64,000 nucleotides of DNA from positions 62,001-126,000 of the forward strand of contig NZ_JAQZAL010000011.1 in the NCBI RefSeq assembly GCF_028737205.1, given 5' to 3'. A program made the translations under genes and the position numbers. The notes under the pieces were generated by a model. It searched no databases. It saw only the letters and a list, made by a program, of their open reading frames with translations, and had not been told where the DNA came from. Of this stretch, positions 1 to 64,000 are shown in pieces; positions within the stretch are counted from its first letter, which is position 1; each line of letters starts with the position of its first letter. Origin of the DNA: Actinomycetospora lutea (GTDB lineage: Bacteria > Actinomycetota > Actinomycetes > Mycobacteriales > Pseudonocardiaceae).

Positions 1-63
1 CCGCCGGGTGAGGAAGCCGACCACGGCGGCCGCCGACAGGACGACGACCACGATCACCACCAC
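1..63 (-). CDS. Possible membrane protein, N-terminus only (runs off the left edge)
   Basis: A GTG at 63 on the minus strand, with an in-frame TAG four codons upstream, opens 21 codons that continue past the window edge. They read as a strongly hydrophobic run (VVVIVVVVLSAAAVVGF) followed by LTRR, which looks like an N-terminal membrane anchor. The gene would be divergent from the ArsR regulator at 155. The fragment is too short to assign, and chance coding in GC-rich DNA is possible. Confidence 0.3.
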   Translation of the reverse strand, partial: MVVIVVVVLSAAAVVGFLTRR

Positions 64-154
64 GGCGCGACGCTACCCGGCGGAGCGAGGTGCGCCGTCG
101 GCAGCGCGGACGGACGACGCGTGCACAGGTGTCGACCCGTGGTAGCTTCCGCGC

Positions 155-505
155 GTGGAGGCGAACGAGAACCTGGCGTTCGACGCGCTCTCCGACCGCG
201 TCCGTCGCCGGATCCTCGCCGCCCTCGGCGAGGAGGGGGAGCTGAGCGCGAGCGAGATCGCCGCGCGCATCGACTCCGTCGGCCGGACGTCGGTGTCGAG
301 CCACCTGCGCGTGCTGCGCACCTCCGGGGTGGTCGTCGAGCGGCGCTCCGGGCGCAACCGGTTCTACTCGCTCGATCTCGACGGTACGGTCCGGGACGCC
401 TTCGTCTACCTCCAGTCGATCCTGCGCGAGGCGACGACCTCGATCGACACCACCGACGCCCCGGAGCGGCACGACGCCGACCGCGGCGACCGTGGAGTCG
501 GCTGA
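155..505 (+). CDS. ArsR-family winged-helix transcriptional regulator
   Basis: The 116-residue protein has the ArsR layout: an N-terminal helix with a LSDRVRRRILAAL segment, a winged-helix domain over about residues 10-85 with the recognition region RTSVSSHLRVLRTSGVVVERRSGRNRFYSL, and a short acidic tail. There is no CxC metal site of the ArsR/SmtB type, so metal sensing is unlikely. It starts with GTG and is followed 18 bases later by the AmiC-like sensor at 524. ArsR-like (NhlD) and AmiC-like (NhlC) proteins are paired regulators beside low-molecular-mass nitrile hydratase genes in Rhodococcus, and remnants of such genes follow here. A role in amide/nitrile induction is therefore inferred. 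Confidence 0.85.
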   Translation: MEANENLAFDALSDRVRRRILAALGEEGELSASEIAARIDSVGRTSVSSHLRVLRTSGVVVERRSGRNRFYSLDLDGTVRDAFVYLQSILREATTSIDTTDAPERHDADRGDRGVG

Positions 506-523
506 CGCACCCCCGGGGCCGCG

Positions 524-1963
524 ATGACCAGCACCACCGTTGCCGCGGAGCGCACCGTTTACCTCGACCGCCACGAGGTGTTCGCCCGCTTCGGCAGCTC
601 CGAGGGCTCGGGGTGGCTGTTCGGCGCGCGGTGCGACCGTGTCGCCGAGGGCGCCGCGGTGAGCATGCGGCTGCCCGCGGCCGACGGCGCCGGCGACGGC
701 CTGGAGATCCTCGGACGCTTCTCGCGCGTCGTGCCCGGCTCGCTGCTCGTCGTGGAGCACACGCAGCCGTGGCCGGGACGGCTGTGCGTGCGGTTCGGCT
801 CGGCCGGCGTCGGACGGACGCGGGTGCGGGTCCGGGCCACCGTGCCGCCGGCGGGCGTGCAGTGGCTGCTGCACCGCCGCGGCGTGCCGCTGCCCGAACC
901 GCCGGACGACGGCTCGGTCCGCGTCGGGGCGATCACCACCATGTCCGGCACCGGCGCGATCTACTCCGGCTCCGCCGAGGCCATGGCCGCGCTGGCGGTC
1001 GACGAGGTCAACGCCGACGGCGGCGTCGCCGGCCGGCGCCTCTCCCTGCTGACCGCCGACGACGGCACCGACGCCGAGCAGGCCGCCTTCGAGGCCCGCC
1101 GGATGGTCCGTCTGGGCTGCCGGGCCCTGTTCGTCAACACCACCTCGGCGAGCTTCGACGCGGTCCGCGCGGCCGTGGAGCGTACCGGCGTGCTGCTCGT
1201 GCACTCCGTCATCAACGAGGGCGGCGGCGGCTCGCCCACCGTCCTGCGCCTCGGCGAACGCCCTCGCGACCAGCTCGAGGCCCTGGTCGGTCCGACGATG
1301 CGCGCGACGGGTGGCCGACGGTGGTTCCTCGTCGGGCAGGACTACGTGTGGTCCCACGGCGCGCACCGCGACGCCCGCCGTGTGATCGACGCCGCGGGCG
1401 GACGGGTGGTCGGCGAGAAGCTGACCCCGCTGGGCACCACCGACTTCGACGCCATCGTCGAGGCGATCCCCCGGGCGGGCGCCGACCTCCTCCTCAGCTC
1501 GCTCGTCGGGGCCGACGAGGTGGCCTTCGAGCGCGCCGGCGTCCGGGCCGGGCTGCGCGACACGACGCGGACGGTGTCGCTCGTGCTCGACGAGGCGACG
1601 CTCGCGCACATGGGCGAGCACGCCGCCGAGGGCCTGCGGACGGCGCTGAGCTACTTCCAGGACGGCCCGGCCGCGGGCAACGCCGAGCTGCTCGCCCGCT
1701 ACACGGACGCGCGCGGCGCCTGGGCGCCGCCCGTCACCGCGCTCTCGGAGACCGTCTACGAGGCCATCCACCAGTACGCCCGCGTGCTGCACCGCGACCC
1801 CGACGCGTCGGCGGCGGCGCACGTCGCGGCGTGGCGCCGGCGACCCTCCCCGCGGCACGACGTCGTCGGGGACCGGGACCTGCTGGCTCCCCCGCTGTAC
1901 ACCGCCGAGGCCTCGCGCGCCTCCCTGGTCATCGACGGCGTCATCGCCCCGCCGTCGGCCTAG
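524..1963 (+). CDS. AmiC-like amide/urea-binding sensor with N-terminal SRPBCC domain
   Basis: The 479-residue protein has two parts. Residues 15-120 resemble an SRPBCC/AHSA1-like domain (GRFSRVVPGSLLVVEHTQPW, then a TRVRV strand). Residues 130-440 form a type 1 periplasmic-binding fold of the amide/branched-chain amino acid class (VRVGAITTMSGTGAIYSGS, ALAVDEVNADGGVAGR, LFVNTTSAS). No signal peptide is visible, so it should act in the cytoplasm, as AmiC does, rather than as a transporter subunit. It probably senses an amide and works with the ArsR protein just upstream. The fragments of nitrile hydratase and amidase directly downstream support this. The fused lipid- or ligand-binding N-terminal domain is unusual. 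Start is ATG; no strong ribosome site is visible. Confidence 0.75.
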   Translation: MTSTTVAAERTVYLDRHEVFARFGSSEGSGWLFGARCDRVAEGAAVSMRLPAADGAGDGLEILGRFSRVVPGSLLVVEHTQPWPGRLCVRFGSAGVGRTRVRVRATVPPAGVQWLLHRRGVPLPEPPDDGSVRVGAITTMSGTGAIYSGSAEAMAALAVDEVNADGGVAGRRLSLLTADDGTDAEQAAFEARRMVRLGCRALFVNTTSASFDAVRAAVERTGVLLVHSVINEGGGGSPTVLRLGERPRDQLEALVGPTMRATGGRRWFLVGQDYVWSHGAHRDARRVIDAAGGRVVGEKLTPLGTTDFDAIVEAIPRAGADLLLSSLVGADEVAFERAGVRAGLRDTTRTVSLVLDEATLAHMGEHAAEGLRTALSYFQDGPAAGNAELLARYTDARGAWAPPVTALSETVYEAIHQYARVLHRDPDASAAAHVAAWRRRPSPRHDVVGDRDLLAPPLYTAEASRASLVIDGVIAPPSA

Positions 1964-2211
1964 ATCACGCCCGACCTCGGCGGGAAGCAGGGTCACGGCC
2001 CGGGTCCACCCCGAGGACGAGCCGGTGTTCTCCTCGGAGTGGGAGAAGCGCGTCCTGCCGATGTTCCCGGCGATGGCGATGGCCGGCGCGTTCAACCTCG
2101 ACGCCTTCCGCTCCGGGATGGAGCAGATCCCGGCCGCCGAGTACCTGACGTCGCGGTACTACGAGCACTGGATGCCCTCGATGGTGCTGCACGGCACCGA
2201 GGCCGGCGCTC
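1964..2211 (+). pseudogene. Nitrile hydratase beta subunit, N-terminal remnant
   Basis: Directly after the sensor's stop codon the sequence reads DLGGKQGHGP, the typical N-terminus of nitrile hydratase beta. A single extra G in the GGG run near 2012 then shifts the frame. In the new frame it continues EDEPVFSSEWEKRVLPMF, then AGAFNLDAFRSGMEQIPAAEYL and [17 protein letters not shown], all characteristic of beta-subunit residues of about 10-75. There is no start codon, and similarity stops near 2211, where an amidase fragment begins in another frame. It cannot make a working subunit. This is evidence that the adjacent ArsR/AmiC-like pair once controlled a nitrile hydratase operon. The frameshift alone might be a sequencing error, but the truncation is not. 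Confidence 0.75.
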
Positions 2212-2442
2212 GGCGAGACCACCGTCGAGATCGACCCGGGCGCCCCCGAGGACATGCTCTCGGCGATCATGCAGTTCACCGGGCTCCCGTCGCTGACCGG
2301 CCTGCCGGCCCTCAGCGTGCCCTGCGGTTTCGACCCCGACGGCCTCCCGATCGGCGTGCAGCTGATCGGGCGCGCCGGCGCCGCCTTCCAGACCCGCACG
2401 TCCTTCCACGAGCAGGTGCCGCCGCTGGTCGCCCCGCGCTGA
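2212..2442 (+). pseudogene. Amidase-signature enzyme, C-terminal remnant
   Basis: This frame reads [20 protein letters not shown], then [19 protein letters not shown] and [12 protein letters not shown], which is the well-conserved C-terminal part of amidase-signature enzymes, ending at a TGA. The catalytic Ser-Ser-Lys region is absent. A few residues after LIGR also seem to be missing before [14 protein letters not shown]. It abuts the nitrile hydratase beta remnant. Nitrile hydratase and amidase convert nitriles to acids via amides, so a deletion that fused the two ends of such an operon is the simplest explanation. Confidence 0.75.
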
Positions 2443-2475
2443 CCCGCCCGGGAGCGGCGCGGACGGTGCGATCGC

Positions 2476-3143
2476 CTACCGCTCGGGCGGGAAGGGCATG
2501 TGCGGGTGGTGCGGCACCTCGGGCGAGGAGGTCTCGAGGGGCACCGAGGTCGACCGGACCAGGCCCAGCTGGGTCGACTGCCGCCCGAGGACGGCGTCGA
2601 GGACCCAGTCGGCGGCGGTGCGCACCCTGTTGCCGGGCATCGAGAGCAGGTGGTACCCGCGGGTGATCGTCTTGGCGGGCAGCCCGGCCAGGCGCAGGTG
2701 CAGGGGGTTCGCGGCGGCGTCGGTGCTGCCCAGGTCGACGAGGAAGCCGAGGTCCCGGTGGCGGTAGGGCCGCTGCCGGCCGCGGCCCAGCGAGGCCGCG
2801 ACGTTGCGCCCGGCGAGCCGACCCTGCCGCTGGGCGTGCTGGGCGGTCATCGTGGCGAGCGCCACCGAGCGCGGCAGCGTGTTCGCCAGCGACACCGAGA
2901 TCCGGCGGGGCTCCAGGACCCCGCTCGCGACCTCGGGCAGCAAGGGCAGGTAGAGGAAGTAGTTGGTCGGGCTGATGAGCAGGATGTCCACCGCGTCGCC
3001 GGTGGCCTCGCCAGGGATCGAGCCGCGTTGTAGCCGGCGAACCCACCCCCCACGATGACCACCCGGGGACGGACGTCCCCCGGCGTCCCCGAACCGGTCC
3101 CGTTCCCCCGCGCGGCAAGCGTCACCCGGCTGAACTCCCCCAC
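2476..3143 (-). pseudogene. Type II NADH dehydrogenase (NDH-2), frameshifted and internally deleted
   Basis: The N-terminal FAD-binding motif RPRVVIVGGGFAGYNAARSL is in one frame. Near 3005-3015 the reading frame shifts, and the protein continues GDAVDILLISPTNYFLYLPL then LPEVASGVLEPRRISVSL. It then jumps directly to the C-terminal part (TAQHAQRQGRLAGRNVAASL, HRDLGFLVDLG, LPAKTITRGYHLL). The whole middle, including the NADH-binding Rossmann motif, is absent, so about 220 residues are lost compared with a normal NDH-2 of about 450. The product cannot be functional. Together with the two remnants just upstream it marks 1964-3143 as a decaying segment. Confidence 0.8.
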
Positions 3144-3221
3144 GGGCCCCCGGGCCGAAACGGGCGACCGCGGGCCCGCGTTGGCGGCGCGGCCGGGCAG
3201 CGGTTAGGGTCGGCCGAGCGC

Positions 3222-3237
3222 TGTGACCTAGCTCACA
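3222..3237. promoter_or_regulatory. Perfect Crp-type operator TGTGA-N6-TCACA
   Basis: The sequence TGTGACCTAGCTCACA is an exact match to the Crp half-sites with the correct 6-bp spacer, 43 bases before the dodecin start. Crp homologues of mycobacteria use the same site. Activation of dodecin by a cAMP receptor protein is the likely meaning, but no promoter has been shown. Confidence 0.65.
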
Positions 3238-3280
3238 TCGACCGATCCGACCGTGCACCGCCCCTCAAGGAGGACTCCTC

Positions 3281-3496
3281 ATGGCCGACACCGTCTACCG
3301 CGTCACCGAGGTCATCGGCACCAGCACCGAGTCGTGGGAGGCCGCGGCGCGCAACGCCGTGGAGACCGCGGCCAAGACCGTCCGCGACATCCGCATCGCC
3401 GAGCTCGTCCGCTCGGACCTCGTCATCGAGAACGGCCAGGTCAGCGCCTTCCGCGTCCGCCTCGAGATCTCCTTCAAGTTCGAGACGAGCGACTGA
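3281..3496 (+). CDS. Dodecin (flavin-binding storage protein)
   Basis: The 71-residue protein matches the dodecin family over its whole length: MADTVYRVTEVIGTSTESW, a single helix AARNAVETAAKTV, then beta strands ending RVRLEISFKFE. Dodecins form hollow dodecamers that bind flavins or CoA-linked cofactors in the cytoplasm. A strong ribosome site (AAGGAGG) lies 7 bases before the ATG. A perfect Crp-type site lies upstream, so expression is probably tied to cAMP level. Confidence 0.92.
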   Translation: MADTVYRVTEVIGTSTESWEAAARNAVETAAKTVRDIRIAELVRSDLVIENGQVSAFRVRLEISFKFETSD

Positions 3497-3511
3497 GGGT
3501 CCCGCGCGCCG

Positions 3512-5479
3512 CTACTCGCCGAACGCCACCCGGACGTCGTCGGTCGTGGTCGGGGCCCGCTGCGCCGGCACCGCCCGCTCGGTCTCGAGGGGGTCGAGCA
3601 CCACCTCGTCGGCCACGATCGCGGGGTCGACGCGGACGACCGCGTAACCGCCGACGGCCCCGGCCCCGAAGCCGGGGGCGAAGACCCGCAGCGGCCGGTC
3701 GATCGCGCCGTCGCGGACGGCGTCGTGGATCGCGATCGGGATGCTCGCGGCCGAGACGTTGCCCATGGTCTCGATGTTGAAGTAGAGCTGGTCGGCCGAC
3801 AGCCCGGCCTTCGCGGCCAGGTCGAGGATCATCGTCTTGTTGGCCTGGTGCGGGACGATGAGCTCGATGCTCTCCAGCAGGCTGCGGCCGGGGTCGTCGG
3901 GGTCGGTCTGCGCGCCGAGCTCGCCGAGCATCTGGTCGAGGTAGCGCTGGACCAGCGACTTCACCTCGGGGCCGTAGACGGTGATGTCGTTGTCGAACTC
4001 CGGGTTCGGCCAGATGATCGAGTTGACCTCGGACCCGGGGCCGCTGGCGTAGGTCTGCAGGACCTCGACGTCGACCGGGGCGCCGTCCGCGGCGGGGGCC
4101 ACGACCATCGCCGACGCGCCGTCGCCGAAGATCATCCGGGACGTGCGCGCGCTCCCGATCTTGTCGGAGAACTTCTCGACGCAGACCAGCAGCACGGGGC
4201 GGTCGACCTCCTGGAGCTGCCGGACCGCCTCCGCGAGCCCGTAGGGCAGTCCGGCGCAGGCCGCCACCATGTCCATCGACGTGTGGGTCTGCGCGAGCCC
4301 CAGCTCGCCGGACACCCAGCAGGCGATGGAGGGGATCTGGCGGTTGCTGGTGCAGGTGCTGACCAGCACCGCGCCGATCTCGTCGGGGGCCCGGCCGGAC
4401 TTCTCGAGGGCCGCGCGGGCGGCGTCCAGCGCGAGGTGGTGGGGCTCGCGCGTCGAGTAGCGCCGCTGGCGGATCCCGGTCTTGCGGGCGATCTCCTCGG
4501 CGCTCATCGGCGACCAGGAGAAGCTGGCGTTGCGGATGACGTCGACGTTGTCGCAGACGTGCTCGCCGCGCACCACGGCCAGCGCCTCCAGCGCGGGCCG
4601 CACGGCGAAGGCCTCGCGCACCCGCACCGGCGGGTAGGGCGTCCGGGGCGCCACCGCCTCGGCCGGCATGCTCGGCGTCGTCGCCGGCGCGGGGCCGCCG
4701 TCGCGGGCCTGCTTGACCCGCTCGATGAACGCCGTGACGTCGCGGTTGCGCGGGTGGAAGGTGACGACGAAGTCGTCCGGGCCGATGTCGGCGGGACGGC
4801 GCAGCGTCGTCCGCGAGCCGTCCCACGGGTACAGGTTGTGCAGCACCATCGCCCAGCGGGTGAGCGCCTCGAGCTCGGGCACCTCCTCGTCGGCGTCGAA
4901 GATCTCGTCCATCGCGAAGACGTGGTGGTCGGGATCGTGGTCGGGCATGACGAAGGTGAGCGCGTCGGGTTGCGCGACGAACTCGGCGACGGTCGGCTTG
5001 ATCGCGGGCAGCTCGGTGGCGTGGTGCAGCTTGTGCCGGAACACGTCGAAGAGCAGGGCGAACACCCGGTCCTCGGTGGCGGCGTCCCAGCGCGACGGCA
5101 GCTCCTGGTGGGCGCGCTCGACCGCCGCGACCTTGCGCTCGCGGTCCTCCCACGGGGTCAGCACCGGGAGGAAGACGTCGTCGCGCTGCCGGGGCACGTC
5201 GCGCCAGCGGGTCGGGCGCTTGTCGAACATCGTCATCGAGTACCGGTTGACCCAGAACAGGTTCTGGCCGAGGTCGCGCAGCAGCTCGAAGCGGCTCGGG
5301 TAGGAGCCGCTCTCCACCCGCGCGAGGATGTCGGTCCCCGTCGGGGCCTTCGCCTCGAAGTCCCTCTCGATGACCGCGGTGAACTGCTCGAGTGTCTCGA
5401 GGACGGTGAAGTCCAGCTCACCGAAGAAGTTGGCCGGGAAGACCAGACGGCCATGGCGATTGATCACGAACGGCTTCAC
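3512..5479 (-). CDS. 3-oxoacyl-ACP synthase III-like enzyme with extra N-terminal region
   Basis: The 655-residue protein is about twice the normal FabH length. The C-terminal half (about residues 290-630) is a thiolase-fold KAS III-like domain with all three catalytic residues in recognisable motifs: Cys in MVAACAGLPYG, His in VPHQANK, and Asn in METMGNVSAAS-like ETMGNVSAAS. It should therefore condense an acyl thioester or perform a related acyl transfer. The first 280 residues (KPFVINRHGRLVFPANFF onward, rich in Trp, His and Asp) match no family I can name. The GTG start at 5479 is preceded by AGGTGG. A 19-bp perfect palindrome lies 54 bases upstream. A thiamine-diphosphate decarboxylase-like gene follows it on the chromosome in the same orientation, so the two may act in one pathway. 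Confidence 0.75.
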   Translation of the reverse strand: MKPFVINRHGRLVFPANFFGELDFTVLETLEQFTAVIERDFEAKAPTGTDILARVESGSYPSRFELLRDLGQNLFWVNRYSMTMFDKRPTRWRDVPRQRDDVFLPVLTPWEDRERKVAAVERAHQELPSRWDAATEDRVFALLFDVFRHKLHHATELPAIKPTVAEFVAQPDALTFVMPDHDPDHHVFAMDEIFDADEEVPELEALTRWAMVLHNLYPWDGSRTTLRRPADIGPDDFVVTFHPRNRDVTAFIERVKQARDGGPAPATTPSMPAEAVAPRTPYPPVRVREAFAVRPALEALAVVRGEHVCDNVDVIRNASFSWSPMSAEEIARKTGIRQRRYSTREPHHLALDAARAALEKSGRAPDEIGAVLVSTCTSNRQIPSIACWVSGELGLAQTHTSMDMVAACAGLPYGLAEAVRQLQEVDRPVLLVCVEKFSDKIGSARTSRMIFGDGASAMVVAPAADGAPVDVEVLQTYASGPGSEVNSIIWPNPEFDNDITVYGPEVKSLVQRYLDQMLGELGAQTDPDDPGRSLLESIELIVPHQANKTMILDLAAKAGLSADQLYFNIETMGNVSAASIPIAIHDAVRDGAIDRPLRVFAPGFGAGAVGGYAVVRVDPAIVADEVVLDPLETERAVPAQRAPTTTDDVRVAFGE

Positions 5480-5532
5480 GGCACCACCTCTGGCGTCCTG
5501 CGCGAGCGGTGGCCGAGCCGGCCACGTGTCCG

Positions 5533-5551
5533 CCCACTCTAGAAGAGTGGG
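5533..5551. promoter_or_regulatory. 19-bp palindrome, probable operator for the KAS III-like gene
   Basis: CCCACTCT-AGA-AGAGTGGG has perfect 8-bp arms and sits 54 bases upstream of the GTG at 5479. Its A/T content stands out against the surroundings. It could be bound by a TetR- or GntR-type repressor; no such gene is adjacent. Confidence 0.45.
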
Positions 5552-5584
5552 GACGCCGCGGGAGGGGGCCACGGCGTCGGCCCG

Positions 5585-7141
5585 CTACCCGACCGCGGGG
5601 ACGATCGCCTCGATGAGGTGCGGGCCCGGCTCGTCCTGCGCCCACCGCAGGGCGTCGAGCAGGTCCTCGGTCGTCTCCACCCGCCGCGCCGGGACGCCGT
5701 AGCCGGTCGCGAGCGACACGAAGTCCGGCGTCGGGTCGGCCAGGGTCAGCATGCGCCCGGCGCGCCCGGAGTGGGCGGCCTCCCCGGCCCCGGTCCGCGC
5801 CAGCTCCACCCGCAGGATCGCGTACGCCGAGTTGTTGATCAGCACGGTCGTGACGTCGAGCTGCTCGCGGGCCTGGGTCCAGAGCGCCTGCAGCGTGTAG
5901 AGGGCGCTGCCGTCGGCCTGCACCGCCACGACGGGCCGCTCCGGCGCCGCGATCGCGGCCCCGAGCGCGGTCGGCGGGCCCTGCCCGATGGCACCCCCGG
6001 TGAGCGCCAGCTGGGTGTGCGGCGCGGCGGTCTGCAGGGCCGGGGCGAGCACCGCGGCGGCGGTCAGCGACTCGTCGACCACGATGGCGTCCTCGGGCAG
6101 CGTCGCCGCGACCGCCGCGCACAGCGAGCGCACGTCGAGCGGTCCGGGCGCGGGCACCGGCGCGTCCCGCGGCGCCGGCTCGGCGACCGCGTCCGGCGCC
6201 ACCTCGGCGGCCAGCGCCTCCAGGGCGGCGGCCGCGTCGGAGCCCGCGTCGGCGAGCCCGACCACGGCGCAGCCCGCGGGCACGAGGTCGCCGGGCACCC
6301 CGGGGTAGCCGAAGAACGACACGGGGGCGCGGGCCCCGGCCAGCACCAGCGACGACGCGCCGTCGAGCTGCGCGAGCGCCTCCTCGGCGAAGTACGCGAG
6401 CTTGTCCGCCCGCGGGCGCCCGGCGCCGGTGTCCCAGCACCGCGGGAAGGTCTCCACCAGCAGGCGGGCCCCGGTGGCGGCGGCGACCCGGCCGGCCGCG
6501 TCCATGGCGCGCCCGGTCAGCGCCGGACCGCCGAGCAGGATCACCGCGCCGGGCTCGCGCACCTCCGCCGCGACGGCCGCCACCCGGGAGGGCGCCGGCG
6601 GGACCGGGGCCGCGGCGGGCCGGGCGGGGGCGAGCGCGGCACCGTCGGACCACGACACGTCGGCGGGCAGGACCAGCGTGGCGACCTGTCCGCCGCGCTC
6701 GCGGGTCGCGGCCACGGCGCGCACCGCGTCGTCGGCGACGTCGCGCACGTCGCCGCAGGTGTGCACCCAGCCCGACACCGCCCCCGCCAGCGCGGTGATG
6801 TCGGACTGCAGGGGCGCGTCGTGACGCACGTGGCTCGTCGCGTGCGCGCCGACGATGCACAGCAGCGGGGTGCCGGCCCGGCGCGCGTTGTGCAGGTTGG
6901 CGATCCCGTTGCCGAGCCCCGGCCCCAGGTGCAGCAGCACCGCGGCGGGCCGCCCGGTGATCCGCGCGTGCGCGTCGGCCGCGCCGGTCGCGACGCCCTC
7001 GAACAGCGTCAGCACCCCGCGCATCTCCGGGACGGCGTCCAGGGCCTGCACGAAGTGCATCTCGGACGTGCCCGGGTTCATGAAGCACACGTCGACGCCC
7101 GCCCCGACCAGTGAGCCGACCAGGGCCTCGGCGCCCCTCAC
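5585..7141 (-). CDS. Thiamine-diphosphate-dependent decarboxylase/acetolactate synthase-like
   Basis: The 518-residue protein has the three domains of the pyruvate oxidase/benzoylformate decarboxylase group. The N-terminal pyrimidine domain has GVDVCFMNPGTSEMHF and the catalytic Glu in LFEGVATGAADAHAR. The central domain is variable. The C-terminal ThDP/Mg domain has GQGPPTALGAAIA, the ADGSALYTLQALW motif and LINNSAYAI (the GDG-N-N type). The exact substrate cannot be read, but it decarboxylates or ligates a 2-oxo acid. The likely start is GTG at 7141, just before RGAEALVGSLVGAG, which matches where homologues begin; a GTG 12 bases further up is possible. It stops 106 bases before the KAS III-like gene begins. 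Confidence 0.8.
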   Translation of the reverse strand: MRGAEALVGSLVGAGVDVCFMNPGTSEMHFVQALDAVPEMRGVLTLFEGVATGAADAHARITGRPAAVLLHLGPGLGNGIANLHNARRAGTPLLCIVGAHATSHVRHDAPLQSDITALAGAVSGWVHTCGDVRDVADDAVRAVAATRERGGQVATLVLPADVSWSDGAALAPARPAAAPVPPAPSRVAAVAAEVREPGAVILLGGPALTGRAMDAAGRVAAATGARLLVETFPRCWDTGAGRPRADKLAYFAEEALAQLDGASSLVLAGARAPVSFFGYPGVPGDLVPAGCAVVGLADAGSDAAAALEALAAEVAPDAVAEPAPRDAPVPAPGPLDVRSLCAAVAATLPEDAIVVDESLTAAAVLAPALQTAAPHTQLALTGGAIGQGPPTALGAAIAAPERPVVAVQADGSALYTLQALWTQAREQLDVTTVLINNSAYAILRVELARTGAGEAAHSGRAGRMLTLADPTPDFVSLATGYGVPARRVETTEDLLDALRWAQDEPGPHLIEAIVPAVG

Positions 7142-7331
7142 GCGGAGCACCGGTCGCGGGAGCCGGACGGGGAGCGCATCGAGGTCGTCATGGTGCCCAC
7201 TCCACACCGTGCGGCCGAGCCGGTGCCCACCGGGCGGCACGGTTCTGCGTCACGACCGCGCCGCGCCGTCCTGCCGTGTCGCCGCCACGCGCGATGATGA
7301 AGGGGCCCGGGAGCTCAGGACGAGGACGGCG

Positions 7332-9257
7332 ATGGTCACCACCACGACAGCGGCAGGCACGACCACCGACGGCCCGCCGTTGGGTCGGCGGGTGGTCGCG
7401 CTGTTCGCGCCCTACCGGGCCCGGCTGGTCCTGATCGCCCTGGCGATCCTCGTGACCGCCGCGCTCGGCATCGCCAACCCGTTCCTCACCCAGGCCGTCT
7501 TCGACGACGCCCTGTTCGCGCCGGACGGCCCGCGGTTGGGCCTGCTCGGGGTGCTGGTCGCGGCGATGGTCGTGATCGCGCTCGTCTCCGGGCTGATCGG
7601 GGTCGGGCAGACCTACCTCACGACGGTGCTCGGCAACCGCGTCATGCAGGGCCTGCGCGACCGGCTCTTCGCCCATCTCCAGCGCATGCACCTGGGGTTC
7701 TTCACCTCGACGAAGACCGGGGTGATCCAGTCGCGCCTGGACAACGACGTGGCCGGGGTCCAGTCCGTGGTCACCGAGACCGCGTCCTCGATCCTCGGCA
7801 ACGTCGTCACCGTCGTGGCGTCGGTCGCGGCGATGCTGGCGCTGTCGTGGCAGCTCTCGCTGGTGGCGTTCGTGCTCATGCCGGTGTTCATCGTGCTGCA
7901 GATCCGGGTCGGGCGGGTGCGGCGCAGGGTGGCGGCGAGCACGCAGGCGTCGCTGTCGGACATGTCGGCGATCACCCAGGAGTCGCTGTCGGTGTCGGGG
8001 GTGCTGCTGGCGAAGGTGTTCGGCCGCCAGGACCACGAGATCGAGCGCTACCGGGCCGAGAACGCCCGGCAGACCGACCTGCAGGTCCGCCAGACGATGA
8101 CCGGCCAGTCGTTCTTCGCCGTCGTCCAGGCCTTCTTCGCGATCACGCCCGCCGCGGTGTACCTGGTGGCCGGCTACGTCGGCACGGGGTCGGGCACCGC
8201 GCTCCTGTCGGCGGGCACCCTCGTCGCGTTCACGACCCTGCAGAGCAGGCTCCTGTTCCCGGCCGTGCAGCTGCTGCGGGTGTCGCTCGACGTGCAGACC
8301 TCGCTCGCGCTCTTCCAGCGCATCTTCGCCTACCTCGACCTCGTGCCGGCCGTCACCGACCCGCCCGGGGCGCGCACCCTCGACAAGGAGCACGCGCGCG
8401 GGTCGGTCGAGTTCCGGGACGTCTGGTTCCGGTATCCGGCGTCCGAGGAGGACGAGGTCACCGACCCGGAGCCCGAGGTCGAGCGGGAGCCGACCTGGGC
8501 CCTGCAGGACCTGTCGCTGCTCATCGAGCCCGGTCAGCTCGCCGCGGTCGTCGGGCCGAGCGGCGCGGGGAAGACGAGCCTGTCGTACCTCGTGCCCCGG
8601 CTCTACGACGTCGACCGCGGCGCCGTGTCCCTCGACGGGATCGACGTGCGGGACCTGACGCTGGCGTCGCTGGCGCAGGTGATCGGCATGGTCACCCAGG
8701 ACACCTACCTCTTCCACGCCACGATCGCCGAGAACCTGCGGTACGCCGCTCCGGACGCGACGGACGCCGAGCTGGAGGCGGCCGCGCGGGCGGCGAACAT
8801 CCACGACCGGATCGTCGGGTTCGAGGCGGGCTACGACACGGTGGTGGGCGAGCGGGGCTACCGGCTGTCCGGCGGCGAGAAGCAACGCCTGGCGATCGCC
8901 CGCGTGATCCTCGCGAACCCGCGCGTCCTGATCCTCGACGAGGCCACCTCGGCGCTGGACACGGTCAGCGAGCGCCTCGTGCAGCACGCGCTCGAGACGG
9001 TCATGTCCGGGCGCACCACCATCGCGATCGCGCACCGGCTCTCGACCGTGCTCGCGGCCGACGTCATCTTCGCGATGGACGGCGGCCGTCTCGTGGAGCA
9101 CGGCACCCACGCGGAGCTGCTGGCGCGGGGCGGCCTCTACGCCAAGCTCTACGCCGAGCAGTTCGGCGGCGGCCAGGTGGAGGCGCGCTGCGCGGACGGC
9201 GTCCGCTTCCGCGACGGCGCCGTGCTCCGCCAGGAACCGGAGACCGACGTCGCCTGA
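7332..9257 (+). CDS. ABC exporter, fused permease and ATPase
   Basis: The 641-residue half-transporter has an N-terminal six-helix membrane domain (residues 25-330) and a C-terminal ATPase. The ATPase has Walker A GPSGAGKTS, Q-loop GMVTQDTYLF, signature LSGGEKQRLAIAR, Walker B VLILDEATSALD and the switch His in IAIAHRLSTV. An acidic insert (EEDEVTDPEPEVEREP) precedes Walker A. It should dimerise and export a lipid, drug or peptide; the substrate is unknown. The ATG at 7332 is chosen because it precedes the hydrophilic N-terminus VTTTTAAGTTTDG. The following YchJ-like gene starts 17 bases after its stop. Confidence 0.88.
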   Translation: MVTTTTAAGTTTDGPPLGRRVVALFAPYRARLVLIALAILVTAALGIANPFLTQAVFDDALFAPDGPRLGLLGVLVAAMVVIALVSGLIGVGQTYLTTVLGNRVMQGLRDRLFAHLQRMHLGFFTSTKTGVIQSRLDNDVAGVQSVVTETASSILGNVVTVVASVAAMLALSWQLSLVAFVLMPVFIVLQIRVGRVRRRVAASTQASLSDMSAITQESLSVSGVLLAKVFGRQDHEIERYRAENARQTDLQVRQTMTGQSFFAVVQAFFAITPAAVYLVAGYVGTGSGTALLSAGTLVAFTTLQSRLLFPAVQLLRVSLDVQTSLALFQRIFAYLDLVPAVTDPPGARTLDKEHARGSVEFRDVWFRYPASEEDEVTDPEPEVEREPTWALQDLSLLIEPGQLAAVVGPSGAGKTSLSYLVPRLYDVDRGAVSLDGIDVRDLTLASLAQVIGMVTQDTYLFHATIAENLRYAAPDATDAELEAAARAANIHDRIVGFEAGYDTVVGERGYRLSGGEKQRLAIARVILANPRVLILDEATSALDTVSERLVQHALETVMSGRTTIAIAHRLSTVLAADVIFAMDGGRLVEHGTHAELLARGGLYAKLYAEQFGGGQVEARCADGVRFRDGAVLRQEPETDVA

Positions 9258-9274
9258 CGGCATACTCGACGGGC

Positions 9275-9661
9275 GTGCCTCCCCGACCGTGCCCGTGCGG
9301 GCTGCCCGAACCCTTCGACGCGTGCTGCGGCCGGTACCTCGGCGAGTCCGGGGCCACGGCCCCCACCGCGGAGGCCCTCATGCGGTCGCGCTACACGGCC
9401 TTCGCGCGCGGCGACGTCGACCACCTGCTGCGGACCTGGCACCCGGCGACACGCCCGGCGACGCTGACCCTCGATCCCTCGATCCGCTGGACCCGTCTCG
9501 AGGTGCTCGACCGGGTCGGCGGCGGGCTCCTCGACACCGACGGGATCGTCGAGTTCCGCGCCCACCACTGCGAGGGACCGCAGACCGGCGTCCTGCACGA
9601 ACGCAGCCGTTTCGTCCGCGAGGGCGGGCGCTGGCTCTACCGCGACGGTGCGGCCCGCTGA
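9275..9661 (+). CDS. YchJ-family (UPF0225) protein, SEC-C-like Zn motif and NTF2-like fold
   Basis: The 128-residue protein begins with a cysteine motif (CPCGLPEPFDACCGRYLG), like the SEC-C zinc motif, then SAEALMRSRYTAF-type sequence (TAEALMRSRYTAFARGDVDH), WHPATRP and VEFRAHHC. This is the standard YchJ/UPF0225 pattern. The biochemical role is unknown. It starts with GTG 17 bases after the ABC transporter stop and may be cotranscribed with it. Confidence 0.85.
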   Translation: MPPRPCPCGLPEPFDACCGRYLGESGATAPTAEALMRSRYTAFARGDVDHLLRTWHPATRPATLTLDPSIRWTRLEVLDRVGGGLLDTDGIVEFRAHHCEGPQTGVLHERSRFVREGGRWLYRDGAAR

Positions 9662-9799
9662 CCCGACGCAGGTGTCGCGCGGGTTCTCGTGCGCGGGATC
9701 GACCACGAGCACGACGACGTCGGTCCGGCCCGCGAGCAGGAGCGTCGCGGGCAGGTGCACGGTGCGGGCCCCGCGCTCAGCACCTTCTCAGCACGACCA

Positions 9800-9813
9800 G
9801 GCACCCTGGTCCC
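9800..9813. promoter_or_regulatory. Weak DosR-like box
   Basis: GGCACCCTGGTCCC is an imperfect copy of the 14-bp motif that recurs through this window, 34 bases before the small DUF3040 gene at 9847. Several mismatches make it a weak candidate. Confidence 0.25.
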
Positions 9814-9846
9814 CGATCGATGCCGGAGGACCGGGGGTGCAGCACC

Positions 9847-10152
9847 GTGACGACCGAGCCGACGCGGCCCGAACCCGCCCGGCCCCTCAGCGAGCAGGAG
9901 AAGGCGGTGCTCGCGCGGCTCGCGGCCGACCTGGAGCCCGACACCACCGGGGCCGGCGACGACTCCCGCCCGGAGGCCCGGCGGGCGCCGGCGCCGAGGC
10001 CCTCGGCGCGTCTCGCCCTCCAGGTGCTGGTGGTGGTCGTGCTGGCCGCCGTCCTCATGCCCAGCGTGTGGGTGGGCGTCGTGCTCGCGGTGGTCGTGCT
10101 CAGCGGCCCGGCCGCGGCGACGTGGTGGGAGCTGCGGTCCCGACGGCGCTGA
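9847..10152 (+). CDS. DUF3040-type small membrane protein
   Basis: The 101-residue protein has the DUF3040 pattern: a short helix PLSEQEKAVLARLAADLE, a basic linker, then two adjacent transmembrane segments (LALQVLVVVVLAAVLM and WVGVVLAVVVLSGPAA) and a basic end RSRRR. The function is unknown and the family is actinobacterial. The GTG start overlaps no neighbour. A second DUF3040 gene lies at 12584. Confidence 0.65.
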   Translation: MTTEPTRPEPARPLSEQEKAVLARLAADLEPDTTGAGDDSRPEARRAPAPRPSARLALQVLVVVVLAAVLMPSVWVGVVLAVVVLSGPAAATWWELRSRRR

Positions 10153-10203
10153 CGGTGCCGAGCAGCATGTGGGGCACCCACGCCCGCGGGGAACAGGGAG
10201 GAC

Positions 10204-10671
10204 GTGGCGGCCCGCGGCGTGACCCCCGACGTGACCGCTGACGAGTGGCGGGCGACCCTCCTCCTGCCCGGCCGCACGGTCGTGCGGGGCCGGGGCGTGC
10301 AGCATCCGCTGCCCCGCGGCGGTCTCCCGGAGTTCGGCCTCTACCTCGGCGTCGAGTACGCACCCTCGTGGCCGCACCGGTGGCTGGACTGGCCCGACTT
10401 CGGCGTCCCGGCCGACCCCCTCGACGCGGCCCGGGCCATCGCCCAGCTCCACCGGCGCGCCCGCGCGGGACGGCGGGTCGAGGCCGCGTGCCGCGCGGGC
10501 AAGGGACGCACGGGCACCGTGATCGCCTGTCTGGCGATCCTCGACGGGCTCGCGGTCGAGCACGCGGTGAGCTGGACCCGGCAGCACTTCCACCACCGCG
10601 CGGTGCAGACCCCGTGGCAGCGACGGTGGGTCCGGGACTTCCCCGAGCTGCTCGAGCACGCGTCCCGGTAG
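10204..10671 (+). CDS. Protein-tyrosine-phosphatase-like protein
   Basis: The 155-residue protein carries a CX5R phosphatase loop, C96-R-A-G-K-G-R102-T-G-T, with the usual helix after it (VIACLAILDG) and a C-terminal WQRRWVRDF segment. A plausible general-acid Asp lies in WLDWPDFGVPAD. It is small for a classical tyrosine phosphatase and resembles compact dual-specificity enzymes. It starts with GTG at 10204. The substrate is unknown. Confidence 0.75.
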   Translation: MAARGVTPDVTADEWRATLLLPGRTVVRGRGVQHPLPRGGLPEFGLYLGVEYAPSWPHRWLDWPDFGVPADPLDAARAIAQLHRRARAGRRVEAACRAGKGRTGTVIACLAILDGLAVEHAVSWTRQHFHHRAVQTPWQRRWVRDFPELLEHASR

Positions 10672-10762
10672 GCGGACCGGCCACCGCGGCGTTCGGAGGC
10701 GACAATTACTTCCCTCATCCCAGCGCCGCCTGCCCCTGACGGCGTCGGAGACTCGGTAGGCG

Positions 10763-10981
10763 ATGTACCCCGCAGACCCCGACCCGCGTCCCGGCACCGA
10801 CGTCGATCCGGCCCCGCCAGCACCGACCGGCGCGGCGATCCTGCTGCCGGGGAGCCCGGCGGCGCGCGCCGCGGGGTGCGGGTGCTCGGTCCTGGCCAAC
10901 GCGGCCTATCGCTGCGGCGCCTCGGCGAGCCCGCTGATCGAGGCCACGTGCCCCATCGCGCACGGCGAGCCGGCCACCTGA
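10763..10981 (+). CDS. Small Cys-containing conserved hypothetical protein
   Basis: This 72-residue protein has an acidic/proline-rich start and then ILLPGSPAARAAGCGCSVLA followed by NAAYRCGASASPLIEATCP. The CxC pair and two further cysteines suggest a small metal- or redox-binding site. I recognise no named family. The ATG at 10763 has no strong ribosome site. It converges on the dioxygenase gene at 11019. Confidence 0.55.
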   Translation: MYPADPDPRPGTDVDPAPPAPTGAAILLPGSPAARAAGCGCSVLANAAYRCGASASPLIEATCPIAHGEPAT

Positions 10982-11018
10982 GACCTCTGCGTCGCCCGCG
11001 CGGACGCGCTCTCACCCC

Positions 11019-11912
11019 TCAGATGTTCGACCCGTCGGGCGGGAGCTCCGCCGGCGGGCGCGGCGACCCGTCGCCGCCGGACGGACCCGGGCAGGACGCG
11101 TCGAGGGTGTAGGCGGTCATCGACAGGGACCCGTAGGCGTAGCCGTCGACGAGGACGTCCACCGACGGGTCGGCGCTCGCCCCGGCCAGCCCGGCGAAGT
11201 AGAGGGCCGGGATGAAGTGGTCCGGCGTCGGGACCGCGTGCCGGAAGTCGGCGTGGGCGTCGAGCGCGGCGAACTCGGTCGGCTCGGTGAGCATCCGCTC
11301 GCGCGAGTCGTCGCTGAACCGTCGCGCCCAGTCGTAGCCGTCGTCGGCGAGACCCCAGTCCATCGCGCGCAGGTTGTGGACCACGTTCCCGCTGCCGATC
11401 ACGAGCACGCCGCGCCGGCGCAGCGGAGCGAGCTTCGCGCCCAGCTCCAGGTGGTGGTCGAGAGGCTTGTCGGCGTTGATGCTCAGCTGCACCACGGGGA
11501 TCGAGGCGTCGGGGAAGGCGTGCAGGAGCACCGACCAGGTGCCGTGGTCGATCCCCCAGCTGTCCACGTCGGCCCCGATCCAGGTCGGGTGGACGATCTC
11601 GCTGACCTCGTCGGCGAGCTCGGGCAGTCCCGGCGCGGGGTACTGCACGTCGAAGAGCTCGGCCGGGAAGCCGAAGAAGTCGTGGATGGTGCGCGGCCGC
11701 GGCATGGCGGTGACGGCGGTGGCGTTGATGTACCAGTGCGCGCTGATCACCAGGATGGCGCGCGGACGCGGCACCGTGGCGCCCAGCGTCCGCCAGGCCG
11801 TGGTGTAACGGTTGACCGCCAGCGCGTTCATCGGGTTGCCGTGCCCGAGGAACGCAGCCGGCATCAGCGCGTCCTCCGGTGCCGGCCCGGTCCTGGCCTC
11901 CGGCTCGACCAT
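11019..11912 (-). CDS. LigB-type extradiol dioxygenase (4,5-DOPA dioxygenase-like, YgiD family)
   Basis: The 297-residue protein matches the class III extradiol ring-cleavage family: AAFLGHGNPMNAL, AILVISAHWYIN (His ligand), TIHDFFGFP, GIDHGTWSVLLHAFPDASIP (His), VLVIGSGNVVHNL and TPDHFIPALYFAG. These supply the His/Glu set for a single metal ion. Enzymes of this family open catechol rings such as DOPA or act on related substrates; the substrate here is unknown. The ATG at 11912 follows an upstream GTG-GTG-GAC-CAG that could be an alternative start. Confidence 0.85.
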   Translation of the reverse strand: MVEPEARTGPAPEDALMPAAFLGHGNPMNALAVNRYTTAWRTLGATVPRPRAILVISAHWYINATAVTAMPRPRTIHDFFGFPAELFDVQYPAPGLPELADEVSEIVHPTWIGADVDSWGIDHGTWSVLLHAFPDASIPVVQLSINADKPLDHHLELGAKLAPLRRRGVLVIGSGNVVHNLRAMDWGLADDGYDWARRFSDDSRERMLTEPTEFAALDAHADFRHAVPTPDHFIPALYFAGLAGASADPSVDVLVDGYAYGSLSMTAYTLDASCPGPSGGDGSPRPPAELPPDGSNI

Positions 11913-12053
11913 CTGGTCCACCACCTTCCCGTCGGCCCGTGCGGGCCCGATCGACGTGCTCCGGCGCCGAGACCTCTGCCGTGCTCCCCCCTGGTCGACT
12001 CCTCCGCGCGGGCACATCCCGCAGGAGCTCGTCGTCCGCGGCCGCCCCGGACC

Positions 12054-12416
12054 CTACGGCCGTGGACCGAGGCGCTCGAGCAGCTCGGAGGCGAGGGCGA
12101 CCGCGGCGGAGGTCGAGGCGGTCACGCCGGGCCGGGGCCGGTCGAGCACCTCGGCGGTCTCGCGGAGCCAGGCGACGAGCGGGGGCGCCACCGCCGGGGA
12201 CATCGCCACGATCCACCGCGCACTGCGCTGCCGCGCCTCGGCGACGTGCTCGGTCCGTCCCGCGGCGTCCTCGGCGACGACCTCGGGTCGGGTGGCGAGG
12301 AGCCCGCGGGTCGACCAGCGCCCCGGCGGGACCCGGGCGTGCAACCGTTCCAGCTCGTCCGCCGCGCGGCGGAGCAGGTCGACGGTCGCGGTGTCGTGGA
12401 CCTCGTCGCTCTCCAT
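12054..12416 (-). CDS. Hypothetical helical protein
   Basis: This 120-residue, probably all-helical protein (ESDEVHDTATVDLLRRAADE, RTEHVAEARQRSARWIVAM, SPAVAPPLVAWLRETAEVLD) resembles small actinobacterial and phage-like proteins of unknown function that share a final SP-VAxxLAxWL helix. A palindrome (GTCGACC-GCC-GGTCGAC) lies 26 bases upstream of its ATG. Confidence 0.6.
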   Translation of the reverse strand: MESDEVHDTATVDLLRRAADELERLHARVPPGRWSTRGLLATRPEVVAEDAAGRTEHVAEARQRSARWIVAMSPAVAPPLVAWLRETAEVLDRPRPGVTASTSAAVALASELLERLGPRP

Positions 12417-12441
12417 GCCCGCCCCCTTCCGTGCGCCCGCC

Positions 12442-12458
12442 GTCGACCGCCGGTCGAC
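12442..12458. promoter_or_regulatory. 17-bp palindrome between divergent genes
   Basis: GTCGACC-GCC-GGTCGAC has perfect 7-bp arms. It lies just upstream of the minus-strand gene at 12416 and 125 bases from the plus-strand DUF3040 gene. It could be an operator, but GTCGAC is frequent in this genome. Confidence 0.25.
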
Positions 12459-12583
12459 GACCACCTCTGGTCGTTCACCACAGACCACGGTCGACCGATT
12501 GTCGGTCACGGACAACCACGGGCGGCGGGCGCAGCGCCATCCTGGTCCCGTGGGGCCGCACCGATCCCGGAGGGAGGACGACG

Positions 12584-12895
12584 ATGCTCGACGACGTGGA
12601 GCGCCGGGCGCTCGACGACATCGAGGGCCGACTGGCGGCCGAGGACCCGCGGTGGGTCCTCGCGTTCGACGCGCAGCAGGCCCGGCTGCCCACGGACCGC
12701 CCTCCGTGGATGCACCACCTGCTCGTGGGCGGCGCCGTCCTGATGGGCACGCTCGCCCTGATCATGCTCGTCGCCGGGATCCCGTCGCTGACCGCACTCT
12801 TCGCCCTCTCGGCCGCAGGGTTCGTGTGGATCGTGCACCGTCCCTCGCGGTCCGACGGGAGCCGGATCACGGAAACCCCGCGGGATCCCGGATGA
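12584..12895 (+). CDS. DUF3040 small membrane protein
   Basis: The 103-residue protein starts MLDDVERRALDDIEGRLAAE, then DPRWVLAFDA, and has two adjacent transmembrane helices (LLVGGAVLMGTLALIMLV and LTALFALSAAGFVWIV). This is the DUF3040 layout. A GGGAGG ribosome site precedes the ATG. Function unknown. Confidence 0.8.
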   Translation: MLDDVERRALDDIEGRLAAEDPRWVLAFDAQQARLPTDRPPWMHHLLVGGAVLMGTLALIMLVAGIPSLTALFALSAAGFVWIVHRPSRSDGSRITETPRDPG

Positions 12896-13033
12896 GGGGG
12901 CGCCCGAGACCGCCGACACCATGCTCGCCGCCGGCCACATCGCGGACCGTGTCCACGACACCCTCGCAGACGACTCGCGGAAATCGACGGGTCCCGGCAC
13001 TGCGGCGGTCGGCGAGCGGGTAGGGAGCCCCGC

Positions 13034-13453
13034 GTGGACCCAGCACCGCGCGGACCCCAGGAACCGCGGGCCTCCCGCGTCGAGCAGCCCGTCCGCGTCC
13101 CGCGTCCGGCGGAGGCGCGGGTGCGCAATCTCGAGCACGTCGTCGACGCCGCGCTCGACGCCGCCGCCCGGCTGCGCCGCACGCCCCGCCTCGAGCTGCA
13201 CGAACTGCGTCGTGCCGGCACCGCGGTCAGCGATCTCTGCGACGCCCTGGCCGACACCTGCGGTCATCTCGCCCAGGAGCTCAGCGCCCAGTCGCCCGAA
13301 CCCACCGAGCGGGCGCACGCCGCCATCGAGCACCTCTACACCGCCCGCGACGCCCTCAACGACGCCGGCGACGCCACGCGACGCACCACGAGCACCGCCG
13401 CCGACCTCTACCCCGCGGACCGGGACACGGGTCGCGCGGCGGGTAAGTCCTGA
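13034..13453 (+). CDS. Hypothetical helical protein
   Basis: This 139-residue, Ala/Arg-rich and probably helical protein (NLEHVVDAALDAAARLRR, ELRRAGTAVSDLCDALADT) has a C-terminal Thr-rich segment. It starts with GTG. No family recognised. Codon use is normal for the window, so it is probably real. Confidence 0.5.
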   Translation: MDPAPRGPQEPRASRVEQPVRVPRPAEARVRNLEHVVDAALDAAARLRRTPRLELHELRRAGTAVSDLCDALADTCGHLAQELSAQSPEPTERAHAAIEHLYTARDALNDAGDATRRTTSTAADLYPADRDTGRAAGKS

Positions 13454-13497
13454 CCCGGTACGTCGGCCTCTCGGCCCGGTGGAGCGTCGCGGCGATC

Positions 13498-13695
13498 TCA
13501 GGCGTGGCTCGTGTGTCGGGCGGCCGCGAGGGTGCCGATGCGCACCCCGGCGAAGTCCTCGACGGCGGCATCGCCGACGAGCCGGCCGATGCGCACCCCG
13601 GCGAAGTCGACGACCCAGCCCGCGTCGTCGACGCGCCCCATCCCCACACCGGCGAGATCGTCGACCCGGCGCGTCTCGTCGCGAGTGTTCTCCAT
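13498..13695 (-). CDS. 65-residue protein of three 17-residue repeats
   Basis: The protein consists almost wholly of three repeats with period 17: VDDLAGVGMGRV (residues 11-22), VVDFAGVRIGRL (28-39) and VEDFAGVRIGTL (45-56). Each looks like a short beta-turn-beta unit. The repeats are visible in DNA as 51-bp-spaced copies over 13534-13659. A GAGAGGGG ribosome site precedes the ATG at 13695, and a DosR-like box lies 93 bases upstream. Function unknown. Confidence 0.6.
   Translation of the reverse strand: MENTRDETRRVDDLAGVGMGRVDDAGWVVDFAGVRIGRLVGDAAVEDFAGVRIGTLAAARHTSHA
13534..13659. repeat. Three 51-bp-period direct repeats inside a small gene
   Basis: The core GCCGATGCGCACCCCGGCGA is at 13534 and again at 13585, with a more diverged copy at about 13636. 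The period is 51 bp, or 17 codons, so the repeat preserves the reading frame of the minus-strand gene 13498-13695. Confidence 0.8.
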
Positions 13696-13787
13696 GGTGA
13701 TCCCCTCTCCCGCGGGCCCGTGCCCGCCCGTCGTCGACGGTCCGTTCCCTCGGCGCCGAGCGCTCGGGTCGACCGGGCCCGGTCGGG

Positions 13788-13801
13788 GGGCCGTTGGTCT
13801 C
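13788..13801. promoter_or_regulatory. DosR-like box
   Basis: GGGCCGTTGGTCTC, one mismatch in the right arm from GGGCCGNNGGTCCC, lies 93 bases upstream of the repeat-protein start at 13695. Confidence 0.45.
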
Positions 13802-13805
13802 GTGG

Positions 13806-14303
13806 TCACACACCGGCCGGGGGCTCCGGCGCCCGGTCCTCGCGCAGGAGGTCGCGGCGCAGGGCGTTGACGTCGCCGGCACGTCGCCGCAGGGCGGCCG
13901 CGATCCGGTCGAGGAGGTCGGCGAACTCGTGGAGGTGCTCGAGCGGGACCGCCTCGAGCGCGCCCCCGACGTCGTCCCGGAACAGGCGCCCCATGAGTGC
14001 GGCGACGCGACGACCGCGCGGTGTGAGGTCGACGAGCGTGCTGCGACGGTCCGTCGGGTGCCGACGGCGCACCACGAGGCCCTTGGTCTGCAGCCGATCG
14101 ACCAGCGCGGTCCCGGCGGGTGCCGCCACCCCGAGTCGAGCGGCCAGCACCGACACCGGGACCGCACCGTGACGACCGAGGTCGGAGAGCGTGAGCACCT
14201 CGCCCACACCCAGACCGAGCACGTCGGCGTAGGCCCTCCGGTAGGCGTCGACGGCGAGCACCAGGTCCTGCATGCGCTCGGCCACCGCGATCCCACCGCT
14301 CAC
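13806..14303 (-). CDS. MarR-family transcriptional regulator
   Basis: The 165-residue protein has the MarR winged-helix layout: dimerisation helix, then LTLSDLGRHGAVPVSVLAAR, LGVAAPAGTALVDRLQTKGL, VVRRRHPTDRRSTLVDLTPR (the wing with the DxR motif), and C-terminal helices. The GTG at 14303 is chosen because GAGGAGG lies 8 bases before it. The target is unknown. It is flanked by the repeat protein and the USP/flavodoxin pair, all on the minus strand. Confidence 0.88.
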   Translation of the reverse strand: MSGGIAVAERMQDLVLAVDAYRRAYADVLGLGVGEVLTLSDLGRHGAVPVSVLAARLGVAAPAGTALVDRLQTKGLVVRRRHPTDRRSTLVDLTPRGRRVAALMGRLFRDDVGGALEAVPLEHLHEFADLLDRIAAALRRRAGDVNALRRDLLREDRAPEPPAGV

Positions 14304-14362
14304 GGCGACCACCTCCTCACGGGTCGGACGACGTCGTCAGCCACGCACCCGGGGTCGCACAC

Positions 14363-15220
14363 TCACCGGCGGGCCCCGTCGAGCACACCGGGGGTGACCA
14401 GGTCGGGCGTCCAGTCCGGGGACACGATCACCACCGGACACCGGGCCCGGACGGCCAGCCCGCGTCGGGTGCTGTGCCGCGGGTGGCGCCACCCGTGCTC
14501 TCCCCCGAGGACGACGAGCTCGGCGTCGTCGGCCTGTTCCGCGATGACCCGGTCCGCCCGCTCCTCGGCCAGGACGACCTGCAGCGCGGGCGGACGGTCG
14601 GTGCCGACGTCCGGGAGCTCCTCGGACAGGAGGCGGGCGTCGGGCCCGGCTCGCACCACGACGAGCGGGACACCGCGCACCGCGGCGCGACGGGTGGCGA
14701 ACCGCAGGGCGCCTCGACAGCCCTCGGTGCCGTCGTCGCCGACCACGACCACATCCCGTGGGGCGCGCGCCCCGGTCGTCGCCGGCGGCACGACCGCGAC
14801 CGGGACGTCGACGTGCCCGACCAGACCGTGGGCGACGCCGCGGAGCGCGACCTCGCCGAGGGCGCCGGAGCCGTGGCTACCGACCACGATCATCGACGCC
14901 CCGCGCGCCTGGGCCCGCAGCACGGCGACCGGGTCGCTCTCGACGACGGTCTCGTCCACCGCGAGCCCGGGAGCCATGGCCCGGGTCGCCTCGGCCGTCG
15001 CGTGGAGCTCGGCCCGAGCCCGGCCGAACAGGCCCGGGCCGGCGTCGACGCCGGCCGCGGACCGGCCCGGGTAGGTCCCGAGCGGTGCGCAGAGCCCGTG
15101 CACCAGGTGCAGGGCGAGGCCCTGCTCCTGCGCCTCGGCCGCCGCCCAGCGCACCGCGGCGTCGCTGCGTCCCTCGAGCGACACCCCGACGACCAGGGCA
15201 CCGTCGGGATTCCTGGTCAC
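14363..15220 (-). CDS. Tandem universal stress protein
   Basis: The 285-residue protein has two USP domains. The first (1-145) has VVGVSLEGRSDAAVRWAAAE and SMIVVGSHGSGALGEVALRG with a partial nucleotide-loop motif. The second (155-285) has DVVVVGDDGTEGCRGALRFA and a degenerate loop (VVLGGEHGWRHPRHS). The GTG start overlaps the stop of the flavodoxin gene by four bases (GTGA), so the two are translationally coupled. Confidence 0.85.
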   Translation of the reverse strand: MTRNPDGALVVGVSLEGRSDAAVRWAAAEAQEQGLALHLVHGLCAPLGTYPGRSAAGVDAGPGLFGRARAELHATAEATRAMAPGLAVDETVVESDPVAVLRAQARGASMIVVGSHGSGALGEVALRGVAHGLVGHVDVPVAVVPPATTGARAPRDVVVVGDDGTEGCRGALRFATRRAAVRGVPLVVVRAGPDARLLSEELPDVGTDRPPALQVVLAEERADRVIAEQADDAELVVLGGEHGWRHPRHSTRRGLAVRARCPVVIVSPDWTPDLVTPGVLDGARR

Positions 15221-15744
15221 GACCCACCGCCGGCCGGGACGGCCGCGGCGGCGGCGAGCGCCGTGCCCCAGGCGCGGGCCCGCTCGAGCTCGCCGGGCGA
15301 GAGCGGCCCGTCCGTGCCCTCGACGTAGAAGCTGTGCGGCCCGTCGACCGCGATCGCGCCGCCGCGCCGGAGGCGACGGCGGATCGCGCGCGCCGCCGAG
15401 CCCGGCACGCGGGGGTGTCCGACGCGGGTGTCGAAGGCCGCGGCGCGCAGGCCGGGGCGCGCCGGCAGGGCCGCGAGCCACTCCCGCACGCCCGGCCCCC
15501 GGGACACCAGCGCGCCCTCGGCCTTCGTCGCCGCGTCGCGCCGCGTCGAGGCCCGGGTCATCCCGAACGCATGGGTCGGCCCGCCGACGACGAGGAGGTC
15601 GACGTCGTCGCCCGGCGTCGACGGGGCGGCACCGACCTCCACCACGTCGACCGGCACGCCGGTGGCGAGACCGTCGGCGATCGCGCGGGCGATCGCCTCG
15701 GTGTTGCCGTACATCGATTCGAAGACCACCAGGGCCCGGGTCAT
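15217..15744 (-). CDS. Flavodoxin-family protein
   Basis: The 175-residue protein starts with the FMN-phosphate loop MTRALVVFESMYGNTEAIARAI (residues 1-22), then VDLLVVGGPTHAFGMTR and an AAAFDTRV strand. This matches flavodoxin/FMN-binding domain proteins of actinobacteria. It probably transfers electrons or protects against oxidative stress in the cytoplasm. AAGGAGGTG precedes the ATG. It is the first gene of a two-gene unit with a tandem USP. Weak DosR-like sites lie upstream. Confidence 0.85.
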   Translation of the reverse strand: MTRALVVFESMYGNTEAIARAIADGLATGVPVDVVEVGAAPSTPGDDVDLLVVGGPTHAFGMTRASTRRDAATKAEGALVSRGPGVREWLAALPARPGLRAAAFDTRVGHPRVPGSAARAIRRRLRRGGAIAVDGPHSFYVEGTDGPLSPGELERARAWGTALAAAAAVPAGGGS

Positions 15745-15798
15745 GACCCACCTCCTTCGCGACGCGCCCACCGTCGGCGCGCGGCCGGTCGCACGGCA

Positions 15799-15812
15799 GG
15801 GTCGAACGGACC
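15799..15812. promoter_or_regulatory. Weak DosR-like box
   Basis: GGGTCGAACGGACC is a diverged copy of the recurrent motif, 55 bases upstream of the flavodoxin ATG. It is weaker than the copy at 15855. Confidence 0.25.
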
Positions 15813-15854
15813 GCGGGGCGGGGCCGACCGTCGATCCGGTCGGGCCGCCGCGAG

Positions 15855-15868
15855 GGGACCCTGGGCCC
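15855..15868. promoter_or_regulatory. DosR-like box
   Basis: GGGACCCTGGGCCC lies between divergent genes: 36 bases before the CBS-protein ATG at 15904 and 111 bases from the flavodoxin start. It has both GGGACC and GGCCC arms. Confidence 0.55.
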
Positions 15869-15903
15869 TGTCGGCCGGCGCGGCGCCCGTCTGCGATGAC
15901 GGG

Positions 15904-16335
15904 ATGACGACGCGATCATCTGCCGACGACACGACCCCGCGCCTCGACCCGAGCCGCCCGGTGCGGGTCGTCGGTGAGCACGTCATCGTCGCCGAGGCGC
16001 TGCGCGTGATGCGGGTGGCCGACGTGCGCCACCTCCCCGTGGTCGCCGATGGGCTCTGCGTCGGGCTGCTGCTCGAACGCGACCTCATCGCGGCCGCCGT
16101 CGACGGGGTCACCGGACCGGTCGGCCGTCTGGCCCGGCGTCCGGTGCCCACGGTCGAGGTCGACGCCACGACGCCCCGCCGGGCTCGCGCCGTCCTGGCC
16201 GGTGGGCTCGACGCCGCGCTCGTCACCGACGGCGGCGTCGTCGTCGGGATCGTCACCGCCACCGACGCGCTCGCCGCCCTCGCCGCCGCCGACGAGCCGG
16301 GCGACGCGGAGCGCCCGACCGAGGAGTCACCGTGA
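15904..16335 (+). CDS. Two-CBS-domain protein
   Basis: The 143-residue protein has paired CBS motifs: VRVVGEHVIVAEALRVMRV with DVRHLPVVADGLCVGLLLER, and VEVDATTPRRARAVLAGGLD with AALVTDGGVVVGIVTATDAL. CBS pairs bind adenine nucleotides and act as energy sensors. The ATG at 15904 is used; it lies 36 bases after a DosR-like box. Its stop overlaps the next GTG start by four bases, coupling it to the membrane protein at 16332. Confidence 0.8.
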   Translation: MTTRSSADDTTPRLDPSRPVRVVGEHVIVAEALRVMRVADVRHLPVVADGLCVGLLLERDLIAAAVDGVTGPVGRLARRPVPTVEVDATTPRRARAVLAGGLDAALVTDGGVVVGIVTATDALAALAAADEPGDAERPTEESP

Positions 16336-17843
16336 CCACCACCGGCCCACCGCCGACGCCGCCGTCCCCACCGCCGACACCGCCGACACCGCCGACACCG
16401 CCACCTCCGCAGCCGCCACCGCCGAGGGTCGGTCCTCCCCCGTCACCCGTCCGGGTGCGGGGCGATCTCGACCCCGGGCTGTCCCGCTGGCTGTGGCTGG
16501 TGAAGTGGATCCTGGCGATCCCGCACTGGATCGTGCTGGCGTTCCTGTGGATCGGGTTCGGCGTGGTCACGGTCGTGGCGTTCGTGGCGATCCTCGTGAC
16601 CGGCCGGTACCCGCGGGCGCTGTTCGACTTCACCGTCGGCGTGCTGCGCTGGTCCTGGCGGGTCGCCTTCTACACGAACGCGGCGTTCGGCACCGACCGC
16701 TACCCGCCCTTCAGCCTCCGCGAGGACCCGTCCTACCCCGCCGACCTGGAGATCGTCCACCCGGAGCGGCTCTCCCGGGGTCTGGTGCTGGTCAAGTGGT
16801 GGCTGCTCGTCCTCCCCCAGTACCTCGTCGTCGGCCTGCTCGTCGCGAGCCCGTGGTGGATCTGGCAGGGCCAGGGCTACCAGTGGTCGGTCGGCGCCGG
16901 TGGGATCGTCGGTCTGCTGGCCCTCGTCGGGATCGTCGTGCACGCCGTCCGCGGGTCGTACCCGCCCGGGCTGTTCGACCTGATCGTCGGGTTCGACCGC
17001 TGGGTGCTGCGGGTCGCGGCCTACGCGGCGCTGATGACCGACCGCTACCCGCCCTTCGTCCTCGACGCGGGCCCGCGCGAGCCGGGCGAGGCCGTCGCCG
17101 GCGACCAGCCGACGGTCGCCTCCCGTCCCCCCGCGGCGGGGCGCCACGCCTGGACGGCGGGCCCGGTCGTCGCGCTGACGCTCGGGGCCGTGCTGTGCGT
17201 CGCGGCCGTCCCGCCGCTGGTCGGTGGTGTCACCGGACTGACCGCGGACAGCTCGGCGCGCGACGAGGCCGGGTTCCTCACCACCTCGCCGACGGTCGTG
17301 ACGGCGGACGGGTACGCGGTGCGCACCGCGCCGCTGCTGGTCGACCTGGTCCCGGACGCGTCGTTCTCGCCGCCCGCCGCCCTGGGCCAGGTCCGGGTGC
17401 GGGTCGCCGCCCTCGACGCCTCCCGACCCGTGTTCGTCGGTGTGGCGCCCCGCGCCGCGGTCGACCGCTACCTGGCCGGGGTGGCCTCCGGCACCCTCGT
17501 CGACCGGGGCGGCAACCGCCCGGGCGTCGTCGAGCAGCCCGGCGGGCCGCCGACGCCGGCTCCGGCCGAGGCCACCATCTGGACCGCCCGGAGCGCCGGG
17601 CCGGGCACGCAGACGCTGACGTGGCAGCCGGCTCCCGGCGACTGGTCGCTCGTCGTGCTCGAGCCCGACGGCCGCCCCGGCATCGCGGTGGCCGCCGATG
17701 TCGCGGCCACCGTGCCGGCGCTGCGGACCGTCGCGACCGTGCTGCTGGTGATCGCCGGGTTGCTCGTGGCCCTCGGAGCGACGGCGGTCACGGCCGCCGT
17801 GACGACCGCGCACCGCCGGACCCGCACGTCGATCGCGGTCTGA
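16332..17843 (+). CDS. DUF4389-type multi-pass membrane protein
   Basis: The 503-residue protein opens with a Pro/Thr-rich cytoplasmic stretch (PPTPPSPPPTPPTPP), followed by two similar membrane units. Each has two or three transmembrane helices and the DUF4389 signature (TGRYPRALFDFTVGVLRWSWR ... TDRYPPFSL, and GSYPPGLFDLIVGFDRWVLR ... TDRYPPFVL). An additional transmembrane helix, a 200-residue extracytoplasmic domain and a last helix (VLLVIAGLLVALGATAV) follow. Function unknown. It is coupled to the upstream CBS protein and ends at a strong terminator. Confidence 0.8.
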   Translation: MTTTGPPPTPPSPPPTPPTPPTPPPPQPPPPRVGPPPSPVRVRGDLDPGLSRWLWLVKWILAIPHWIVLAFLWIGFGVVTVVAFVAILVTGRYPRALFDFTVGVLRWSWRVAFYTNAAFGTDRYPPFSLREDPSYPADLEIVHPERLSRGLVLVKWWLLVLPQYLVVGLLVASPWWIWQGQGYQWSVGAGGIVGLLALVGIVVHAVRGSYPPGLFDLIVGFDRWVLRVAAYAALMTDRYPPFVLDAGPREPGEAVAGDQPTVASRPPAAGRHAWTAGPVVALTLGAVLCVAAVPPLVGGVTGLTADSSARDEAGFLTTSPTVVTADGYAVRTAPLLVDLVPDASFSPPAALGQVRVRVAALDASRPVFVGVAPRAAVDRYLAGVASGTLVDRGGNRPGVVEQPGGPPTPAPAEATIWTARSAGPGTQTLTWQPAPGDWSLVVLEPDGRPGIAVAADVAATVPALRTVATVLLVIAGLLVALGATAVTAAVTTAHRRTRTSIAV

Positions 17844-17856
17844 GCGCGACGGCGAC

Positions 17857-17890
17857 GCGGCCCCGCCCTCCGCGCGGAGGGCGGGGCCGC
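17857..17890. terminator. Bidirectional rho-independent-type hairpin
   Basis: A perfect 15-bp GC stem (17857-17871 with 17876-17890) with a GCGC loop lies between two convergent genes. There is no U-tract, as is usual in actinobacteria. Confidence 0.8.
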
Positions 17891-17910
17891 GGTCGCGGGA
17901 CGCGCCCGGC

Positions 17911-19398
17911 TCAGACCTCGACGACGGTCCAGGACCCGCGCCTCCCCGGTGCGCGCACGACGGAGAGCGCCGCGGTCACGGCGTCGTCGACGCTGCCCGC
18001 GGTGTCGACCGTCGTGGCCTCCGGCCAGGGATCCGCGTCGGCCGCCATGACCGCGGCCACCAGCGGGGTGGCGTCGGACGCCGCCCCGCGCCGTGCCCGG
18101 ATACGCGCGTCGGCGACGTCGCGGGGGGCCTCGCAGCGCAGCGGGATCACCGGGACGGAGCTGCGGGCCGCGAGGGCGTTCGCCGCCTCCCGAGGGGTGG
18201 CCGCGGTCCACGAGGCGTCGAGCACCACCGATTCGCCGCGGGCCAGGAGCCCCTGCGCCCGGTGGAGGAGCTCGTCGTAGGTGGCGGCCGTGTGCTCGGC
18301 GCGGTAGAGCCCACCGCGGTAGTCGGCGCCGGCCGGAGTGCCCGGGTCGATCCCGGCGATCTCCTTGCGCACGCGGTCGCTGGACAGCAGCGTCGCCCCG
18401 AGGCGGTCGGCGAGACCGCCGGCAACGGTGGTCTTGCCGGTTCCCGGCAGCCCCCCGACCAGGACCAGGCGCACCCGGCCGGCGTCGAGGTGCTCGGCGG
18501 CCAGGTCGAGCAGGTCGCGCGCGAGGGAGGCGCTCCCTCCGCCCTGGTCGACGCGGACGCACGTGACGGCCGAGCGGACCGCGGCGCGGTAGGCGACGAA
18601 GTGGTGGCGCAGTGCCGACGGCGCCGGGTCGTCGGCGAACTCGGCGTACCAGCCGAGGAAGCGGTCGGCGAGCGCGGCACCACGGTCACCCCCGAGGCGC
18701 TCGAGGTCCATCGCGAGGAACGCCGCGTCGTCGAGACCGTCCACGAAGCGCAGCCGGTCGTCGAACTCGAGGCAGTCCAGCACCACGGGGCCCCCGGGCA
18801 GGCAGAACACGTCGTCGGCGAGCAGGTCGCCGTGCCCGTCCACCACCCGGCCGTCGGCCCGACGCAGGTCGAACAGGGCCCGACGCCCGGCGAGGAAGGC
18901 CTCCGCGTCCGCGGCGACCCGATCGACGAGATCCGCGGGCAGGACGGTCCCGACGTGGCGGCGGAGACCGTCGAGCACGCCGGACCAGCGCAGGCGGGCC
19001 GCCTCGAGCGTGCCCTCGCGGTCCACCTCCTGGCCGTGGGCGGCGCCGCTGTGGAACGCCGCGAGACGCCGCGCGAGGGCCCGGAGGTCGTCGTCGACCG
19101 GCTCCCCCGCCTGCACCAGGGCGGCGAGCCTGCGCTCGCCGGGCATCCGTCGCATCGCGACCATGTACTCGGCGGCCAGCCCGTCGGGGCCGATGAGGGT
19201 CTCGAGACCGAGATAGGCCTCGGGACTGAGCCTGCGGTTCAGGGCGATCTCCCGCAGGCACGCCTCCCGGCGCCGGGCGAGGGTCGTGAAGTCGCAGAAC
19301 CCGAGGTCGACCGGCTTCTTCATCTTGTGCACGCGATCGCCGGCGAACCACAGGATCGCGGTGTGCGTCTCGACCACCGCCGGGGCGGTGTCGCTCAC
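17911..19398 (-). CDS. Bifunctional phosphotransferase-like / P-loop kinase protein
   Basis: The 495-residue protein has two domains. Residues 1-320 are an aminoglycoside-phosphotransferase-like fold (WFAGDRVHKMKKPVDLGF, catalytic-loop-like VVDGHGDLLADDVF, then VVLDCLEFDDRLRFVDGLDD). Residues 325-490 are a P-loop kinase of the gluconokinase/zeta-toxin type (Walker A VGGLPGTGKTTVAGGLAD, ESVVLDASW). Such AAA-family ATPase proteins are common beside stress genes in actinobacteria; the substrate is unknown. The GTG start at 19398 overlaps the preceding USP stop by four bases. It is the last gene of a USP-USP-kinase operon. Confidence 0.8.
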   Translation of the reverse strand: MSDTAPAVVETHTAILWFAGDRVHKMKKPVDLGFCDFTTLARRREACLREIALNRRLSPEAYLGLETLIGPDGLAAEYMVAMRRMPGERRLAALVQAGEPVDDDLRALARRLAAFHSGAAHGQEVDREGTLEAARLRWSGVLDGLRRHVGTVLPADLVDRVAADAEAFLAGRRALFDLRRADGRVVDGHGDLLADDVFCLPGGPVVLDCLEFDDRLRFVDGLDDAAFLAMDLERLGGDRGAALADRFLGWYAEFADDPAPSALRHHFVAYRAAVRSAVTCVRVDQGGGSASLARDLLDLAAEHLDAGRVRLVLVGGLPGTGKTTVAGGLADRLGATLLSSDRVRKEIAGIDPGTPAGADYRGGLYRAEHTAATYDELLHRAQGLLARGESVVLDASWTAATPREAANALAARSSVPVIPLRCEAPRDVADARIRARRGAASDATPLVAAVMAADADPWPEATTVDTAGSVDDAVTAALSVVRAPGRRGSWTVVEV

Positions 19399-20270
19399 GG
19401 CGCGCTCCCCCCGACGGCGGCGTGGCTCGGAGTCCCGGTGCGCCCGAGCGGGCCGAGGACGGCCACTGGGCACGGCGGCGCGGTGAGCACCGAGAGGGCC
19501 GTGGAGCCCGGGCCGCGGAGGGTGGCGGCACCGTCGCGGCGGTGTCCGATGACGAGCTCGTCGGCTCCGGCGCCCCGGGCCAGGAGGGCCCGGGCCGGGC
19601 GGTCGGCGACCACCTCGGTGCTGACGGGCACGTCGGGGCCGTACCGGCGGGCGGCCGCGACCAGGTCGTCGAGCTCGCGTCGGGCCCGGGCGAGCTCGGC
19701 GTCGGGCACCTCGGCGGTCTCGGCGCCCGCGACGGGCGGCACCACGCGCACGGCCTCGACCGGGGCACCGAGTCCCGCCGCGGCCCGGAGGGCGTGGGCC
19801 AGCACCGCGGGGGCGGAGGGCCCGCCGTCCACCCCGACGACGACCGCGCGCCGGACGGCCGTGTCCGGCGGCGTCGGTCCGCGGTACTCCGGGACCACCA
19901 GCACCGGGCAGGGCGCGGCGACCACGACCCGCTCGGTGAGGTGACCGGCCTCGCCGGCGAGGCGCCGGTGCCGGTCGCCGAGGACCAGGAGCGACCCGGC
20001 GCCGCAGGCGCCGACGAGGAGGGCGAGCGCGTCGCCGGCGCGGCACAGGAGGGACACCTCGAGGTCGGGGGCCGTCCGGGTCAGGTACGCCTCGGCGCGC
20101 TGCCCGGCGTCGTCGGACCAGGGCCCGGGCGGTGTCTCGGGGCCGTGGGCGTGCACGAGCGTGACGGCGACGGCGCGCGACCGTGCCTCGGCGACCGCCC
20201 GGTCGAGCACGCGCGGCCGCAGCAGGCCGTCACCGACCCCGACGACGACCGGGTCGGTCCCGGCCCTCAT
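19395..20270 (-). CDS. Tandem universal stress protein
   Basis: The 291-residue protein has two USP folds: PVVVGVGDGLLRPRVLDRAV with LLVLGDRHRRLAG, and AVVVGVDGGPSAPAVLAHAL with ELVIGHRRDGAATLRG. Both nucleotide loops deviate from the GxxG-x9-G(S/T) consensus, so ATP binding is doubtful. It is coupled by ATGA overlap to the upstream USP gene and by GTGA to the downstream kinase gene. Confidence 0.85.
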   Translation of the reverse strand: MRAGTDPVVVGVGDGLLRPRVLDRAVAEARSRAVAVTLVHAHGPETPPGPWSDDAGQRAEAYLTRTAPDLEVSLLCRAGDALALLVGACGAGSLLVLGDRHRRLAGEAGHLTERVVVAAPCPVLVVPEYRGPTPPDTAVRRAVVVGVDGGPSAPAVLAHALRAAAGLGAPVEAVRVVPPVAGAETAEVPDAELARARRELDDLVAAARRYGPDVPVSTEVVADRPARALLARGAGADELVIGHRRDGAATLRGPGSTALSVLTAPPCPVAVLGPLGRTGTPSHAAVGGSAP

Positions 20271-21157
20271 CACACGCCCTCCTCGGCCCACACGCGCTCC
20301 GGGGAGGTCCACCGGGCCGCTGCGGTGGACGAGAGCACCGCGACCGGGCACGGCGCGGCGCGGACGACCGCCTGACTGGTGGAGCCGATCAGCGGACCGA
20401 CCAGCGCTCCGCGTCCACGGGACCCCAGCACGACCAGAGCGGCGCGGTCGCGGGCCACGGCGAGGATCTCCCCGCTCGGCGTGCCGTGACGGACGGCCTC
20501 GTGGATCCGCACCCCGAGGTGCCGCGCGGTCAGTCCCGCGCGGGCCTCGGCGAGGACCCTGCGGCGCGCCTCGTCCTCCGCGTCCGTGACACCCCGCGGG
20601 AGCACACCGATCGCGGTGACCCGCGCCCGCCACCGATCGGCGACGTCGGCCGCGAAGGCGACCGCGCCGTGCGACTCCGGGGAGCCGTCGACGCCCGCCA
20701 GCACGGGCCCGATGTGCCGGTCCTCCGGACCCCAGTGCGCGGGCACGACGACCACCGGGCACGCGGCGTGCCCCATGGCGTGGACCAGCGTGCGCCCGAG
20801 CGTGAGCTCGAGGGAGCCGGCGAGGTCCCGCGCGCCGAGGACGAGCAGGTGCGCGCGACGGCTCGCGGTGACCAGGGCCGGGCCGGCGACCCCGTCGACG
20901 ACCGAGAGCCGGACGACGAGGTCGGGCGCGGCGCCGGTCGCGATCCGCCGGGCCTGGTCGAGCAGCGAGAGGGCCCGTCCGGTCGGGGTGTAGAGCTCCT
21001 CGGACGGGCGGTGTGACGGCGGGAGCACCTGCACGAGGTCGAGGGGCAGACCCCGGTGGTCGGCTTCCTGCGCTGCCCAGCCCACGGCCCGCAGCGTCGT
21101 CGGGTCGCCGTCGACCCCGACGACCACCCCGGCGGGCGGCACCGAACGATCGATCAT
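20270..21157 (-). CDS. Tandem universal stress protein
   Basis: The 295-residue protein has two USP domains. The second keeps an intact nucleotide loop (VVLGSRGRGALVGPLIGSTS), while the first is altered (LVLGARDLAGSLELTLGRTL). It is the first gene of a three-gene operon with USP 19395-20270 and the kinase-like gene. Two copies of the DosR-like box lie 90-137 bases upstream of its ATG. Confidence 0.88.
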   Translation of the reverse strand: MIDRSVPPAGVVVGVDGDPTTLRAVGWAAQEADHRGLPLDLVQVLPPSHRPSEELYTPTGRALSLLDQARRIATGAAPDLVVRLSVVDGVAGPALVTASRRAHLLVLGARDLAGSLELTLGRTLVHAMGHAACPVVVVPAHWGPEDRHIGPVLAGVDGSPESHGAVAFAADVADRWRARVTAIGVLPRGVTDAEDEARRRVLAEARAGLTARHLGVRIHEAVRHGTPSGEILAVARDRAALVVLGSRGRGALVGPLIGSTSQAVVRAAPCPVAVLSSTAAARWTSPERVWAEEGV

Positions 21158-21246
21158 CTTCTGCCTCCTCTGACCTGCAGCGACGACCGCGGAGCCGCGG
21201 CTCGCTCCCGACCACCGAGCCTCCGCCGCGGCCTCGCTGCGCGGCA

Positions 21247-21260
21247 GGGCCGGAAGTCCG
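21247..21260. promoter_or_regulatory. DosR-like box
   Basis: GGGCCGGAAGTCCG lies 90 bases upstream of the USP operon start at 21157. It pairs with the better copy at 21281. Confidence 0.5.
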
Positions 21261-21280
21261 TTCCCGCCCGAGACCCCCGG

Positions 21281-21294
21281 GGGCCGGAGGTCCC
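21281..21294. promoter_or_regulatory. DosR-like box, strong copy
   Basis: GGGCCGGAGGTCCC matches both arms fully and lies 124 bases upstream of the ATG at 21157. The two boxes are 34 bp apart. Confidence 0.6.
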
Positions 21295-21306
21295 GTCCGT
21301 TCCGCC

Positions 21307-22086
21307 CTACTCGCCGTCGACCGCCGCGTCGGGGAACCCGTCGGCCGCGACGGCGATCTCGTCCGGAGCCTCGCCGCGGATCGGCTCGAGCGCGGTGACC
21401 TGGAAGCGCAGGATCTCCCGCGTCGGGCCGTCGGTCCCGACGCCCCACCCGAGGACGCCGGTGGACGGGACCGTGAGACCGCCGTAGGTGCGGTGCTCGA
21501 GGATCTCGGCGCCGAACGGTTCGTCGCGGAAGAAGCCGCTGCGGCCGGGGTCGCCCCAGCGCGTGGTCGTGACCCGCCGCGGCAGGCCGCCCCGGTGCAG
21601 GGTCAGGCGCAGGGCCGCGGGCGAGCCCGCGACGGGGAACGCGACCGTGGCCGTGTCGCGGTCCTCCTCCGTCCACCGCACGGCGTCGCCGGGGACCAGC
21701 ACGGACGGCACGAAGATCGCGCTCAACGTCGCGTGCGCCCGGTCGGCGCGGGCGAGGTCGGGGCCCACGAGCGCCGGGCGGAGGGACCACCCGCAGACCG
21801 TCGTCTCCCGTCGCGCGGTGCCGGCGACCCACGAGTCGACGATCCGCAGGGCGCCGGCGACCCGCATCGCGCGGAAGTAGCCGTGCCCGGGCATCGTCAC
21901 CTCGCCGGCCCGGTACGGCCACCAGGCCCGCCCGATCCGGATGAACCCCCGGGTGAGGAGCCGGGCCCCGGTCACGTCGCGGGCTGACGGCGCCACCGAG
22001 CGCGCCGCGTACCGGGTCGCGAGGGCAGGCGGCGACGGTGCGGCGGCCGCCGCGGGACGGGTGTCCTCGGTCGCGTCGATCGTCAT
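21307..22086 (-). CDS. DUF6544-type conserved hypothetical protein
   Basis: The 259-residue soluble protein has GFIRIGRAWWPYRAGEV, MPGHGYFRAMRVAGALRIVD, LSAIFVPSVLVPGDAVRW, and LGWGVGTDGPTREILRFQV. This looks like the DUF6544/DUF6920 family of beta-rich proteins of unknown function. AAGGAGCG precedes the ATG. It lies between the USP operon and a CBS protein, and a DosR-like box sits upstream. Confidence 0.7.
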   Translation of the reverse strand: MTIDATEDTRPAAAAAPSPPALATRYAARSVAPSARDVTGARLLTRGFIRIGRAWWPYRAGEVTMPGHGYFRAMRVAGALRIVDSWVAGTARRETTVCGWSLRPALVGPDLARADRAHATLSAIFVPSVLVPGDAVRWTEEDRDTATVAFPVAGSPAALRLTLHRGGLPRRVTTTRWGDPGRSGFFRDEPFGAEILEHRTYGGLTVPSTGVLGWGVGTDGPTREILRFQVTALEPIRGEAPDEIAVAADGFPDAAVDGE

Positions 22087-22164
22087 CGGAGCGCTCCTTC
22101 CGGGTCCGGGCCACCGGCCGGCCCACCGGCGACGACGCTGCCCCGCGGTCGACGAGGTCGACAG

Positions 22165-22178
22165 GGGTCGAGGGTCCC
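22165..22178. promoter_or_regulatory. DosR-like box
   Basis: GGGTCGAGGGTCCC, two mismatches to the best copies, lies 79 bases upstream of the minus-strand gene at 22086 and 79 bases before the CBS gene at 22257. Confidence 0.45.
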
Positions 22179-22207
22179 GCGGCGGCTTCGGCCGTCCCGG
22201 TCGAGCC

Positions 22208-22221
22208 GGGCCCTGCGGCCC
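22208..22221. promoter_or_regulatory. DosR-like box
   Basis: GGGCCCTGCGGCCC lies 36 bases before the ATG of the CBS-like gene at 22257; two mismatches to the consensus. Confidence 0.4.
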
Positions 22222-22256
22222 TGCTCCGGTCCGGGGCGCCGCACGACGCTGCCGCC

Positions 22257-22703
22257 ATGAGCACCACTGCCGCGAGCCCGTCCCCCACCCGCCCCGCGCC
22301 GCCGGAGACGCTCGACGACGACCCGCCCGTGCGCCTGATCATGAGCCCGCTCGACCCGGTCGAGGTCCCGGAGACCCTGCGCGTCGCCTCGGCACTCGAC
22401 CTGGTGCGCCGCCTCGCGGCGGACCACCTGGTGACCTTCTGCCGCGGCCGGGTCCGCGCCCTCGCCGAGGTCGACCTGCTGCGCCACCTGGAGGACGGCG
22501 GGTCGCGCCCGGCGTTGAGGGTCGACCCGGTGTCGGACGTGGCGCGGCCCGTGACGACCATCGGGTCCGAGATGCGGCGCTCCCGCGCCGCCGAGCTGCT
22601 GCTCACGCAGGATCCGCCGATCCTGGTGGTCACCGTCGGCGGCAGGCCGGCCGGTCTCCTCGACGCCGCGGCGGTGCTGCGCAGTGTGGCGCGGGGCCTG
22701 TAG
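22257..22703 (+). CDS. CBS-domain-like protein
   Basis: The 148-residue protein has a disordered start, then two CBS-like halves (VPETLRVASALDLVRRLAAD with LVTFCRGRVRALAEVDLLRH, and TTIGSEMRRSRAAELLLTQD with ILVVTVGGRPAGLLDAAAVL). The motifs are weaker than in the other CBS proteins here. It is probably a nucleotide-sensing regulator. It faces the nitroreductase-like gene at 22751 across a terminator. Confidence 0.7.
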   Translation: MSTTAASPSPTRPAPPETLDDDPPVRLIMSPLDPVEVPETLRVASALDLVRRLAADHLVTFCRGRVRALAEVDLLRHLEDGGSRPALRVDPVSDVARPVTTIGSEMRRSRAAELLLTQDPPILVVTVGGRPAGLLDAAAVLRSVARGL

Positions 22704-22721
22704 CCGGGGGGCCTGTCGTCC

Positions 22722-22746
22722 GGGGGGCCGGCGGTCCCGGCCCCCC
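22722..22746. terminator. Bidirectional hairpin between convergent genes
   Basis: GGGGGGCCGG-CGGTC-CCGGCCCCCC forms a perfect 10-bp stem between the 22703 and 22751 gene ends. Confidence 0.7.
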
Positions 22747-22750
22747 GCCC

Positions 22751-23524
22751 TCACGGGCGGAGGCGGATCGCGGCGTGCCCCACGCCGTGCTCGTGCTCGG
22801 CCGCCCGCAGGGCCGCCGCGCGGACCGAGCGGTCGTCGAAGGCCGCGGCGTGCACCTCCGCGCGCAGCCCGTGGAGCGCCGCCTCCACTGTGGCCCGCTC
22901 GACCACGATGCCCGCGACGACGCTCTCGCGCGTCCCGTCCTCATGGGTGCAGACGGCCAGGACCGGGTGGCGCCGCCACGGAACGTCGAGACCGAGCGTG
23001 TCGACGGGGATCTCGCCGGGGGTGTGCCAGGCGGGGATGCCGTTGCGGGTCGGGCCGTTGAGCAGGTGCAGCCACCCGCCCCGGGAGCCGGCGGCGTGGA
23101 CGACGTCCACGACGGTCGCCATGTCGGCGGTCCCGGTGTACTGGGGTCGCGCGGCCTCGCCCGCTCCGCGGGCCACGCGCCGACGCGCGAGGTCCGTGGG
23201 CGATGCGGGGCGCCGGCGTGTCGCGGTGATCGAGACGAGCGGCCCCTCCCCGGCGGTCGCGGCGATGACGGCCCGCGGCGCCCACCCCAGCGAGCGCAGG
23301 GCGTTCTCGACCGCCCCGGTGAGGCGGCCGGCGTGCAGGAGCGCGTGGTGGGCGGGCGGGCCCGCCGCGGGCTCGAGCGAGACCTCGAAGCGACGGTCCC
23401 GCACCGAGACCGTGCAGCCCGGCGTCCCCGGGTCGGCGAGGGGCTCCAGGGCCTGCAGGAGGGTCGCGATCTCGGTGGGTGTCCACCGGTCCGCCGACGG
23501 CGTCGGGGTGCGGGTCGTGCTCAT
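22751..23524 (-). CDS. Nitroreductase-like protein, degenerate Acg type
   Basis: The 257-residue protein resembles the C-terminal two thirds of Acg-type nitroreductase-like proteins (ALHGLRAEVHAAAFDDRSVR, LGWAPRAVIAATAGEGPLVS). It lacks the N-terminal flavin-site motif APSxHNxQPW that is present in the two full paralogues at 25312 and 37398. It may have lost flavin binding. A DosR-like box lies 36 bases before its ATG. The assignment is moderate. Confidence 0.5.
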   Translation of the reverse strand: MSTTRTPTPSADRWTPTEIATLLQALEPLADPGTPGCTVSVRDRRFEVSLEPAAGPPAHHALLHAGRLTGAVENALRSLGWAPRAVIAATAGEGPLVSITATRRRPASPTDLARRRVARGAGEAARPQYTGTADMATVVDVVHAAGSRGGWLHLLNGPTRNGIPAWHTPGEIPVDTLGLDVPWRRHPVLAVCTHEDGTRESVVAGIVVERATVEAALHGLRAEVHAAAFDDRSVRAAALRAAEHEHGVGHAAIRLRP

Positions 23525-23559
23525 GTCCGGATCGTGCGCCGCGACGCCCGTCCTCCCCA

Positions 23560-23573
23560 GGGCCGGACGTCAC
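23560..23573. promoter_or_regulatory. DosR-like box
   Basis: GGGCCGGACGTCAC lies between divergent genes, 36 bases from the start at 23524 and 81 bases from the start at 23654. Confidence 0.5.
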
Positions 23574-23580
23574 CGGGCTC

Positions 23581-23594
23581 GGGCCCTCCGTACC
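23581..23594. promoter_or_regulatory. DosR-like box, second copy
   Basis: GGGCCCTCCGTACC lies 21 bp from the first copy (same face of the helix), 60 bases before the CBS-USP fusion gene. Confidence 0.4.
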
Positions 23595-23653
23595 CCCGTC
23601 TCACGGGCCGGCGGCCCTGCTGCCCGGCGCGGTGCCTGCCGACGATCCTCGCC

Positions 23654-24535
23654 ATGAACCCTGACCCCGGGCCGTACCGTGCCCGCGACCTCATGACCAG
23701 TCCCGTGCTCACGACACCCCCGGACGCTCCGCGATCGGCCGTGGCGGCGCTGCTCGTGTCCCACGGCATCGCCTCGGCCCCGGTGGTCGACGCCGCCGGC
23801 CGGCTGCTCGGTCTCGTCGACGAGCTCCACCTCGTGGGCGCCGACGACGAGGCACCCGCCGCCGAGCTCATGACACGGCCGGTCCCGGTGGCCGACCCGG
23901 ACACGCCGCTGGACACCATCGTCGAGCGCCTGCTCGACGCCGGGACGCGAGCCCTGCCCGTGGTCGTCGAGGACGTGCCGGTCGGGATCGTCAGCCGCCG
24001 TGACGTGCTGCGCCGTGTCGCGCGCGGTGAGCTCGTGCCGGCCCCGCGCACCTCCCCGCAGACCGTGGCCGACGACGAGCTGACGGGGCCGATCGTGGTG
24101 GGCGTCGACGGGTCCGACGGGTCGGTCCGCGCGGTCCGGTGGGCCGCGGCGGCCGCGCGGCTCACGGGTGCGGGACTCGTCGCCCTCACGGCCGCCGGCG
24201 TCCCCGACCTCTACGGGACGGAGGGCGAGCTCGAGGGCGATGCGGCCCGCCAGCTGGCCGCGACCCTGCGCCGAGCGCTGCCGGCCGGCGACGGGGGGAC
24301 GATCACCGAGGAGGTCCGCGCCGGCCGGCCGCTGCCCGTCCTGGTCGAGGCGAGTGAGCGCGCGCGCCTGCTCGTGGTGGGCAGCCGGCAGGTCGAGGGC
24401 CTCGGGGGCCCGCGCCGCGGATCGCTCACCGCGCGTCTCGTCGGGTACGCCCGCTGCCCCGTCGTGGTCGTGCCCGAGCACGTCGAGGTGCCGGCCGCGC
24501 CGGCCGACGAACGGACCGCCGTCCCCGTCCCGTGA
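23654..24535 (+). CDS. CBS-pair and universal stress protein fusion
   Basis: The 293-residue protein has a CBS pair (residues 8-130: ARDLMTSPVLTTPPDAPRSA, LVSHGIASAPVVDAAGRLLG, ELMTRPVPVADPDTPLDTIV, ALPVVVEDVPVGIVSRRDVL) joined to one USP domain (145-280: IVVGVDGSDGSVRAVRWAAA, LLVVGSRQVEGLGG, CPVVVVPEH). It thus joins two nucleotide-sensing folds in one chain. The USP nucleotide loop is degenerate, so the CBS part is the more likely ligand site. Start is ATG. Two DosR-like boxes lie upstream. Confidence 0.9.
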   Translation: MNPDPGPYRARDLMTSPVLTTPPDAPRSAVAALLVSHGIASAPVVDAAGRLLGLVDELHLVGADDEAPAAELMTRPVPVADPDTPLDTIVERLLDAGTRALPVVVEDVPVGIVSRRDVLRRVARGELVPAPRTSPQTVADDELTGPIVVGVDGSDGSVRAVRWAAAAARLTGAGLVALTAAGVPDLYGTEGELEGDAARQLAATLRRALPAGDGGTITEEVRAGRPLPVLVEASERARLLVVGSRQVEGLGGPRRGSLTARLVGYARCPVVVVPEHVEVPAAPADERTAVPVP

Positions 24536-24610
24536 CCCCACCCGCTGGCCCCCTCCCGCGGACCAGCGCCCCGCCCGCCGAGGCGGACGAGGCGGACGGG
24601 GCCGGCATCG

Positions 24611-25156
24611 TCAGGCGAGCGGCCCGGCCGCGAACGGACCGACCAGCGCCGACGCGGCGTCGGCGTCGCCTGCCTCGTCAGCCTCGTCGCGCTCCCGCGG
24701 CGGGCGCACGACGGTGACCGGGCACGGGGCGCGCAGCACCACCGACAGCCCCACCGAGCCGAGCAGCGCGCTGCGGACCTTCCCCCGGCCGCGGTGACCG
24801 ACGACCAGCAGCGCGGCGCCCTCGCCCGCCCGGGTCAGCACCCAGGGCGCGGGCCCGGTGACCGCCGTGACCTCGACGGGGACGGCGCGCTCCGCCTCGT
24901 CGAGCCCTGCGCGGAACTCCTCGACCCGCCGCCGGGCCGACTCCTCCACCGCCTCGCGGATCTCGCCGCCGTCGGCGAGCAGCGGCATGCCGTACGGCGA
25001 CATCCAGGCGTCCGGCGGCTCGTGGGCGACCACCACCCGCACCGGGCGCCCCCGGCGTGCGCCCTCGCGGATCGCGTAGCGCAACGCGGCGTCGGCGTGG
25101 TCCGAGCCGTCGATCCCCACCACGACCGGCGCCCGGTCGCTGTCCGTTCCGTCCAT
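24611..25156 (-). CDS. Single-domain universal stress protein
   Basis: The 181-residue protein has a canonical USP fold: PVVVGIDGSDHADAALRYAI, then the intact ATP loop LLVVGHRGRGKVRSALLGSV and CPVTVVRPP. A C-terminal acidic tail (ERDEADEAGDADAA) is added. GGAGGAG precedes the ATG. It is divergent from the Acg-type gene at 25312, with a DosR-like box between. Confidence 0.9.
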   Translation of the reverse strand: MDGTDSDRAPVVVGIDGSDHADAALRYAIREGARRGRPVRVVVAHEPPDAWMSPYGMPLLADGGEIREAVEESARRRVEEFRAGLDEAERAVPVEVTAVTGPAPWVLTRAGEGAALLVVGHRGRGKVRSALLGSVGLSVVLRAPCPVTVVRPPRERDEADEAGDADAASALVGPFAAGPLA

Positions 25157-25245
25157 CAGCCGACTCCTCCGGCTCGGGTTCCCTCGAGGTGCAGCGTCGT
25201 GGTCACCCGGCGCCCGGCGACGGAGGCGGACGGTCCCCCGTGGCC

Positions 25246-25259
25246 GGGTCCTCGGTCCC
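25246..25259. promoter_or_regulatory. DosR-like box
   Basis: GGGTCCTCGGTCCC, nearly self-complementary, lies 53 bases before the Acg-type gene and 90 bases from the divergent USP start. Confidence 0.45.
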
Positions 25260-25311
25260 TGGTTCGGGGCCTCGCCCCTGCCGATCGTGGACGACGGACC
25301 GAGGAGGCGTC

Positions 25312-26313
25312 ATGGCACAACCGGGCGGGGACCCGGCGGCACGTCGCCGGCGGGGGCCCGACGAGGCGGAGATCGCCGAGCTCCTGCGTGCCGGCGCGAG
25401 CGCCCCGTCGAGCCACAACAGCCAGCCCTGGCGGCTGCGGTGGCACGAGGACGCCGTCGAGGTGCACGGCGACCCGGCCCGGCACCTCCACGCGGCCGAC
25501 CCCGACGCCCGCGAGCTGCGGATCGCCTGCGGGGCCGCGATCGCCAACGTCCGCCTCACCGCGCGGGCGCAGGGCCGTCGCGCCCACACCCAGCTCCTGC
25601 CCGACCGCGACGATCCGTGGTTCTACGGCCGGGTGCGACCGGGAGCACCGTGGCCCCCGGCCGGGTGGGAGGTCGAGCTGGCCCGGGCGGTGCGGCGTCG
25701 TCACACCGACCGCCACCCGTTCGCCGACCGCCCCCTCTCCGCGGGTCTGCGCGATCAGCTCCTGCGGGCCGCGTGGCGGGAGAGCTGCCGGCTCGTGATC
25801 GTGGACGACCGGGCGCTCCGGCGTGGCCTGCTCGCGCTCACCGCGGAGGCCCACCACCAGCAGCAGAGCGATCCGTCCTTCGTCGCGGAGTGGGACCGGT
25901 GGATCGGGTCGGGATCCCGGTCCGGGGACGGCCTGCCGGCGGAGCTGGCGCGCCGCGCGCCGCGACCGGACGCCGCCTGGCGTCCCCGGGACTTCGGCGG
26001 GAGCACCGCGGAGGGCGACCGGGTGGTCAGCGCGGAGGACCCGACCGAGCACGAGCCGACGATCGCGGTCGTGACCTCCTTCGACGACGGCGCCCTCGCC
26101 CAGCTGCGGGCCGGTCTGGCCCTGGAGCAGGTCCTGCTCACCGCCACTGCTCGCGGCGTCGGGGCGTCGTTCGTCGCCCCGCCGCTCGAGGTCGCCGCCG
26201 TCCGCGTCCGGGTGCGGGCGCTGCTTGGCGGCGTCCTCTGGCCACAGGTCATCCTCCGGCTGGGCTGGGGACGGCCGGTGCACCCGACGCCTCGGCGTCC
26301 CGCGGCCGGGTGA
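25312..26313 (+). CDS. Acg-family nitroreductase-like protein
   Basis: The 333-residue protein has the Acg N-terminal motif APSSHNSQPWRLRW, then ELRIACGAAIANVRLTARA, RRRHTDRHPFADRPL, and C-terminal VLLTATARGVGASFVAPPLE and ILRLGWGRPVHPTPRRP. Acg (Rv2032) of mycobacteria is a DosR-regulated flavin-sequestering protein that resembles nitroreductases but has a blocked active site. GAGGAGG precedes the ATG. It is a paralogue of 37398-38396. Confidence 0.88.
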   Translation: MAQPGGDPAARRRRGPDEAEIAELLRAGASAPSSHNSQPWRLRWHEDAVEVHGDPARHLHAADPDARELRIACGAAIANVRLTARAQGRRAHTQLLPDRDDPWFYGRVRPGAPWPPAGWEVELARAVRRRHTDRHPFADRPLSAGLRDQLLRAAWRESCRLVIVDDRALRRGLLALTAEAHHQQQSDPSFVAEWDRWIGSGSRSGDGLPAELARRAPRPDAAWRPRDFGGSTAEGDRVVSAEDPTEHEPTIAVVTSFDDGALAQLRAGLALEQVLLTATARGVGASFVAPPLEVAAVRVRVRALLGGVLWPQVILRLGWGRPVHPTPRRPAAG

Positions 26314-26355
26314 GCGAGGGAACGCTCCGCGCAGGGTTCGTCCAGAAGGGGTCGT

Positions 26356-26520
26356 TCAGAGGGTTCGTTCGACCAGCAGGAAGTCCTCGATGAGTTCGTC
26401 CAGCGGGCGCAGCGGCCGGTACCGGGTCCGGTCGGCCGGCGGAGGCGGGACGGGCGTCGCACCGGGAGGTGCGGTCCGTCCGTCGCGGGCCGCCGAGGTC
26501 GAGGGCACGTCCTCGTTCAC
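26356..26520 (-). CDS. Small conserved-looking protein (54 residues)
   Basis: A GTG start at 26520 with a GGAGGA ribosome site 7 bases before it opens 54 codons. They have a polar, Pro-rich first half (TAPPGATPVPPPPADRTRY) and a helical, acidic end LDELIEDFLLVERTL. A perfect copy of the DosR-like box lies 74 bases upstream. It is not a recognised family. The strong ribosome site and box support it as a real gene. Confidence 0.5.
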   Translation of the reverse strand: MNEDVPSTSAARDGRTAPPGATPVPPPPADRTRYRPLRPLDELIEDFLLVERTL

Positions 26521-26593
26521 GCGGGTCCTCCTCCGGTGCCGGAGAGCGTCGGGAGCACTCCCCACGGTGACCGTCCGACGGGCCATCGGGGCA

Positions 26594-26607
26594 GGGCCGA
26601 AGGTCCC
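26594..26607. promoter_or_regulatory. DosR-like box, exact consensus copy
   Basis: GGGCCGAAGGTCCC, identical to the copy at 43542, lies 74 bases upstream of the 54-residue gene at 26520. Confidence 0.6.
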
Positions 26608-26694
26608 GACTGGTTCGTCCGGCGAGCGGCCCACCACGCTCGGCCACCCGCGACCGCCGTCACCGGCGCGGGTCCGCGCCGAGCACGACGGGGG

Positions 26695-27180
26695 TCACGG
26701 TCGCGGCACGGCGAGGAGGAGCGCGAGCAGGCCCGTGGTCGTCACGACCTGCAGCGAACGGTCGGACCGCCGACGCACCGGGAGGGCGGGCAGACCCGTC
26801 GTGAGCAGTCGCCGGCCGGCGGCGCGCAGGGTGTCCTGAGCGCCGAGCACCTCGACCCCGCACGGGTGGTCGAGCACGTCGTGCAGGGTCGTGCGGTGCT
26901 GGACGAGGGGTCCGCCGGCGGGCCAGCGCTCGGCGAGGCCGCCCGCGGTGACGACCGCGATCGGCAGGCCGTCGCGGACGACCACCGCGCACCCGTCGGG
27001 ATCCTGGTGGAGCCGGGCCCAGGCCACCGGCAGCGGTGTCGACTCCAGGAGGAGGGTGGCGGCACGCGCGGCGGCCTCCACCGGGGCGTCGAGATCGACC
27101 GGGGATGCCGTCCGGGCGGGCGCCTCGTCCACGATCCCCTCGTCCACGATCCCCCCGGCCCGGGTGCCGTCGTCGGTCAC
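26695..27180 (-). CDS. CBS-like domain protein
   Basis: The 161-residue protein has a weak CBS pair (LPVAWARLHQDPDGCAVVVR with GLPIAVVTAGGLAE; VEVLGAQDTLRAAGRRLLTT with ALPVRRRSDRSLQVVTTTGL). The GTG at 27180 is chosen because GGGAGGAG lies 7 bases upstream; an ATG at 27234 would add 18 residues. The N-terminal region contains a direct 15-bp repeat encoding GIVDEGIVDE. Its role is probably regulatory. Confidence 0.65.
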   Translation of the reverse strand: MTDDGTRAGGIVDEGIVDEAPARTASPVDLDAPVEAAARAATLLLESTPLPVAWARLHQDPDGCAVVVRDGLPIAVVTAGGLAERWPAGGPLVQHRTTLHDVLDHPCGVEVLGAQDTLRAAGRRLLTTGLPALPVRRRSDRSLQVVTTTGLLALLLAVPRP

Positions 27181-27402
27181 GGTCTTCTCCTCCCTGGGCG
27201 TGGTCACGTCGTCCCGCTGCTCGGCGATCGGCATCGTCGGAGGTCCTCGTCGGTCCCGGCCCGTGGGGCGGGCCTCGTGGGCACCACCGTGGCGGGCCGC
27301 CGCGGGCGTGGGCAGGGTCGTCGGCTCCTGTTCGGTCGCCGGGCGGCCCGACGGCCGCGGGCCCACCGACCCCGCCCGACCCGGGGACCGGGTCGGCCCG
27401 GC

Positions 27403-28005
27403 TCAGCGCGTGCTCTCGTGGTCGGGGCCGGTGAAACGCCGCCAGGCCGCGTCCCAGGCCCGCAGGCGGGCGCGGTCGAGGACCCAGCGCAGCCCCGCGA
27501 GCAGCAGGAGGGAGAGCACCAGGTCGGCGAGGACGAGGAACACCGTGGTCAGCGCTCCCTGGGCGGCGGGCGAGGTGGGGCTCATCGGTGCGGGTGCGGG
27601 TCGGTCGGCGCGGTCCACCCACAGCGTCCGCGCCTCTCCGGGCTCGGCCGACGCGGGCACGCGGACGACCGCCACGTGGGACGTGCCGTCGGCGGCGGTC
27701 CACCGCACGGGCGCCCGGAAGTCCTCGGACACGGTGTCGGGCCGCGCGGAGGTCCGCAGGTCGGGGGCAGCCAGCACCTCGGCGGTCACCTGGTGGCGCT
27801 CCGCCTGCTGGATCGTGACCTGCGGGGCGAGACGGGCCGTCACCTCGCTGCCGACGGTGAGCGCGACGGGCAGGAACAGCAGTCCGACGATCAGCAGGAC
27901 CCACCGGGCCGTGACCTCCGCGCGGTCGCTGTTCCGGCGGAGCTCGGAGTGCCTCGGGACGAACAGGCCGACGGCCCGCCGGACCGCATCCGTCCTCGTA
28001 CTCAT
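27403..28005 (-). CDS. Rv1733c-like two-helix membrane protein
   Basis: The 200-residue protein has two transmembrane helices (WVLLIVGLLFLPVALTVGS near residues 35-54; TTVFLVLADLVLSLLLLAGL near 155-175) enclosing an extracytoplasmic domain (VRWTAADGTSHVAVVRVPAS, RTLWVDRADRPAPAP). A C-terminal WRRFTG tail ends it. The layout matches the mycobacterial DosR-regulon protein Rv1733c. Function is unknown. GGAGG precedes the ATG. It is divergent from NarK, with shared DosR-like boxes. Confidence 0.8.
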   Translation of the reverse strand: MSTRTDAVRRAVGLFVPRHSELRRNSDRAEVTARWVLLIVGLLFLPVALTVGSEVTARLAPQVTIQQAERHQVTAEVLAAPDLRTSARPDTVSEDFRAPVRWTAADGTSHVAVVRVPASAEPGEARTLWVDRADRPAPAPMSPTSPAAQGALTTVFLVLADLVLSLLLLAGLRWVLDRARLRAWDAAWRRFTGPDHESTR

Positions 28006-28114
28006 GGTGGCCGCCTCCGCTCGTCGATGGGTGCCGTCGAGCGTGGAAGGCGGGCCCGGGCGAGGGGCACGGGCTCCGGGCCCTGCCACGCCCCTCGGGC
28101 GTCCCAGCTCACCG

Positions 28115-28128
28115 GGGACCATCGGCCC
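28115..28128. promoter_or_regulatory. DosR-like box, strong copy
   Basis: GGGACCATCGGCCC lies midway between the divergent Rv1733c-like (110 bases) and NarK (108 bases) starts, so it could serve both. Confidence 0.6.
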
Positions 28129-28185
28129 CGGCGTCCGGTGCCGTCGCACCCTGCCGCCGCCCGGTGCCCCGGACGGACGCTGCTC

Positions 28186-28199
28186 GGGACCGAGAGCCG
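28186..28199. promoter_or_regulatory. DosR-like box, weaker copy
   Basis: GGGACCGAGAGCCG lies 37 bases before the NarK GTG start. Confidence 0.35.
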
Positions 28200-28235
28200 A
28201 GTACCGGATCGCGAGGATCCGGCGGAGGAGGCACC

Positions 28236-29456
28236 GTGCCCGCGACCATCCACCCGAAGGCGGCGGCCGACGCCGTGCCCGCCGTACGCGGGCGGCCCGC
28301 GCTGATGCTGGCCCTCGCGACCATCGGCTTCGCCGTGACGTTCTGGGCGTGGGCGCTGCTGGGACCGCTCGGCTCGACCCTGCACGACCGGCTCCAGCTC
28401 ACCGCGTTCCAGCAGGCCCTGCTCGTCGCCGTGCCGGTCCTGGTCGGGTCGCTCGGACGGATCCCGGTCGGCGCGCTGACCGACCGGCTCGGGGCGCGGA
28501 TCATGTTCCCGGCCGCGGCGGCGCTGACCATCTTGCCGGTGCTCTACCTCGGCCACGTCGCCGATTCGCTCACCGCGTACCTCGTGGGTGGGTTCTTCCT
28601 CGGCATCGGGGGCACGACGTTCGCGATCGGCGTGCCCTTCGTCAACGCGTGGTTCCCCCCGGAACGACGCGGACTGGCACTGGGCGTGTTCGGCGCCGGG
28701 ATGGGCGGCACGGCGATCGCGGCCTTCACCACCGTGCAGCTCAGCGCGGCCATGGGGCCGGCCTTCCCGTTCGACCTCGTCGCCGGGGTCCTGCTCGCCT
28801 ACGCCGTCGTGGCGTGGCTGCTGCTGCGCGACCGCCCGGACCGCCCGGTCGCGCCGGGCAGCCTCTGGACCCGGCTGGGCGCCGTCCTGCGTCTCCCCGC
28901 GACGTGGCAGCTGTCGTTCCTCTACGCGGTGGCGTTCGGCGGCTTCGTCGCCTTCAGCGTGTACCTGCCGACCTACCTCACCAGCGCCTACGGCCTCGAG
29001 AAGGCCGACGCCGCGGTCCGGACCGCGGGGTTCGTCGTGCTCGCGGTCGCGATGCGCCCGGTGGGAGGGTGGCTCTCCGACCGGTTCGACGCGGTCAAGG
29101 TGCTGCTCGCCGCCTACGGTGTCGCGACCGTCCTGGCGGTGCTCGCCGCCCTGCAGCTCACGCTCGTCCCCACGGGCACCGCGGCCTTCCTCGGGATCGC
29201 CCTGGCGCTCGGACTCGGCACCGGCGCCGTGTTCGCGCTGGTGGCGCGGTTGGTCCCGGCCGAGCGTGTCGGCGCCGTCACCGGTGTCGTCGGTGCCGCC
29301 GGCGGGCTCGGGGGGTTCTTCCCGCCGCTCGTGATGGGGACCGTCTACGGGCTGACCGGGAGCTACCTGGTCGGGCTGCTCCTGCTGGCCCTCACCGCCG
29401 CCGGCGCCGCGGCCCTCACGGCCACCGCCGTGCGACGGCGCGCCGTCGCGGCCTGA
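28236..29456 (+). CDS. narK: Nitrate/nitrite MFS transporter NarK
   Basis: The 406-residue protein has twelve transmembrane segments of the nitrate/nitrite porter branch of the MFS: ATIGFAVTFWAWALLGPLG, GRIPVGALTDRLGAR, the nitrate signature regions FFLGIGGTTFAIGVPFVNAW and GVVGAAGGLGGFFPPLVMG. It should import nitrate and/or export nitrite for the narGHJI enzyme encoded directly downstream. A GGAGGAGG-type site precedes the GTG at 28236. DosR-like boxes upstream suggest induction in hypoxia. Confidence 0.92.
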   Translation: MPATIHPKAAADAVPAVRGRPALMLALATIGFAVTFWAWALLGPLGSTLHDRLQLTAFQQALLVAVPVLVGSLGRIPVGALTDRLGARIMFPAAAALTILPVLYLGHVADSLTAYLVGGFFLGIGGTTFAIGVPFVNAWFPPERRGLALGVFGAGMGGTAIAAFTTVQLSAAMGPAFPFDLVAGVLLAYAVVAWLLLRDRPDRPVAPGSLWTRLGAVLRLPATWQLSFLYAVAFGGFVAFSVYLPTYLTSAYGLEKADAAVRTAGFVVLAVAMRPVGGWLSDRFDAVKVLLAAYGVATVLAVLAALQLTLVPTGTAAFLGIALALGLGTGAVFALVARLVPAERVGAVTGVVGAAGGLGGFFPPLVMGTVYGLTGSYLVGLLLLALTAAGAAALTATAVRRRAVAA

Positions 29457-29482
29457 GGTGCGCCGCGGCGGGTGTCCGGTTC

Positions 29483-29496
29483 GGGCCGGATGGCCC
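29483..29496. promoter_or_regulatory. DosR-like box, first of a pair upstream of narG
   Basis: GGGCCGGATGGCCC is 21 bp (two helical turns) from the next copy and 113 bases before the narG start. Confidence 0.55.
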
Positions 29497-29503
29497 CGGA
29501 CCC

Positions 29504-29517
29504 GGGACCACTGGCCG
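29504..29517. promoter_or_regulatory. DosR-like box, second of the narG pair
   Basis: GGGACCACTGGCCG lies 92 bases before the narG GTG start. The pair spacing is typical of cooperative DosR-type sites. Confidence 0.55.
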
Positions 29518-29608
29518 TCGTCGCGGTCGTCACGCAGTGGAAGCGTCGCTCCGCGTGCTGCGGAGCTGCAGCGCCCGGTCCCGCCGGGCACACGGGAGGA
29601 GACCGTCG

Positions 29609-32600
29609 GTGACCGATGAGCGTTCCGCGCCGCGAGCGCAGGCTGGGGCACGAGGCGACGGAGGAGGGACCGACGGCCCCGTGGCCGACCTGCTCGTGCG
29701 GGCGGGCCGCTTCTTCACCCGCCGGGACGTGTCGGCCGATCTGCGGGCGGACTTCCGCCGGGGAGGCCGCGAGGGTGACGTCTTCTACCGCGACCGGTGG
29801 AGCCACGACAAGGTCGTGCGCTCCACCCACGGGGTCAACTGCACCGGCTCGTGCTCGTGGAAGGTCTACGTCAAGGACGGGATCATCACCTGGGAGACCC
29901 AGCAGACCGACTACCCGTCGGTGGGCCCGGACTCCCCCGAGTACGAGCCGCGCGGGTGCCCCCGGGGCGCGGCGTTCTCCTGGTACACCTACTCCCCCAC
30001 CCGCATCCGCCACCCCTACGCCCGCGGTGTGCTGCTGGAGTCCTACCGCGAGGCCAAGGCCCGCCTGGGCGACCCGGTGCTGGCCTGGGCCGACGTCGTC
30101 GGCGACCCGGAGCGCCGGCGGGCGTACCAGCGGGCGCGCGGCAAGGGCGGCCACGTCCGGGTCGGCTGGGACGAGGCCGTCGAGATGGTCGCGGCCGCCC
30201 ACGTCCACACCATCCGCACCCACGGCCCCGACCGCATCGCCGGCTTCTCCCCCATCCCCGCGATGTCGATGGTCAGCCACGCCGCGGGCTCGCGGTTCAT
30301 CGAGCTCGTCGGCGGGGCGATGACCTCGTTCTACGACTGGTACGCCGACCTGCCCGTCGCCTCGCCCCAGGTGTTCGGCGACCAGACCGACGTGCCGGAG
30401 TCCGGCGACTGGTGGAACGCCTCGTACCTGCTGATGTGGGGGTCGAACGTCCCGGTCACCCGCACGCCGGACGCGCACTGGATGGCCGAGGCGCGCTACA
30501 AGGGCCAGAAGGTCGTCGTGGTCTCGCCGGACTACGCCGACAACACGAAGTTCGCCGACACCTGGCTGCCCGCCCAGCCGGGCACCGACGGCGCGCTGGC
30601 GATGGCCATGGGCCACGTGATCCTCACCGAGTTCTTCGTGCAGCGCCGGGTGCCGTTCTTCGTCGACTACGTGCAGCGCTACACCGACCTGCCGTTCCTC
30701 GTGACGTTGACCGAGAAGGACGGGGCACACGTCCCCGGCAAGTTCCTCACCGCCGCCGACCTCGGCGACGAGGGTGAGGGCGCCGCCTGGAAGACCGTGC
30801 TCCTCGACGGCCGCACGGGCCGGGCCGTCGTGCCGAACGGCTCCCTGGGCTTCCGCTACACCGGGTCCGGCGCCGGCCGCTGGAACCTCGACCTCGGCGA
30901 CGTCGCACCCCAGCTCACGCTGCACGGGGAGGGCGCCCGGGAGGTCCTGCTCCCCCGCTTCGACGCGCTCGACGGCAGCGGGGGCGTCCTGCGCCGCGGG
31001 GTGCCGACGCGGCGTGTCGGCGGCAAGCTCGTCACGACGGTGTTCGACCTGATGCTCGCCCAGTACGGCGTGCACCGCGACGGCCTGCCCGGCACCTGGC
31101 CGACCGGGTACGACGACGCCGCCGAGTCGTACACGCCGGCCTGGCAGCAGGCGATCACCTCGGTCCCCGCCGAGCAGGTCGTGCGCATCGCCCGGGAGAT
31201 GGCCGCCAACTCCGAGGAGTCCGGCGGCAAGACCATGATCCTCATGGGGGCCGGCATCTGCCAGTGGTTCCACGGCGACGCCACCTACCGGGCCGTGCTC
31301 TCCCTGCTCCTGCTCACCGGGGCGATGGGCCGCAACGGGGGCGGCTGGGCGCACTACGTCGGCCAGGAGAAGTGCCGGCCGGTGACCGGGTGGGCGACGA
31401 TGGCGATGGCCACCGACTGGCAGCGCCCGCCGCGGCAGATGATCGGGACGGCCTACTGGTACACGCACACCGACCAGTGGCGCTACGACGGCTACACCGC
31501 CGACGCGCTGACCTCCCCGCTGGCCGAGGGCCGCCTGGCCGGCATGCACACGATCGACACCCTCGCGCTGTCCGCCCGCCTGGGCTGGATGCCGTCCTAC
31601 CCGCAGTTCGACCGCAACCCGCTCGACGTCGCCGACGAGGCCGTCGCCTCCGGCCGGGACGTCGGCGAGTACGTCGCCGGCGAGCTGCGCGACGGCGCGC
31701 TGCGCTTCGCGATCGACGACCCCGACGCGCCGGAGAACTGGCCGCGCTGCCTGACGCTCTGGCGGGCCAACCTGCTGGGGTCGTCGGCCAAGGGCGACGA
31801 GTACTTCCTCAAGCACCTGCTCGGCACCCACAACGACCTGCGCGCCGAGCAGACCCCGCCCGACCGGCGCCCCCGCGACGTCACCTGGCGCGACGAGGAG
31901 CCCCCCGAGGGCAAGCTGGACATGCTGCTCGCCCTGGACTTCCGGATGACCAGCTCGACGCTGCTCGCCGACGTCGTGCTGCCGGCGGCGACCTGGTACG
32001 AGAAGCACGACCTCAACACCACCGACATGCACCCCTTCGTGCATGCCTTCACCCCGGCGATCGACCCCCCGTTCGAGACGCGCACCGACTTCGACGCCTT
32101 CCACGCGATCGGGCGCCGCTTCAGCGAGCTCGCGCGGGACCACCTCGGCGTCCGCCGCGACGTGGTGGCCGTCCCGTTGCAGCACGACACCCCGGGCGAG
32201 ACCGCCCAGCCGGGAGGGCGCGTGCTCGACTGGCGGGCCGGCGAGGTCGAGGCCGTGCCCGGGCGCACCATGCCGACCTTCGCGGTCGTCGAGCGCGACT
32301 ACGCGGCGGTGGCCGACAAGATGGCCGCGCTCGGGCCGCTGGTCGACCGGCTCGGCGTGACCACCAAGGCGGTCACCTACCACCCCGACGAGGAGGTCGC
32401 CGCCCTCGGCGCGGCGAACGGCCTGATGTTCGGCGGGGCCGGCGACGGGCGGCCCGCGATCGACACCGACGCGAAGATGGCCGAGGCGATCCTCGCGCTG
32501 TCGGCCACCACGAACGGGCGGCTGGCCGTGCAGGGCTTCCGCGAGCTCGAGCGGCGCACCGGGACCCCGCTGGCCGATCTGGCCGAGGGCAGCGAGGAGA

Positions 32601-33337
32601 AACGGATCGCCTTCGCCGACACCCAGGCCCGCCCGGTCCCCGTGATCACGAGCCCGGAGTGGTCGGGCAGCGAGACCGGCGGCCGGCGCTACGCCCCGTT
32701 CACCGTCAACGTCGAGCGCCGCAAGCCCTGGCACACCCTCACCGGCCGGATGCACTTCCTGCTCGACCACGACTGGGTGCACGAGTTCGGCGAGACCCTG
32801 CCGATCTTCCGGGCGCCCCTGGACATGCAGCGGACGTTCGGCGAGTCCCGGCCCGGCGACCTCGGGCAGGACGGCGCCTCGGTGACCGTGCGCTACCTGA
32901 CGCCGCACTCGAAGTGGTCCATCCACTCCGAGTACCAGGACAACCTGTTCATGCTCTCGCTGTCGCGGGGCGGCCCGGTCGTCTGGATGAGCCAGGAGGA
33001 CGCCGACGCGATCGGGGTGCGCGACAACGACTGGGTCGAGGCGGTCAACCGCAACGGCGTCCTCGTCGTCCGGGCCGTGGTCACCCACCGGATGCGGGCG
33101 GGGACGGTCTTCGTCTACCACGCGCAGGAGCGGGTGGTGAACGTGCCGCGCTCGGAGGCGACCGGGCGCCGCGGCGGCATCCACAACTCCGCGACGCGGA
33201 TCCTGGTCAAGCCGACCCACCTGATCGGCGGCTACGCCCAGCTCTCGTTCGCCTTCAACTACCTCGGTCCGACCGGCAACCAGCGCGACGAGGTCACCGT
33301 GATCCGGCGGCGTGCCAGCCAGAAGGTGGAGTACTGA
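29609..33337 (+). CDS. narG: Respiratory nitrate reductase, alpha subunit NarG
   Basis: The 1242-residue catalytic subunit binds bis-MGD molybdenum and reduces nitrate to nitrite at the inner membrane face. The FS0 cluster ligands are present with the spacing known in E. coli NarG: H74, C78, C82 (HGVNCTGSCSW) and C117 (PRGCPRG). The SFYDWYADLP segment, which carries the Mo-ligating Asp, follows. No Tat signal is present, as usual for NarG. The GTG at 29609 is preceded by GGGAGGAG. It is the first gene of narGHJI; narH begins one base after its stop. Confidence 0.97.
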   Translation: MTDERSAPRAQAGARGDGGGTDGPVADLLVRAGRFFTRRDVSADLRADFRRGGREGDVFYRDRWSHDKVVRSTHGVNCTGSCSWKVYVKDGIITWETQQTDYPSVGPDSPEYEPRGCPRGAAFSWYTYSPTRIRHPYARGVLLESYREAKARLGDPVLAWADVVGDPERRRAYQRARGKGGHVRVGWDEAVEMVAAAHVHTIRTHGPDRIAGFSPIPAMSMVSHAAGSRFIELVGGAMTSFYDWYADLPVASPQVFGDQTDVPESGDWWNASYLLMWGSNVPVTRTPDAHWMAEARYKGQKVVVVSPDYADNTKFADTWLPAQPGTDGALAMAMGHVILTEFFVQRRVPFFVDYVQRYTDLPFLVTLTEKDGAHVPGKFLTAADLGDEGEGAAWKTVLLDGRTGRAVVPNGSLGFRYTGSGAGRWNLDLGDVAPQLTLHGEGAREVLLPRFDALDGSGGVLRRGVPTRRVGGKLVTTVFDLMLAQYGVHRDGLPGTWPTGYDDAAESYTPAWQQAITSVPAEQVVRIAREMAANSEESGGKTMILMGAGICQWFHGDATYRAVLSLLLLTGAMGRNGGGWAHYVGQEKCRPVTGWATMAMATDWQRPPRQMIGTAYWYTHTDQWRYDGYTADALTSPLAEGRLAGMHTIDTLALSARLGWMPSYPQFDRNPLDVADEAVASGRDVGEYVAGELRDGALRFAIDDPDAPENWPRCLTLWRANLLGSSAKGDEYFLKHLLGTHNDLRAEQTPPDRRPRDVTWRDEEPPEGKLDMLLALDFRMTSSTLLADVVLPAATWYEKHDLNTTDMHPFVHAFTPAIDPPFETRTDFDAFHAIGRRFSELARDHLGVRRDVVAVPLQHDTPGETAQPGGRVLDWRAGEVEAVPGRTMPTFAVVERDYAAVADKMAALGPLVDRLGVTTKAVTYHPDEEVAALGAANGLMFGGAGDGRPAIDTDAKMAEAILALSATTNGRLAVQGFRELERRTGTPLADLAEGSEEKRIAFADTQARPVPVITSPEWSGSETGGRRYAPFTVNVERRKPWHTLTGRMHFLLDHDWVHEFGETLPIFRAPLDMQRTFGESRPGDLGQDGASVTVRYLTPHSKWSIHSEYQDNLFMLSLSRGGPVVWMSQEDADAIGVRDNDWVEAVNRNGVLVVRAVVTHRMRAGTVFVYHAQERVVNVPRSEATGRRGGIHNSATRILVKPTHLIGGYAQLSFAFNYLGPTGNQRDEVTVIRRRASQKVEY

Positions 33338-33338
33338 C

Positions 33339-35009
33339 ATGCGCGTCATGGCCCAGATGGGCATGGTCATGAACCTCGACAAGTGCATCGGGTGCCACAC
33401 GTGCTCGGTGACCTGCAAGCAGGCGTGGACCAACCGCAGCGGCGTCGAGTACGCCTGGTTCAACAACGTCGAGACCCGCCCCGGCCAGGGCTACCCCCGC
33501 CGCTACCAGGACCAGGAGCGCTGGCGCGGCGGCTGGGTCCGCAACCGGCGCGGGCGGCTCGCGCTCAAGGCCGGCGGGCGCTTCCGCAAGCTCCTGACGA
33601 TCTTCGCCAACCCGGTCCTGCCGAACATCCGCGACTACTACGAGCCCTGGACCTACGACTACGAGGTCCTCACCGACGCCCCGCTGGGCGACGACTTCCC
33701 CGCCGCGCAGCCCAAGTCGCTGCTCTCCGGGCAGCCGATGGCGGTCGAGTGGAGCGCCAACTGGGACGACGACCTCGGCGGCGCCCCGGAGCACGGCCCG
33801 CAGGACCCGATCGTCGAGCGGCTCCGGCAGGAGTCCGAGGAGAAGGTGACGTTCTCCTTCGAGCAGGCGTTCATGTTCTACCTGCCGCGCATCTGCGAGC
33901 ACTGCCTCAACCCCTCGTGCGTGGCCTCCTGCCCGTCGGGGGCGATGTACAAGCGCGCCGAGGACGGCATCGTCCTGGTCGACCAGGACCAGTGCCGGGG
34001 CTGGCGGATGTGCGTCACCGGCTGTCCGTACAAGAAGGTCTACTTCAACCACCGCACCGGCAAGGCCGAGAAGTGCACGTTCTGCTACCCGCGGGTCGAG
34101 GTCGGGCTGCCGACGGTGTGCTCGGAGACCTGCGTGGGCCGGCTGCGCTACCTGGGGCTGTTCCTCTACGACGCCGACCGCGTCGCCGCCGCGGCGTCGG
34201 TGCCCGACGAGAAGGACCTCTACGAGGCCCAGCTCGACCTGCTGCTCGACCCGCACGACCCCGCGGTGATCGCCGCCGCCCGCCGCGACGGCATCCCCGA
34301 CGACTGGCTGGAGGCCGCGCGCCGCTCGCCGGTGTACAAGCTCGCCAAGGAGTACCGGGTGGCCCTGCCGCTCCATCCGGAGTTCCGCACGATGCCGATG
34401 GTCTGGTACATCCCGCCGCTCTCGCCCGTGGTCGACCGGCTCACCGAGACCGGCCACGACGGCGAGGACGCGGGCAACCTGTTCGGCGCCATCGACGCGC
34501 TGCGCATCCCCGTCGAGTACCTCGCCGAGCTCTTCACCGCCGGGGACCCGGCCCCGGTGAACGACGTGCTGCGCAAGCTCGCCGCCATGCGCTCCTTCAT
34601 GCGCGACGTCACCCTCGGCCGGGAGCTCGACGAGTCGATCCCCGCGGCCGTCGGCATGGACGTCGAGCAGCTCATGGCGATGTACCGGCTGCTCGCCATC
34701 GCCAAGTACGACGAGCGCTACGTCATCCCCACCGCCCACGAGGGCGACGCGCACCAGCTCGAGGAGCTCGGGTGCAGCCTCGACGTCGACGGCGGGCCCG
34801 GCATGGTCACCGGCAGCGGCCCGTTCGGCGAGGCCTCCGGGCCGCCGACACCGGTCTCGGTCGAGACGTTCCACGCCCTGCGGCACCGCCAGACCTCCGA
34901 GGGGATCGCCGATCCCGAGCGGCCCGGCGCCCGCGTCAACCTCCTCAACTGGGACGGCCGCGGGCGTCCCGAGGGCCTGTTCCCACCCCGGAAGGAGAGC
35001 GCCCGATGA
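33339..35009 (+). CDS. narH: Respiratory nitrate reductase, beta subunit NarH
   Basis: The 556-residue iron-sulfur subunit passes electrons from NarI to NarG. Cysteine clusters are visible: CIGCHTCSVTC near the N-terminus, CEHCLNPSCVASCPSG, then CRGWRMCVTGCP, in which Trp replaces one Cys (the [3Fe-4S] cluster), and KCTFCYPR with CSETC. The ATG at 33339 overlaps almost directly with the narG end. Confidence 0.97.
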   Translation: MRVMAQMGMVMNLDKCIGCHTCSVTCKQAWTNRSGVEYAWFNNVETRPGQGYPRRYQDQERWRGGWVRNRRGRLALKAGGRFRKLLTIFANPVLPNIRDYYEPWTYDYEVLTDAPLGDDFPAAQPKSLLSGQPMAVEWSANWDDDLGGAPEHGPQDPIVERLRQESEEKVTFSFEQAFMFYLPRICEHCLNPSCVASCPSGAMYKRAEDGIVLVDQDQCRGWRMCVTGCPYKKVYFNHRTGKAEKCTFCYPRVEVGLPTVCSETCVGRLRYLGLFLYDADRVAAAASVPDEKDLYEAQLDLLLDPHDPAVIAAARRDGIPDDWLEAARRSPVYKLAKEYRVALPLHPEFRTMPMVWYIPPLSPVVDRLTETGHDGEDAGNLFGAIDALRIPVEYLAELFTAGDPAPVNDVLRKLAAMRSFMRDVTLGRELDESIPAAVGMDVEQLMAMYRLLAIAKYDERYVIPTAHEGDAHQLEELGCSLDVDGGPGMVTGSGPFGEASGPPTPVSVETFHALRHRQTSEGIADPERPGARVNLLNWDGRGRPEGLFPPRKESAR

Positions 35010-35644
35010 GCGCCCCCGCCCCGGCGCGCCTCGACGAGCAGGCCCACGCCACCGTGCTCCAGGCCGCGTCGGTGTGCCTGCGCTACCCCGACCGCGACGT
35101 GCTCGACCTGCTGCCCCTGGTCCGCGCGGCGCTGCACACGGTGCCCGCCGGCCCGGCCCGGGAGCGGCTGCTCGCGTTCCTCGACGCGCTCGGCCCGCGG
35201 ACGCCCCACGAGCTCGCCGAGCTCTACGTCGCCGTGTTCGACCGCCGGCGGCGCTGCTGCCTCGACCTGACGTGGTGGACCGACGGCGAGACCCGCCGGC
35301 GCGGGTCCTCGCTGGCCGGGCTCAAGGACCGCTACCGGGCGGCCGGGATGGAGCCGACCGGCTCCGAGCTGCCCGACCACCTGCCCGCGGTGCTCGAGTA
35401 CGCGGCCACCGGCGACCTCGCGGACGGGCTGGCCCTCCTCCAGGAGCACCGCGCCGGACTCGAGCTGCTCCGGCTGGCGCTGCTCGAGGCGGACGCCCCG
35501 TGGGCGGCGGTGCTCGAGGCGGTCTGCGCCGTGCTGCCCGGCCCCTCCCCCACCGACGTCGCCGCCGCCAAGGCCCTGGCGCGCTCCGGCCCGCCCCGCG
35601 AGCAGGTCGGCCTCGACCTCGCCCCCTTCGGGGGCCGGCGATGA
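35006..35644 (+). CDS. narJ: Nitrate reductase assembly chaperone NarJ
   Basis: The 212-residue helical protein matches the NarJ/NarW (TorD-like) family: CLRYPDRDVLDLLPLV, ELAELYVAVFDRRRRCCLDL, and SELPDHLPAVLEYAA. It binds the apo-NarG N-terminus and helps insert the molybdenum cofactor. The ATG overlaps the narH stop and its own stop overlaps the narI ATG (ATGA), so translation is coupled. Confidence 0.95.
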   Translation: MSAPAPARLDEQAHATVLQAASVCLRYPDRDVLDLLPLVRAALHTVPAGPARERLLAFLDALGPRTPHELAELYVAVFDRRRRCCLDLTWWTDGETRRRGSSLAGLKDRYRAAGMEPTGSELPDHLPAVLEYAATGDLADGLALLQEHRAGLELLRLALLEADAPWAAVLEAVCAVLPGPSPTDVAAAKALARSGPPREQVGLDLAPFGGRR

Positions 35645-36390
35645 CCGTCCTGGACATCCTGCTCTGGGGCGTCCTGCCCTACGTCGTCCTCGCCGTGGTG
35701 GTCACCGGGACGCTCTGGCGCTACCGCTACGACCGCTTCGGCTGGACCACACGCTCCTCGGAGCTCCACGAGTCACGGCTGCTGCGCATCGGCAGCCCCC
35801 TGTTCCACTTCGGCCTGCTCGTGGTGATCATCGGCCACGTGATCGGCCTGCTGATCCCGAAGAGCTGGACCGACGCGGTCGGTCTCTCGCAGGAGGCCTA
35901 CCACGTGCAGGCGCTCGCGCTAGGCACCGTCGCCGGCGCCTGCACCCTGGTCGGGATCGCGATCCTGATCTACCGCCGTCGCACCACCGGCCCCGTCTTC
36001 GCCGCCACGACGCGCAACGACAAGCTGATGTACGTCGGGCTGGTCGCCGCGATCGTGGCGGGCCTGGTCACGACGCTGCTGGGGGCGTCCGGCGGCGAGG
36101 AGCACAACTACCGGCTCACGGTCTCGGTCTGGTTCCGCTCGCTGTTCGTCCTGCAGCCCGACGTCGCCGCGATGAGCCAGGCCGGCCTCGCGTTCCACGT
36201 CCACGTCCTCATCGCCCTGGCGCTGTTCGCGCTCTGGCCCTTCACCCGGCTCGTGCACGCCTTCACCGCGCCGCTGGGCTACCTCTTCCGGCCCTACATC
36301 GTGTACCGCTCGCGCTCCGGCGGACCGGCCACGCGCGCGCCCCGACGCGGCTGGGAGCGGGTCGACGCCCCGCCGACCGGTCGGCGATGA
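35641..36390 (+). CDS. narI: Nitrate reductase gamma subunit NarI (cytochrome b)
   Basis: The 249-residue protein has five transmembrane helices and the His ligands for two b hemes (FHFGLLVVIIGHVIGLL and AFHVHVLIALALFALWPFTRLVH). It oxidises menaquinol and anchors NarGH to the membrane. It is the last gene of narGHJI, followed by a strong hairpin. Confidence 0.96.
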   Translation: MTVLDILLWGVLPYVVLAVVVTGTLWRYRYDRFGWTTRSSELHESRLLRIGSPLFHFGLLVVIIGHVIGLLIPKSWTDAVGLSQEAYHVQALALGTVAGACTLVGIAILIYRRRTTGPVFAATTRNDKLMYVGLVAAIVAGLVTTLLGASGGEEHNYRLTVSVWFRSLFVLQPDVAAMSQAGLAFHVHVLIALALFALWPFTRLVHAFTAPLGYLFRPYIVYRSRSGGPATRAPRRGWERVDAPPTGRR

Positions 36391-36435
36391 CGACACCCGG
36401 GACACGGCTCGCCCCCGCGTGCTCCGACGACGACG

Positions 36436-36476
36436 TCGCCGCCCGGGAGGCCGCCGGGGCCGCTCCCGGGCGGCGA
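36436..36476. terminator. Hairpin terminator after narGHJI
   Basis: A 13-bp perfect GC-rich stem (36437-36449 with 36463-36475, extended by one T-A pair) encloses a 13-nt loop, 46 bases after the narI stop. Confidence 0.7.
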
Positions 36477-36495
36477 TAGCTGACCCGGGCCCGTC

Positions 36496-36509
36496 GGGCC
36501 GGACGTCCC
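36496..36509. promoter_or_regulatory. DosR-like box, strong copy
   Basis: GGGCCGGACGTCCC lies 88 bases before the PNPOx-like gene at 36597, just after the nar terminator. Confidence 0.6.
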
Positions 36510-36517
36510 TCCCGGGC

Positions 36518-36531
36518 GGGCCGTTCGCGCC
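36518..36531. promoter_or_regulatory. DosR-like box, weaker partner
   Basis: GGGCCGTTCGCGCC lies 22 bp from the strong copy and 66 bases before the ATG at 36597. Confidence 0.35.
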
Positions 36532-36596
36532 TGGGCCCGCCGTGCTCCGCCGACCACGCTCGCGACGCGGGGCACCACGAGTCGAGGGAGACGTCC

Positions 36597-37076
36597 ATGG
36601 TCGAGGATCGCGAGACCGAGGTGCTGTCCGTCGGCGACTGCCTCGAACTGCTCGATACCACCCCCGTCGGCCGGCTGGTGTTCACCGAGAAGGCCCTCCC
36701 GGCGGTCCACCCGGTGAACTACGTGCGCCACGGTCGCTCGCTCATCGTGCGCACCGGTCCGGGCAGCAAGCTCGACGCCGCGCGTCGTGGTGACGTCGTC
36801 GCGTTCGAGGCCGATCACGTGGACCCCGACTCGCACACCGGCTGGAGCGTCATGGTCGTCGGGCGCGCCGGGGTCGTGAACGACATCGAGCGGCTGGTCG
36901 CCGTCATCGACCACCGCTACCGGCCCTGGGTGCGGGGCCGGGGCCTCCACGTGATCCAGATCGACGCCGAGCGCGTCACGGGCCGCCGTCTCGTCCTCGA
37001 CCCGTGGCAGGACGCGGGTGACGGGCTCGGGACGCAGGCCCCGGACCACGCGGGACGTGCGGCACCCGGCCCGTGA
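36597..37076 (+). CDS. PNPOx-fold flavoprotein (Rv3129-like)
   Basis: The 159-residue split-barrel protein has CLELLDTTPVGRLVFTEKAL, PAVHPVNYVRHGRSLIVRTG and GWSVMVVGRAGVVND. This matches the pyridoxamine-phosphate-oxidase-like group found in mycobacterial DosR regulons (Rv3129, Rv2004-region proteins). It probably binds FMN or F420 and is redox active. A second member is at 41238. A pair of DosR-like boxes lies upstream. Confidence 0.85.
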   Translation: MVEDRETEVLSVGDCLELLDTTPVGRLVFTEKALPAVHPVNYVRHGRSLIVRTGPGSKLDAARRGDVVAFEADHVDPDSHTGWSVMVVGRAGVVNDIERLVAVIDHRYRPWVRGRGLHVIQIDAERVTGRRLVLDPWQDAGDGLGTQAPDHAGRAAPGP

Positions 37077-37086
37077 CCTCCGGCCC
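37073..37086. promoter_or_regulatory. DosR-like box overlapping a stop codon
   Basis: GTGACCTCCGGCCC (two mismatches) spans the stop of the preceding gene, 52 bases before the gene at 37138. It may be chance. Confidence 0.25.
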
Positions 37087-37137
37087 CTGGACCGGAGGCG
37101 TCGCCGGCCCTGGACTGGACCGAGGAGAGGAGCCGTC

Positions 37138-37401
37138 ATGGAGACCGTGCCCGAGCGTCGCCCCACCGAGGCCTGGGACCTCGTGTCCCGGGTGGTGATG
37201 TTGAGTCGCCGCGGCGCGCCGCGGGTGGCGCTGCTCGCCGCCCTCGACCAGGCCCGCACGTCGTTGCGACGGGAACCCCATCAGGACGTGCGCCGGACGC
37301 TGACCTGGGTCCTCGGCGCCGTCGAGCGGGGCGACGAGACCGACGCGATCGTCGACACGGCGCTGCGTGTCGCCGCCCGCGACCTGGAAGGTCCCCGATG
37401 A
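37138..37401 (+). CDS. Small helical hypothetical protein
   Basis: The 87-residue all-helical protein (AWDLVSRVVMLSRRGAPRVA, LLAALDQARTSLRREPHQDV) is not assigned to a family. Its stop overlaps the ATG of the Acg-type gene by four bases. A good ribosome site (GAGGAGAGG) precedes its ATG. Confidence 0.65.
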   Translation: METVPERRPTEAWDLVSRVVMLSRRGAPRVALLAALDQARTSLRREPHQDVRRTLTWVLGAVERGDETDAIVDTALRVAARDLEGPR

Positions 37402-38396
37402 GTGCGCCGACCACCGGCGACGTCCGGGCGGCGTTGCGTGACGCGGTGTCGCCGGCGCTGCGGGCGCCCTCGGAGCACAACGCCCAGCCGTGGCACTGGG
37501 TCCTCGCGGACGACCACCTCGATCTCGAGGTCGACACGACGCGTCGGATGCCCTTCACCGACGAGCGGGGTCACGGCGTGCTGCTGGGATGCGGCTGCGT
37601 CCTGCACCACCTGCGCATCGCGCTCGCCGACCACGGGTGGCACGCCGACGTCCGGCACCAGCCGGACGGGCCCGACGCCCGCGCGCTCGCCCGGGTGCGG
37701 ATCCGTCCGGCCGCGGGCGCGCCCGATCCGCGCACCCGGCGCCTCGCGGACGCCATGGAGCGGCGCCGGACCGATCGCCGCCGGTTCTCCGCGCAGGCGG
37801 TGCCCACCGAGATGCTGCAGGCGCTCGGCGACGCGGCACGGCCCTTCGGCGGGGTCCTCCACCTGACCACCGGCGGCCAGCGTGCCGTGGTCGCCGACGC
37901 CATGCGGGAGGCGGCCGAGCGGCAGCGCGAGCAGCCGGGGTACCCCGCCGAGCTGGAACGGTGGACCCATCGCTACGCCGGGGCGCACGACGGCATCCCC
38001 GCCGGTGCCCGCCTCGAGGAACCGCCCCCGTCCTACCGTGACCTCGTGCTGCGCTGGTTCCCGCGCGGGACCCTGCGCCAGCCGCACGCCGGGGCCGACC
38101 ACCAGGACGCCTCGGCCCTGACCATCCTCACCGCGGTCGACGAGAGCCCGGACTCCGTGCTGCGGGCGGGCGAGGCGCTCAGCGCGGTCCTGCTCGAGGC
38201 CACCACCCACGGTCTGGCCACCACCCCGATCACGCAGGTCCTCGAGGTGGCGGAGACCCGCGACCGACTCCGGTACCTGGTCGGCCACCACCCGCCCGTC
38301 GTCGCCCTGCGCATCGGATGGCCCGAGCCCTTCGCCGAGCCGTTGCGACCGACGCCGCGCCGTCCGCTCGACCAGGTGCTGACCGAGGTCGGCTGA
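37398..38396 (+). CDS. Acg-family nitroreductase-like protein
   Basis: The 332-residue protein matches the Acg family along its full length: APSEHNAQPWHWVLA, HGVLLGCGCVLHHLRIALAD, RRRTDRRRFSAQAVP, ATTHGLATTPITQVLEVAE, and LRIGWPEPFAEPLRPTPRR. It starts inside the stop of the gene before it. It is the second full paralogue in the window. Confidence 0.88.
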   Translation: MSAPTTGDVRAALRDAVSPALRAPSEHNAQPWHWVLADDHLDLEVDTTRRMPFTDERGHGVLLGCGCVLHHLRIALADHGWHADVRHQPDGPDARALARVRIRPAAGAPDPRTRRLADAMERRRTDRRRFSAQAVPTEMLQALGDAARPFGGVLHLTTGGQRAVVADAMREAAERQREQPGYPAELERWTHRYAGAHDGIPAGARLEEPPPSYRDLVLRWFPRGTLRQPHAGADHQDASALTILTAVDESPDSVLRAGEALSAVLLEATTHGLATTPITQVLEVAETRDRLRYLVGHHPPVVALRIGWPEPFAEPLRPTPRRPLDQVLTEVG

Positions 38397-38463
38397 CCGG
38401 GGCGGCCGACCGGGGTCGGCTGATCGGGTCGGCCGGGACAGGTCCGGGCGGAAGGGAGGGCGG

Positions 38464-41241
38464 GTGAGCGCGACGCGGACCACCCGGCCCCCGCACCCGC
38501 ACGGCGACGGTGATCGGCAGGACGAGACGTCCGTCGACGGTTCGGCCGTCGACCCCGAGGCCCCCCTCGAGCGGATCTTCCACGAGCTCCGGTCCGGACC
38601 GGACGGTCTCGACGACCGCGACGCCGCCCGCCGTCTGCGGGTCCACGGACCCAACGCCCTGCCGACACGCCGCGGGGCCTCGTGGCCACGGGCGCTGGGA
38701 CGGCAGCTGGTCCACCCGCTGGCGCTGCTGCTCTGGGCCGCCGCGGGTCTGGCGATGGTGGCCGGCACGCCGGTCCTCGCCGCCGCGGTCGTCGTGGTGG
38801 TCGTGCTGAACGCCGGGCTCGCCTTCTGGCAGGAGCAGCACGCCGAGCACGCGGTCGCGGCGCTCGAGGCGTATCTCCCGGCGCGGACCCGGGTGCTGCG
38901 CGGCGGGGTCGCCCGCGAGATCCCGGCCGCCGAGGTCGTCACCGGGGACGTCGTCCTGCTCACCGAGGGCGCCGCGGTGCCCGCCGATGGACGCCTCGTC
39001 ACCGGCGCGGTCGAGATCGACATGAGCGCGCTGACCGGGGAGTCGGTGCCGGTGTCCCGACACCCCGGGGTGCACCCGCCGGGCCCGCCGCTCGAGGCCC
39101 CCGACCTCGTCTTCCGCGGCACGACCTGCACGGTCGGCGCCGCCCGGGCCGTCGTGACGGGGACCGGGGCGCACACCGAGATCGGGCGCATCGCCGCCCT
39201 GACGGGGCACGTCGGGCACCACGAGAGCCCCCTCGAGACCCAGGTCCGGCGGGTCGCGTGGCTGATCGCCGCGGTGGCCGTCGGCACCGGGGCGGCGTTC
39301 CTGCCGATCGGGCTCCTGGCCGGTCTGTCGTTCACGGCCGCGCTGGTGTTCGCCATCGGGCTGCTCGTGGCCAACGTCCCGGAGGGACTGCTGCCCACGA
39401 TCACGCTGGCCCTGGCCGCCGGGGTGCGCTCGCTGGCGCGCCGCGGCGCCGTCGTCCGGCGGCTGTCCGCGGTCGAGACGCTGGGGTCGACGACGGTCAT
39501 CTGCACGGACAAGACCGGCACGCTGACCGAGAACCGGATGTCCCCGCAGGCGCTGTGGAGCCCCGCGGACGGTCGCGGGGACCCCGACCGCGACGCGGGT
39601 CGGGCGCCCACCCTGGCCCGGGTCGCGCAGCGCTGCAGCGAGGCCGACCTCCCCGACCCCGCCCGCGGTGCGGGCTCCGGCGACCCCACCGAGCTGGCCC
39701 TGCTGGCCCTCGCCGCCGCGGCCGGACTCGACACCCGTGCCGCCACCCGCGCGCGCGATCGGCGCGCCGCGCACCCGTTCGACCCGGTCCTCGCCCGCAT
39801 GTCCACCGTCGACGCCACGCCCGACGGCCTGGCGGTGCACACCAAGGGCGCCGTGGAGGCCGTCCTCGGCCGCTGCGACGGCCGGCGTCGGGCGGACGGC
39901 GGCGAGTGCCCCCTCGACGCCGCGGCGCGCGCCGAGGTCCTCGCCGCCACGGCCGAGCTGGCCGGCGAGGGTCTCCGGGTGCTGGCCCTCGCCGGCCGGC
40001 CGGCCTCGGACGCGGACCTCACCGCCCCCCGCGAGCGCGTCGAGTCCGGCCTCGTGCTCGAGGGGCTGGTCGGCCTCCTCGACCGGCCGCGCCCCTCCGT
40101 CGCGCCCGCCGTCGCCCGCTGCCACGCCGCCGGGATCACGGTCCACGTCGTCACCGGCGACCACCCGGTGACCGCCGAGGCCGTCGCGCGGTCGGTGGGC
40201 ATCGGAGCCGGCGGGCTGCGGGTCGTCGGCGGCGACCGGCTGGCCGCCCTGCGCGAGAGCGAGCTGGACGACCTGCTGCGCGCCGGCGACGAGGTGGTCT
40301 TCGCCCGCGTGGCCCCGGAGCAGAAGCTGCGCATCGTCGAGGCGCTCGTGCACCTCGGCGAGGTGGTCGCGGTCACCGGGGACGGCGTGAACGACGCACC
40401 CGCCCTGCGCCGCGCCGACATCGGCGTCGCCATGGGTGCGTCGGGCACCGACGTGGCCCGCGAGGCCGCGACGATGGTGCTCACCGACGACGACTTCGCG
40501 ACGATCGAACGAGCCGTCGCCGCCGGCCGGCGGGTGTACGAGAACGTGCGCAAGTTCGTCGTCTACATCTTCGCCCACGCGGTGCCCGAGGTCGTCCCGT
40601 TCCTGCTCTTCGCGCTCTCGGGCGGCAGCATCCCGCTCGGCCTGACCGTCCTGCAGATCCTCGCGATCGATCTCGGCACCGAGACCCTGCCGGCCCTCGC
40701 CCTCGGACGCGAGCCCGCCGAGCCCGGCGTGATGTCCCGCCCACCACGACCACGCTCCGAGGGCGTCATCCGGCCGCGGATGCTCTGGCGGGCGTGGGGC
40801 CTGCTCGGGGTCACCTCGGCGGTGCTGACGACCGGCGCGTTCCTGCTGGTCCTGCTCCGGGCGGGCTGGACGCCGGGAGCGCCGACCGGGCCCGGCACCG
40901 TGCTGCACCCCGCGTACCTCGAGGCGACCACGGCCACGTTCGTCGGGATCGTCGCCTGCCAGATCGGGACGGCGTTCGCCGCCCGCACCGAGCACGCCTC
41001 GCTGCGCACCGTCGGCCTCTTCGGCAACCCGCTGCTGTGGTGGGGCATCGGTTTCGAGGTCCTCGTGACCGCCGCGGTCGTCTACCTGCCGGTCGCCCAG
41101 CGGATCGTCGGCACGGTGCCGCTCGACGCCGCGACGGTGGCCCTGCTCCTCGTCTGCGCCCCGCTCGTGTGGGGCGTCGACGAGCTCGACCGGTGGCGCC
41201 GCCGCCGGACCGTCACCCCCGAGGAGAGGAGAGCACCGTGA
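38464..41241 (+). CDS. P-type cation-transporting ATPase (CtpF-like)
   Basis: The 925-residue P2-type ATPase has the actuator motif TGESVP, phosphorylation site D349-K-T-G-T-L-T-E-N, the TM4 motif VANVPEGLLPTITLALA (Na/K- or Ca-type PEGL), nucleotide-domain VHTKGAVEAVLGRC, hinge TGDGVNDAPALRRADIGVAM, and about ten transmembrane helices. CtpF (Rv1997) is the DosR-regulated homologue in M. tuberculosis; the transported ion (Ca, Na or K) is not certain. It starts with GTG and is coupled (GTGA) to the PNPOx-like gene. Confidence 0.9.
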   Translation: MSATRTTRPPHPHGDGDRQDETSVDGSAVDPEAPLERIFHELRSGPDGLDDRDAARRLRVHGPNALPTRRGASWPRALGRQLVHPLALLLWAAAGLAMVAGTPVLAAAVVVVVVLNAGLAFWQEQHAEHAVAALEAYLPARTRVLRGGVAREIPAAEVVTGDVVLLTEGAAVPADGRLVTGAVEIDMSALTGESVPVSRHPGVHPPGPPLEAPDLVFRGTTCTVGAARAVVTGTGAHTEIGRIAALTGHVGHHESPLETQVRRVAWLIAAVAVGTGAAFLPIGLLAGLSFTAALVFAIGLLVANVPEGLLPTITLALAAGVRSLARRGAVVRRLSAVETLGSTTVICTDKTGTLTENRMSPQALWSPADGRGDPDRDAGRAPTLARVAQRCSEADLPDPARGAGSGDPTELALLALAAAAGLDTRAATRARDRRAAHPFDPVLARMSTVDATPDGLAVHTKGAVEAVLGRCDGRRRADGGECPLDAAARAEVLAATAELAGEGLRVLALAGRPASDADLTAPRERVESGLVLEGLVGLLDRPRPSVAPAVARCHAAGITVHVVTGDHPVTAEAVARSVGIGAGGLRVVGGDRLAALRESELDDLLRAGDEVVFARVAPEQKLRIVEALVHLGEVVAVTGDGVNDAPALRRADIGVAMGASGTDVAREAATMVLTDDDFATIERAVAAGRRVYENVRKFVVYIFAHAVPEVVPFLLFALSGGSIPLGLTVLQILAIDLGTETLPALALGREPAEPGVMSRPPRPRSEGVIRPRMLWRAWGLLGVTSAVLTTGAFLLVLLRAGWTPGAPTGPGTVLHPAYLEATTATFVGIVACQIGTAFAARTEHASLRTVGLFGNPLLWWGIGFEVLVTAAVVYLPVAQRIVGTVPLDAATVALLLVCAPLVWGVDELDRWRRRRTVTPEERRAP

Positions 41242-41660
41242 CCGCCGTGGAGCGCACCACGATCGAGCCCCTGGGCGCCGACGAGAGCCGGGCCCTGCTG
41301 ATGACCGCCGAGATCGGGCGCCTCGCGTTCATCGACGAGCACGGGCCGACCGTCGAGCCGTTCGCGTTCGCCCTGGAGGGCCCGCACATCGTGATCGCGG
41401 TCGGTGCCCGGACCGGGGCGCGCGCAGCCGTCGGGCAGGCCGTCGCGTTCGAGGTCGACGAGATCGACCTGGTGCACCGCACCGGCTGGTCGGTGGTGGC
41501 GGCCGGGACCCTGCACCGCGCCGGCGCGGGGACGGTGGCCCGCCCCGAGCCCTGGCCCGACGGGGACGACCGCCTCCTGCTGCTGCTCGCGGTGGAGCGA
41601 TGGTCGGGGCGGCGCCTGCGGCGGGAGGCCCGCCGGGCGGAGCCCACGGCGGGCCGGTGA
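41238..41660 (+). CDS. PNPOx-fold protein coupled to the cation ATPase
   Basis: The 140-residue split-barrel protein has ESRALLMTAEIGRLAFIDEH, TGARAAVGQAVAFEVDEIDL and HRTGWSVVAAGTLHRAG. It belongs to the same family as 36597-37076. Its GTG start overlaps the ATPase stop by four bases. It may bind FMN or F420; no function is assigned. Confidence 0.82.
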   Translation: MTAVERTTIEPLGADESRALLMTAEIGRLAFIDEHGPTVEPFAFALEGPHIVIAVGARTGARAAVGQAVAFEVDEIDLVHRTGWSVVAAGTLHRAGAGTVARPEPWPDGDDRLLLLLAVERWSGRRLRREARRAEPTAGR

Positions 41661-41689
41661 GGCACGCGGTCCCCGGGGGGTCACGCCGC

Positions 41690-41822
41690 AGGGGCCGGGG
41701 GACCACCGTCACCGGGCACCGACCCGCCGGCGGGCGGCCTCGGCGAGGGCGTGGTGCAGCGCGGCCCGCGAGCCGTCGGAGCCGTCGACCCCGACGACCC
41801 GGGGGCCGCCGGGCGACGTCAC
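41690..41822 (-). pseudogene. Universal stress protein, internally deleted remnant
   Basis: A GTG start overlapping the upstream USP stop (GTGA) opens GGPRVVGVDGSDGSRAALHH and ALAEAARRRVG, the N-terminal 37 residues of a USP, then stops at 41709. Immediately after, in another frame, CPVTVVPRPLRR appears, the last strand of a USP domain. The 100 or so residues between are absent. An out-of-frame deletion joined the two ends. Confidence 0.75.
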
Positions 41823-42844
41823 GGGCTCGCCGTCGCGACGGGGCGGCCCGACCGCTCGTCCGTGCCCCGCCCCACCCGGTCCCCGACCGTGTCCTGCGTC
41901 TGCTCCCCGCCGTCGTCGTCCTCCTCCTCGGCGACCGGGCCGCGGTCCGGGGGGACGACGACCACCGGGCACGGGGCCCTCAGGACCGCCCCGTGGGCGA
42001 CCGAACCGATCAACCAGCGGGCGAGGGCGCCGTGGCCGGTGCGGCCGACGACGAGCACGGGGGCGCGGACCTGCTCGGCGACGTCGACGACGGCCATGGT
42101 GGGGTCCTCGGCCCGCACGACCACGTCCACGTGGGGGATCGCGTGCCCAGCCGCGTAGTCGTCGACGACCCGGGCCACGAAGTGCTCCACCCGCGGACGC
42201 AGTGCCTCGCGGACCGCCTCGAGGGTCGGGCCCGGCAGGGGCCGGAACCCGACCGTGGTCGGCGGTGGCGCGACCCCGGTGACGGCGAGGACCCCGACAC
42301 CGCGGCGCACGGCGTCACCGAGGGCATGGCGCAGCGCCGCCGCGGAGCCGTCGGAGCGGTCCACACCGACCACCACGGGCCCGTCCGCCGGGTCCTCGCG
42401 GGGCCGCACCACGAGCACGGGGCACGGCGCGAGGGCGAGCACCCGTAACCCGGTGGAGCCGAGCACGGCGCTGCCGAGCGGCCCACGACCGCGGTGGCCG
42501 ACCACGAGGACCGAGGCGTCCCGGGCGGCGTCGGCGAGGACGGGCGCCGACGAGCCCGGGTGCACCCGGACCTCGTACGGGACCTCCCGCAGGGCCGCGG
42601 ACAGCGGCAGCACCGCCTCCTCGGCGAAGCGCCGCGCCTGGTCCGCCACCACGTCGGTCATCCGGTCCGGCTCCGGAAGATCCGCGATGTCCCCACCGTC
42701 GGCCCAGGTGCCGGGCGCCGGGAACGCCGTCACCGCCGTGACGGGCTCCCCACGGCGGGCGCCCTCCTCGAGGGCCACCGCGAAGGCGAGCGCGGCCGCG
42801 GGCGAACCGTCGAGCCCCACCACCACGCCGGACCGGGCGCTCAC
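41819..42844 (-). CDS. Tandem universal stress protein
   Basis: The 341-residue protein has two USP domains, both with intact ATP loops: LVVGHRGRGPLGSAVLGSTG and LVVGRTGHGALARWLIGSVA, each followed by a CPV-V-V strand. The C-terminal tail is acidic (AEEEDDDGGEQTQD). The GTG start is at 42844. It should bind ATP and form a domain-swapped, stress-linked dimer. Downstream is the truncated USP remnant. Confidence 0.9.
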   Translation of the reverse strand: MSARSGVVVGLDGSPAAALAFAVALEEGARRGEPVTAVTAFPAPGTWADGGDIADLPEPDRMTDVVADQARRFAEEAVLPLSAALREVPYEVRVHPGSSAPVLADAARDASVLVVGHRGRGPLGSAVLGSTGLRVLALAPCPVLVVRPREDPADGPVVVGVDRSDGSAAALRHALGDAVRRGVGVLAVTGVAPPPTTVGFRPLPGPTLEAVREALRPRVEHFVARVVDDYAAGHAIPHVDVVVRAEDPTMAVVDVAEQVRAPVLVVGRTGHGALARWLIGSVAHGAVLRAPCPVVVVPPDRGPVAEEEDDDGGEQTQDTVGDRVGRGTDERSGRPVATASP

Positions 42845-42947
42845 GACGGTCGCCCACCGGCGAGGCGGGCGAGGAGCGCCCGGGGCGGGGTGACGGGCGT
42901 GCCGGCGGGCCCGGCGGCCGGTGGCGTGGTGGACACCGTTCGTCGCC

Positions 42948-43439
42948 TCAGGCCGCGGCCGGCTCGGGCACGACGGTCACCGGGCACGACGCGTGCAGCA
43001 CACAGCCCAGTCCGACCGAGCCCAGCATGACGCTGCCGAACGCGCCGCGGCCGCGGTGCCCGACGACGAGCTCGTCGGCCCCGCGGGCGGCGTCCACGAG
43101 GACCTCGGCCGGGCGACCCGGCAGCACCTCGACGGTGACGGCGGGCGGCGTCACCTCCTGCGCCGCGTCCTCGGTCACCTCCCCGATCACCTCGTCCACC
43201 AACATGCGCGCGGCCTTCAGTTCGTCCTCCCGCAGCGCGTCCGGATCCGGCAGCCGGATCTCCGATCCCGGCCCGTAGCCCCAGGCCGACCACATCTCCG
43301 GCGGCTCGTAGACCGCGATCGCCCGGATCCGGTCGCCGCGGCGGGCCGCGGTCCTGATGGCCTCCCGCAGCGCGAGCCGCGACCCGTGCGACCCGTCGAT
43401 CCCGCAGACGATCACGCCCTGGCTGCCGTTCTCGGTCAT
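42948..43439 (-). CDS. Single-domain universal stress protein
   Basis: The 163-residue protein has a complete USP fold: GVIVCGIDGSHGSRLALREA, LVVGHRGRGAFGSVMLGSVG (intact ATP loop) and CPVTVVPEP. The residues MWSAWGYGPGSEIRLPDPDA are also seen in single USPs of this window. GGGAGGG precedes the ATG. A perfect DosR-like box lies 103 bases upstream. Confidence 0.9.
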   Translation of the reverse strand: MTENGSQGVIVCGIDGSHGSRLALREAIRTAARRGDRIRAIAVYEPPEMWSAWGYGPGSEIRLPDPDALREDELKAARMLVDEVIGEVTEDAAQEVTPPAVTVEVLPGRPAEVLVDAARGADELVVGHRGRGAFGSVMLGSVGLGCVLHASCPVTVVPEPAAA

Positions 43440-43541
43440 CGGAGCTCCCTCCCTCGGTGCGGCCCGTGCCGCGCCACCACCCTCGCGCGGGCGGGCGGCA
43501 CGGATCAGAGCCGGACGGTCCGCATCCCGTCCCGATCTGCG

Positions 43542-43555
43542 GGGCCGAAGGTCCC
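43542..43555. promoter_or_regulatory. DosR-like box, exact consensus copy
   Basis: GGGCCGAAGGTCCC, identical to the copy at 26594, lies 103 bases upstream of the USP ATG at 43439. Confidence 0.6.
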
Positions 43556-43573
43556 GATCGGCGCGCCGCGGGC

Positions 43574-44395
43574 TCAGGGCCGGCGCCACCAGCCGCGGTG
43601 CGGCGGGCCCGGCGGGGCGACGACGAGCACGGGGCAGCGCGCCCGGCGGACCACGCGCGGCACGGGCGAGGGCCTCAGCGCGGCCAGCACCCGTCCCCGG
43701 ACCGAGCGCCCCAGCACGAGGAGGCGCGCGCGGCCCGACAGGTCGACCAGCGCCGCGACGGGATCGTTCTCGGCGACCCGGATCTCCACCGGCATCCGCG
43801 GGTGGACGATCCGCCAGGCGGCGAGCCGGTCCTCCCACCAGCGGCGCCCGGCGTCGGTGTCGTCGGTGTCGTCGGTGTCCCCGGCGTCCTCCCCGTCGCG
43901 GGACGGACCGCCCCGCTCGAGCCCGCGGCACCACACCGCGAGCAGTCGTGCCCCGCGCCGGGAGGCCGCCTCGAAGGCCGCGTCGACGACCGCGTCGGAG
44001 GTGTGCGGGGCGAGGGCGAGGACGACCGGGCCGTCGAGGTGAGGGGCCTCGTCGGGCACGACGGTCACCGACTCGTACGCGGCGTCGACCAGCTCGTCGA
44101 CGCCCGCCGCCCGCTGCGGCACCACGAGCAGCCGTGATCCGGCCGCGGCACGGATCAGGCGGTCCGCGGGCGACGGACCCGCGAGGGCGCCGAGTGCCCG
44201 TCCGACCAGGGCGGCCGGTGCGGAGTCGGGACCGTCGCGGGGACCCGGGCCGGTGTCGGGCTCGACCAGGACCTCCAGCCGGGCGCCGCTGCGACGGGCC
44301 TGGCGTCCGGCCCACCGCAGGACCGCGCGCCGCCCCGGACCGGCCGGGGCGAAGACTCGCACGACCTCGCCGCGGTCCTGCTCCGGCGTGGTCAC
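43574..44395 (-). CDS. Diverged tandem universal stress protein
   Basis: The 273-residue protein has two USP-like halves that have lost the sequence of the ATP loop (LLVVPQRAAGVDELVDAAYE and LLVLGRSVRGRVLAALRPSP). A simple acidic DTDDTDDTD insert lies near residue 175 from a short GTC-GTC-GGT repeat. It probably has a regulatory or structural role, without ATP binding. It starts with GTG. Confidence 0.75.
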   Translation of the reverse strand: MTTPEQDRGEVVRVFAPAGPGRRAVLRWAGRQARRSGARLEVLVEPDTGPGPRDGPDSAPAALVGRALGALAGPSPADRLIRAAAGSRLLVVPQRAAGVDELVDAAYESVTVVPDEAPHLDGPVVLALAPHTSDAVVDAAFEAASRRGARLLAVWCRGLERGGPSRDGEDAGDTDDTDDTDAGRRWWEDRLAAWRIVHPRMPVEIRVAENDPVAALVDLSGRARLLVLGRSVRGRVLAALRPSPVPRVVRRARCPVLVVAPPGPPHRGWWRRP

Positions 44396-44408
44396 CGCGT
44401 CCGCCGGC

Positions 44409-44846
44409 TCAGGCGGGGACGTCGTCGCCGAGCAGGGCGCCGACGACGTCGCGGATCGACACGATGCCGGTCACGGGCCCGCCCTCGGGATGCTCCTCGT
44501 CGTCCGCCCGCACCAGGACGTGCCGGATGCCGGCGTCGAGCATCACGCGGGCGACGTCGACGACGGGCGCGTCCTCGGGCACGGTCACCAGGTCGACGGT
44601 CATGAGGTCCGTGGCCTGGGTGCCGAGGTCGCCCCCGTTGGCGATCACCGCGACGAGGTCCCGCTCGGAGATCACCCCGGTCGAGTCGTGCCCGTAGCGG
44701 ACGAGGATCGCCCCGATCTCGTCCATCGCGAGCTCCTCGGCGACCTCCCGCAGGGTCGCCTCGGGACCCACCGTCGCGAGCTCCCGGGTGGCCAGGCGCC
44801 GGATCGGGGTGGTCGCCCCCGGGGGCTGCGTGCTGGTCGGGCTCAT
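44409..44846 (-). CDS. Two-CBS-domain protein
   Basis: The 145-residue protein has a clear CBS pair: LATVGPEATLREVAEELAMD, IGAILVRYGHDSTGVISERD, DLMTVDLVTVPEDAPVVDVA, and IRHVLVRADDEEHPEGGPVT ending VSIRDVVGALL. It probably senses AMP/ATP. The ATG start is at 44846. Confidence 0.88.
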   Translation of the reverse strand: MSPTSTQPPGATTPIRRLATRELATVGPEATLREVAEELAMDEIGAILVRYGHDSTGVISERDLVAVIANGGDLGTQATDLMTVDLVTVPEDAPVVDVARVMLDAGIRHVLVRADDEEHPEGGPVTGIVSIRDVVGALLGDDVPA

Positions 44847-45016
44847 CTGTCCTCCATCGGCTCGGCTCCCCGGGGACGCTGCTGCCCGCCGGCGCCGGGC
44901 GGCAGGGGCGACGGTCCGCGCGTCCCGGGACCTCCGCCGCCCCGCCCGCGACGGCCGGCCCTGTCGCCACGACCGGCACCCGTGACGGACTGGGCAGCGG
45001 CGCGCGGGCCGGACGG

Positions 45017-46348
45017 GTGGGTGGGGGTGGCCGGGTGGACACGGTCACCGCGCTCGCCCACGTGGGGACGGCCCTGGCGATCGGTCTCATGCTCGGGCTG
45101 GAACGCGAGCGCAGCGCGCGCGACGAGCGTCCCCGCCCCGTCGCGGGCGCCCGCACCTTCGCCCTGCTGGCCGTCGCCGGCGCGGTCGCGGCCGCGCTGG
45201 GCGGGGCGGTGCTGGTCGCCGGCACCGTGGCCGTCACCGCCCTGCTCGTCGTCGGGTACGTGGCGACCGTCCGGACCACCGCGGACCCGGACCTGGGGGC
45301 CACCACCGAGGTGGCGGCGGTGGGCACCTTCCTCCTCGGCGCCCTCGCCTGGACCCGGCCCTCGTGGGCCGTCGCGATCGGGGTCGCGGTGGCCGTCGTG
45401 CTCGCGGTCAAGCGCCCGCTGCACGACTTCGCCACCCGGCTGGTCACCGACCAGGACGTGGTGGACGCGCTGCGGTTGTTCGTGGTGGCGCTCGTGGTGC
45501 TGCCGTTGCTCCCCGATCGCGCCCTGGGTCCGTTCGGCGTGCTCAACCCGTCGCGCATCTGGCTGCTCGTCGTCGTGCTCACCGTCGTCGGCTGGGTGGG
45601 CTACGTCGGGGTCCGCGCGCTCGGCGAGCGGGTCGGCCTGCTGCTCGTGGGGTTCCTCGGCGGCTTCGTCTCGGCCTCGGCGACCACGCTGGTCCTCGCG
45701 CACCGGCGCGCGCGCAGCCGGGCGGCGCGGGGCGTCATGCCGGCCGTGCTCGCCGCGAACGTCGCCACCCTCGTGCAGCTGCTGGTGGTGGTGGCCGTGG
45801 CCGCCCCGGCGGTCGCCGTCCGGCTCCTGCCCGGGGCGGCCGCCGGGATCGTGGTGCTCCTCGTCGAGATCGTCTGGCTCTGGCGCCGCGGACCCGCCGA
45901 CGAGCCCACCGACGAGCCCGCCGACGAGCCGACCGACGAGCCCACCGACGAGCCCACCGACGCGGACCCCGTCGGCAGCGACCGGGACCCCGTGGCGCGC
46001 CCGCTCTCGCTCACCGCCACCGTCACACTGGCCGCGGTCCTCGTCGTGCTGCTCCTCGCGACACGCTGGGCCGCCGCGCTGGCCGGGGACGGCGGGGTCG
46101 CCGTCGTCGCCCTGGTCGGGGGCCTGGCCGACGCGCACGCCGCCGCCGTGGCCGCGGCGTCGCTCGCCGGGACGGTGATCACCGTGGGGGCGGCCGTCGG
46201 CGCCGTGGGTCTGGCCCTCGCCGCCAACACCGCCACGAAGATCGTGCTGGCCCTCGCGGCGGGCGGGCGACGCTTCGCCGGACAGCTGGCGCTGCTGCTC
46301 GCGGCCCCGGTCGCCGCCGTCGCCACCGGGTTCGCGGTGGCCGCCTGA
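45017..46348 (+). CDS. MgtC/DUF4010-family multi-pass membrane protein
   Basis: The 443-residue protein is hydrophobic with about twelve helices. An MgtC-like start (LAIGLMLGLERERSARDE, GARTFALLAVAGAVAAALGG) is followed by DUF4010-like segments (VDALRLFVVALVVLPLLPDR, LLVGFLGGFVSASATTLVLA). Five DEPT/DEPA repeats (residues 295-314) lie in a central cytoplasmic loop. The role is possibly in ion or metabolite transport. GTG 45017 is used; a GTG at 45035 is an alternative. Confidence 0.85.
   Translation: MGGGGRVDTVTALAHVGTALAIGLMLGLERERSARDERPRPVAGARTFALLAVAGAVAAALGGAVLVAGTVAVTALLVVGYVATVRTTADPDLGATTEVAAVGTFLLGALAWTRPSWAVAIGVAVAVVLAVKRPLHDFATRLVTDQDVVDALRLFVVALVVLPLLPDRALGPFGVLNPSRIWLLVVVLTVVGWVGYVGVRALGERVGLLLVGFLGGFVSASATTLVLAHRRARSRAARGVMPAVLAANVATLVQLLVVVAVAAPAVAVRLLPGAAAGIVVLLVEIVWLWRRGPADEPTDEPADEPTDEPTDEPTDADPVGSDRDPVARPLSLTATVTLAAVLVVLLLATRWAAALAGDGGVAVVALVGGLADAHAAAVAAASLAGTVITVGAAVGAVGLALAANTATKIVLALAAGGRRFAGQLALLLAAPVAAVATGFAVAA
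45899..45958 (+). repeat. Five 12-bp repeats encoding DEPT/DEPA
   Basis: The unit GACGAGCCCACC occurs five times in tandem inside the DUF4010-like gene and encodes an acidic, proline-rich loop. Confidence 0.85.
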
Positions 46349-46363
46349 CGTGGCCGCGGGCGC

Positions 46364-46849
46364 TCACGCCGTGGCGGCGGCGGGCACCACGGTCAGGGGG
46401 CACGGCGCGTGGCGCAGGCACCACCAGCCGACGGAGCCCAGCAGGCCGGTCGCGACGGCGCCCCGGCCCCGGTGCCCGACGACGAGGCGCGCCGCCCCGT
46501 CGCCCGCGGCCCCGAGCGCGGGCCCGGGGTCGCCCGGGACGGCCCGCACGGTGACGGGTGGCAGATCCCGCCCGGGGTGCTCGACGCGGTCGGCGGCCAG
46601 CACCTCGTCGACCACGGCGCGGGCGGCGGCCTCCGTCGCGGCCGCGACCTGGGCCCGCTCGGCGACGATCGGGACGCGGGCGAGCACCGCGAACCGCTCC
46701 GGGGAGACGTACACGGCGACGGCGTCCACGGTCGCGCCGTCGCGGCGTGCCTCCCCCAGCGCGTACCGCAGCGCCGCGCGCGCCCCGATCGAGTCGTCGA
46801 GCCCGACGACGACGCGCGGTCGGTCGGCGTCAGCATCCGGAGTGTCCAC
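46364..46849 (-). CDS. Single-domain universal stress protein
   Basis: The 161-residue protein has RVVVGLDDSIGARAALRYAL, LVVGHRGRGAVATGLLGSVG (intact ATP loop) and CPLTVVPAA. The GTG at 46849 is used because AGGAGGG lies 8 bases upstream. A DosR-like box lies 60 bases upstream. It ends 15 bases from the converging DUF4010-like gene. Confidence 0.9.
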   Translation of the reverse strand: MDTPDADADRPRVVVGLDDSIGARAALRYALGEARRDGATVDAVAVYVSPERFAVLARVPIVAERAQVAAATEAAARAVVDEVLAADRVEHPGRDLPPVTVRAVPGDPGPALGAAGDGAARLVVGHRGRGAVATGLLGSVGWWCLRHAPCPLTVVPAAATA

Positions 46850-46908
46850 CAGGCCCTCCTCGTGTCCGTGAGGTCCCCAGGCTGCGGGGGCCACCGCGGG
46901 CGCGGGCA

Positions 46909-46922
46909 GGGTCCACGGTCCC
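46909..46922. promoter_or_regulatory. DosR-like box
   Basis: GGGTCCACGGTCCC lies 60 bases upstream of the USP start at 46849. Confidence 0.45.
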
Positions 46923-46948
46923 GCGCCGGCGGACCCACCGTCCCCGGC

Positions 46949-47947
46949 TCAGGGGATGAGGACCGCCGCTCCGGTGATCCGGTCGGCGGCGAGGTCCGCG
47001 AGCGCCTCGCCGGCCTTGTCGAGCGGATAGGGCACGGTGGTCACGTCGAGGTGGTGCTCGCCGGCGATCCGGAGGAACTCGCGCGCGTCGGCGCGGGTGT
47101 TCGAGGTGACGCTGCGCAGGGTGCGCTCCTGGAAGAGGTGGCGCCGGTAGCCGAGCACCGGGACGTCGGTGAGGTGGATGCCGGCGACCGCCAGCGTGCC
47201 GCCGCGGTCGAGGGCCTCCAGCGCCGGGAGCACCAGCTCGCCGGCCGGCGCGAACAGGATCGCCGCGTCGAGGGGCTCCGGCGGCGGGTCGGCCGCGCCC
47301 TGGGCCGACGCCGCGCCGAGCCGGAGCGCCAGCTCCTGCGCGGCCGGGCTGCGGGTCATGACGTGCACCGTGGCGCCCTCGGCCAGCGCGACCTGGGTCG
47401 CGAGGTGCGCGCTGCCCCCGAAGCCGTAGACCCCGAGCCGCCCGCCCGCGGGCAGCTCGGCCCGGCGCAGCGCGTGGAAGCCGATGATCCCCGCGCAGAG
47501 CAGCGGGGCCAGGTCCGCGTCGGTGTAGCCCTCGGGCAGGCGGTGGGCGTAGTCGGCCGGCACCGTCGTGTACTCGGCGTAGCCCCCGTCGGCGTCCCAC
47601 CCCGTGTACTCCGACGAGGGGCAGAGGTTCTCGGCGCCGCGGCGGCAGAACCGGCACGTGCCACAGGTCCCGCGCAGCCACGCCACGCCCACCCGGTCGC
47701 CCTCGGCGAACCCCGTCGCCCGGTGGCCCCGGCGCACGACGCGCCCGACCACCTCGTGACCGGGCACCACGCCGGGGCGGTGGACCGGCAGGTCGCCCTC
47801 GGCGACGTGCAGGTCGGTGCGGCACACCCCGCACGCGAGCACCTGCACGAGGAGCTCGTCGGTGCCGGGCTCGGGAACGGCCGCGTCCACGAGCTCCAGG
47901 GGCCCCTCGGCGGCGGGCCGGGGGCAGGTCACACGGAACGCGCGCAT
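46949..47947 (-). CDS. Zinc-dependent alcohol dehydrogenase (AdhA-like)
   Basis: The 332-residue medium-chain dehydrogenase has catalytic zinc ligands C39 and H64-E65 ([16 protein letters not shown]) and structural zinc ligands C95, C98, C101, C109. The NAD(P)-binding segment is [20 protein letters not shown]. It oxidises alcohols or reduces aldehydes; the mycobacterial AdhA-type proteins share the [10 protein letters not shown] and [13 protein letters not shown] features. ATG start; a possible DosR-like box lies about 70 bases upstream. Confidence 0.9.
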
Positions 47948-48017
47948 GTCGCTCTCCCTCGGGGGTGGTGGGGCACCTCCGCCGCGCAGGGTGCGGGCGG
48001 TGCGTCCGGCGCGCCCA

Positions 48018-48031
48018 GGGTCGAGAGGTCC
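48018..48031. promoter_or_regulatory. Weak DosR-like box
   Basis: GGGTCGAGAGGTCC has one extra base between its arms and lies 71 bases before the alcohol dehydrogenase ATG. Confidence 0.25.
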
Positions 48032-48158
48032 GGTGCGGGCCGCCGGTGGTCACCCCCGTGCGGGCCGTCCGGCGCTGGTGGGCCCCCCGGGACGGCGTCA
48101 TCCTCGGCCGGACCGGCCGGCGGGGATCGACCCCGGCCGGTGAGCGGAGGAGGACCTG

Positions 48159-48413
48159 ATGATGTGGGGCGGGTACGGCTTCGGCTGGATGGGTCCCGTG
48201 ATGGGCGTGTCCGCGGTCCTGTGGTGGGTGCTGGTGATCGCCGTCGTCCTGGCCGTCGTCCGCTGGCTGCGCACGTCGGAGCAGAGCGGACCCGCCGGCG
48301 GTGGGACGGCGCCCGCGGGCGACCCCCGCCAGGTCCTCGATCTGAGGTTCGCGCGCGGCGAGATCGACGCCGAGGAGTACGCCGACCGGCGCCGTCTCCT
48401 GACCGGGAGCTGA
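48159..48413 (+). CDS. Small membrane protein with SHOCT domain
   Basis: The 84-residue protein has a Gly/Trp-rich N-terminus (MMWGGYGFGWMGPVMG), one transmembrane helix (VLWWVLVIAVVLAVVRWL) and a C-terminal SHOCT motif (LDLRFARGEIDAEEYADRRR). It has a very good ribosome site, GGAGGAGG. Function unknown; SHOCT is a short oligomerisation helix pair. Confidence 0.85.
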   Translation: MMWGGYGFGWMGPVMGVSAVLWWVLVIAVVLAVVRWLRTSEQSGPAGGGTAPAGDPRQVLDLRFARGEIDAEEYADRRRLLTGS

Positions 48414-48524
48414 GGTGCGCGCCGGACCCGAGGCCGAGCGGCTGCTCTCCGTGACCCACCTCCCGCCCCCGGCCGCCGCGACGCCCTCGCCGTAGGCCCG
48501 CGTGCCCTTCGGCTCGGGCCTTCC

Positions 48525-48538
48525 GCGACCAACGGCCC
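48525..48538. promoter_or_regulatory. DosR-like box
   Basis: GCGACCAACGGCCC, one mismatch in the left arm, lies 85 bases before the CBS gene at 48623. Confidence 0.5.
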
Positions 48539-48622
48539 TGGGGCGGTGCGCGGGACCCCGGTCGCATCCGGGGCACCGCCACAGGGGCGGCAGCAACACC
48601 CAGGTACCAGCAGGAGGTCCCC

Positions 48623-49072
48623 GTGAAGGCACGAGACATCATGAGCCGCCCCGTGACGCAGGTCGGCCCGGACACCCCGACCACCGAGGCGGCCGCCCTG
48701 CTCGTCGAGCAGGGCTACTCCTCGCTCCCCGTGGTGAACGCCGACGGGCGTCTGGTCGGCATCGTCGGCGAGGCCGACCTGGTCCGTGGGCGGATCCCGG
48801 CGCAGGACACCGGGGCCACCCCCGGCGGGGCGGCCCGCGTGGGCGACGTGATGACGCGCTCACCGATCACCCGGGAGCCGGGCAGCGACGTCGCCGAGGT
48901 GGTGACCACGATGCTCGACCACCGGCTCCGGGCGCTCCCGATCGTCGAGGACGGCGAGCTCGTGGGCATGCTCGCCCGCCGCGACGTCCTGCGGTGCGTC
49001 GCCAAGGGCGAGCTCACCTCCGCCGAGGTCTGGCGTGACCGCTTCGGCCTCGTCGACCACGACCGCGGCTGA
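48623..49072 (+). CDS. Two-CBS-domain protein (Hrp1-like)
   Basis: The 149-residue protein is almost entirely a CBS pair: ARDIMSRPVTQVGPDTPTTE, GYSSLPVVNADGRLVGIVGE, VMTRSPITREPGSDVAEVVT, RLRALPIVEDGELVGMLARR. It is comparable to hypoxic response protein Hrp1 (Rv2626c). AGGAGG precedes the GTG. It may form a unit with the VOC and PfkB genes that follow. Confidence 0.9.
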   Translation: MKARDIMSRPVTQVGPDTPTTEAAALLVEQGYSSLPVVNADGRLVGIVGEADLVRGRIPAQDTGATPGGAARVGDVMTRSPITREPGSDVAEVVTTMLDHRLRALPIVEDGELVGMLARRDVLRCVAKGELTSAEVWRDRFGLVDHDRG

Positions 49073-49182
49073 TCCGCGGTCGGTCATCCCGCGGCCCGGG
49101 CCGGCCGCAGCGCACGGCCCGCCCGGGCCGACGACACCGTCACGAACGCCGCCCCACCGCGGCGGCCCAGGAGGAGACCGAC

Positions 49183-49548
49183 ATGGGCGACCCCGTCGTG
49201 CACTTCGAGATCGGCGGCGCCGACGGCGCGCGCTCCCGCCGCTTCTACGCCGAGCTCTTCGGCTGGTCGGTGGAGCCCGCGGCCCAGGGGTACGGCGTGG
49301 TGTCCACCGGCTCACGGGACGGCATCGGCGGCGGCATCATGCAGGCCCCGGAGGGCGTGCCGCCGTGGGTGACCGTGTACGTCGAGGTCGACGACCTCGA
49401 CAAGTCGCTGGCCCGGGCCGAGGAGCTCGGTGGTCGGAAGATCATGGGACCGTCGCCGATCGGGGAGATGGGCGACGTCGCGATGTTCGCCGACCCCGAC
49501 GGCAACCCGATCGGCCTGCTGCGGCTGAACGCGGGGCCGCCCTCGTGA
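49183..49548 (+). CDS. VOC-superfamily (glyoxalase-like) protein
   Basis: The 121-residue protein has VVHFEIGGADGARSRRFYAE, LFGWSV, VTVYVEVDDLDKSLARAEEL, IGEMGDVAMFADPDGNPIGL: a single VOC domain with the DPDGN motif. The substrate is unknown; it may be a lyase, an isomerase or a binding protein. Its stop overlaps the kinase GTG by four bases. Confidence 0.88.
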   Translation: MGDPVVHFEIGGADGARSRRFYAELFGWSVEPAAQGYGVVSTGSRDGIGGGIMQAPEGVPPWVTVYVEVDDLDKSLARAEELGGRKIMGPSPIGEMGDVAMFADPDGNPIGLLRLNAGPPS

Positions 49549-50576
49549 CCGCCGCCGGACCGCCCGACGTCCTCTACGTCGGCGACGTCGTCACGGACAC
49601 CGCGATCGAGCTGATCCGGGACGCCAACACGATCACCTACACCGACCGCGACGGCCCCTGGCTCGCGATGCGGTCCGGCGCCAAGCTCCCGTTCGCCGGC
49701 TTCCAGGACTTCGACGCCTGCGGCAACGCCGCCAACGCGGCGGTGGCGGGCGCGCGCCTGGGCCTGCGGGCCGCGCTCGCCGCCGACGTCGGCAAGGACG
49801 ACACCGGCCAGCGGATCGTCGCGCGTCTGCAGGAGCACCACGTGGACACCGGTCTCGTCCGCGTGCACCCCGACCAGCACAGCAACCACCACTTCCTGCT
49901 GCGCCACGGCGCCGAGCGCACGATCCTCGTCAAGCACCACGAGTTCGCCTACCGCTGGTCGGCGCCCACCGGCAGCGCGGTGCCGGGATGGGTCTACTTC
50001 AGCTCGTTGAGCGAGCACGCCGGCGCCTACCAGGACGAGATCGCGGCGTGGCTGATCGCCCACCCCGGGGTCCGGCTCGCCTTCCAGCCCGGGACCCTGC
50101 AGATCCGCGCGGGCGTCGACCCCCTCCGCGCGATCTACCGCCGCGCCGAGGTCGTGATCATGAACCGCGAGGAGGCCGTCGCCGTCACCGGCGGCGACCA
50201 CGCCGACGTGCACGGTCTCCTGGCCCGCCTGCACGCCCTCGGTCCGACGAAGGTCGTCGTCACCGACGGCCCGGAGGGCGCCTACGCCTCCGACGGCGAC
50301 GAGCACCTGTGGATGCCCCCGTACCCCGACCCCGCACCGCCGGTGGAGCGCACCGGCGCGGGCGACGCGTTCGCCGCGACGCTCGTGGCCGCGCTCGTCC
50401 GCGGCGAGACGTGGCGCACCGCGCTGCGGTGGGCGCCGGTGAACAGCATGAACGTCGTCCAGCGCGTCGGCGGGCAGGCGGGTCTGCTCCCCCGGCCCGA
50501 GCTCGAGGAGCTGCTGGCGCGGGCCGCACCGGGCTACGAGCCCGCGCCGTTCCCGGACGGCCCGCCGTCCCCGTGA
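49545..50576 (+). CDS. PfkB-family carbohydrate kinase
   Basis: The 343-residue ribokinase-fold enzyme has VLYVGDVVTDTAIELIRDAN, DACGNAANAAVAGARLGLRA, VIMNREEAVAVTGGD, TKVVVTDGPEGAYA and the catalytic motif RTGAGDAFAATLVAALVRGE (Asp base). The substrate may be a sugar phosphate or a nucleoside. PfkB (Rv2029c) is a DosR-regulon member in mycobacteria. It is translationally coupled to the VOC gene. Confidence 0.9.
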   Translation: MTAAGPPDVLYVGDVVTDTAIELIRDANTITYTDRDGPWLAMRSGAKLPFAGFQDFDACGNAANAAVAGARLGLRAALAADVGKDDTGQRIVARLQEHHVDTGLVRVHPDQHSNHHFLLRHGAERTILVKHHEFAYRWSAPTGSAVPGWVYFSSLSEHAGAYQDEIAAWLIAHPGVRLAFQPGTLQIRAGVDPLRAIYRRAEVVIMNREEAVAVTGGDHADVHGLLARLHALGPTKVVVTDGPEGAYASDGDEHLWMPPYPDPAPPVERTGAGDAFAATLVAALVRGETWRTALRWAPVNSMNVVQRVGGQAGLLPRPELEELLARAAPGYEPAPFPDGPPSP

Positions 50577-50645
50577 CCTCCGGTCCTTCCCGCTCCCCGT
50601 GACCCGTGGGGCACTGGAGTCCGGACCGAGGTCGGGAGGTTCCCC

Positions 50646-51914
50646 ATGGGCGCGACACGGACGGACGCCGGCGCTGTGCGGCTCGGGCGGATCGCCGGGT
50701 TCCCCGTCGCGGCGCACTGGAGCGTGCTGGGGATCGTCGCGCTGGTCGCGGTGCTCGTGGCGCGCTCCGGGATGCCGCTGCTCGCCCCGGGCCACGGCGC
50801 GCTCGCGTACGGGGTGGCGGGGCTGGCGGTCGCCCTGCTGCTCATGGTCTCGCTGCTCGCCCACGAGGTGGCGCACGCGCTCGTCGCCCGCGCCCACGGC
50901 CTCGCGGTCGAGAGCATCACGCTGTGGCTGCTCGGGGGCACGACACGACTGCGCGGGGAGCCGGACCGACCCGCGGCCGAGCTGCGGATCGCCGTCGTCG
51001 GCCCGCTCGTCAGCGGGCTGCTCGCCGGGCTCTTCGCCGTGGTGGCCGTCGTCGCTGCTCGGCTGTCCGCCGACCTCGTGGTGGCGGTCGGGATCGAGCT
51101 CGCGCTGGTGAACCTGGTGCTGGCGGTGTTCAACCTGCTGCCGGCCGCGCCCCTCGACGGGGGCCGGGTGCTGCGCGCGGTGCTGTGGGCGCGCGGGGGT
51201 GACCGGTGGGGCGCCGGGGTGACCGCCGCGCGCGCCGGGCGCGGACTGGGCGCCGTGCTCGTCGGCGGGGGCCTCGTGCTCGGCATGACGGTCGGCTTCG
51301 ACGGGCTGTGGCTCGCGCTCGTCGGCTGGTTCATCGGCCTCGCGGCGGGCGCGGAGGAGCGCCGGGCGCGGCAGGCGCGAGCCCTCGCGGGCGTGCCGGT
51401 CTCCGCCGCCGCCACGACCGTCCCGCCGGTCGTCCCCGACGGCGCGACGCCGCAGGAGCTCGCCGCCGCGGTCGCCGACCCGGCCGCCCGTGCGGCCGGC
51501 GTCCTGCTGGTCGACGGGGACGGGCGCCCGTCCGGCTACGTCCCGCCCGAGCGGCTGCGGATCGCCCCCGCGCGCCGCGGCGAGCCGGCCGGGGTGCGGC
51601 GCCTCGCCGTCCCGCCGTCCCGGCTGACGGTCGTCGGGCCGGACGACGCCCTCTCCCCGCTCCTCACGCGGCTCGCCGAGCCCGGCAGCCGCCTCGTGGT
51701 CCTCTCCGCCGGGGCCCCGACCCGGCTCGTGGCGGCGGACGACGTGGAGCGGCTCCTCCGGGCCCGCGGTCCGGGCACCGACCGCGGGACGCCCCCCACG
51801 GCGACCGCGGTCCCCGCGGCCGACGCCCCGCCGCCGCCGGGCTGGTGGTGGCACGGCGGGCCCGCCCCGGTCCCGGCACCGCCGCCCCGGCCCCGGTCCG
51901 ACCGGGGCGCCTGA
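50646..51914 (+). CDS. Site-2-type zinc metalloprotease (M50) with degenerate C-terminal CBS-like region
   Basis: The 422-residue protein has about five membrane helices, the zinc motif H73-E74-V-A-H77 in LLAHEVAHALVARAHG and the second motif NLLPAAPLDGGR. The cytoplasmic C-terminus (about 245-385) looks like a CBS-like pair (AGVLLVDGDGRPSGYVPPER, LVVLSAGAPTRLVAADDVER). M50 enzymes cut within membranes, often on anti-sigma factors; the mycobacterial DosR regulon has the homologue Rv2625c. GGGAGG precedes the ATG. Confidence 0.9.
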   Translation: MGATRTDAGAVRLGRIAGFPVAAHWSVLGIVALVAVLVARSGMPLLAPGHGALAYGVAGLAVALLLMVSLLAHEVAHALVARAHGLAVESITLWLLGGTTRLRGEPDRPAAELRIAVVGPLVSGLLAGLFAVVAVVAARLSADLVVAVGIELALVNLVLAVFNLLPAAPLDGGRVLRAVLWARGGDRWGAGVTAARAGRGLGAVLVGGGLVLGMTVGFDGLWLALVGWFIGLAAGAEERRARQARALAGVPVSAAATTVPPVVPDGATPQELAAAVADPAARAAGVLLVDGDGRPSGYVPPERLRIAPARRGEPAGVRRLAVPPSRLTVVGPDDALSPLLTRLAEPGSRLVVLSAGAPTRLVAADDVERLLRARGPGTDRGTPPTATAVPAADAPPPPGWWWHGGPAPVPAPPPRPRSDRGA

Positions 51915-52188
51915 CGCGGACCCCGACACCGGGCCTCACGAGGGCGACGGGACCGAGCCCGCGGCGTCGACGGCGTCGCGGTCGCGGGAGGCGCCAGGAC
52001 ACCTGCGTGCCGCCCCCGGGCGGGGGACGACCGAGAGGGTGGCGCCGAGGCGGTCGGCCCGGCGGGCGGGCGGGCGGGCGGTGGATTCCACCGGACGGCC
52101 CGGGCGGGTGGGTCCGCTCGACCCTTACCCGGCTCCCGCGCCGGGACGCAGCCTGGTGGCCGAGCCGCACGACGCCCCTGGAGGACCC

Positions 52189-52746
52189 ATGTGCCCGTCG
52201 AGCACCGAGCCGGAGGCCGCCGCACCGGCGGCCGGCCCCGTCGTCCACGACGCGCGGCGGTGGTCCCGCGACGGGCGTGCCGCGCCGGTGGAGCCGGGCG
52301 CCGCACCGGCCCGGTCCGCCCCGGAGTCGGCCGGCGACCCCGGGACGGACCCCGAGGCCGTCGACGCCGGCCCGCTGCTGCGGATCGGGACGATGATCCG
52401 CAAGGTCCTGGAGGAGGTCCGGGACATCCCGCTCGACGACCGCGCCCGCACGCGCGTCCGTGACCTGCGCCGACGCGCGGTCGAGGAGCTCACCCGGCAC
52501 CTCGGTCCGGAGCTGCGCCGCGAACTGGAGGCACTCGACGTCCCGCTGCCCACCGACGAGGTGCCCGACGAGGTGGAGCTGCGGATCGCCCAGGCCCAGC
52601 TCGTCGGGTGGCTCGAAGGGCTCTTCCAGGGCGCGCAGATGGCCTTCGCCGCCGAGCAGATGGCGGCACGCTCGCAGCTCGAGCGGATACGGCACGAGGC
52701 GACGCAGCGTCGGGAGCCGTCCGTGTCGGGGGGTCAGTACCTGTGA
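52189..52746 (+). CDS. bpa: Bacterial proteasome activator Bpa/PafE
   Basis: The 185-residue helical protein has the DUF2587 core (LLRIGTMIRKVLEEVRDIPL, TDEVPDEVELRIAQAQLVGW, LEGLFQGAQMAFAAEQMAAR) and ends with the proteasome-docking tail GQYL. Bpa forms a ring that opens the 20S proteasome independently of ATP and Pup. The ATG at 52189 has GGAGG upstream. The long upstream frame is probably not translated. Confidence 0.93.
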   Translation: MCPSSTEPEAAAPAAGPVVHDARRWSRDGRAAPVEPGAAPARSAPESAGDPGTDPEAVDAGPLLRIGTMIRKVLEEVRDIPLDDRARTRVRDLRRRAVEELTRHLGPELRRELEALDVPLPTDEVPDEVELRIAQAQLVGWLEGLFQGAQMAFAAEQMAARSQLERIRHEATQRREPSVSGGQYL

Positions 52747-52768
52747 CGCGGCCGCTCCCGGTCCGCGC

Positions 52769-53032
52769 TCACCCGACGCCCGCGGCCACGAGGAACGCGG
52801 CGGCATCCCTCACCGTGCGCAGGCGGGGGTAGTCGTCCTCGTCGATGCGGACCTCGGCCGATCGGGCGAGGTGCTCGACGAAGGACAGGAAGTCCAGCGA
52901 GTCCAGCTCCAGGGCGTCCCGGAAGTCGTCGCCGTCGTCGAGGGCGTCGAGATCGGGGCCCGGGGCGACGCGGGCCAGGCCGGCGCGCACGAGCTCGCGG
53001 GCGCGGCGGGTGGCGGGGTCCACGGATGTCAT
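52769..53032 (-). CDS. Acyl carrier protein
   Basis: The 87-residue acidic four-helix protein has a phosphopantetheine attachment Ser45 in the motif ALELDSLDFLSFVEHLA. The ATG overlaps the E2 stop by four bases, so it belongs to the dehydrogenase operon. An ACP here suggests acyl transfer from the E2 lipoyl arm or from the acyl-CoA synthetase to ACP. Confidence 0.9.
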   Translation of the reverse strand: MTSVDPATRRARELVRAGLARVAPGPDLDALDDGDDFRDALELDSLDFLSFVEHLARSAEVRIDEDDYPRLRTVRDAAAFLVAAGVG

Positions 53033-54357
53033 GACCACTCCTCGGGGTCGTGCAGGACGTCGTCGATCACGTGCAGGAAGCGCCCGCCGACGACGCCGTC
53101 GGTGGCCCGGTGGTCGCCCGTGAGCGTCGCCGCCACGGTCGGGCGCACGCCCAGCAGGTCGCCCTCGGCCCACGGCCGGCGGACGATCGCTCCGAAGCCG
53201 ACGAGCGCCACCTGCGGCGGGAAGATCCGGCCGTGCACCGCGTGCCCGCCCGTCTCGCCGAGGTCGGTGACCGTGATGCTGGCGTCGACGGCGTCGGAGC
53301 TGCGCAGGCGGCCGGCGCGGGCGCGGGTGACCGCGTCGCGCAGCGCGGTCATGGCCTCGGGCAGGGTCAGCTCGTCGGCGGCCGGGATCGTGGGCACGAG
53401 CAACCCGCCCTCGCGCAGGGACACGACGACGCCCAGGTCGACCGTCGGGGACGGCGCGAAGGCGCCGTCGACCCAGTGACCGTTGAGCGCGGGGACCCGG
53501 CGCGCGGCCCGGGCGGCGGCGACCAGGAGCAGCGCCGCGGGCACGATCCGCTCCGTGACCGCAGCACGACGGTTGCGCTCGCGCAGGCCCTCGAGCGCCG
53601 CACCCAGCTCGATCACGGCGTCGACGTGGTACTGGGGGATCTCGCGCAACGAGCGGTTCATGCGCGCGGCGATGGCCGCGCGCATGCCGTCGCTCGTCGC
53701 CCGTGGCGGGGGCTCCTCGGCCGGTGCCACGACCTCCCGCGCGGGGGTGGGCGCCGAGGCGGAGGGTCCGTCCGGGACGTCCCGGGCCCGCACGACGCCG
53801 TCGGGGCCCGGGCGCAGGGCCTCCGCCCCCGTGCCGCGCTCGGCGGCGAGCCGACGCGCGTACGGGGTGATCGGGAGACGGGCCGGGGCCGGGGCCGAGG
53901 AAGGGGCCGGGGCCGGGGAAGGGGCCGGGGCCGGGGAAGGGGCCGGGGCCTCGAGCGCGGCCCGGACATCGGCCCGGGTGACGGTGCCGTCGTGACCGCT
54001 ACCGGGCAGGTCCGCGACGTCGAGCCCGTGCCGTTTCGCGAACTGGCGCACCGGTGGTGTCGCCCGCGGGTGCGGGGCCGGGGCCTGCTGATCCGCGGAG
54101 GGAGCATCGGTCGGGCCGCTCCGGTCGGTCGCGATGACGGCGAGCGGCGCGCCCACGGGGACCTTCGTCCCCACGGGGACGAGCAGGCGCTCGACGACGC
54201 CGTCCTCGAAGCACTCCACGTCGATGACCGACTTCTCGGTCTCCACCGCCGCGACGATGTCCCCGCGACGGACCCGGTCCCCGGGCGCCACCGCCCACTC
54301 GACGACCGTCCCGGCGTCCATGTCCGCCCCGAGCGAGGGCATGAGGAACTCGCCCAC
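53029..54357 (-). CDS. 2-oxoacid dehydrogenase E2 (dihydrolipoamide acyltransferase)
   Basis: The 442-residue E2 protein has a lipoyl domain (residues 1-80; K42 in VETEKSVIDVE), two E3/E1-binding peripheral domains (about 98-135 and 160-195) joined by an Ala/Pro linker made by 18-bp repeats, and a C-terminal catalytic acyltransferase domain with DHRATDG. It is the core of a pyruvate/acetoin/branched-chain type complex. E1beta ends three bases before it; the ACP overlaps its end. Confidence 0.93.
   Translation of the reverse strand: MGEFLMPSLGADMDAGTVVEWAVAPGDRVRRGDIVAAVETEKSVIDVECFEDGVVERLLVPVGTKVPVGAPLAVIATDRSGPTDAPSADQQAPAPHPRATPPVRQFAKRHGLDVADLPGSGHDGTVTRADVRAALEAPAPSPAPAPSPAPAPSSAPAPARLPITPYARRLAAERGTGAEALRPGPDGVVRARDVPDGPSASAPTPAREVVAPAEEPPPRATSDGMRAAIAARMNRSLREIPQYHVDAVIELGAALEGLRERNRRAAVTERIVPAALLLVAAARAARRVPALNGHWVDGAFAPSPTVDLGVVVSLREGGLLVPTIPAADELTLPEAMTALRDAVTRARAGRLRSSDAVDASITVTDLGETGGHAVHGRIFPPQVALVGFGAIVRRPWAEGDLLGVRPTVAATLTGDHRATDGVVGGRFLHVIDDVLHDPEEWS
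53901..53950. repeat. 18-bp tandem repeat in the E2 linker
   Basis: The unit AAGGGGCCGGGGCCGGGG is repeated nearly three times and encodes the Ser-Pro-Ala-rich linker between the two peripheral-binding domains. Confidence 0.8.
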
Positions 54358-54360
54358 GCC

Positions 54361-55371
54361 TCAACCCACCGTCCGGCGCGCCGCGGCCACGACGTCGTCC
54401 ACCGCGGGGAGCGCCGCCCGCTCCAGGTGCACGGCGTAGGGCACGGGCACCTCCGCGGAGCACACGCGCTCGGGCGGGGCGTCGAGGTCGTAGAAGGCGT
54501 GCTCCGCGACGCGGGCGGCGACCTCGGCGGCGAGGCTCCCGCTGCGCCAGCCCTCGTCGACCACGACGAGGCGGTGGGTGCGGCGCACGGAGGCGAGCAC
54601 GGTGTCCTCGTCCAACGGCCGCAGCGAGCGGAGGTCGACGACCTCGGCGCTCGTCCCCTCCCCGGCGAGGTGCTCCGCGGCCGCGAGGGCGGTCGGGAGC
54701 ATGCCGCCGTAGGTCACCAGGGAGACGTCCGTCCCGGCCCGGCGCACCGCGGCCCCGTCGAGGCCGACCGCCGCGCCGCCGGCGTCCCCCTCGGTCGCGT
54801 AGAGACCGGCGTGCTCGAAGACCAGCACCGGGTCCGGGCTGGCCAGTGCCGGGGCGAGCATGCCGCGCGCGTCGGCGACCGTGGCCGGGGCCACCACGCG
54901 CAGGCCCGGGATGTGGGCGTACCAGCCCTCGAGGCTGTGCGAGTGCTGCGCGGCGAGCTGCCGCCCGGCCCCCGTGGTCATCCGGATCACCAGGGGCACC
55001 GCGAGCTGGCCGCCCGACATGTGCGAGAGGGTCGCGGCGTTGTTCAGGATCTGGTCGAGCGCGAGCAGGCTGAAGTTGACCGTCATGATCTCGACGATCG
55101 GTCGCAGTCCGCCGAGTGCCGCGCCGATGCCGGCGCCGACGAAGGCCGACTCGGACAGGGGGGTGTCGCGCACCCGCTCCGGGCCGAACTCCTCGAGCAG
55201 GCCGAGGCTCACCGCGAAGCAGCCCCCGTAGCGGCCCACGTCCTCCCCCATCAGGAACACCCGCTCGTCGGCGCGCAGCGCCTCCCGCAGCGCCTCCCGC
55301 AGTGCCTCGCGGTAGGTCGACCGGGCGGTGGCGGCGGCGGGGTCGACGGCGGGGTCGGTCGCGGCGCTCAC
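54361..55371 (-). CDS. 2-oxoacid dehydrogenase E1 component, beta subunit
   Basis: The 336-residue protein has the transketolase central and C-terminal folds: [60 protein letters not shown], and LHSHSLEG-type [17 protein letters not shown]. It forms the heterotetramer with E1alpha. The GTG overlaps the E1alpha stop (GTGA). Confidence 0.93.
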
Positions 55372-56336
55372 GACGGCTCCGCGTAGACGAAGCGTGTGAG
55401 CTCCTCCACCGGCTCGACCGGCGCCGCCTCGGCGGCGGCGACCGCCTGCTCGATCTCCTCGTCGACGTCGGCGACGATCCGGGCCCACCCGTCCTCGTCG
55501 AGGTCGCCGTCGGCCACCAGCAGGTCCCGCCAGCGGTCGACCGGGTCCCGGTCCTTCCACCGCGCCACCTCGGCGCGGTCGCGGTAGCGGTCCGGGTCGT
55601 ACATCGAGTGCGCCCGGAACCGGTAGGTCCGCAGCTCGAGGAAGCACGGCCCGCTCCCCGCGCGGACGCCCGTGACGGCCCTCTCGGCGGCTGCCGCGAC
55701 GGCCTGCACGTCCATGCCGTCCACGGGCCACGCGGGCATGCCGTACGCGGCGGCGCGCAGGGCGAGGTCGGTCTGGGCGTGCTCGCGCTCGAGGGCGGTC
55801 CCCATCGCGTACCGGTTGTTCTCGCAGCAGAAGACGACGGGCAGGCGCCAGAGAGCGGCGAGGTTCAGGCACTCGTGGAACTCGCCCTCGGCCACCGCGC
55901 CGTCACCGAACAGGCAGGCGGTGACCGCGGAACGGCCGGCGAGCGCGTCGGCGAGGGCGAGGCCGGTGGCGACCGGCAGACCGCCGCCGACGATCGCGTT
56001 GCCCCCGTAGAAGCGGCGCGCGGCGTCGAACAGGTGCATCGAGCCGCCCCGTCCCCGGCTGCACCCGGAGGCGCGCCCGAACATCTCGGCGAGGATCGAC
56101 GTCATCGGCACACCCCGGGCCAGCGCGTGGCCGTGCTCGCGGTAGGTGGACACGACGGCGTCCTCCGGGGCGAGCGCACCCAGCACCCCGACCGCCACGG
56201 CCTCCTCGCCGATGCACAGGTGCATGAACCCGCGGATCCGTTCCGTGCTGTAGAGCTCGACGCAGCGTTCCTCGAAGCGTCGGATGCGCACCATCTCGTG
56301 CAGGAGCGTGCGCCGGACGTCCACCGGTGCGGTCAT
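55368..56336 (-). CDS. 2-oxoacid dehydrogenase E1 component, alpha subunit
   Basis: The 322-residue ThDP enzyme subunit has [39 protein letters not shown], the ThDP motif [19 protein letters not shown] to [10 protein letters not shown], and [12 protein letters not shown]. It is acetoin- or pyruvate-dehydrogenase-like. The ATG overlaps the acyl-CoA synthetase stop (ATGA). Confidence 0.93.
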
Positions 56337-58108
56337 GGGGTCTCCACGGTCGAGAGGTCGCCCTCGGGCAGGCCGAGCTCGCGGGCCTTGAGGAGCCGCC
56401 GCAGGATCTTCCCGCTGCGGGTGTGGGGCAGGTGCGGGTCGACGGCGAGCTCCTTCGGCGCCACGCTGCCGAGGCGCCGGCGGGCGAACGCGAGCAGCTC
56501 GTCGTGCAGCGCGTCGCCGGGCTCCCAGCCGGGGCGCAGGGTCACGAAGGCCTTGACGAGCTCGCCCGCCATCGGGTCGGGCTTGCCGATGACGGCGGCC
56601 TCCGCCACCGCCGGGTGGGACATGAGCACGCTCTCCACCTCGAAGGGACCCACGAGGTGGCCGGCGGTCTTGATGACGTCGTCCGCGCGGCCGGCGAACC
56701 AGAACCACCCGTCGGCGTCGCGCCGCACGACGTCGCCGGTGAGGTACCAGCCGCCGGCGAAGGACGCCGCGTACCGCTCGTCGGCGTGCAGGTAGCCACG
56801 GAACAGCGAGGGCCAGCCGACCCGCAACGCGAGCTCGCCGTCGGTGTCGGGGGTGGTCAGCTCACGGACGCCCCCCTCGACCCGCAGCGCCCGGCCGTCG
56901 GGCCCCCGCTCGAGGACCGCGGCCTCGATCCCCGGCAGGGGCCGCCCCATCGACCCGGGCCGGATGTCCTCGGCGGCGAAGTTGCTGATCATGATGGCGC
57001 CCGTCTCGGTCTGCCACCAGTTGTCGTGGACCGGGGTGCCGAGCACGTCCGCCGACCACCGGACGACCTCCGCGTTGAGGGGCTCGCCGACGCTGGCGAC
57101 GTGCCGCAACGCCGAGAGGTCGTGGCGGGCGGCCGCGTCGGCGCCGTGCTTGGCGAGCATGCGCAACGCGGTCGGGGCCGTGTACCAGACCGTGACGCGG
57201 TGCTCGGCCAGGACCGCGTACCACCGCTCGGCGTCGAAGTCGCCCTCGTCGACCAGGAGCGTGGCGCCGTGGGTGAGGGGCGCGACGATCCCGTACGAGG
57301 TGCCGGTGACCCAACCGGGATCCGCGGTGCACCAGAAGACGTCGTCGGCGCCGAGGTCCAGCGCGGCGGTCGCGGTCGCGTGATGGGCGACCACCGCGTC
57401 GTGGACGTGCACGGCACCTTTCGGCCGGCCGGTCGTGCCGCTCGTGAAGTGCAGCAGCGCCGTGTCCTCGGGATCCGTCGGCGGGATGGTGAACTCCTCC
57501 CCCACCGCGGCGAGGACGTTCTCCAGCGAGGTGAAGCCCTCCTCCCCGTCGTCGGGTCCGGCCGCGGGCTCGCCGGTGAGCAGGACGTGCTGCAGGGCCG
57601 GGAGGGTGTCGCGGGCCGGGCGCACCCGACGCTCGTAGAGCCGGGGCGTCGTCACCAGCACCCGGCCCTCCCCGAGCCGGAGGCGTTCGGCCACGGGCTC
57701 CGGCCCGAAGGCCGAGAACAGCGGCGACAGCACGCACCCCGCCTTCAGCGTCCCCAGCGCCGCCACGTAGAGGTCCAGCGTGCGCGGCAGCAGGGTGAAC
57801 ACCCGGTCGCCGCGTTCCACACCCAGGGCGACCAGGGCGTTCGCGAAGCGGTTGGTCCGGCGCTGCAGCTCGGCGTAGGTGATGTCGGTGGTCGTCCCGT
57901 CCCGACCGAGCACCCGCAGCGCGACCGTCCGTCCCCGCGCCGCGACGTGCCGGTCGACCGCCTCGTGCGCGATGTTGAGACCGCGTCCGTCCGGCAGCCC
58001 GCTCATCTGCGCCCGTGCCGCGCCCCAGGAGAACGTCGCTCGTGCGCCGGCGTAGTCCGGCATCCGCGCGGCACGGCGCACGGAGTCCGGCTTCACGATC
58101 GTCTCCAC
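56333..58108 (-). CDS. AMP-forming acetyl-/acyl-CoA synthetase
   Basis: The 591-residue ANL enzyme has [71 protein letters not shown] and the catalytic Lys in [11 protein letters not shown]-like [12 protein letters not shown]. It is most like acetyl-CoA synthetase. GTG at 58108 is used (GGAGGGG upstream). It is the first gene of a five-gene operon with E1alpha, E1beta, E2 and ACP. A strong DosR-like box lies 78 bases upstream. Confidence 0.9.
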
Positions 58109-58185
58109 GCCGCCCCTCCCGCCTCGACCCCCGGTCCGGCGGTCGTCCCGGGCACGACTGTCGCGACGGCCGCGCTCCCGTGTCA

Positions 58186-58199
58186 GGGACGAACGGCCC
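58186..58199. promoter_or_regulatory. DosR-like box, strong copy
   Basis: GGGACGAACGGCCC lies between divergent starts, 78 bases from the acyl-CoA synthetase and 81 bases from the small gene at 58280. Confidence 0.55.
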
Positions 58200-58279
58200 G
58201 TTCGGTGACGTCGCCGGGCCCTGCCACGGGACGTGGCGGCACCTGAGGGTCGACGGTGCGAGCAGGAGGAGGAGTCGTC

Positions 58280-58558
58280 ATGGAGCACCCGACGGAACAC
58301 ACGACCGGGGACGTCGAGGAGACGGCGCGGGAGGTGCTCGCCCGTCTCGAGGAGCTGGTCGCCGTCACGCGCCGCATCGACGCGCGGCTGGAGCGCCTGG
58401 AGCGCCGAGAGCAGCGGACGTGGCTGCCCGGCGACCGCGAACCGTTCCCCCCGGACACCGAGATCGGGAGACCGCGGCGCCTGACCCTCACCCGGACCCT
58501 GACCGGGGCGGCACGGGCCGGCGCCGTGGACGCCGTCGGCCGGGCGGGCGCCACCTGA
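58280..58558 (+). CDS. Small coiled-coil hypothetical protein
   Basis: The 92-residue protein has a probable coiled coil ([34 protein letters not shown]) and a basic C-terminal tail ([18 protein letters not shown]). GGAGGAGG precedes the ATG. No family recognised. It is divergent from the acyl-CoA synthetase operon and shares the DosR-like box. Confidence 0.6.
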
Positions 58559-58758
58559 CGGTCACCTGATCGTCGCGGCCCGGACGTGCCGGAACCGCCG
58601 GCCATCCCTCACGGGGGGAGGAGAGGAGCGACCGGCGGCCCGGCTCGCGGGGAGTCACGGCGGAGCCCCCCGGCGCAGCCCGACCCTAAGGTCGCGGCCG
58701 GGTCCCGGCGATCACCCGCGGGCCGCAACTCCGCCCAAGGATCTCGGTCTGCGGACGA

Positions 58759-59013
58759 TCAGGCGGACCGGCGCAGACGCTCCCGCGCGAGACGCTCGAG
58801 CAGTTCGGGCAGGGCACCGGGTGGCACCCCGTCCAGCTCGCGCCGGCACCGGACGACGGTCGCCGAGACGACCGCGACGTGGTGGCCGGGGAACTCCGCC
58901 GCCAGCCGCGCCACGGCGTGCGGAACGGTTCCCCCGTCGCTGCGGGTGCCGGCCAGGCCGGCGTCCTCGCCGGACGGACCCGGCCAGGGGTGGAGCGGGA
59001 GCGGAGCAGTCAT
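58759..59013 (-). CDS. Small helical hypothetical protein (three-helix type)
   Basis: The 84-residue protein has a disordered Pro/Gly N-terminus, then VPHAVARLAAEFPGHHVAVV and SATVVRCRRELDGVPPGALP with LPELLERLARERLRRS. This resembles the short three-helix dimerisation-type proteins frequent in actinobacteria. A strong DosR-like box lies 87 bases upstream of the ATG. Confidence 0.6.
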   Translation of the reverse strand: MTAPLPLHPWPGPSGEDAGLAGTRSDGGTVPHAVARLAAEFPGHHVAVVSATVVRCRRELDGVPPGALPELLERLARERLRRSA

Positions 59014-59030
59014 CGTGTCCTGTTCGTGAC

Positions 59031-59064
59031 GGGGTCCGGGTCGGGGTCCGGGTCGGGGTCCGGC
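59031..59064. repeat. 12-bp tandem repeat
   Basis: GGGGTCCGGGTC occurs twice with a third partial copy, immediately upstream of the minus-strand gene at 59013, between it and its DosR-like box. Origin probably by slippage. Confidence 0.7.
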
Positions 59065-59099
59065 GTCCCGACCGTCGTGCGTTCGGCGGCGTCGCACCA

Positions 59100-59113
59100 G
59101 GGCCGAACGTCCC
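59100..59113. promoter_or_regulatory. DosR-like box, strong copy
   Basis: GGGCCGAACGTCCC, one mismatch to the best copies, lies 87 bases upstream of the gene at 59013. Confidence 0.55.
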
Positions 59114-59137
59114 GGACCGGACGATCGCCGCCGGGGG

Positions 59138-59554
59138 TCACTCGATGCTGACGTTGAGCGCCCCGGCCAGGCCGCGGTCCAGGACCCGCCGCACCGGCAC
59201 CCGGGGATGCTCGATCCGCAGGTGCCCGCCGTGCTCGCGGAGCCGGCGGGTCCCGCGGAGCAGCGCGGCGCACCCGCGCAGGCCCAGGAACTCCAGCCTC
59301 GCCAGGTCGAGGCGGAAGGTGCTGTCGCAGGGATCGCTGGCCGAGGCGAGGAGCAGGGCCGCCCCGGCGTCGGTGAAGAAGGACAGGGTCCCGCCCAGGT
59401 GCAGGCGACACGGGGTACTCGGCAGGCCGTCGGGCCACGCCTGCTCGGCGACGATCCGCGTGCCGGCGGCCCGGACCTCCTCGACGCAGCTGTGGACGTG
59501 CGGGGCCACGTCCAGGTCGCTCTGGAACACCACGAGGACATCGCCGTCGTTCAT
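59138..59554 (-). CDS. STAS-domain (anti-sigma-factor antagonist-like) protein
   Basis: The 138-residue protein has an SpoIIAA-like C-terminal half: CRLHLGGTLSFFTDAGAALL, FRLDLARLEFLGLRGCAALL and a helix GTRRLREHGGHLRIEHPRVP. The usual phospho-acceptor Ser/Thr lies in DLARLEFLGLRG as Leu-Gly rather than D-S, so phosphoregulation is uncertain. No partner kinase or sigma gene is adjacent. Confidence 0.7.
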   Translation of the reverse strand: MNDGDVLVVFQSDLDVAPHVHSCVEEVRAAGTRIVAEQAWPDGLPSTPCRLHLGGTLSFFTDAGAALLLASASDPCDSTFRLDLARLEFLGLRGCAALLRGTRRLREHGGHLRIEHPRVPVRRVLDRGLAGALNVSIE

Positions 59555-59768
59555 CGCCGCTTCCGCCCCCGCACGTCGCGCACGCCCCGCCCCGCGCGAT
59601 CCCTCGGTCGCGCGGCCCTCCCCGACCCCAGCGTCGACGCGAGCGGAGTGCCCGACAAGGGGCCGTCCCGCCGAGCCGGGTCCACCGGCTGTCGGATGCG
59701 GGCCGGGCCGGGCCACCCGGCGGCGGCCCGGCCCCACCGCGCGGCGCATGGCCGACGACGCTCGGTCG

Positions 59769-60239
59769 TCAGCCCTTCTCGATGGCGATCGTGGTGGGTT
59801 CGGACGCCTTCTCGGGCTCGGGCATCGGCACGCGCACCGTGAGCATCCCGTCCTTGTAGGACGCGGTCACCGCCGCCGGGTCCACGCCGTCGGGCAACGG
59901 CAGGCGCCGGGCGAAGGTGCCGTAGCGCAGCTCGTGCCGGTGGTAGCCCTTGTCCTCGGTGTCCTCGGTGACCTTCCGCTCCGCGCGCAGCATCAGCATG
60001 CCGTCCGCGACGGTCAGCTCCAGATCCTTCTCCGGGTCGATCCCGGGCATCTCGGCCTTGATCACCAGGTCGCCGTCCTCCCGGTACTCGTCGACCTTGA
60101 TGACCTCCTCGGGGGCCCGCAGGGCGGGCTGGTCCCAGCTCCGCGCGGGGAACGCGCGCATCCAGTCGTCGAACATGCGGTCGAACTGCCGGAAGACGTC
60201 GGCCGAGCTCATGGGGGTCTGGCGTCGGATGATTGACAT
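59769..60239 (-). CDS. Hsp20-family small heat-shock protein (HspX/Acr-like)
   Basis: The 156-residue protein has an N-terminal FRQFDRMFDDWMRAFPARSW, an alpha-crystallin domain (VIKVDEYREDGDLVIKAEMP, GTFARRLPLPDGVDPAAVTA, SYKDGMLTVRVPMPE) and a short tail with TIAIEKG. It is an ATP-independent holdase that oligomerises. HspX (Rv2031c) is the hallmark DosR target in mycobacteria. GGAGGTGGAGAAC precedes the ATG. A strong DosR-like box lies 51 bases upstream. Confidence 0.95.
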   Translation of the reverse strand: MSIIRRQTPMSSADVFRQFDRMFDDWMRAFPARSWDQPALRAPEEVIKVDEYREDGDLVIKAEMPGIDPEKDLELTVADGMLMLRAERKVTEDTEDKGYHRHELRYGTFARRLPLPDGVDPAAVTASYKDGMLTVRVPMPEPEKASEPTTIAIEKG

Positions 60240-60289
60240 GTTCTCCACCTCCGTCCCCGACGTTGCGCGGCCTGCACCGCGGTGCTCCA

Positions 60290-60303
60290 GGGACCAAGGG
60301 CCC
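60290..60303. promoter_or_regulatory. DosR-like box upstream of Hsp20
   Basis: GGGACCAAGGGCCC has both arms intact and lies 51 bases before the hsp20 ATG, near the position expected for a site overlapping the -35 region. Confidence 0.65.
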
Positions 60304-60415
60304 GTGACGGCCGCCCCTCCGGACCCCCGCGCAGGGTGCCTGAGGCCGTGTCGACGGCACGGCGTGCCCCCGAGCGTGGTCTCGCCCCGCACCACCCCCC
60401 GGGGGGAGAGACGCC

Positions 60416-61900
60416 GTGGACCAGGGCGACGCCCGCAGCGACCAGGTCGCCGGACGGTACCGGCTCGGACGCCTCCTGACCGCCGATCGACGGCGACGGG
60501 TGCACGAGGGGTGGGACACGCGGCTGCTGCGCACCGTCGCGGTCGTCCTGGTCGCGCCGGCGGCCGGGACCGACCCCGATCCGACCCTGCCACCCTCGCC
60601 GGTGACGCCCGTCCACCTGCACCGCCCCGGGCTCGTGGAGCTCTACGACGGCGGGGTGCACGGCGACGAGGTCTTCCTGATCTGCCAGCGCATCCCCGGT
60701 CCCACCCTCGCGACCGTGCTGGCCCGACCGTGGACCGTGGTCCAGCTCGCCGACCTCGTCCACCGGCTCGCGCGGACCCTCGAGCCGGTGCACCGGTCCG
60801 GGGCGGCCCACGGCGCCCTGACCCCTGACCGGATCCTGCTCGGGGGCGCCCGTCCCATGATCGCCGAGTGCGGTGTCGCCGCCCTCGTCGAGCGGTGGTC
60901 GGGCCTGCCCGACGACACGCACTACCGGGCACCGGAGCAGTCGGCCGGTGAGACCGGTCCGCCGGCGGACGTCTTCGCGCTCGGGCGCATCCTCCTCGAG
61001 GCGCGGCGGCGCGCGATCGCCCCGGGCGCGCGCGACCTGCGTGTCCTCGCCGCCCGCATGACCGCCACCGACCCCGCGGCCCGCCCGGACGTCCGGGAGG
61101 TCGCCACGGTCCTCGCCGCGTGCCGCGACCGCGCGGCCGGCGATCCCGCCGTCCGGGCCCGCCGGACCGGGCACCCGACCCGCGTCCTGGCCGCCACGGC
61201 GACCGCCGCGGGCCTGGTCCTGGGCGGGTCGGCGGCGCTGGGAGCCGTCGCCCCCGTCCTCGGCGGGGGCTCGGCCCTCGTCGCCCCGCCCGAGCCGGCG
61301 CTGCGCGATCCGGGACCGATGCTGACGCACGGCCGGCTCCCCACGGCGGCCGCGCCCGTGATTCCCGCGGCCGATGACGCGTCCCCGGTCGGCGGGCCCA
61401 CGCGCACCGGGACGGCGCGTACCGGGGAGAGGACCGCCCGGACCGGCAACGGGCGACCGACCTCGGCGGAGCCGGCGTCCGCGGTACCGGCGCGGATCGA
61501 GCTCACGCCGGGCCCGACCACCGCGCGACCCACCACCGCGCGACCCACCACCGCGCGGCCCACCACGGCGCGGCCCACCACGGCGCGACCCACCACGGCG
61601 CGACCCACCACGGACCGACCCACCACGGCTCGGACGACCACCGCCCGACCGCGCACCGCGCCGACCACCGCGCCGACCACCGCGCCGCGCGCGGCACGGG
61701 CGGAACGTCCGGTCCGCCCTCCCGCGGCTCCTCGCGGGACGGGAACCGGTGCGACGACCACGACGTCCCGGGCTCCTCGGCCGGACTCCGCCCCGAGCAC
61801 CGACCGGACCACGGGCCGGCCCGGCAGCCCGACCACCGGCCCGACCACCAGCCGGACCAGCGCCCCACCCCCCGGAGGGGCCACCACCGACGCGCGGTGA
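60416..61900 (+). CDS. Ser/Thr pseudokinase with TM segment and PTTAR-repeat tail
   Basis: The 494-residue protein resembles a PknB-type receptor kinase but lacks catalytic residues. The Gly-rich loop is missing, the VAIK Lys is replaced (TVAVVLVAP), the HRD loop reads AHGALTPDRILL, and DFG reads AECG. The structural APE motif (YRAPEQ) and the PADVFALGRIL helix remain. A membrane segment lies near 265-290, then an extracytoplasmic Thr/Pro-rich tail with nine 5-residue PTTAR-type repeats. It probably has a scaffold or ligand-sensing role rather than phosphorylation. GTG start. Confidence 0.8.
   Translation: MDQGDARSDQVAGRYRLGRLLTADRRRRVHEGWDTRLLRTVAVVLVAPAAGTDPDPTLPPSPVTPVHLHRPGLVELYDGGVHGDEVFLICQRIPGPTLATVLARPWTVVQLADLVHRLARTLEPVHRSGAAHGALTPDRILLGGARPMIAECGVAALVERWSGLPDDTHYRAPEQSAGETGPPADVFALGRILLEARRRAIAPGARDLRVLAARMTATDPAARPDVREVATVLAACRDRAAGDPAVRARRTGHPTRVLAATATAAGLVLGGSAALGAVAPVLGGGSALVAPPEPALRDPGPMLTHGRLPTAAAPVIPAADDASPVGGPTRTGTARTGERTARTGNGRPTSAEPASAVPARIELTPGPTTARPTTARPTTARPTTARPTTARPTTARPTTDRPTTARTTTARPRTAPTTAPTTAPRAARAERPVRPPAAPRGTGTGATTTTSRAPRPDSAPSTDRTTGRPGSPTTGPTTSRTSAPPPGGATTDAR
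61514..61648 (+). repeat. Nine 15-bp repeats encoding PTTAR
   Basis: The 15-bp unit (CCC ACC ACC/ACG GCG CGA) is repeated nine times with small changes (one PTTDR, one TTTAR) in the pseudokinase tail. Copy number may vary between strains. Confidence 0.9.
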
Positions 61901-61912
61901 GCCGTCGGCCGC

Positions 61913-62692
61913 TCAGGGGCGCGGCTCGGGAGCAGGGGGCGCCGGGCCCGTCTCCACGTCGACGAGCACGGTGCGTCCGCGCTCGTCGAGGTGCACGACC
62001 CGCGCCCGTCCGACGGCCGGATCGTGGAAGAACAGGAACGGCAGGGCGCCGAGCCGCAGGTGCTCCACCGCCCCCTCGGGCCCGGTCGTCCGCGCGGCAC
62101 GGGCGCTGACGGTCGTGCCGGCCGCCCCGGGGGGTTCCGGCGCGGACCCGTCGTCGACCGCGACCCGCCGGCCGGTGGGCCCGCCGCGGTAGACGACCGC
62201 GCGGCGCCCGGAGGACCGTTCCACGAAGAGGTGGAAGGCCTCCTCCCGGTCCTCCATGATCGCGACGGCCTCCGGCACCGAGGTGGGCACCGCCAGCACG
62301 ACGTCGTGCCGGTCGATCGTGCCGTCCACGGCGGCGGGGTCCGGCGCGCCGGCGCGCCGGGGGTGCGCCCGGGCGTGGGCGTCGCCCACCTGGCGGCGCA
62401 GCCGGTCGACGAGCAGGTCCACGGCCTCGCGGGGTGTCGCGGCCACGACGTGGGCGTGCAGGCGGCGACCGGCGAGGTCGACGTGGGCGATCGCCACCAC
62501 CGGCCTCTCGCGGGCCGGGTCGTCGTGGCGCACGATGCGGACGCGGGCCGGTCCGACGGGGTGCACGCCGTGATCGAGGGCGTGCACCACCTTCTCCCGG
62601 GCGTACTCGGCGAGGCCGGTGCCGATCATGCCGCGGAGCTCGACGACGGGCGGGGGGACGCGGGTGGCCGGCGGGCGGTGCGGCGAGGTCAT
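61913..62692 (-). CDS. Ribosome hibernation factor-like protein (HPF/S30AE family)
   Basis: The 259-residue protein has an N-terminal S30AE-like domain (GLAEYAREKVVHALDHGVHP, VARVRIVRH-type VGPARVRIVRHDDPARERPV, LHAHVVAATPREAVDLLVDR LRRQV) and two C-terminal hibernation-type domains (VPEAVAIMEDREEAFHLFVE RSSGR; RLGALPFLFFHDPAVGRARV). It should bind the 30S subunit and silence translation in dormancy, like Rv0079/HPF of mycobacteria. The ATG overlaps the stop of the DUF1876 gene. Confidence 0.85.
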   Translation of the reverse strand: MTSPHRPPATRVPPPVVELRGMIGTGLAEYAREKVVHALDHGVHPVGPARVRIVRHDDPARERPVVAIAHVDLAGRRLHAHVVAATPREAVDLLVDRLRRQVGDAHARAHPRRAGAPDPAAVDGTIDRHDVVLAVPTSVPEAVAIMEDREEAFHLFVERSSGRRAVVYRGGPTGRRVAVDDGSAPEPPGAAGTTVSARAARTTGPEGAVEHLRLGALPFLFFHDPAVGRARVVHLDERGRTVLVDVETGPAPPAPEPRP

Positions 62693-63051
62693 GACGTCGA
62701 CGCCGTGCCGCGCCCCGTGACCGGGGCCGGGTCCCCCGGCGGCCTCCCGCCGGCCGGGACCCCGCCGAGGGCGGGTCGTCCGTAGGCGTTCGCGAAGGCG
62801 TCGTCGACGGCGTGGTCACCGAGACGGTGACCGAGCTCGACGAGCGCCCGCGCCGCGGCCATCTGCCGGCCGATGACCACCACGGAGGGGTGGTCGGGCC
62901 AGCGCACGGCCCGCCCCTCGGCGGCGAGCACCTCCCCCGGCCCGAGGACGTCGTCGGGCCTGCTGTCGAGGACGGCGCGCGCCCAGGTCGCGCCGTCGTC
63001 CCCCGCCTCGTCCTCGAAGGTCACGGTGACCGTCCAGCTCCTCGTCGTCAT
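62689..63051 (-). CDS. DUF1876-domain protein (Rv1738/Rv2632c-like)
   Basis: The 120-residue protein has a DUF1876 core (SWTVTVTFEDEAGDDGATWA, VVVIGRQMAAARALVELGHR LGDHA) and a Gly/Pro tail. The mycobacterial relative Rv1738 is strongly DosR-induced and has structural likeness to ribosome hibernation factors. It is the first gene of a unit with the HPF-like gene (ATGA overlap). A strong DosR-like box lies 58 bases upstream. Confidence 0.88.
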   Translation of the reverse strand: MTTRSWTVTVTFEDEAGDDGATWARAVLDSRPDDVLGPGEVLAAEGRAVRWPDHPSVVVIGRQMAAARALVELGHRLGDHAVDDAFANAYGRPALGGVPAGGRPPGDPAPVTGRGTASTS

Positions 63052-63108
63052 GCCCCGACCGTGACTCCCTCGCGGCCGGGGCGGAGGGGGCTCCCGACCC
63101 CCGTGGCG

Positions 63109-63122
63109 GGGCCGGAGGTCCC
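63109..63122. promoter_or_regulatory. DosR-like box, strong copy
   Basis: GGGCCGGAGGTCCC lies 58 bases before the DUF1876 ATG. The same sequence occurs at 21281. Confidence 0.6.
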
Positions 63123-63136
63123 CGCGACGCGATCGG

Positions 63137-64000
63137 TCACCGCGACCCGGACGGCGGGCCGAGCGCCGCGTCCAGCAGCACCCGCCGCTCGGCCCGGCCG
63201 ATGGCCGCGCGCACGGCGTCGACCGCGTGCGGGTCCACCGACACGGCGTCGATCCCCGCGCGGACCAGCAGCTCGGCGTACTGCGGGCGCCGGGTCGGCG
63301 CCTGGCCGCACAGCGACGAGGGCACGCCGTGGCGTCGCGCGGTCGCGATGATCCGCTCGATGGCGTCGACGACCGCGGCGTCGCCCTCGTCGTACACCTC
63401 GGCGCAGCGCTCGCTGTCGCGGTCGACCCCGAGCATCAGCTGGGTGAGGTCGTTGCTGCCGATCGAGACCCCGTCGATGCCGCAGCCGATGTACTCCGGC
63501 AGCCGGTGGACCACCGAGGGCACCTCGGCCGTCAGCCATCGCTGCAGCCCCCGCTGCCCGCCCAGCGGGCTCGCGTCCACCAGCTCGAGGCAGGCCTCGA
63601 GCTCCCAGCGGGTCCGGACGAACGGCAGCATCAGGTGCAGGTTCGGCGACCGCTCCCGGACCCGGGCCAGCGCACGCAGCTCGAGACCGAACACCTGGGG
63701 CTCGCGCAGGTACCGGTAGGCGCCACGGAAGCCGATCATCGGGTTGCTCTCGACCGGCTCGTGGAGCTCCCCCCCGGTCAGCCCCCGGAACTCGTTGCTG
63801 CGCAGATCGGTGGTCCGGTAGATCACCGGGCGGGGGGCGAAGGCCTTCGCGATGGTGGTCACCGCCGCGGCGACGCGGTCGACGAACCGCACCTGCTCCC
63901 CGCGGGCCACGACCTCGCGCGGGTGCACGCCGCCCAGCGCGGCGGTGAGCAGGAACTCCGCGCGCAGGAGACCCACGCCGTCGATGCCCGGTCGCGCCGC
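63137..64000 (-). CDS. ppsA: Phosphoenolpyruvate synthase, C-terminal part (runs off the right edge)
   Basis: The 287 codons visible are the PEP-utilising C-terminal domain: GVGLLRAEFLLTAALGGVHP, RPVIYRTTDLRSNEFRGLTG, NPMIGFRGAYRYLREPQVFG, LMLPFVRTRWELE, and the active-site region IGSNDLTQLMLGVDRD with the catalytic Cys in SLCGQAPTRRP. PEP synthase converts pyruvate and ATP to PEP, AMP and phosphate. The N-terminal part is outside the window. Confidence 0.9.
   Translation of the reverse strand, partial: AARPGIDGVGLLRAEFLLTAALGGVHPREVVARGEQVRFVDRVAAAVTTIAKAFAPRPVIYRTTDLRSNEFRGLTGGELHEPVESNPMIGFRGAYRYLREPQVFGLELRALARVRERSPNLHLMLPFVRTRWELEACLELVDASPLGGQRGLQRWLTAEVPSVVHRLPEYIGCGIDGVSIGSNDLTQLMLGVDRDSERCAEVYDEGDAAVVDAIERIIATARRHGVPSSLCGQAPTRRPQYAELLVRAGIDAVSVDPHAVDAVRAAIGRAERRVLLDAALGPPSGSR

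Follow-up and report, generated by a model that had tools for sequence, protein, structure and literature searches.

Which regulator reads the near-palindromic element that recurs in the gaps between stress genes of the soil actinobacterium Actinomycetospora lutea? A preliminary description of the window, that is, the whole stretch of 64,000 nucleotides analysed here on contig C9, had proposed a DosR-like dormancy island of about 50 kb, with about 20 copies of a near-palindrome (GGGACC-NN-CGGCCC) in front of stress, nitrate and universal stress protein (USP)/CBS genes.

Distribution of the boxes

The window contains 8 exact copies of the 14-mer and 20 copies with at most one mismatch, 17 of which are intergenic compared with 10.9% intergenic DNA in the window (binomial p 4e-14); intergenic counts may be slightly off, since two runs of our own GC-frame gene caller differ around 22751-24535. 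All nine positions listed previously carry a box in a gap according to our gene calls, five of them exact (21281, 26594, 28115, 43542, 63109) and four with one mismatch (36496, 58186, 59100, 60290). When two mismatches are allowed, the 96 window matches show no excess over the 89.8 expected from shuffles, so that a loose consensus is uninformative. The motif is not in excess in the genome (6.53 Mb) either, with 21 exact copies and 336 with at most one mismatch, compared with 27 and 553 when the pattern is reversed as a control. It is the placement of the motif, rather than its genome-wide number, that is significant: C9 (194 kb, 3.0% of the genome) carries 16 of the 21 exact copies (p 6.5e-21) and 46 of the 336 near copies, where 10 would be expected, and still 8 of the 13 remaining exact copies when the window, the source of the motif, is excluded.

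In a word count independent of the previously described motif, GGGACnnnnGGCCC shared first place with CAGGnnnnnnnGTCC, which is this box read from the opposite strand; it occurs in 16 of the 85 gaps in the island and in none of the 152 background gaps. A matrix trained on the gaps to the right of the window, nearly as independent (it was seeded with a word from the count over the whole island), gave 32 window matches at score 11, 23 of them intergenic, versus 4.9 expected from other genome stretches; the corresponding figures were 77 versus 37 at score 8 and 18 versus 2 at score 13. The reverse test, with a matrix trained on the window and applied to its right, gave 46 versus 21 at score 11 and 24 versus 4 at score 13. 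Training allowed at most one site per gap; without this limit, the number of sites ran away and the matrix was useless. The background consisted of 15 of 20 stretches (290 kb), five contigs of 1-3 kb having been dropped. With the final matrix, built from the intergenic sites of the island, sites scoring at least 13 numbered 24 in 6,050 intergenic bases of the window between 9 and 64 kb versus 1 in 37,925 such bases of the 15 other stretches, and 4 in 48,950 coding bases versus 9 in 252,839. On the strength of this intergenic enrichment we rejected a GC artefact as the source of the motif. The box proposed earlier is real, but its better form is cCGGGAC(C/G)TTCGgCCCtg.

The box-bearing island proved larger than the earlier 50 kb, running from C9:77796 as far as C9:193503, about 116 kb, and reaching the contig's right-hand end. 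To the right of window position 9000 it contains 53 intergenic sites scoring at least 13, present in 16 of 20 divergent, 23 of 49 tandem and none of 10 convergent gaps; these island counts, like the spacing below, are not independent of the matrix, since it was built from island sites. A start codon lies within 300 bp of 52 of the 53 sites (median distance 84 bp). Neighbouring sites are 21-23 bp apart in 44 of 153 pair counts, where a pair of two strong sites enters twice, versus 9 expected if spacing were even, a pile-up of secondary sites such as a cooperative dimeric activator might produce.

Genes associated with the boxes

The following scores come from the matrix scan. A box (3063-3082, minus strand, 15.0), before the gene 2476-2991, lies to the left of the range described earlier. 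A USP gene (14363-15220, minus; PF00582) is followed by a box (15796-15815, minus, 14.5) between divergent flavodoxin (15217-15744) and CBS (15961-16335) genes. Two further USP genes (19395-20270 and 20270-21157, minus; PF00582) have a box (21278-21297, minus, 17.0; exact 14-mer at 21281) 130 bp before the second, and two boxes (22162-22224; 14.0 and 17.8) separate the divergent genes 21307-22086 (DUF6544) and 22257-22703. The box at 22722-22741 (minus, 14.8; exact 14-mer at 22725) is surrounded by an uncertain gene call, and that at 23557-23576 (minus, 18.9), coding in one of the two gene runs, precedes a CBS-USP gene (23741-24535, plus; PF00571, PF00582) whose match in relative G007 has a similar box upstream (19.2 at -86). 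Between a divergent USP gene (24611-25156) and the Acg/Rv3131-family FMN oxidoreductase (nitroreductase) gene (25312-26313, plus; NF047509, 266.8 bits versus a cut-off of 199) lies a box at 25243-25262 (plus, 15.7). A further box (26591-26610, minus, 22.4; exact 14-mer at 26594) stands 80 bp before a small ORF (26356-26520), and another (27356-27375, plus, 14.5) 132 bp before the gene 26695-27234.

As for the nitrate genes, a box (28112-28131, plus, 17.9; exact 14-mer at 28115) lies between a divergent membrane-protein-like gene (27403-28005), whose match also has a box upstream in three of three relatives, and a narK-like MFS transporter gene (28236-29456, plus; PF07690). The latter is followed on the same strand by narG (29681-33337; TIGR01580, 1589 bits) and by narH (33339-35009), narJ (35006-35644) and narI (35641-36390), named by position and sequence. 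No strong box stands directly upstream of narG (9.8); the whole block 28236-36390 is possibly read from the box at 28112.

Two boxes 22 bp apart (36493-36534; 14.1 and 13.4) precede a gene of the pyridoxamine-oxidase family (36597-37076), and a single box (37070-37089, plus, 17.5) precedes 37138-38396 (small ORF, nitroreductase), beyond which lies a P-type cation ATPase gene (38464-41241, plus; PF00689, PF00122). Domain search found two USP genes at 41819-42826 and 42948-43439 (minus); the box about 109 bp before the second (43539-43558, minus, 19.8; exact 14-mer at 43542) keeps its distance (109-110) and score (19.7-19.8) in each of the three relatives that have a reciprocal match. Three boxes spaced by 21-22 bp (44902-44964; 12.1, 12.0 and 13.7) separate divergent CBS (44409-44846) and MgtC/DUF4010 (45035-46348) genes, one (46906-46925, minus, 15.8) precedes a USP gene (46364-46849), and one (48059-48078, plus, 13.0) lies between divergent genes for a dehydrogenase (46949-47947) and a SHOCT-like protein (48159-48413). 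The CBS gene 48641-49072 is preceded by two boxes 23 bp apart (48499-48541, plus; 13.9 and 16.5) and its match by a box in three of three relatives, one match being just 42% identical.

After a PfkB-family kinase gene (49545-50576, plus; PF00294), a box (50570-50589, plus, 16.7) precedes an M50 protease gene (50646-51914). Genes for an AMP-binding enzyme and for E1 alpha/beta and E2 of a 2-oxoacid dehydrogenase (53029-58108, minus; domain search) lie to the left of a box (58183-58202, minus, 17.0) between the divergent genes 56333-58108 and 58280-58558. A box (59097-59116, minus, 22.7) precedes 58759-59013, and two boxes 14 bp apart (60287-60320; 16.0 and 13.6) lie between an Hsp20/alpha-crystallin gene (59769-60239, minus; PF00011) and a kinase-like gene (60416-61900). 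Finally, genes for a ribosome-hibernation-factor-like protein (61913-62692) and an Rv2632c-like protein (62689-63051; both minus; PF16321, PF08962) have a box before the latter (63106-63125, minus, 18.2; exact 14-mer at 63109). The Rv2632c-like family has two genes in the genome, one of them off C9, on C41. With USP, Acg nitroreductase, Hsp20, nitrate, Rv2632c-like, PfkB and WS/DGAT genes, the island has the typical gene content of a DosR regulon, and the likeness to the mycobacterial regulon noted earlier is borne out.

Regulator and kinase genes

The window itself contains neither a DosR nor a DosS gene, as had been stated; both lie just beyond its right edge on C9. The DosR orthologue (window-equivalent 93839-94486) is found 29.8 kb away and aligns without gaps over residues 1-210 with M. 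tuberculosis DevR 3c3w, its best PDB match (E 1.6e-88), whereas an NCBIfam search returned no equivalog above cut-off. It retains K179, K182 and N183, which we take to be the DNA-contact residues of DosR/DevR, as well as D54, the phospho-acceptor (PMC3029386). The box of dosR (23.0 at -90) has the top score of the contig, and DevR/OsdR-type boxes precede both the target genes and the regulator gene. A usp gene stands directly upstream of dosR, presumably as in the Rv3134c-devR gene order of M. tuberculosis.

The DosS/DosT-type kinase gene (window-equivalent 72879-74612; 577 aa) lies 8.9 kb past the right edge and has a box of 17.7 at -74; the two genes share no operon. Its GAF-A domain matches DosT 2vzw best (E 3e-50) and its ATPase domain DevS 3zxo, and the protein contains a candidate heme histidine (HPPM), which we assume to be the heme ligand. 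Judged by sequence, DosS is a GAF-GAF histidine kinase with a heme-type GAF-A.

Conservation in the genus and in other actinobacteria

Contigs with a single site were left out of the clustering of exact sites in the genus, and the count for G009 means at least. Eleven of 12 genomes with DosR have 2 to 11 exact sites per 60 kb, and in 9 of the eleven the sites lie close to dosR on its own contig, whereas the three good assemblies lacking DosR (G005, G013, G017) have at most 1. L014 (A. soli) and G008 represent one locus, judging by contig position, and entered the counts once. The island of G004 is missed by exact-motif clustering alone and shows 30 matrix matches in 120 kb; the DosR-bearing G006 and G016 show no dense island in the stretches seen (4 matches in 56 kb and 7 in 40 kb). 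DosR was not found in G010, G011 and G014, which were left out as negative controls because these assemblies are incomplete (59-84%) and G011 has the DosS paralogue DosS2 and G010 a DosS-like kinase.

The dosR match is preceded by a box in three of five relatives; G002 and G009 have none within 250 bp of dosR, which in G002 closely follows dosS. Gene by gene, sites are clearly conserved in G007 (p 7e-5) and marginally so in G003 (0.048); G001, G002 and G009 show no such conservation (p 0.45-1; few pairs).

Among 80 loci, just five have at least 6 matrix matches: Actinomadura litoris L026 (10), A. spongiicola L071 (11), [Actinomadura] parvosata L089 (8), Actinoallomurus L022 (6) and A. callitridis L015 (14). 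In the first three, about 18-21 kb around dosR was scanned and shuffles gave 0-1.7. These three high-GC actinobacteria, compared over the DNA around dosR, have a box cluster there as here.

A DosS paralogue without an ATPase domain

DosS2 has both GAF domains but lacks the ATPase domain as well as the phospho-accepting histidine. In all 12 intact copies examined in the genus, Ser (8) or Asn (4) stands in place of the histidine and just 43-67 residues remain to the stop, as compared with 177-195 in six full kinases ending inside their locus. A Pfam search found no kinase domain, so by its sequence DosS2 would not count as a DosS/DosT kinase, defined by this histidine plus an HATPase domain. A model from 8 sequences (mean pLDDT 74, pTM 0.55) contains a terminal helix pair. 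The 50 Foldseek matches listed, which are no test of this hairpin, are all GAF, PDE or phytochrome proteins, among them DosT/DosS GAF-A (50-55% identity).

In the genome of the window, the DosS2 gene, located next to the stretch analysed, sits behind a box-bearing gene, probably in one operon, so that DosR would induce DosS2. We suggest, tentatively and at somewhat less than even odds, that DosS2 is a kinase-dead sensor and a regular part of the DosR module of the genus, which through a two-helix dimerisation hairpin could pair with DosS and weaken, adjust or reset the signalling through DosR, as a built-in feedback brake on dormancy. No description of such a brake in DosR systems was found in the literature searched.

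Discussion

We observed the boxes, their placement, their partial conservation and the genes of a regulator and a kinase; from these we infer, with high confidence, that the window covers the left-hand portion of a dormancy regulon of the DosR/OsdR type, in an island cut by the contig end. The heme-GAF kinase DosS would sense the loss of oxygen (or NO/CO) and phosphorylate DosR, which would bind the box as a dimer, often next to another dimer about 22 bp away on the same helix face. Phosphorylated DosR would then activate genes for USP and CBS proteins, nitrate respiration, nitroreductases, chaperones, ribosome protection, fermentation and lipid storage, and also dosR itself.

The boxes might instead belong mainly to a second DosR paralogue on C51 (DosR2), or to both proteins in a two-regulator regulon. 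DosR2 is 75% identical to the island DosR and has the same recognition-helix residues (EKT-KN), so that it could bind the same boxes, and a box of this type (16.8) lies between DosR2 and cyd-like genes. However, the island DosR is encoded within the island itself and has the top-scoring box of C9, and 6 of the 12 DosR-bearing genomes of the genus have a single DosR at the cut-off used, each of the six showing three or more exact sites within 60 kb. We estimate this possibility at about one in four. Far less probable is a NarL-type regulator other than DosR. NarL-subfamily regulators can have related half-sites, and C9 encodes another such response regulator (C9:40775-41428), but it lies outside the box-rich part, the consensus fits published OsdR/DevR boxes, box strength peaks at dosR, and box clusters go with the presence of DosR in the genus. 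Least probable of all is a neutral pile-up of USP, CBS and stress genes in which the motif would merely reflect the 76% GC content or a repeated promoter element multiplied by duplication: the USP family accounts for many island genes and the genome-wide count does not exceed the reversed control, but the intergenic enrichment, the empty convergent gaps together with the 22-bp spacing, the same motif before unrelated gene families and the unclustered sites in the three good assemblies lacking DosR all argue against it.

The regulation by DosR proposed here, which supports the earlier DosR-like reading through the orthologue, DosS and their own boxes, agrees with published OsdR sites. In Streptomyces coelicolor, the OsdR sites at SCO0167 and SCO0216 (narG2) are AGGGACCTTCGGCCCC (PMC5069765), which contains the 14-mer found here at 26594 and 43542; OsdR also bound the SCO5978-SCO5979 region, where the listed site contains the same 14-mer (PMC5069765). 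The core regulon of OsdKR (SCO0203/SCO0204), SCO0167-SCO0219, likewise has the box GGGACCTTCGGCCC and a box before the regulator gene; in both systems the surroundings of the two-component genes include genes for USP, nitroreductase, a PNPOx-like protein, a nitrate transporter and nitrate reductase, PPDK and dehydrogenase (PMC5069765). The island is the same kind of system, but extends over about 116 kb with its 53 intergenic sites, compared with 27 low-cut-off elements of OsdR in two SCO blocks, a rough comparison given the different matrices and cut-offs (PMC5069765). In addition, regulator and kinase genes form an operon in S. coelicolor and stand apart here, and the ATPase-less DosS paralogue is a difference from the OsdKR system.

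With the DevR/DosR-DevS-DosT system of M. tuberculosis the island shares the gapless DosR alignment, the heme-GAF-type kinase, the usp gene upstream of dosR and the Acg, Hsp20, Rv2632c-like, PfkB and WS/DGAT genes. The M. tuberculosis DosR targets are scattered over the genome. The box found here is GC-shifted relative to that of M. tuberculosis, and the additional DosR, whose box lies next to cyd-like genes, is a further difference. The spacing of the boxes may be likened to the closely packed cooperative DevR sites described for M. tuberculosis (PMC3029386).

Our work adds Actinomycetospora to the bacteria with a DosR/OsdR dormancy system. Its regulon is unusually concentrated and offers an environmental organism in which the strength and spacing of the boxes can be examined alongside gene content. 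The presence or absence of DosR within the genus, which box clustering largely follows, constitutes a natural experiment. The conserved DosS2 is the new element of this report and offers a testable idea of how oxygen sensing may be tuned in such modules.

Clustering of the operator box

The search of the whole genome (6.53 Mb in 106 contigs) for the DosR/OsdR-type box located 16 of the 21 exact copies on the contig NZ_JAQZAL010000011.1 (C9; 194,082 bp), of which the window is 62001-126000 (p 6.5e-21), and with the window left aside 8 of the remaining 13 exact copies are still on C9. The preliminary description had listed nine positions and about 20 copies, and indeed the box is present at all nine (five exact, four with one mismatch), the window holding eight exact and 20 near-exact copies (at most one mismatch). 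When two mismatches were allowed, the copy number in the window was at chance, and genome-wide the motif was not enriched versus a reversed control pattern. It is the clustering, not the genome-wide number, that constitutes the signal of the box. On the other contigs, four of the five exact copies are intergenic.

Word counting that made no use of the earlier motif placed GGGACnnnnGGCCC level at the top, occurring in 16 of 85 island gaps versus none of 152 background gaps. At score 11, a matrix trained on the gaps right of the window gave 32 matches within the window, of which 23 are intergenic, where 4.9 would be expected. Training on the window gave, at score 13, 24 matches on its right side against an expected 4.2, and 7 on its left side against 3.8. 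All expected counts are derived from 290 kb of other genome. Because of these cross-trained counts, we place the box-rich part from near window 15.8 kb up to the contig end. The clustering proposed earlier therefore stands, but its size of roughly 50 kb does not, since the box-rich part measures about 116 kb (C9:77796-193503). The intergenic placement was also borne out: at a score of at least 13, window 9-64 kb has 24 matches in 6,050 intergenic versus 4 in 48,950 coding bases, counts that are not independent of the final matrix, which was built from island sites. In 15 other genome stretches this matrix found, at score 13, one match in 37,925 intergenic and nine in 252,839 coding bases. The box cluster is a real and well supported observation.

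Layout of the sites and gene content

The final matrix yields the near-palindromic consensus cCGGGAC(C/G)TTCGgCCCtg. Among gaps of at least 50 bp in C9:71000-194000, sites were found in 16 of 20 divergent, 23 of 49 tandem and none of 10 convergent gaps, and 52 of the 53 sites in this region lie no more than 300 bp from a start codon (median distance 84 bp). Around 153 primary sites on C9 and in five relatives, secondary sites concentrate at a distance of 21-23 bp, with 44 of 153 pair counts where an even distribution would give 9; smaller peaks lie near 13-14, 34-36 and 43-46 bp. This spacing is consistent with side-by-side dimers on the DNA; cooperative binding of closely packed sites is described for M. 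tuberculosis DevR in PMC3029386. Left of the island, the matrix scan found a box at window 3063 and, about 60 kb from the island, a solitary pair of strong boxes (15.5 and 21.4; C9:14572-14614, locus L001), flanked by a gene whose start resembles that of window gene 27403-28005 and by another gene.

The window carries genes for USP and CBS proteins, an MFS/narK-like transporter, NarG, a P-type ATPase, PfkB and Hsp20, for proteins of the ribosome-hibernation-like and Rv2632c-like types, and for an Acg-family oxidoreductase that exceeds the NF047509 cut-off. Right of the window follow WS/DGAT acyltransferases, phosphoketolase, acetate kinase, SpoIIAA-like proteins, another P-type ATPase and further USPs. 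The acetate kinase and phosphoketolase genes (L007:10823-14457; C9:176723-180357) may provide a fermentative route to ATP; the box at C9:176664, to their immediate left, lies upstream of the gene that comes next.

DosR and DosS outside the window

The search for a DosR-type regulator proposed in the preliminary description, which had noted neither DosR nor DosS in the window, located both on C9 outside it. DosR (215 aa; C9:155839-156486, minus strand) has DevR as its best solved relative; among named genomes, the closest DosR proteins come from A. callitridis (89%), A. soli (82%) and A. succinea (76%). Its box CCCGGGACGTTCGACCCTGC (score 23.0) lies 90 bp upstream of dosR, and a usp gene in the same direction lies 102 bp upstream. 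DosS (577 aa; C9:134879-136612, minus strand) has a GAF-A like that of DosT/DevS and a matching ATPase domain, with a box of score 17.7 at -74; this box is shared with a GNAT and CoA-ligase-like fusion gene (L005:10898-13582; C9:136798-139482) located between dosS and the DosS2 gene.

A second DosR, 75% identical to the first, is encoded elsewhere in this genome, on contig C51 (93452-94075; L185:9450-10088), head to head with putative cydA-, cydB- and cydDC-fusion-like genes and a nitroreductase-like gene beyond (L185:2534-9315; names read from N-termini), and a box of score 16.8 lies between it and the divergent cyd-like genes.

A kinase-less DosS paralogue

DosS2 (444 aa; L005:13662-14996; C9:139562-140896, plus strand) starts 79 bp after a box-bearing gene. 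Of its two GAF domains, the first resembles DosT most closely (E 1.3e-44). According to PMC13287260, the phosphorylation site of M. tuberculosis DosS is H395. In DosS2 the GAF domains are followed by a helix pair that aligns with the dimerisation/phospho-acceptor domain of DosS, and then by the stop. We take H395 to be the His of LHDHV(I/L)QR; at this position intact DosS2 proteins of the genus have Ser (8 of 12) or Asn (4 of 12) and never His. From there to the stop all 12 have 43-67 residues, versus 177-195 in six full kinases whose end falls within the locus (L189 and L194 are not in this count).

DosS2 occurs in all 12 DosR-bearing genomes of the genus and is intact in 11, the gene of G016 being split in two pieces; neither DosR nor DosS2 was found in G005, G013 and G017. 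Outside the genus, the open frames among the family matches listed have at least 512 aa, nearly all at least 548, as in full kinases. In A. soli (G008) and G002, DosS2 is head to head with dosS-dosR. A candidate heme histidine is kept in six of eight aligned copies, its setting being changed in A. soli; since it is lost in G002 and G009, the conserved role of DosS2 may lie with the helix pair and not with heme sensing. A second DosS2-like copy in the window's genome (C43:39702-40849), matched as two neighbouring pieces close to the end of a contig, is apparently broken.

Distribution in relatives

DosR is present in 12 of 18 genomes of the genus and, at a stricter cut-off, in 142 of 200 of the family, so that the presence of DosR is nothing unusual for the family. 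At least two exact sites within 60 kb were found in 11 of the 12 DosR-bearing genomes (the exception being G006) and in none of G005, G013 and G017, the three DosR-less assemblies of good quality. The exact-site cluster is near dosR on its contig in nine of these 11; in G004 the pair lies away from dosR, and in G012 dosR and the cluster are on different contigs. Matrix matches of at least 13 numbered 49 in 120 kb (G007), 35 in 80 kb (G003), 20 in 60 kb (G002), 21 in 40 kb (G001), 8 in 40 kb (G009), 30 in 120 kb (G004), 16 in 28 kb plus 7 in 20 kb (G012), 7 in 40 kb (G016) and 4 in 56 kb (G006); four 20-kb stretches of DosR-less G005 gave 4 in 80 kb, and none of these was intergenic.

In the pooled data of five relatives, 58 of 94 genes that match a boxed C9 gene have a box as well, versus 26 of 80 genes that match an unboxed one (p 1.4e-4). 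Taken singly, this gene-by-gene conservation was significant in G007, marginally so in G003, and not in the other three. The box of usp 42948-43439 is found 109-110 bp upstream, at score 19.7-19.8, in all three relatives with a reciprocal match. In Actinomadura-type genomes (L026, L071, L089), 8-11 boxes lie within about 20 kb of dosR.

Relation to known systems

The S. coelicolor OsdR report (PMC5069765) gives AGGGCCGATCGGCCCT as the consensus, lists AGGGACCTTCGGCCCC as the sites at SCO0167 and SCO0216, and describes OsdR binding at the SCO5978-SCO5979 region, where the listed site contains the same 14-mer as the C9 island. Since the OsdR system is published, the box, the regulator and the type of island are already known. 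A broader literature search returned mainly mycobacterial work and the OsdR paper; in a literature in which subscription journals were thinly covered, we found no relevant earlier description of such an island in Actinomycetospora or its family, nor any of a DosS-related GAF-domain histidine pseudokinase. The C9 island is a large case of a known DosR/OsdR-type system, and the kinase-less DosS2 is the part that deserves specialist attention.
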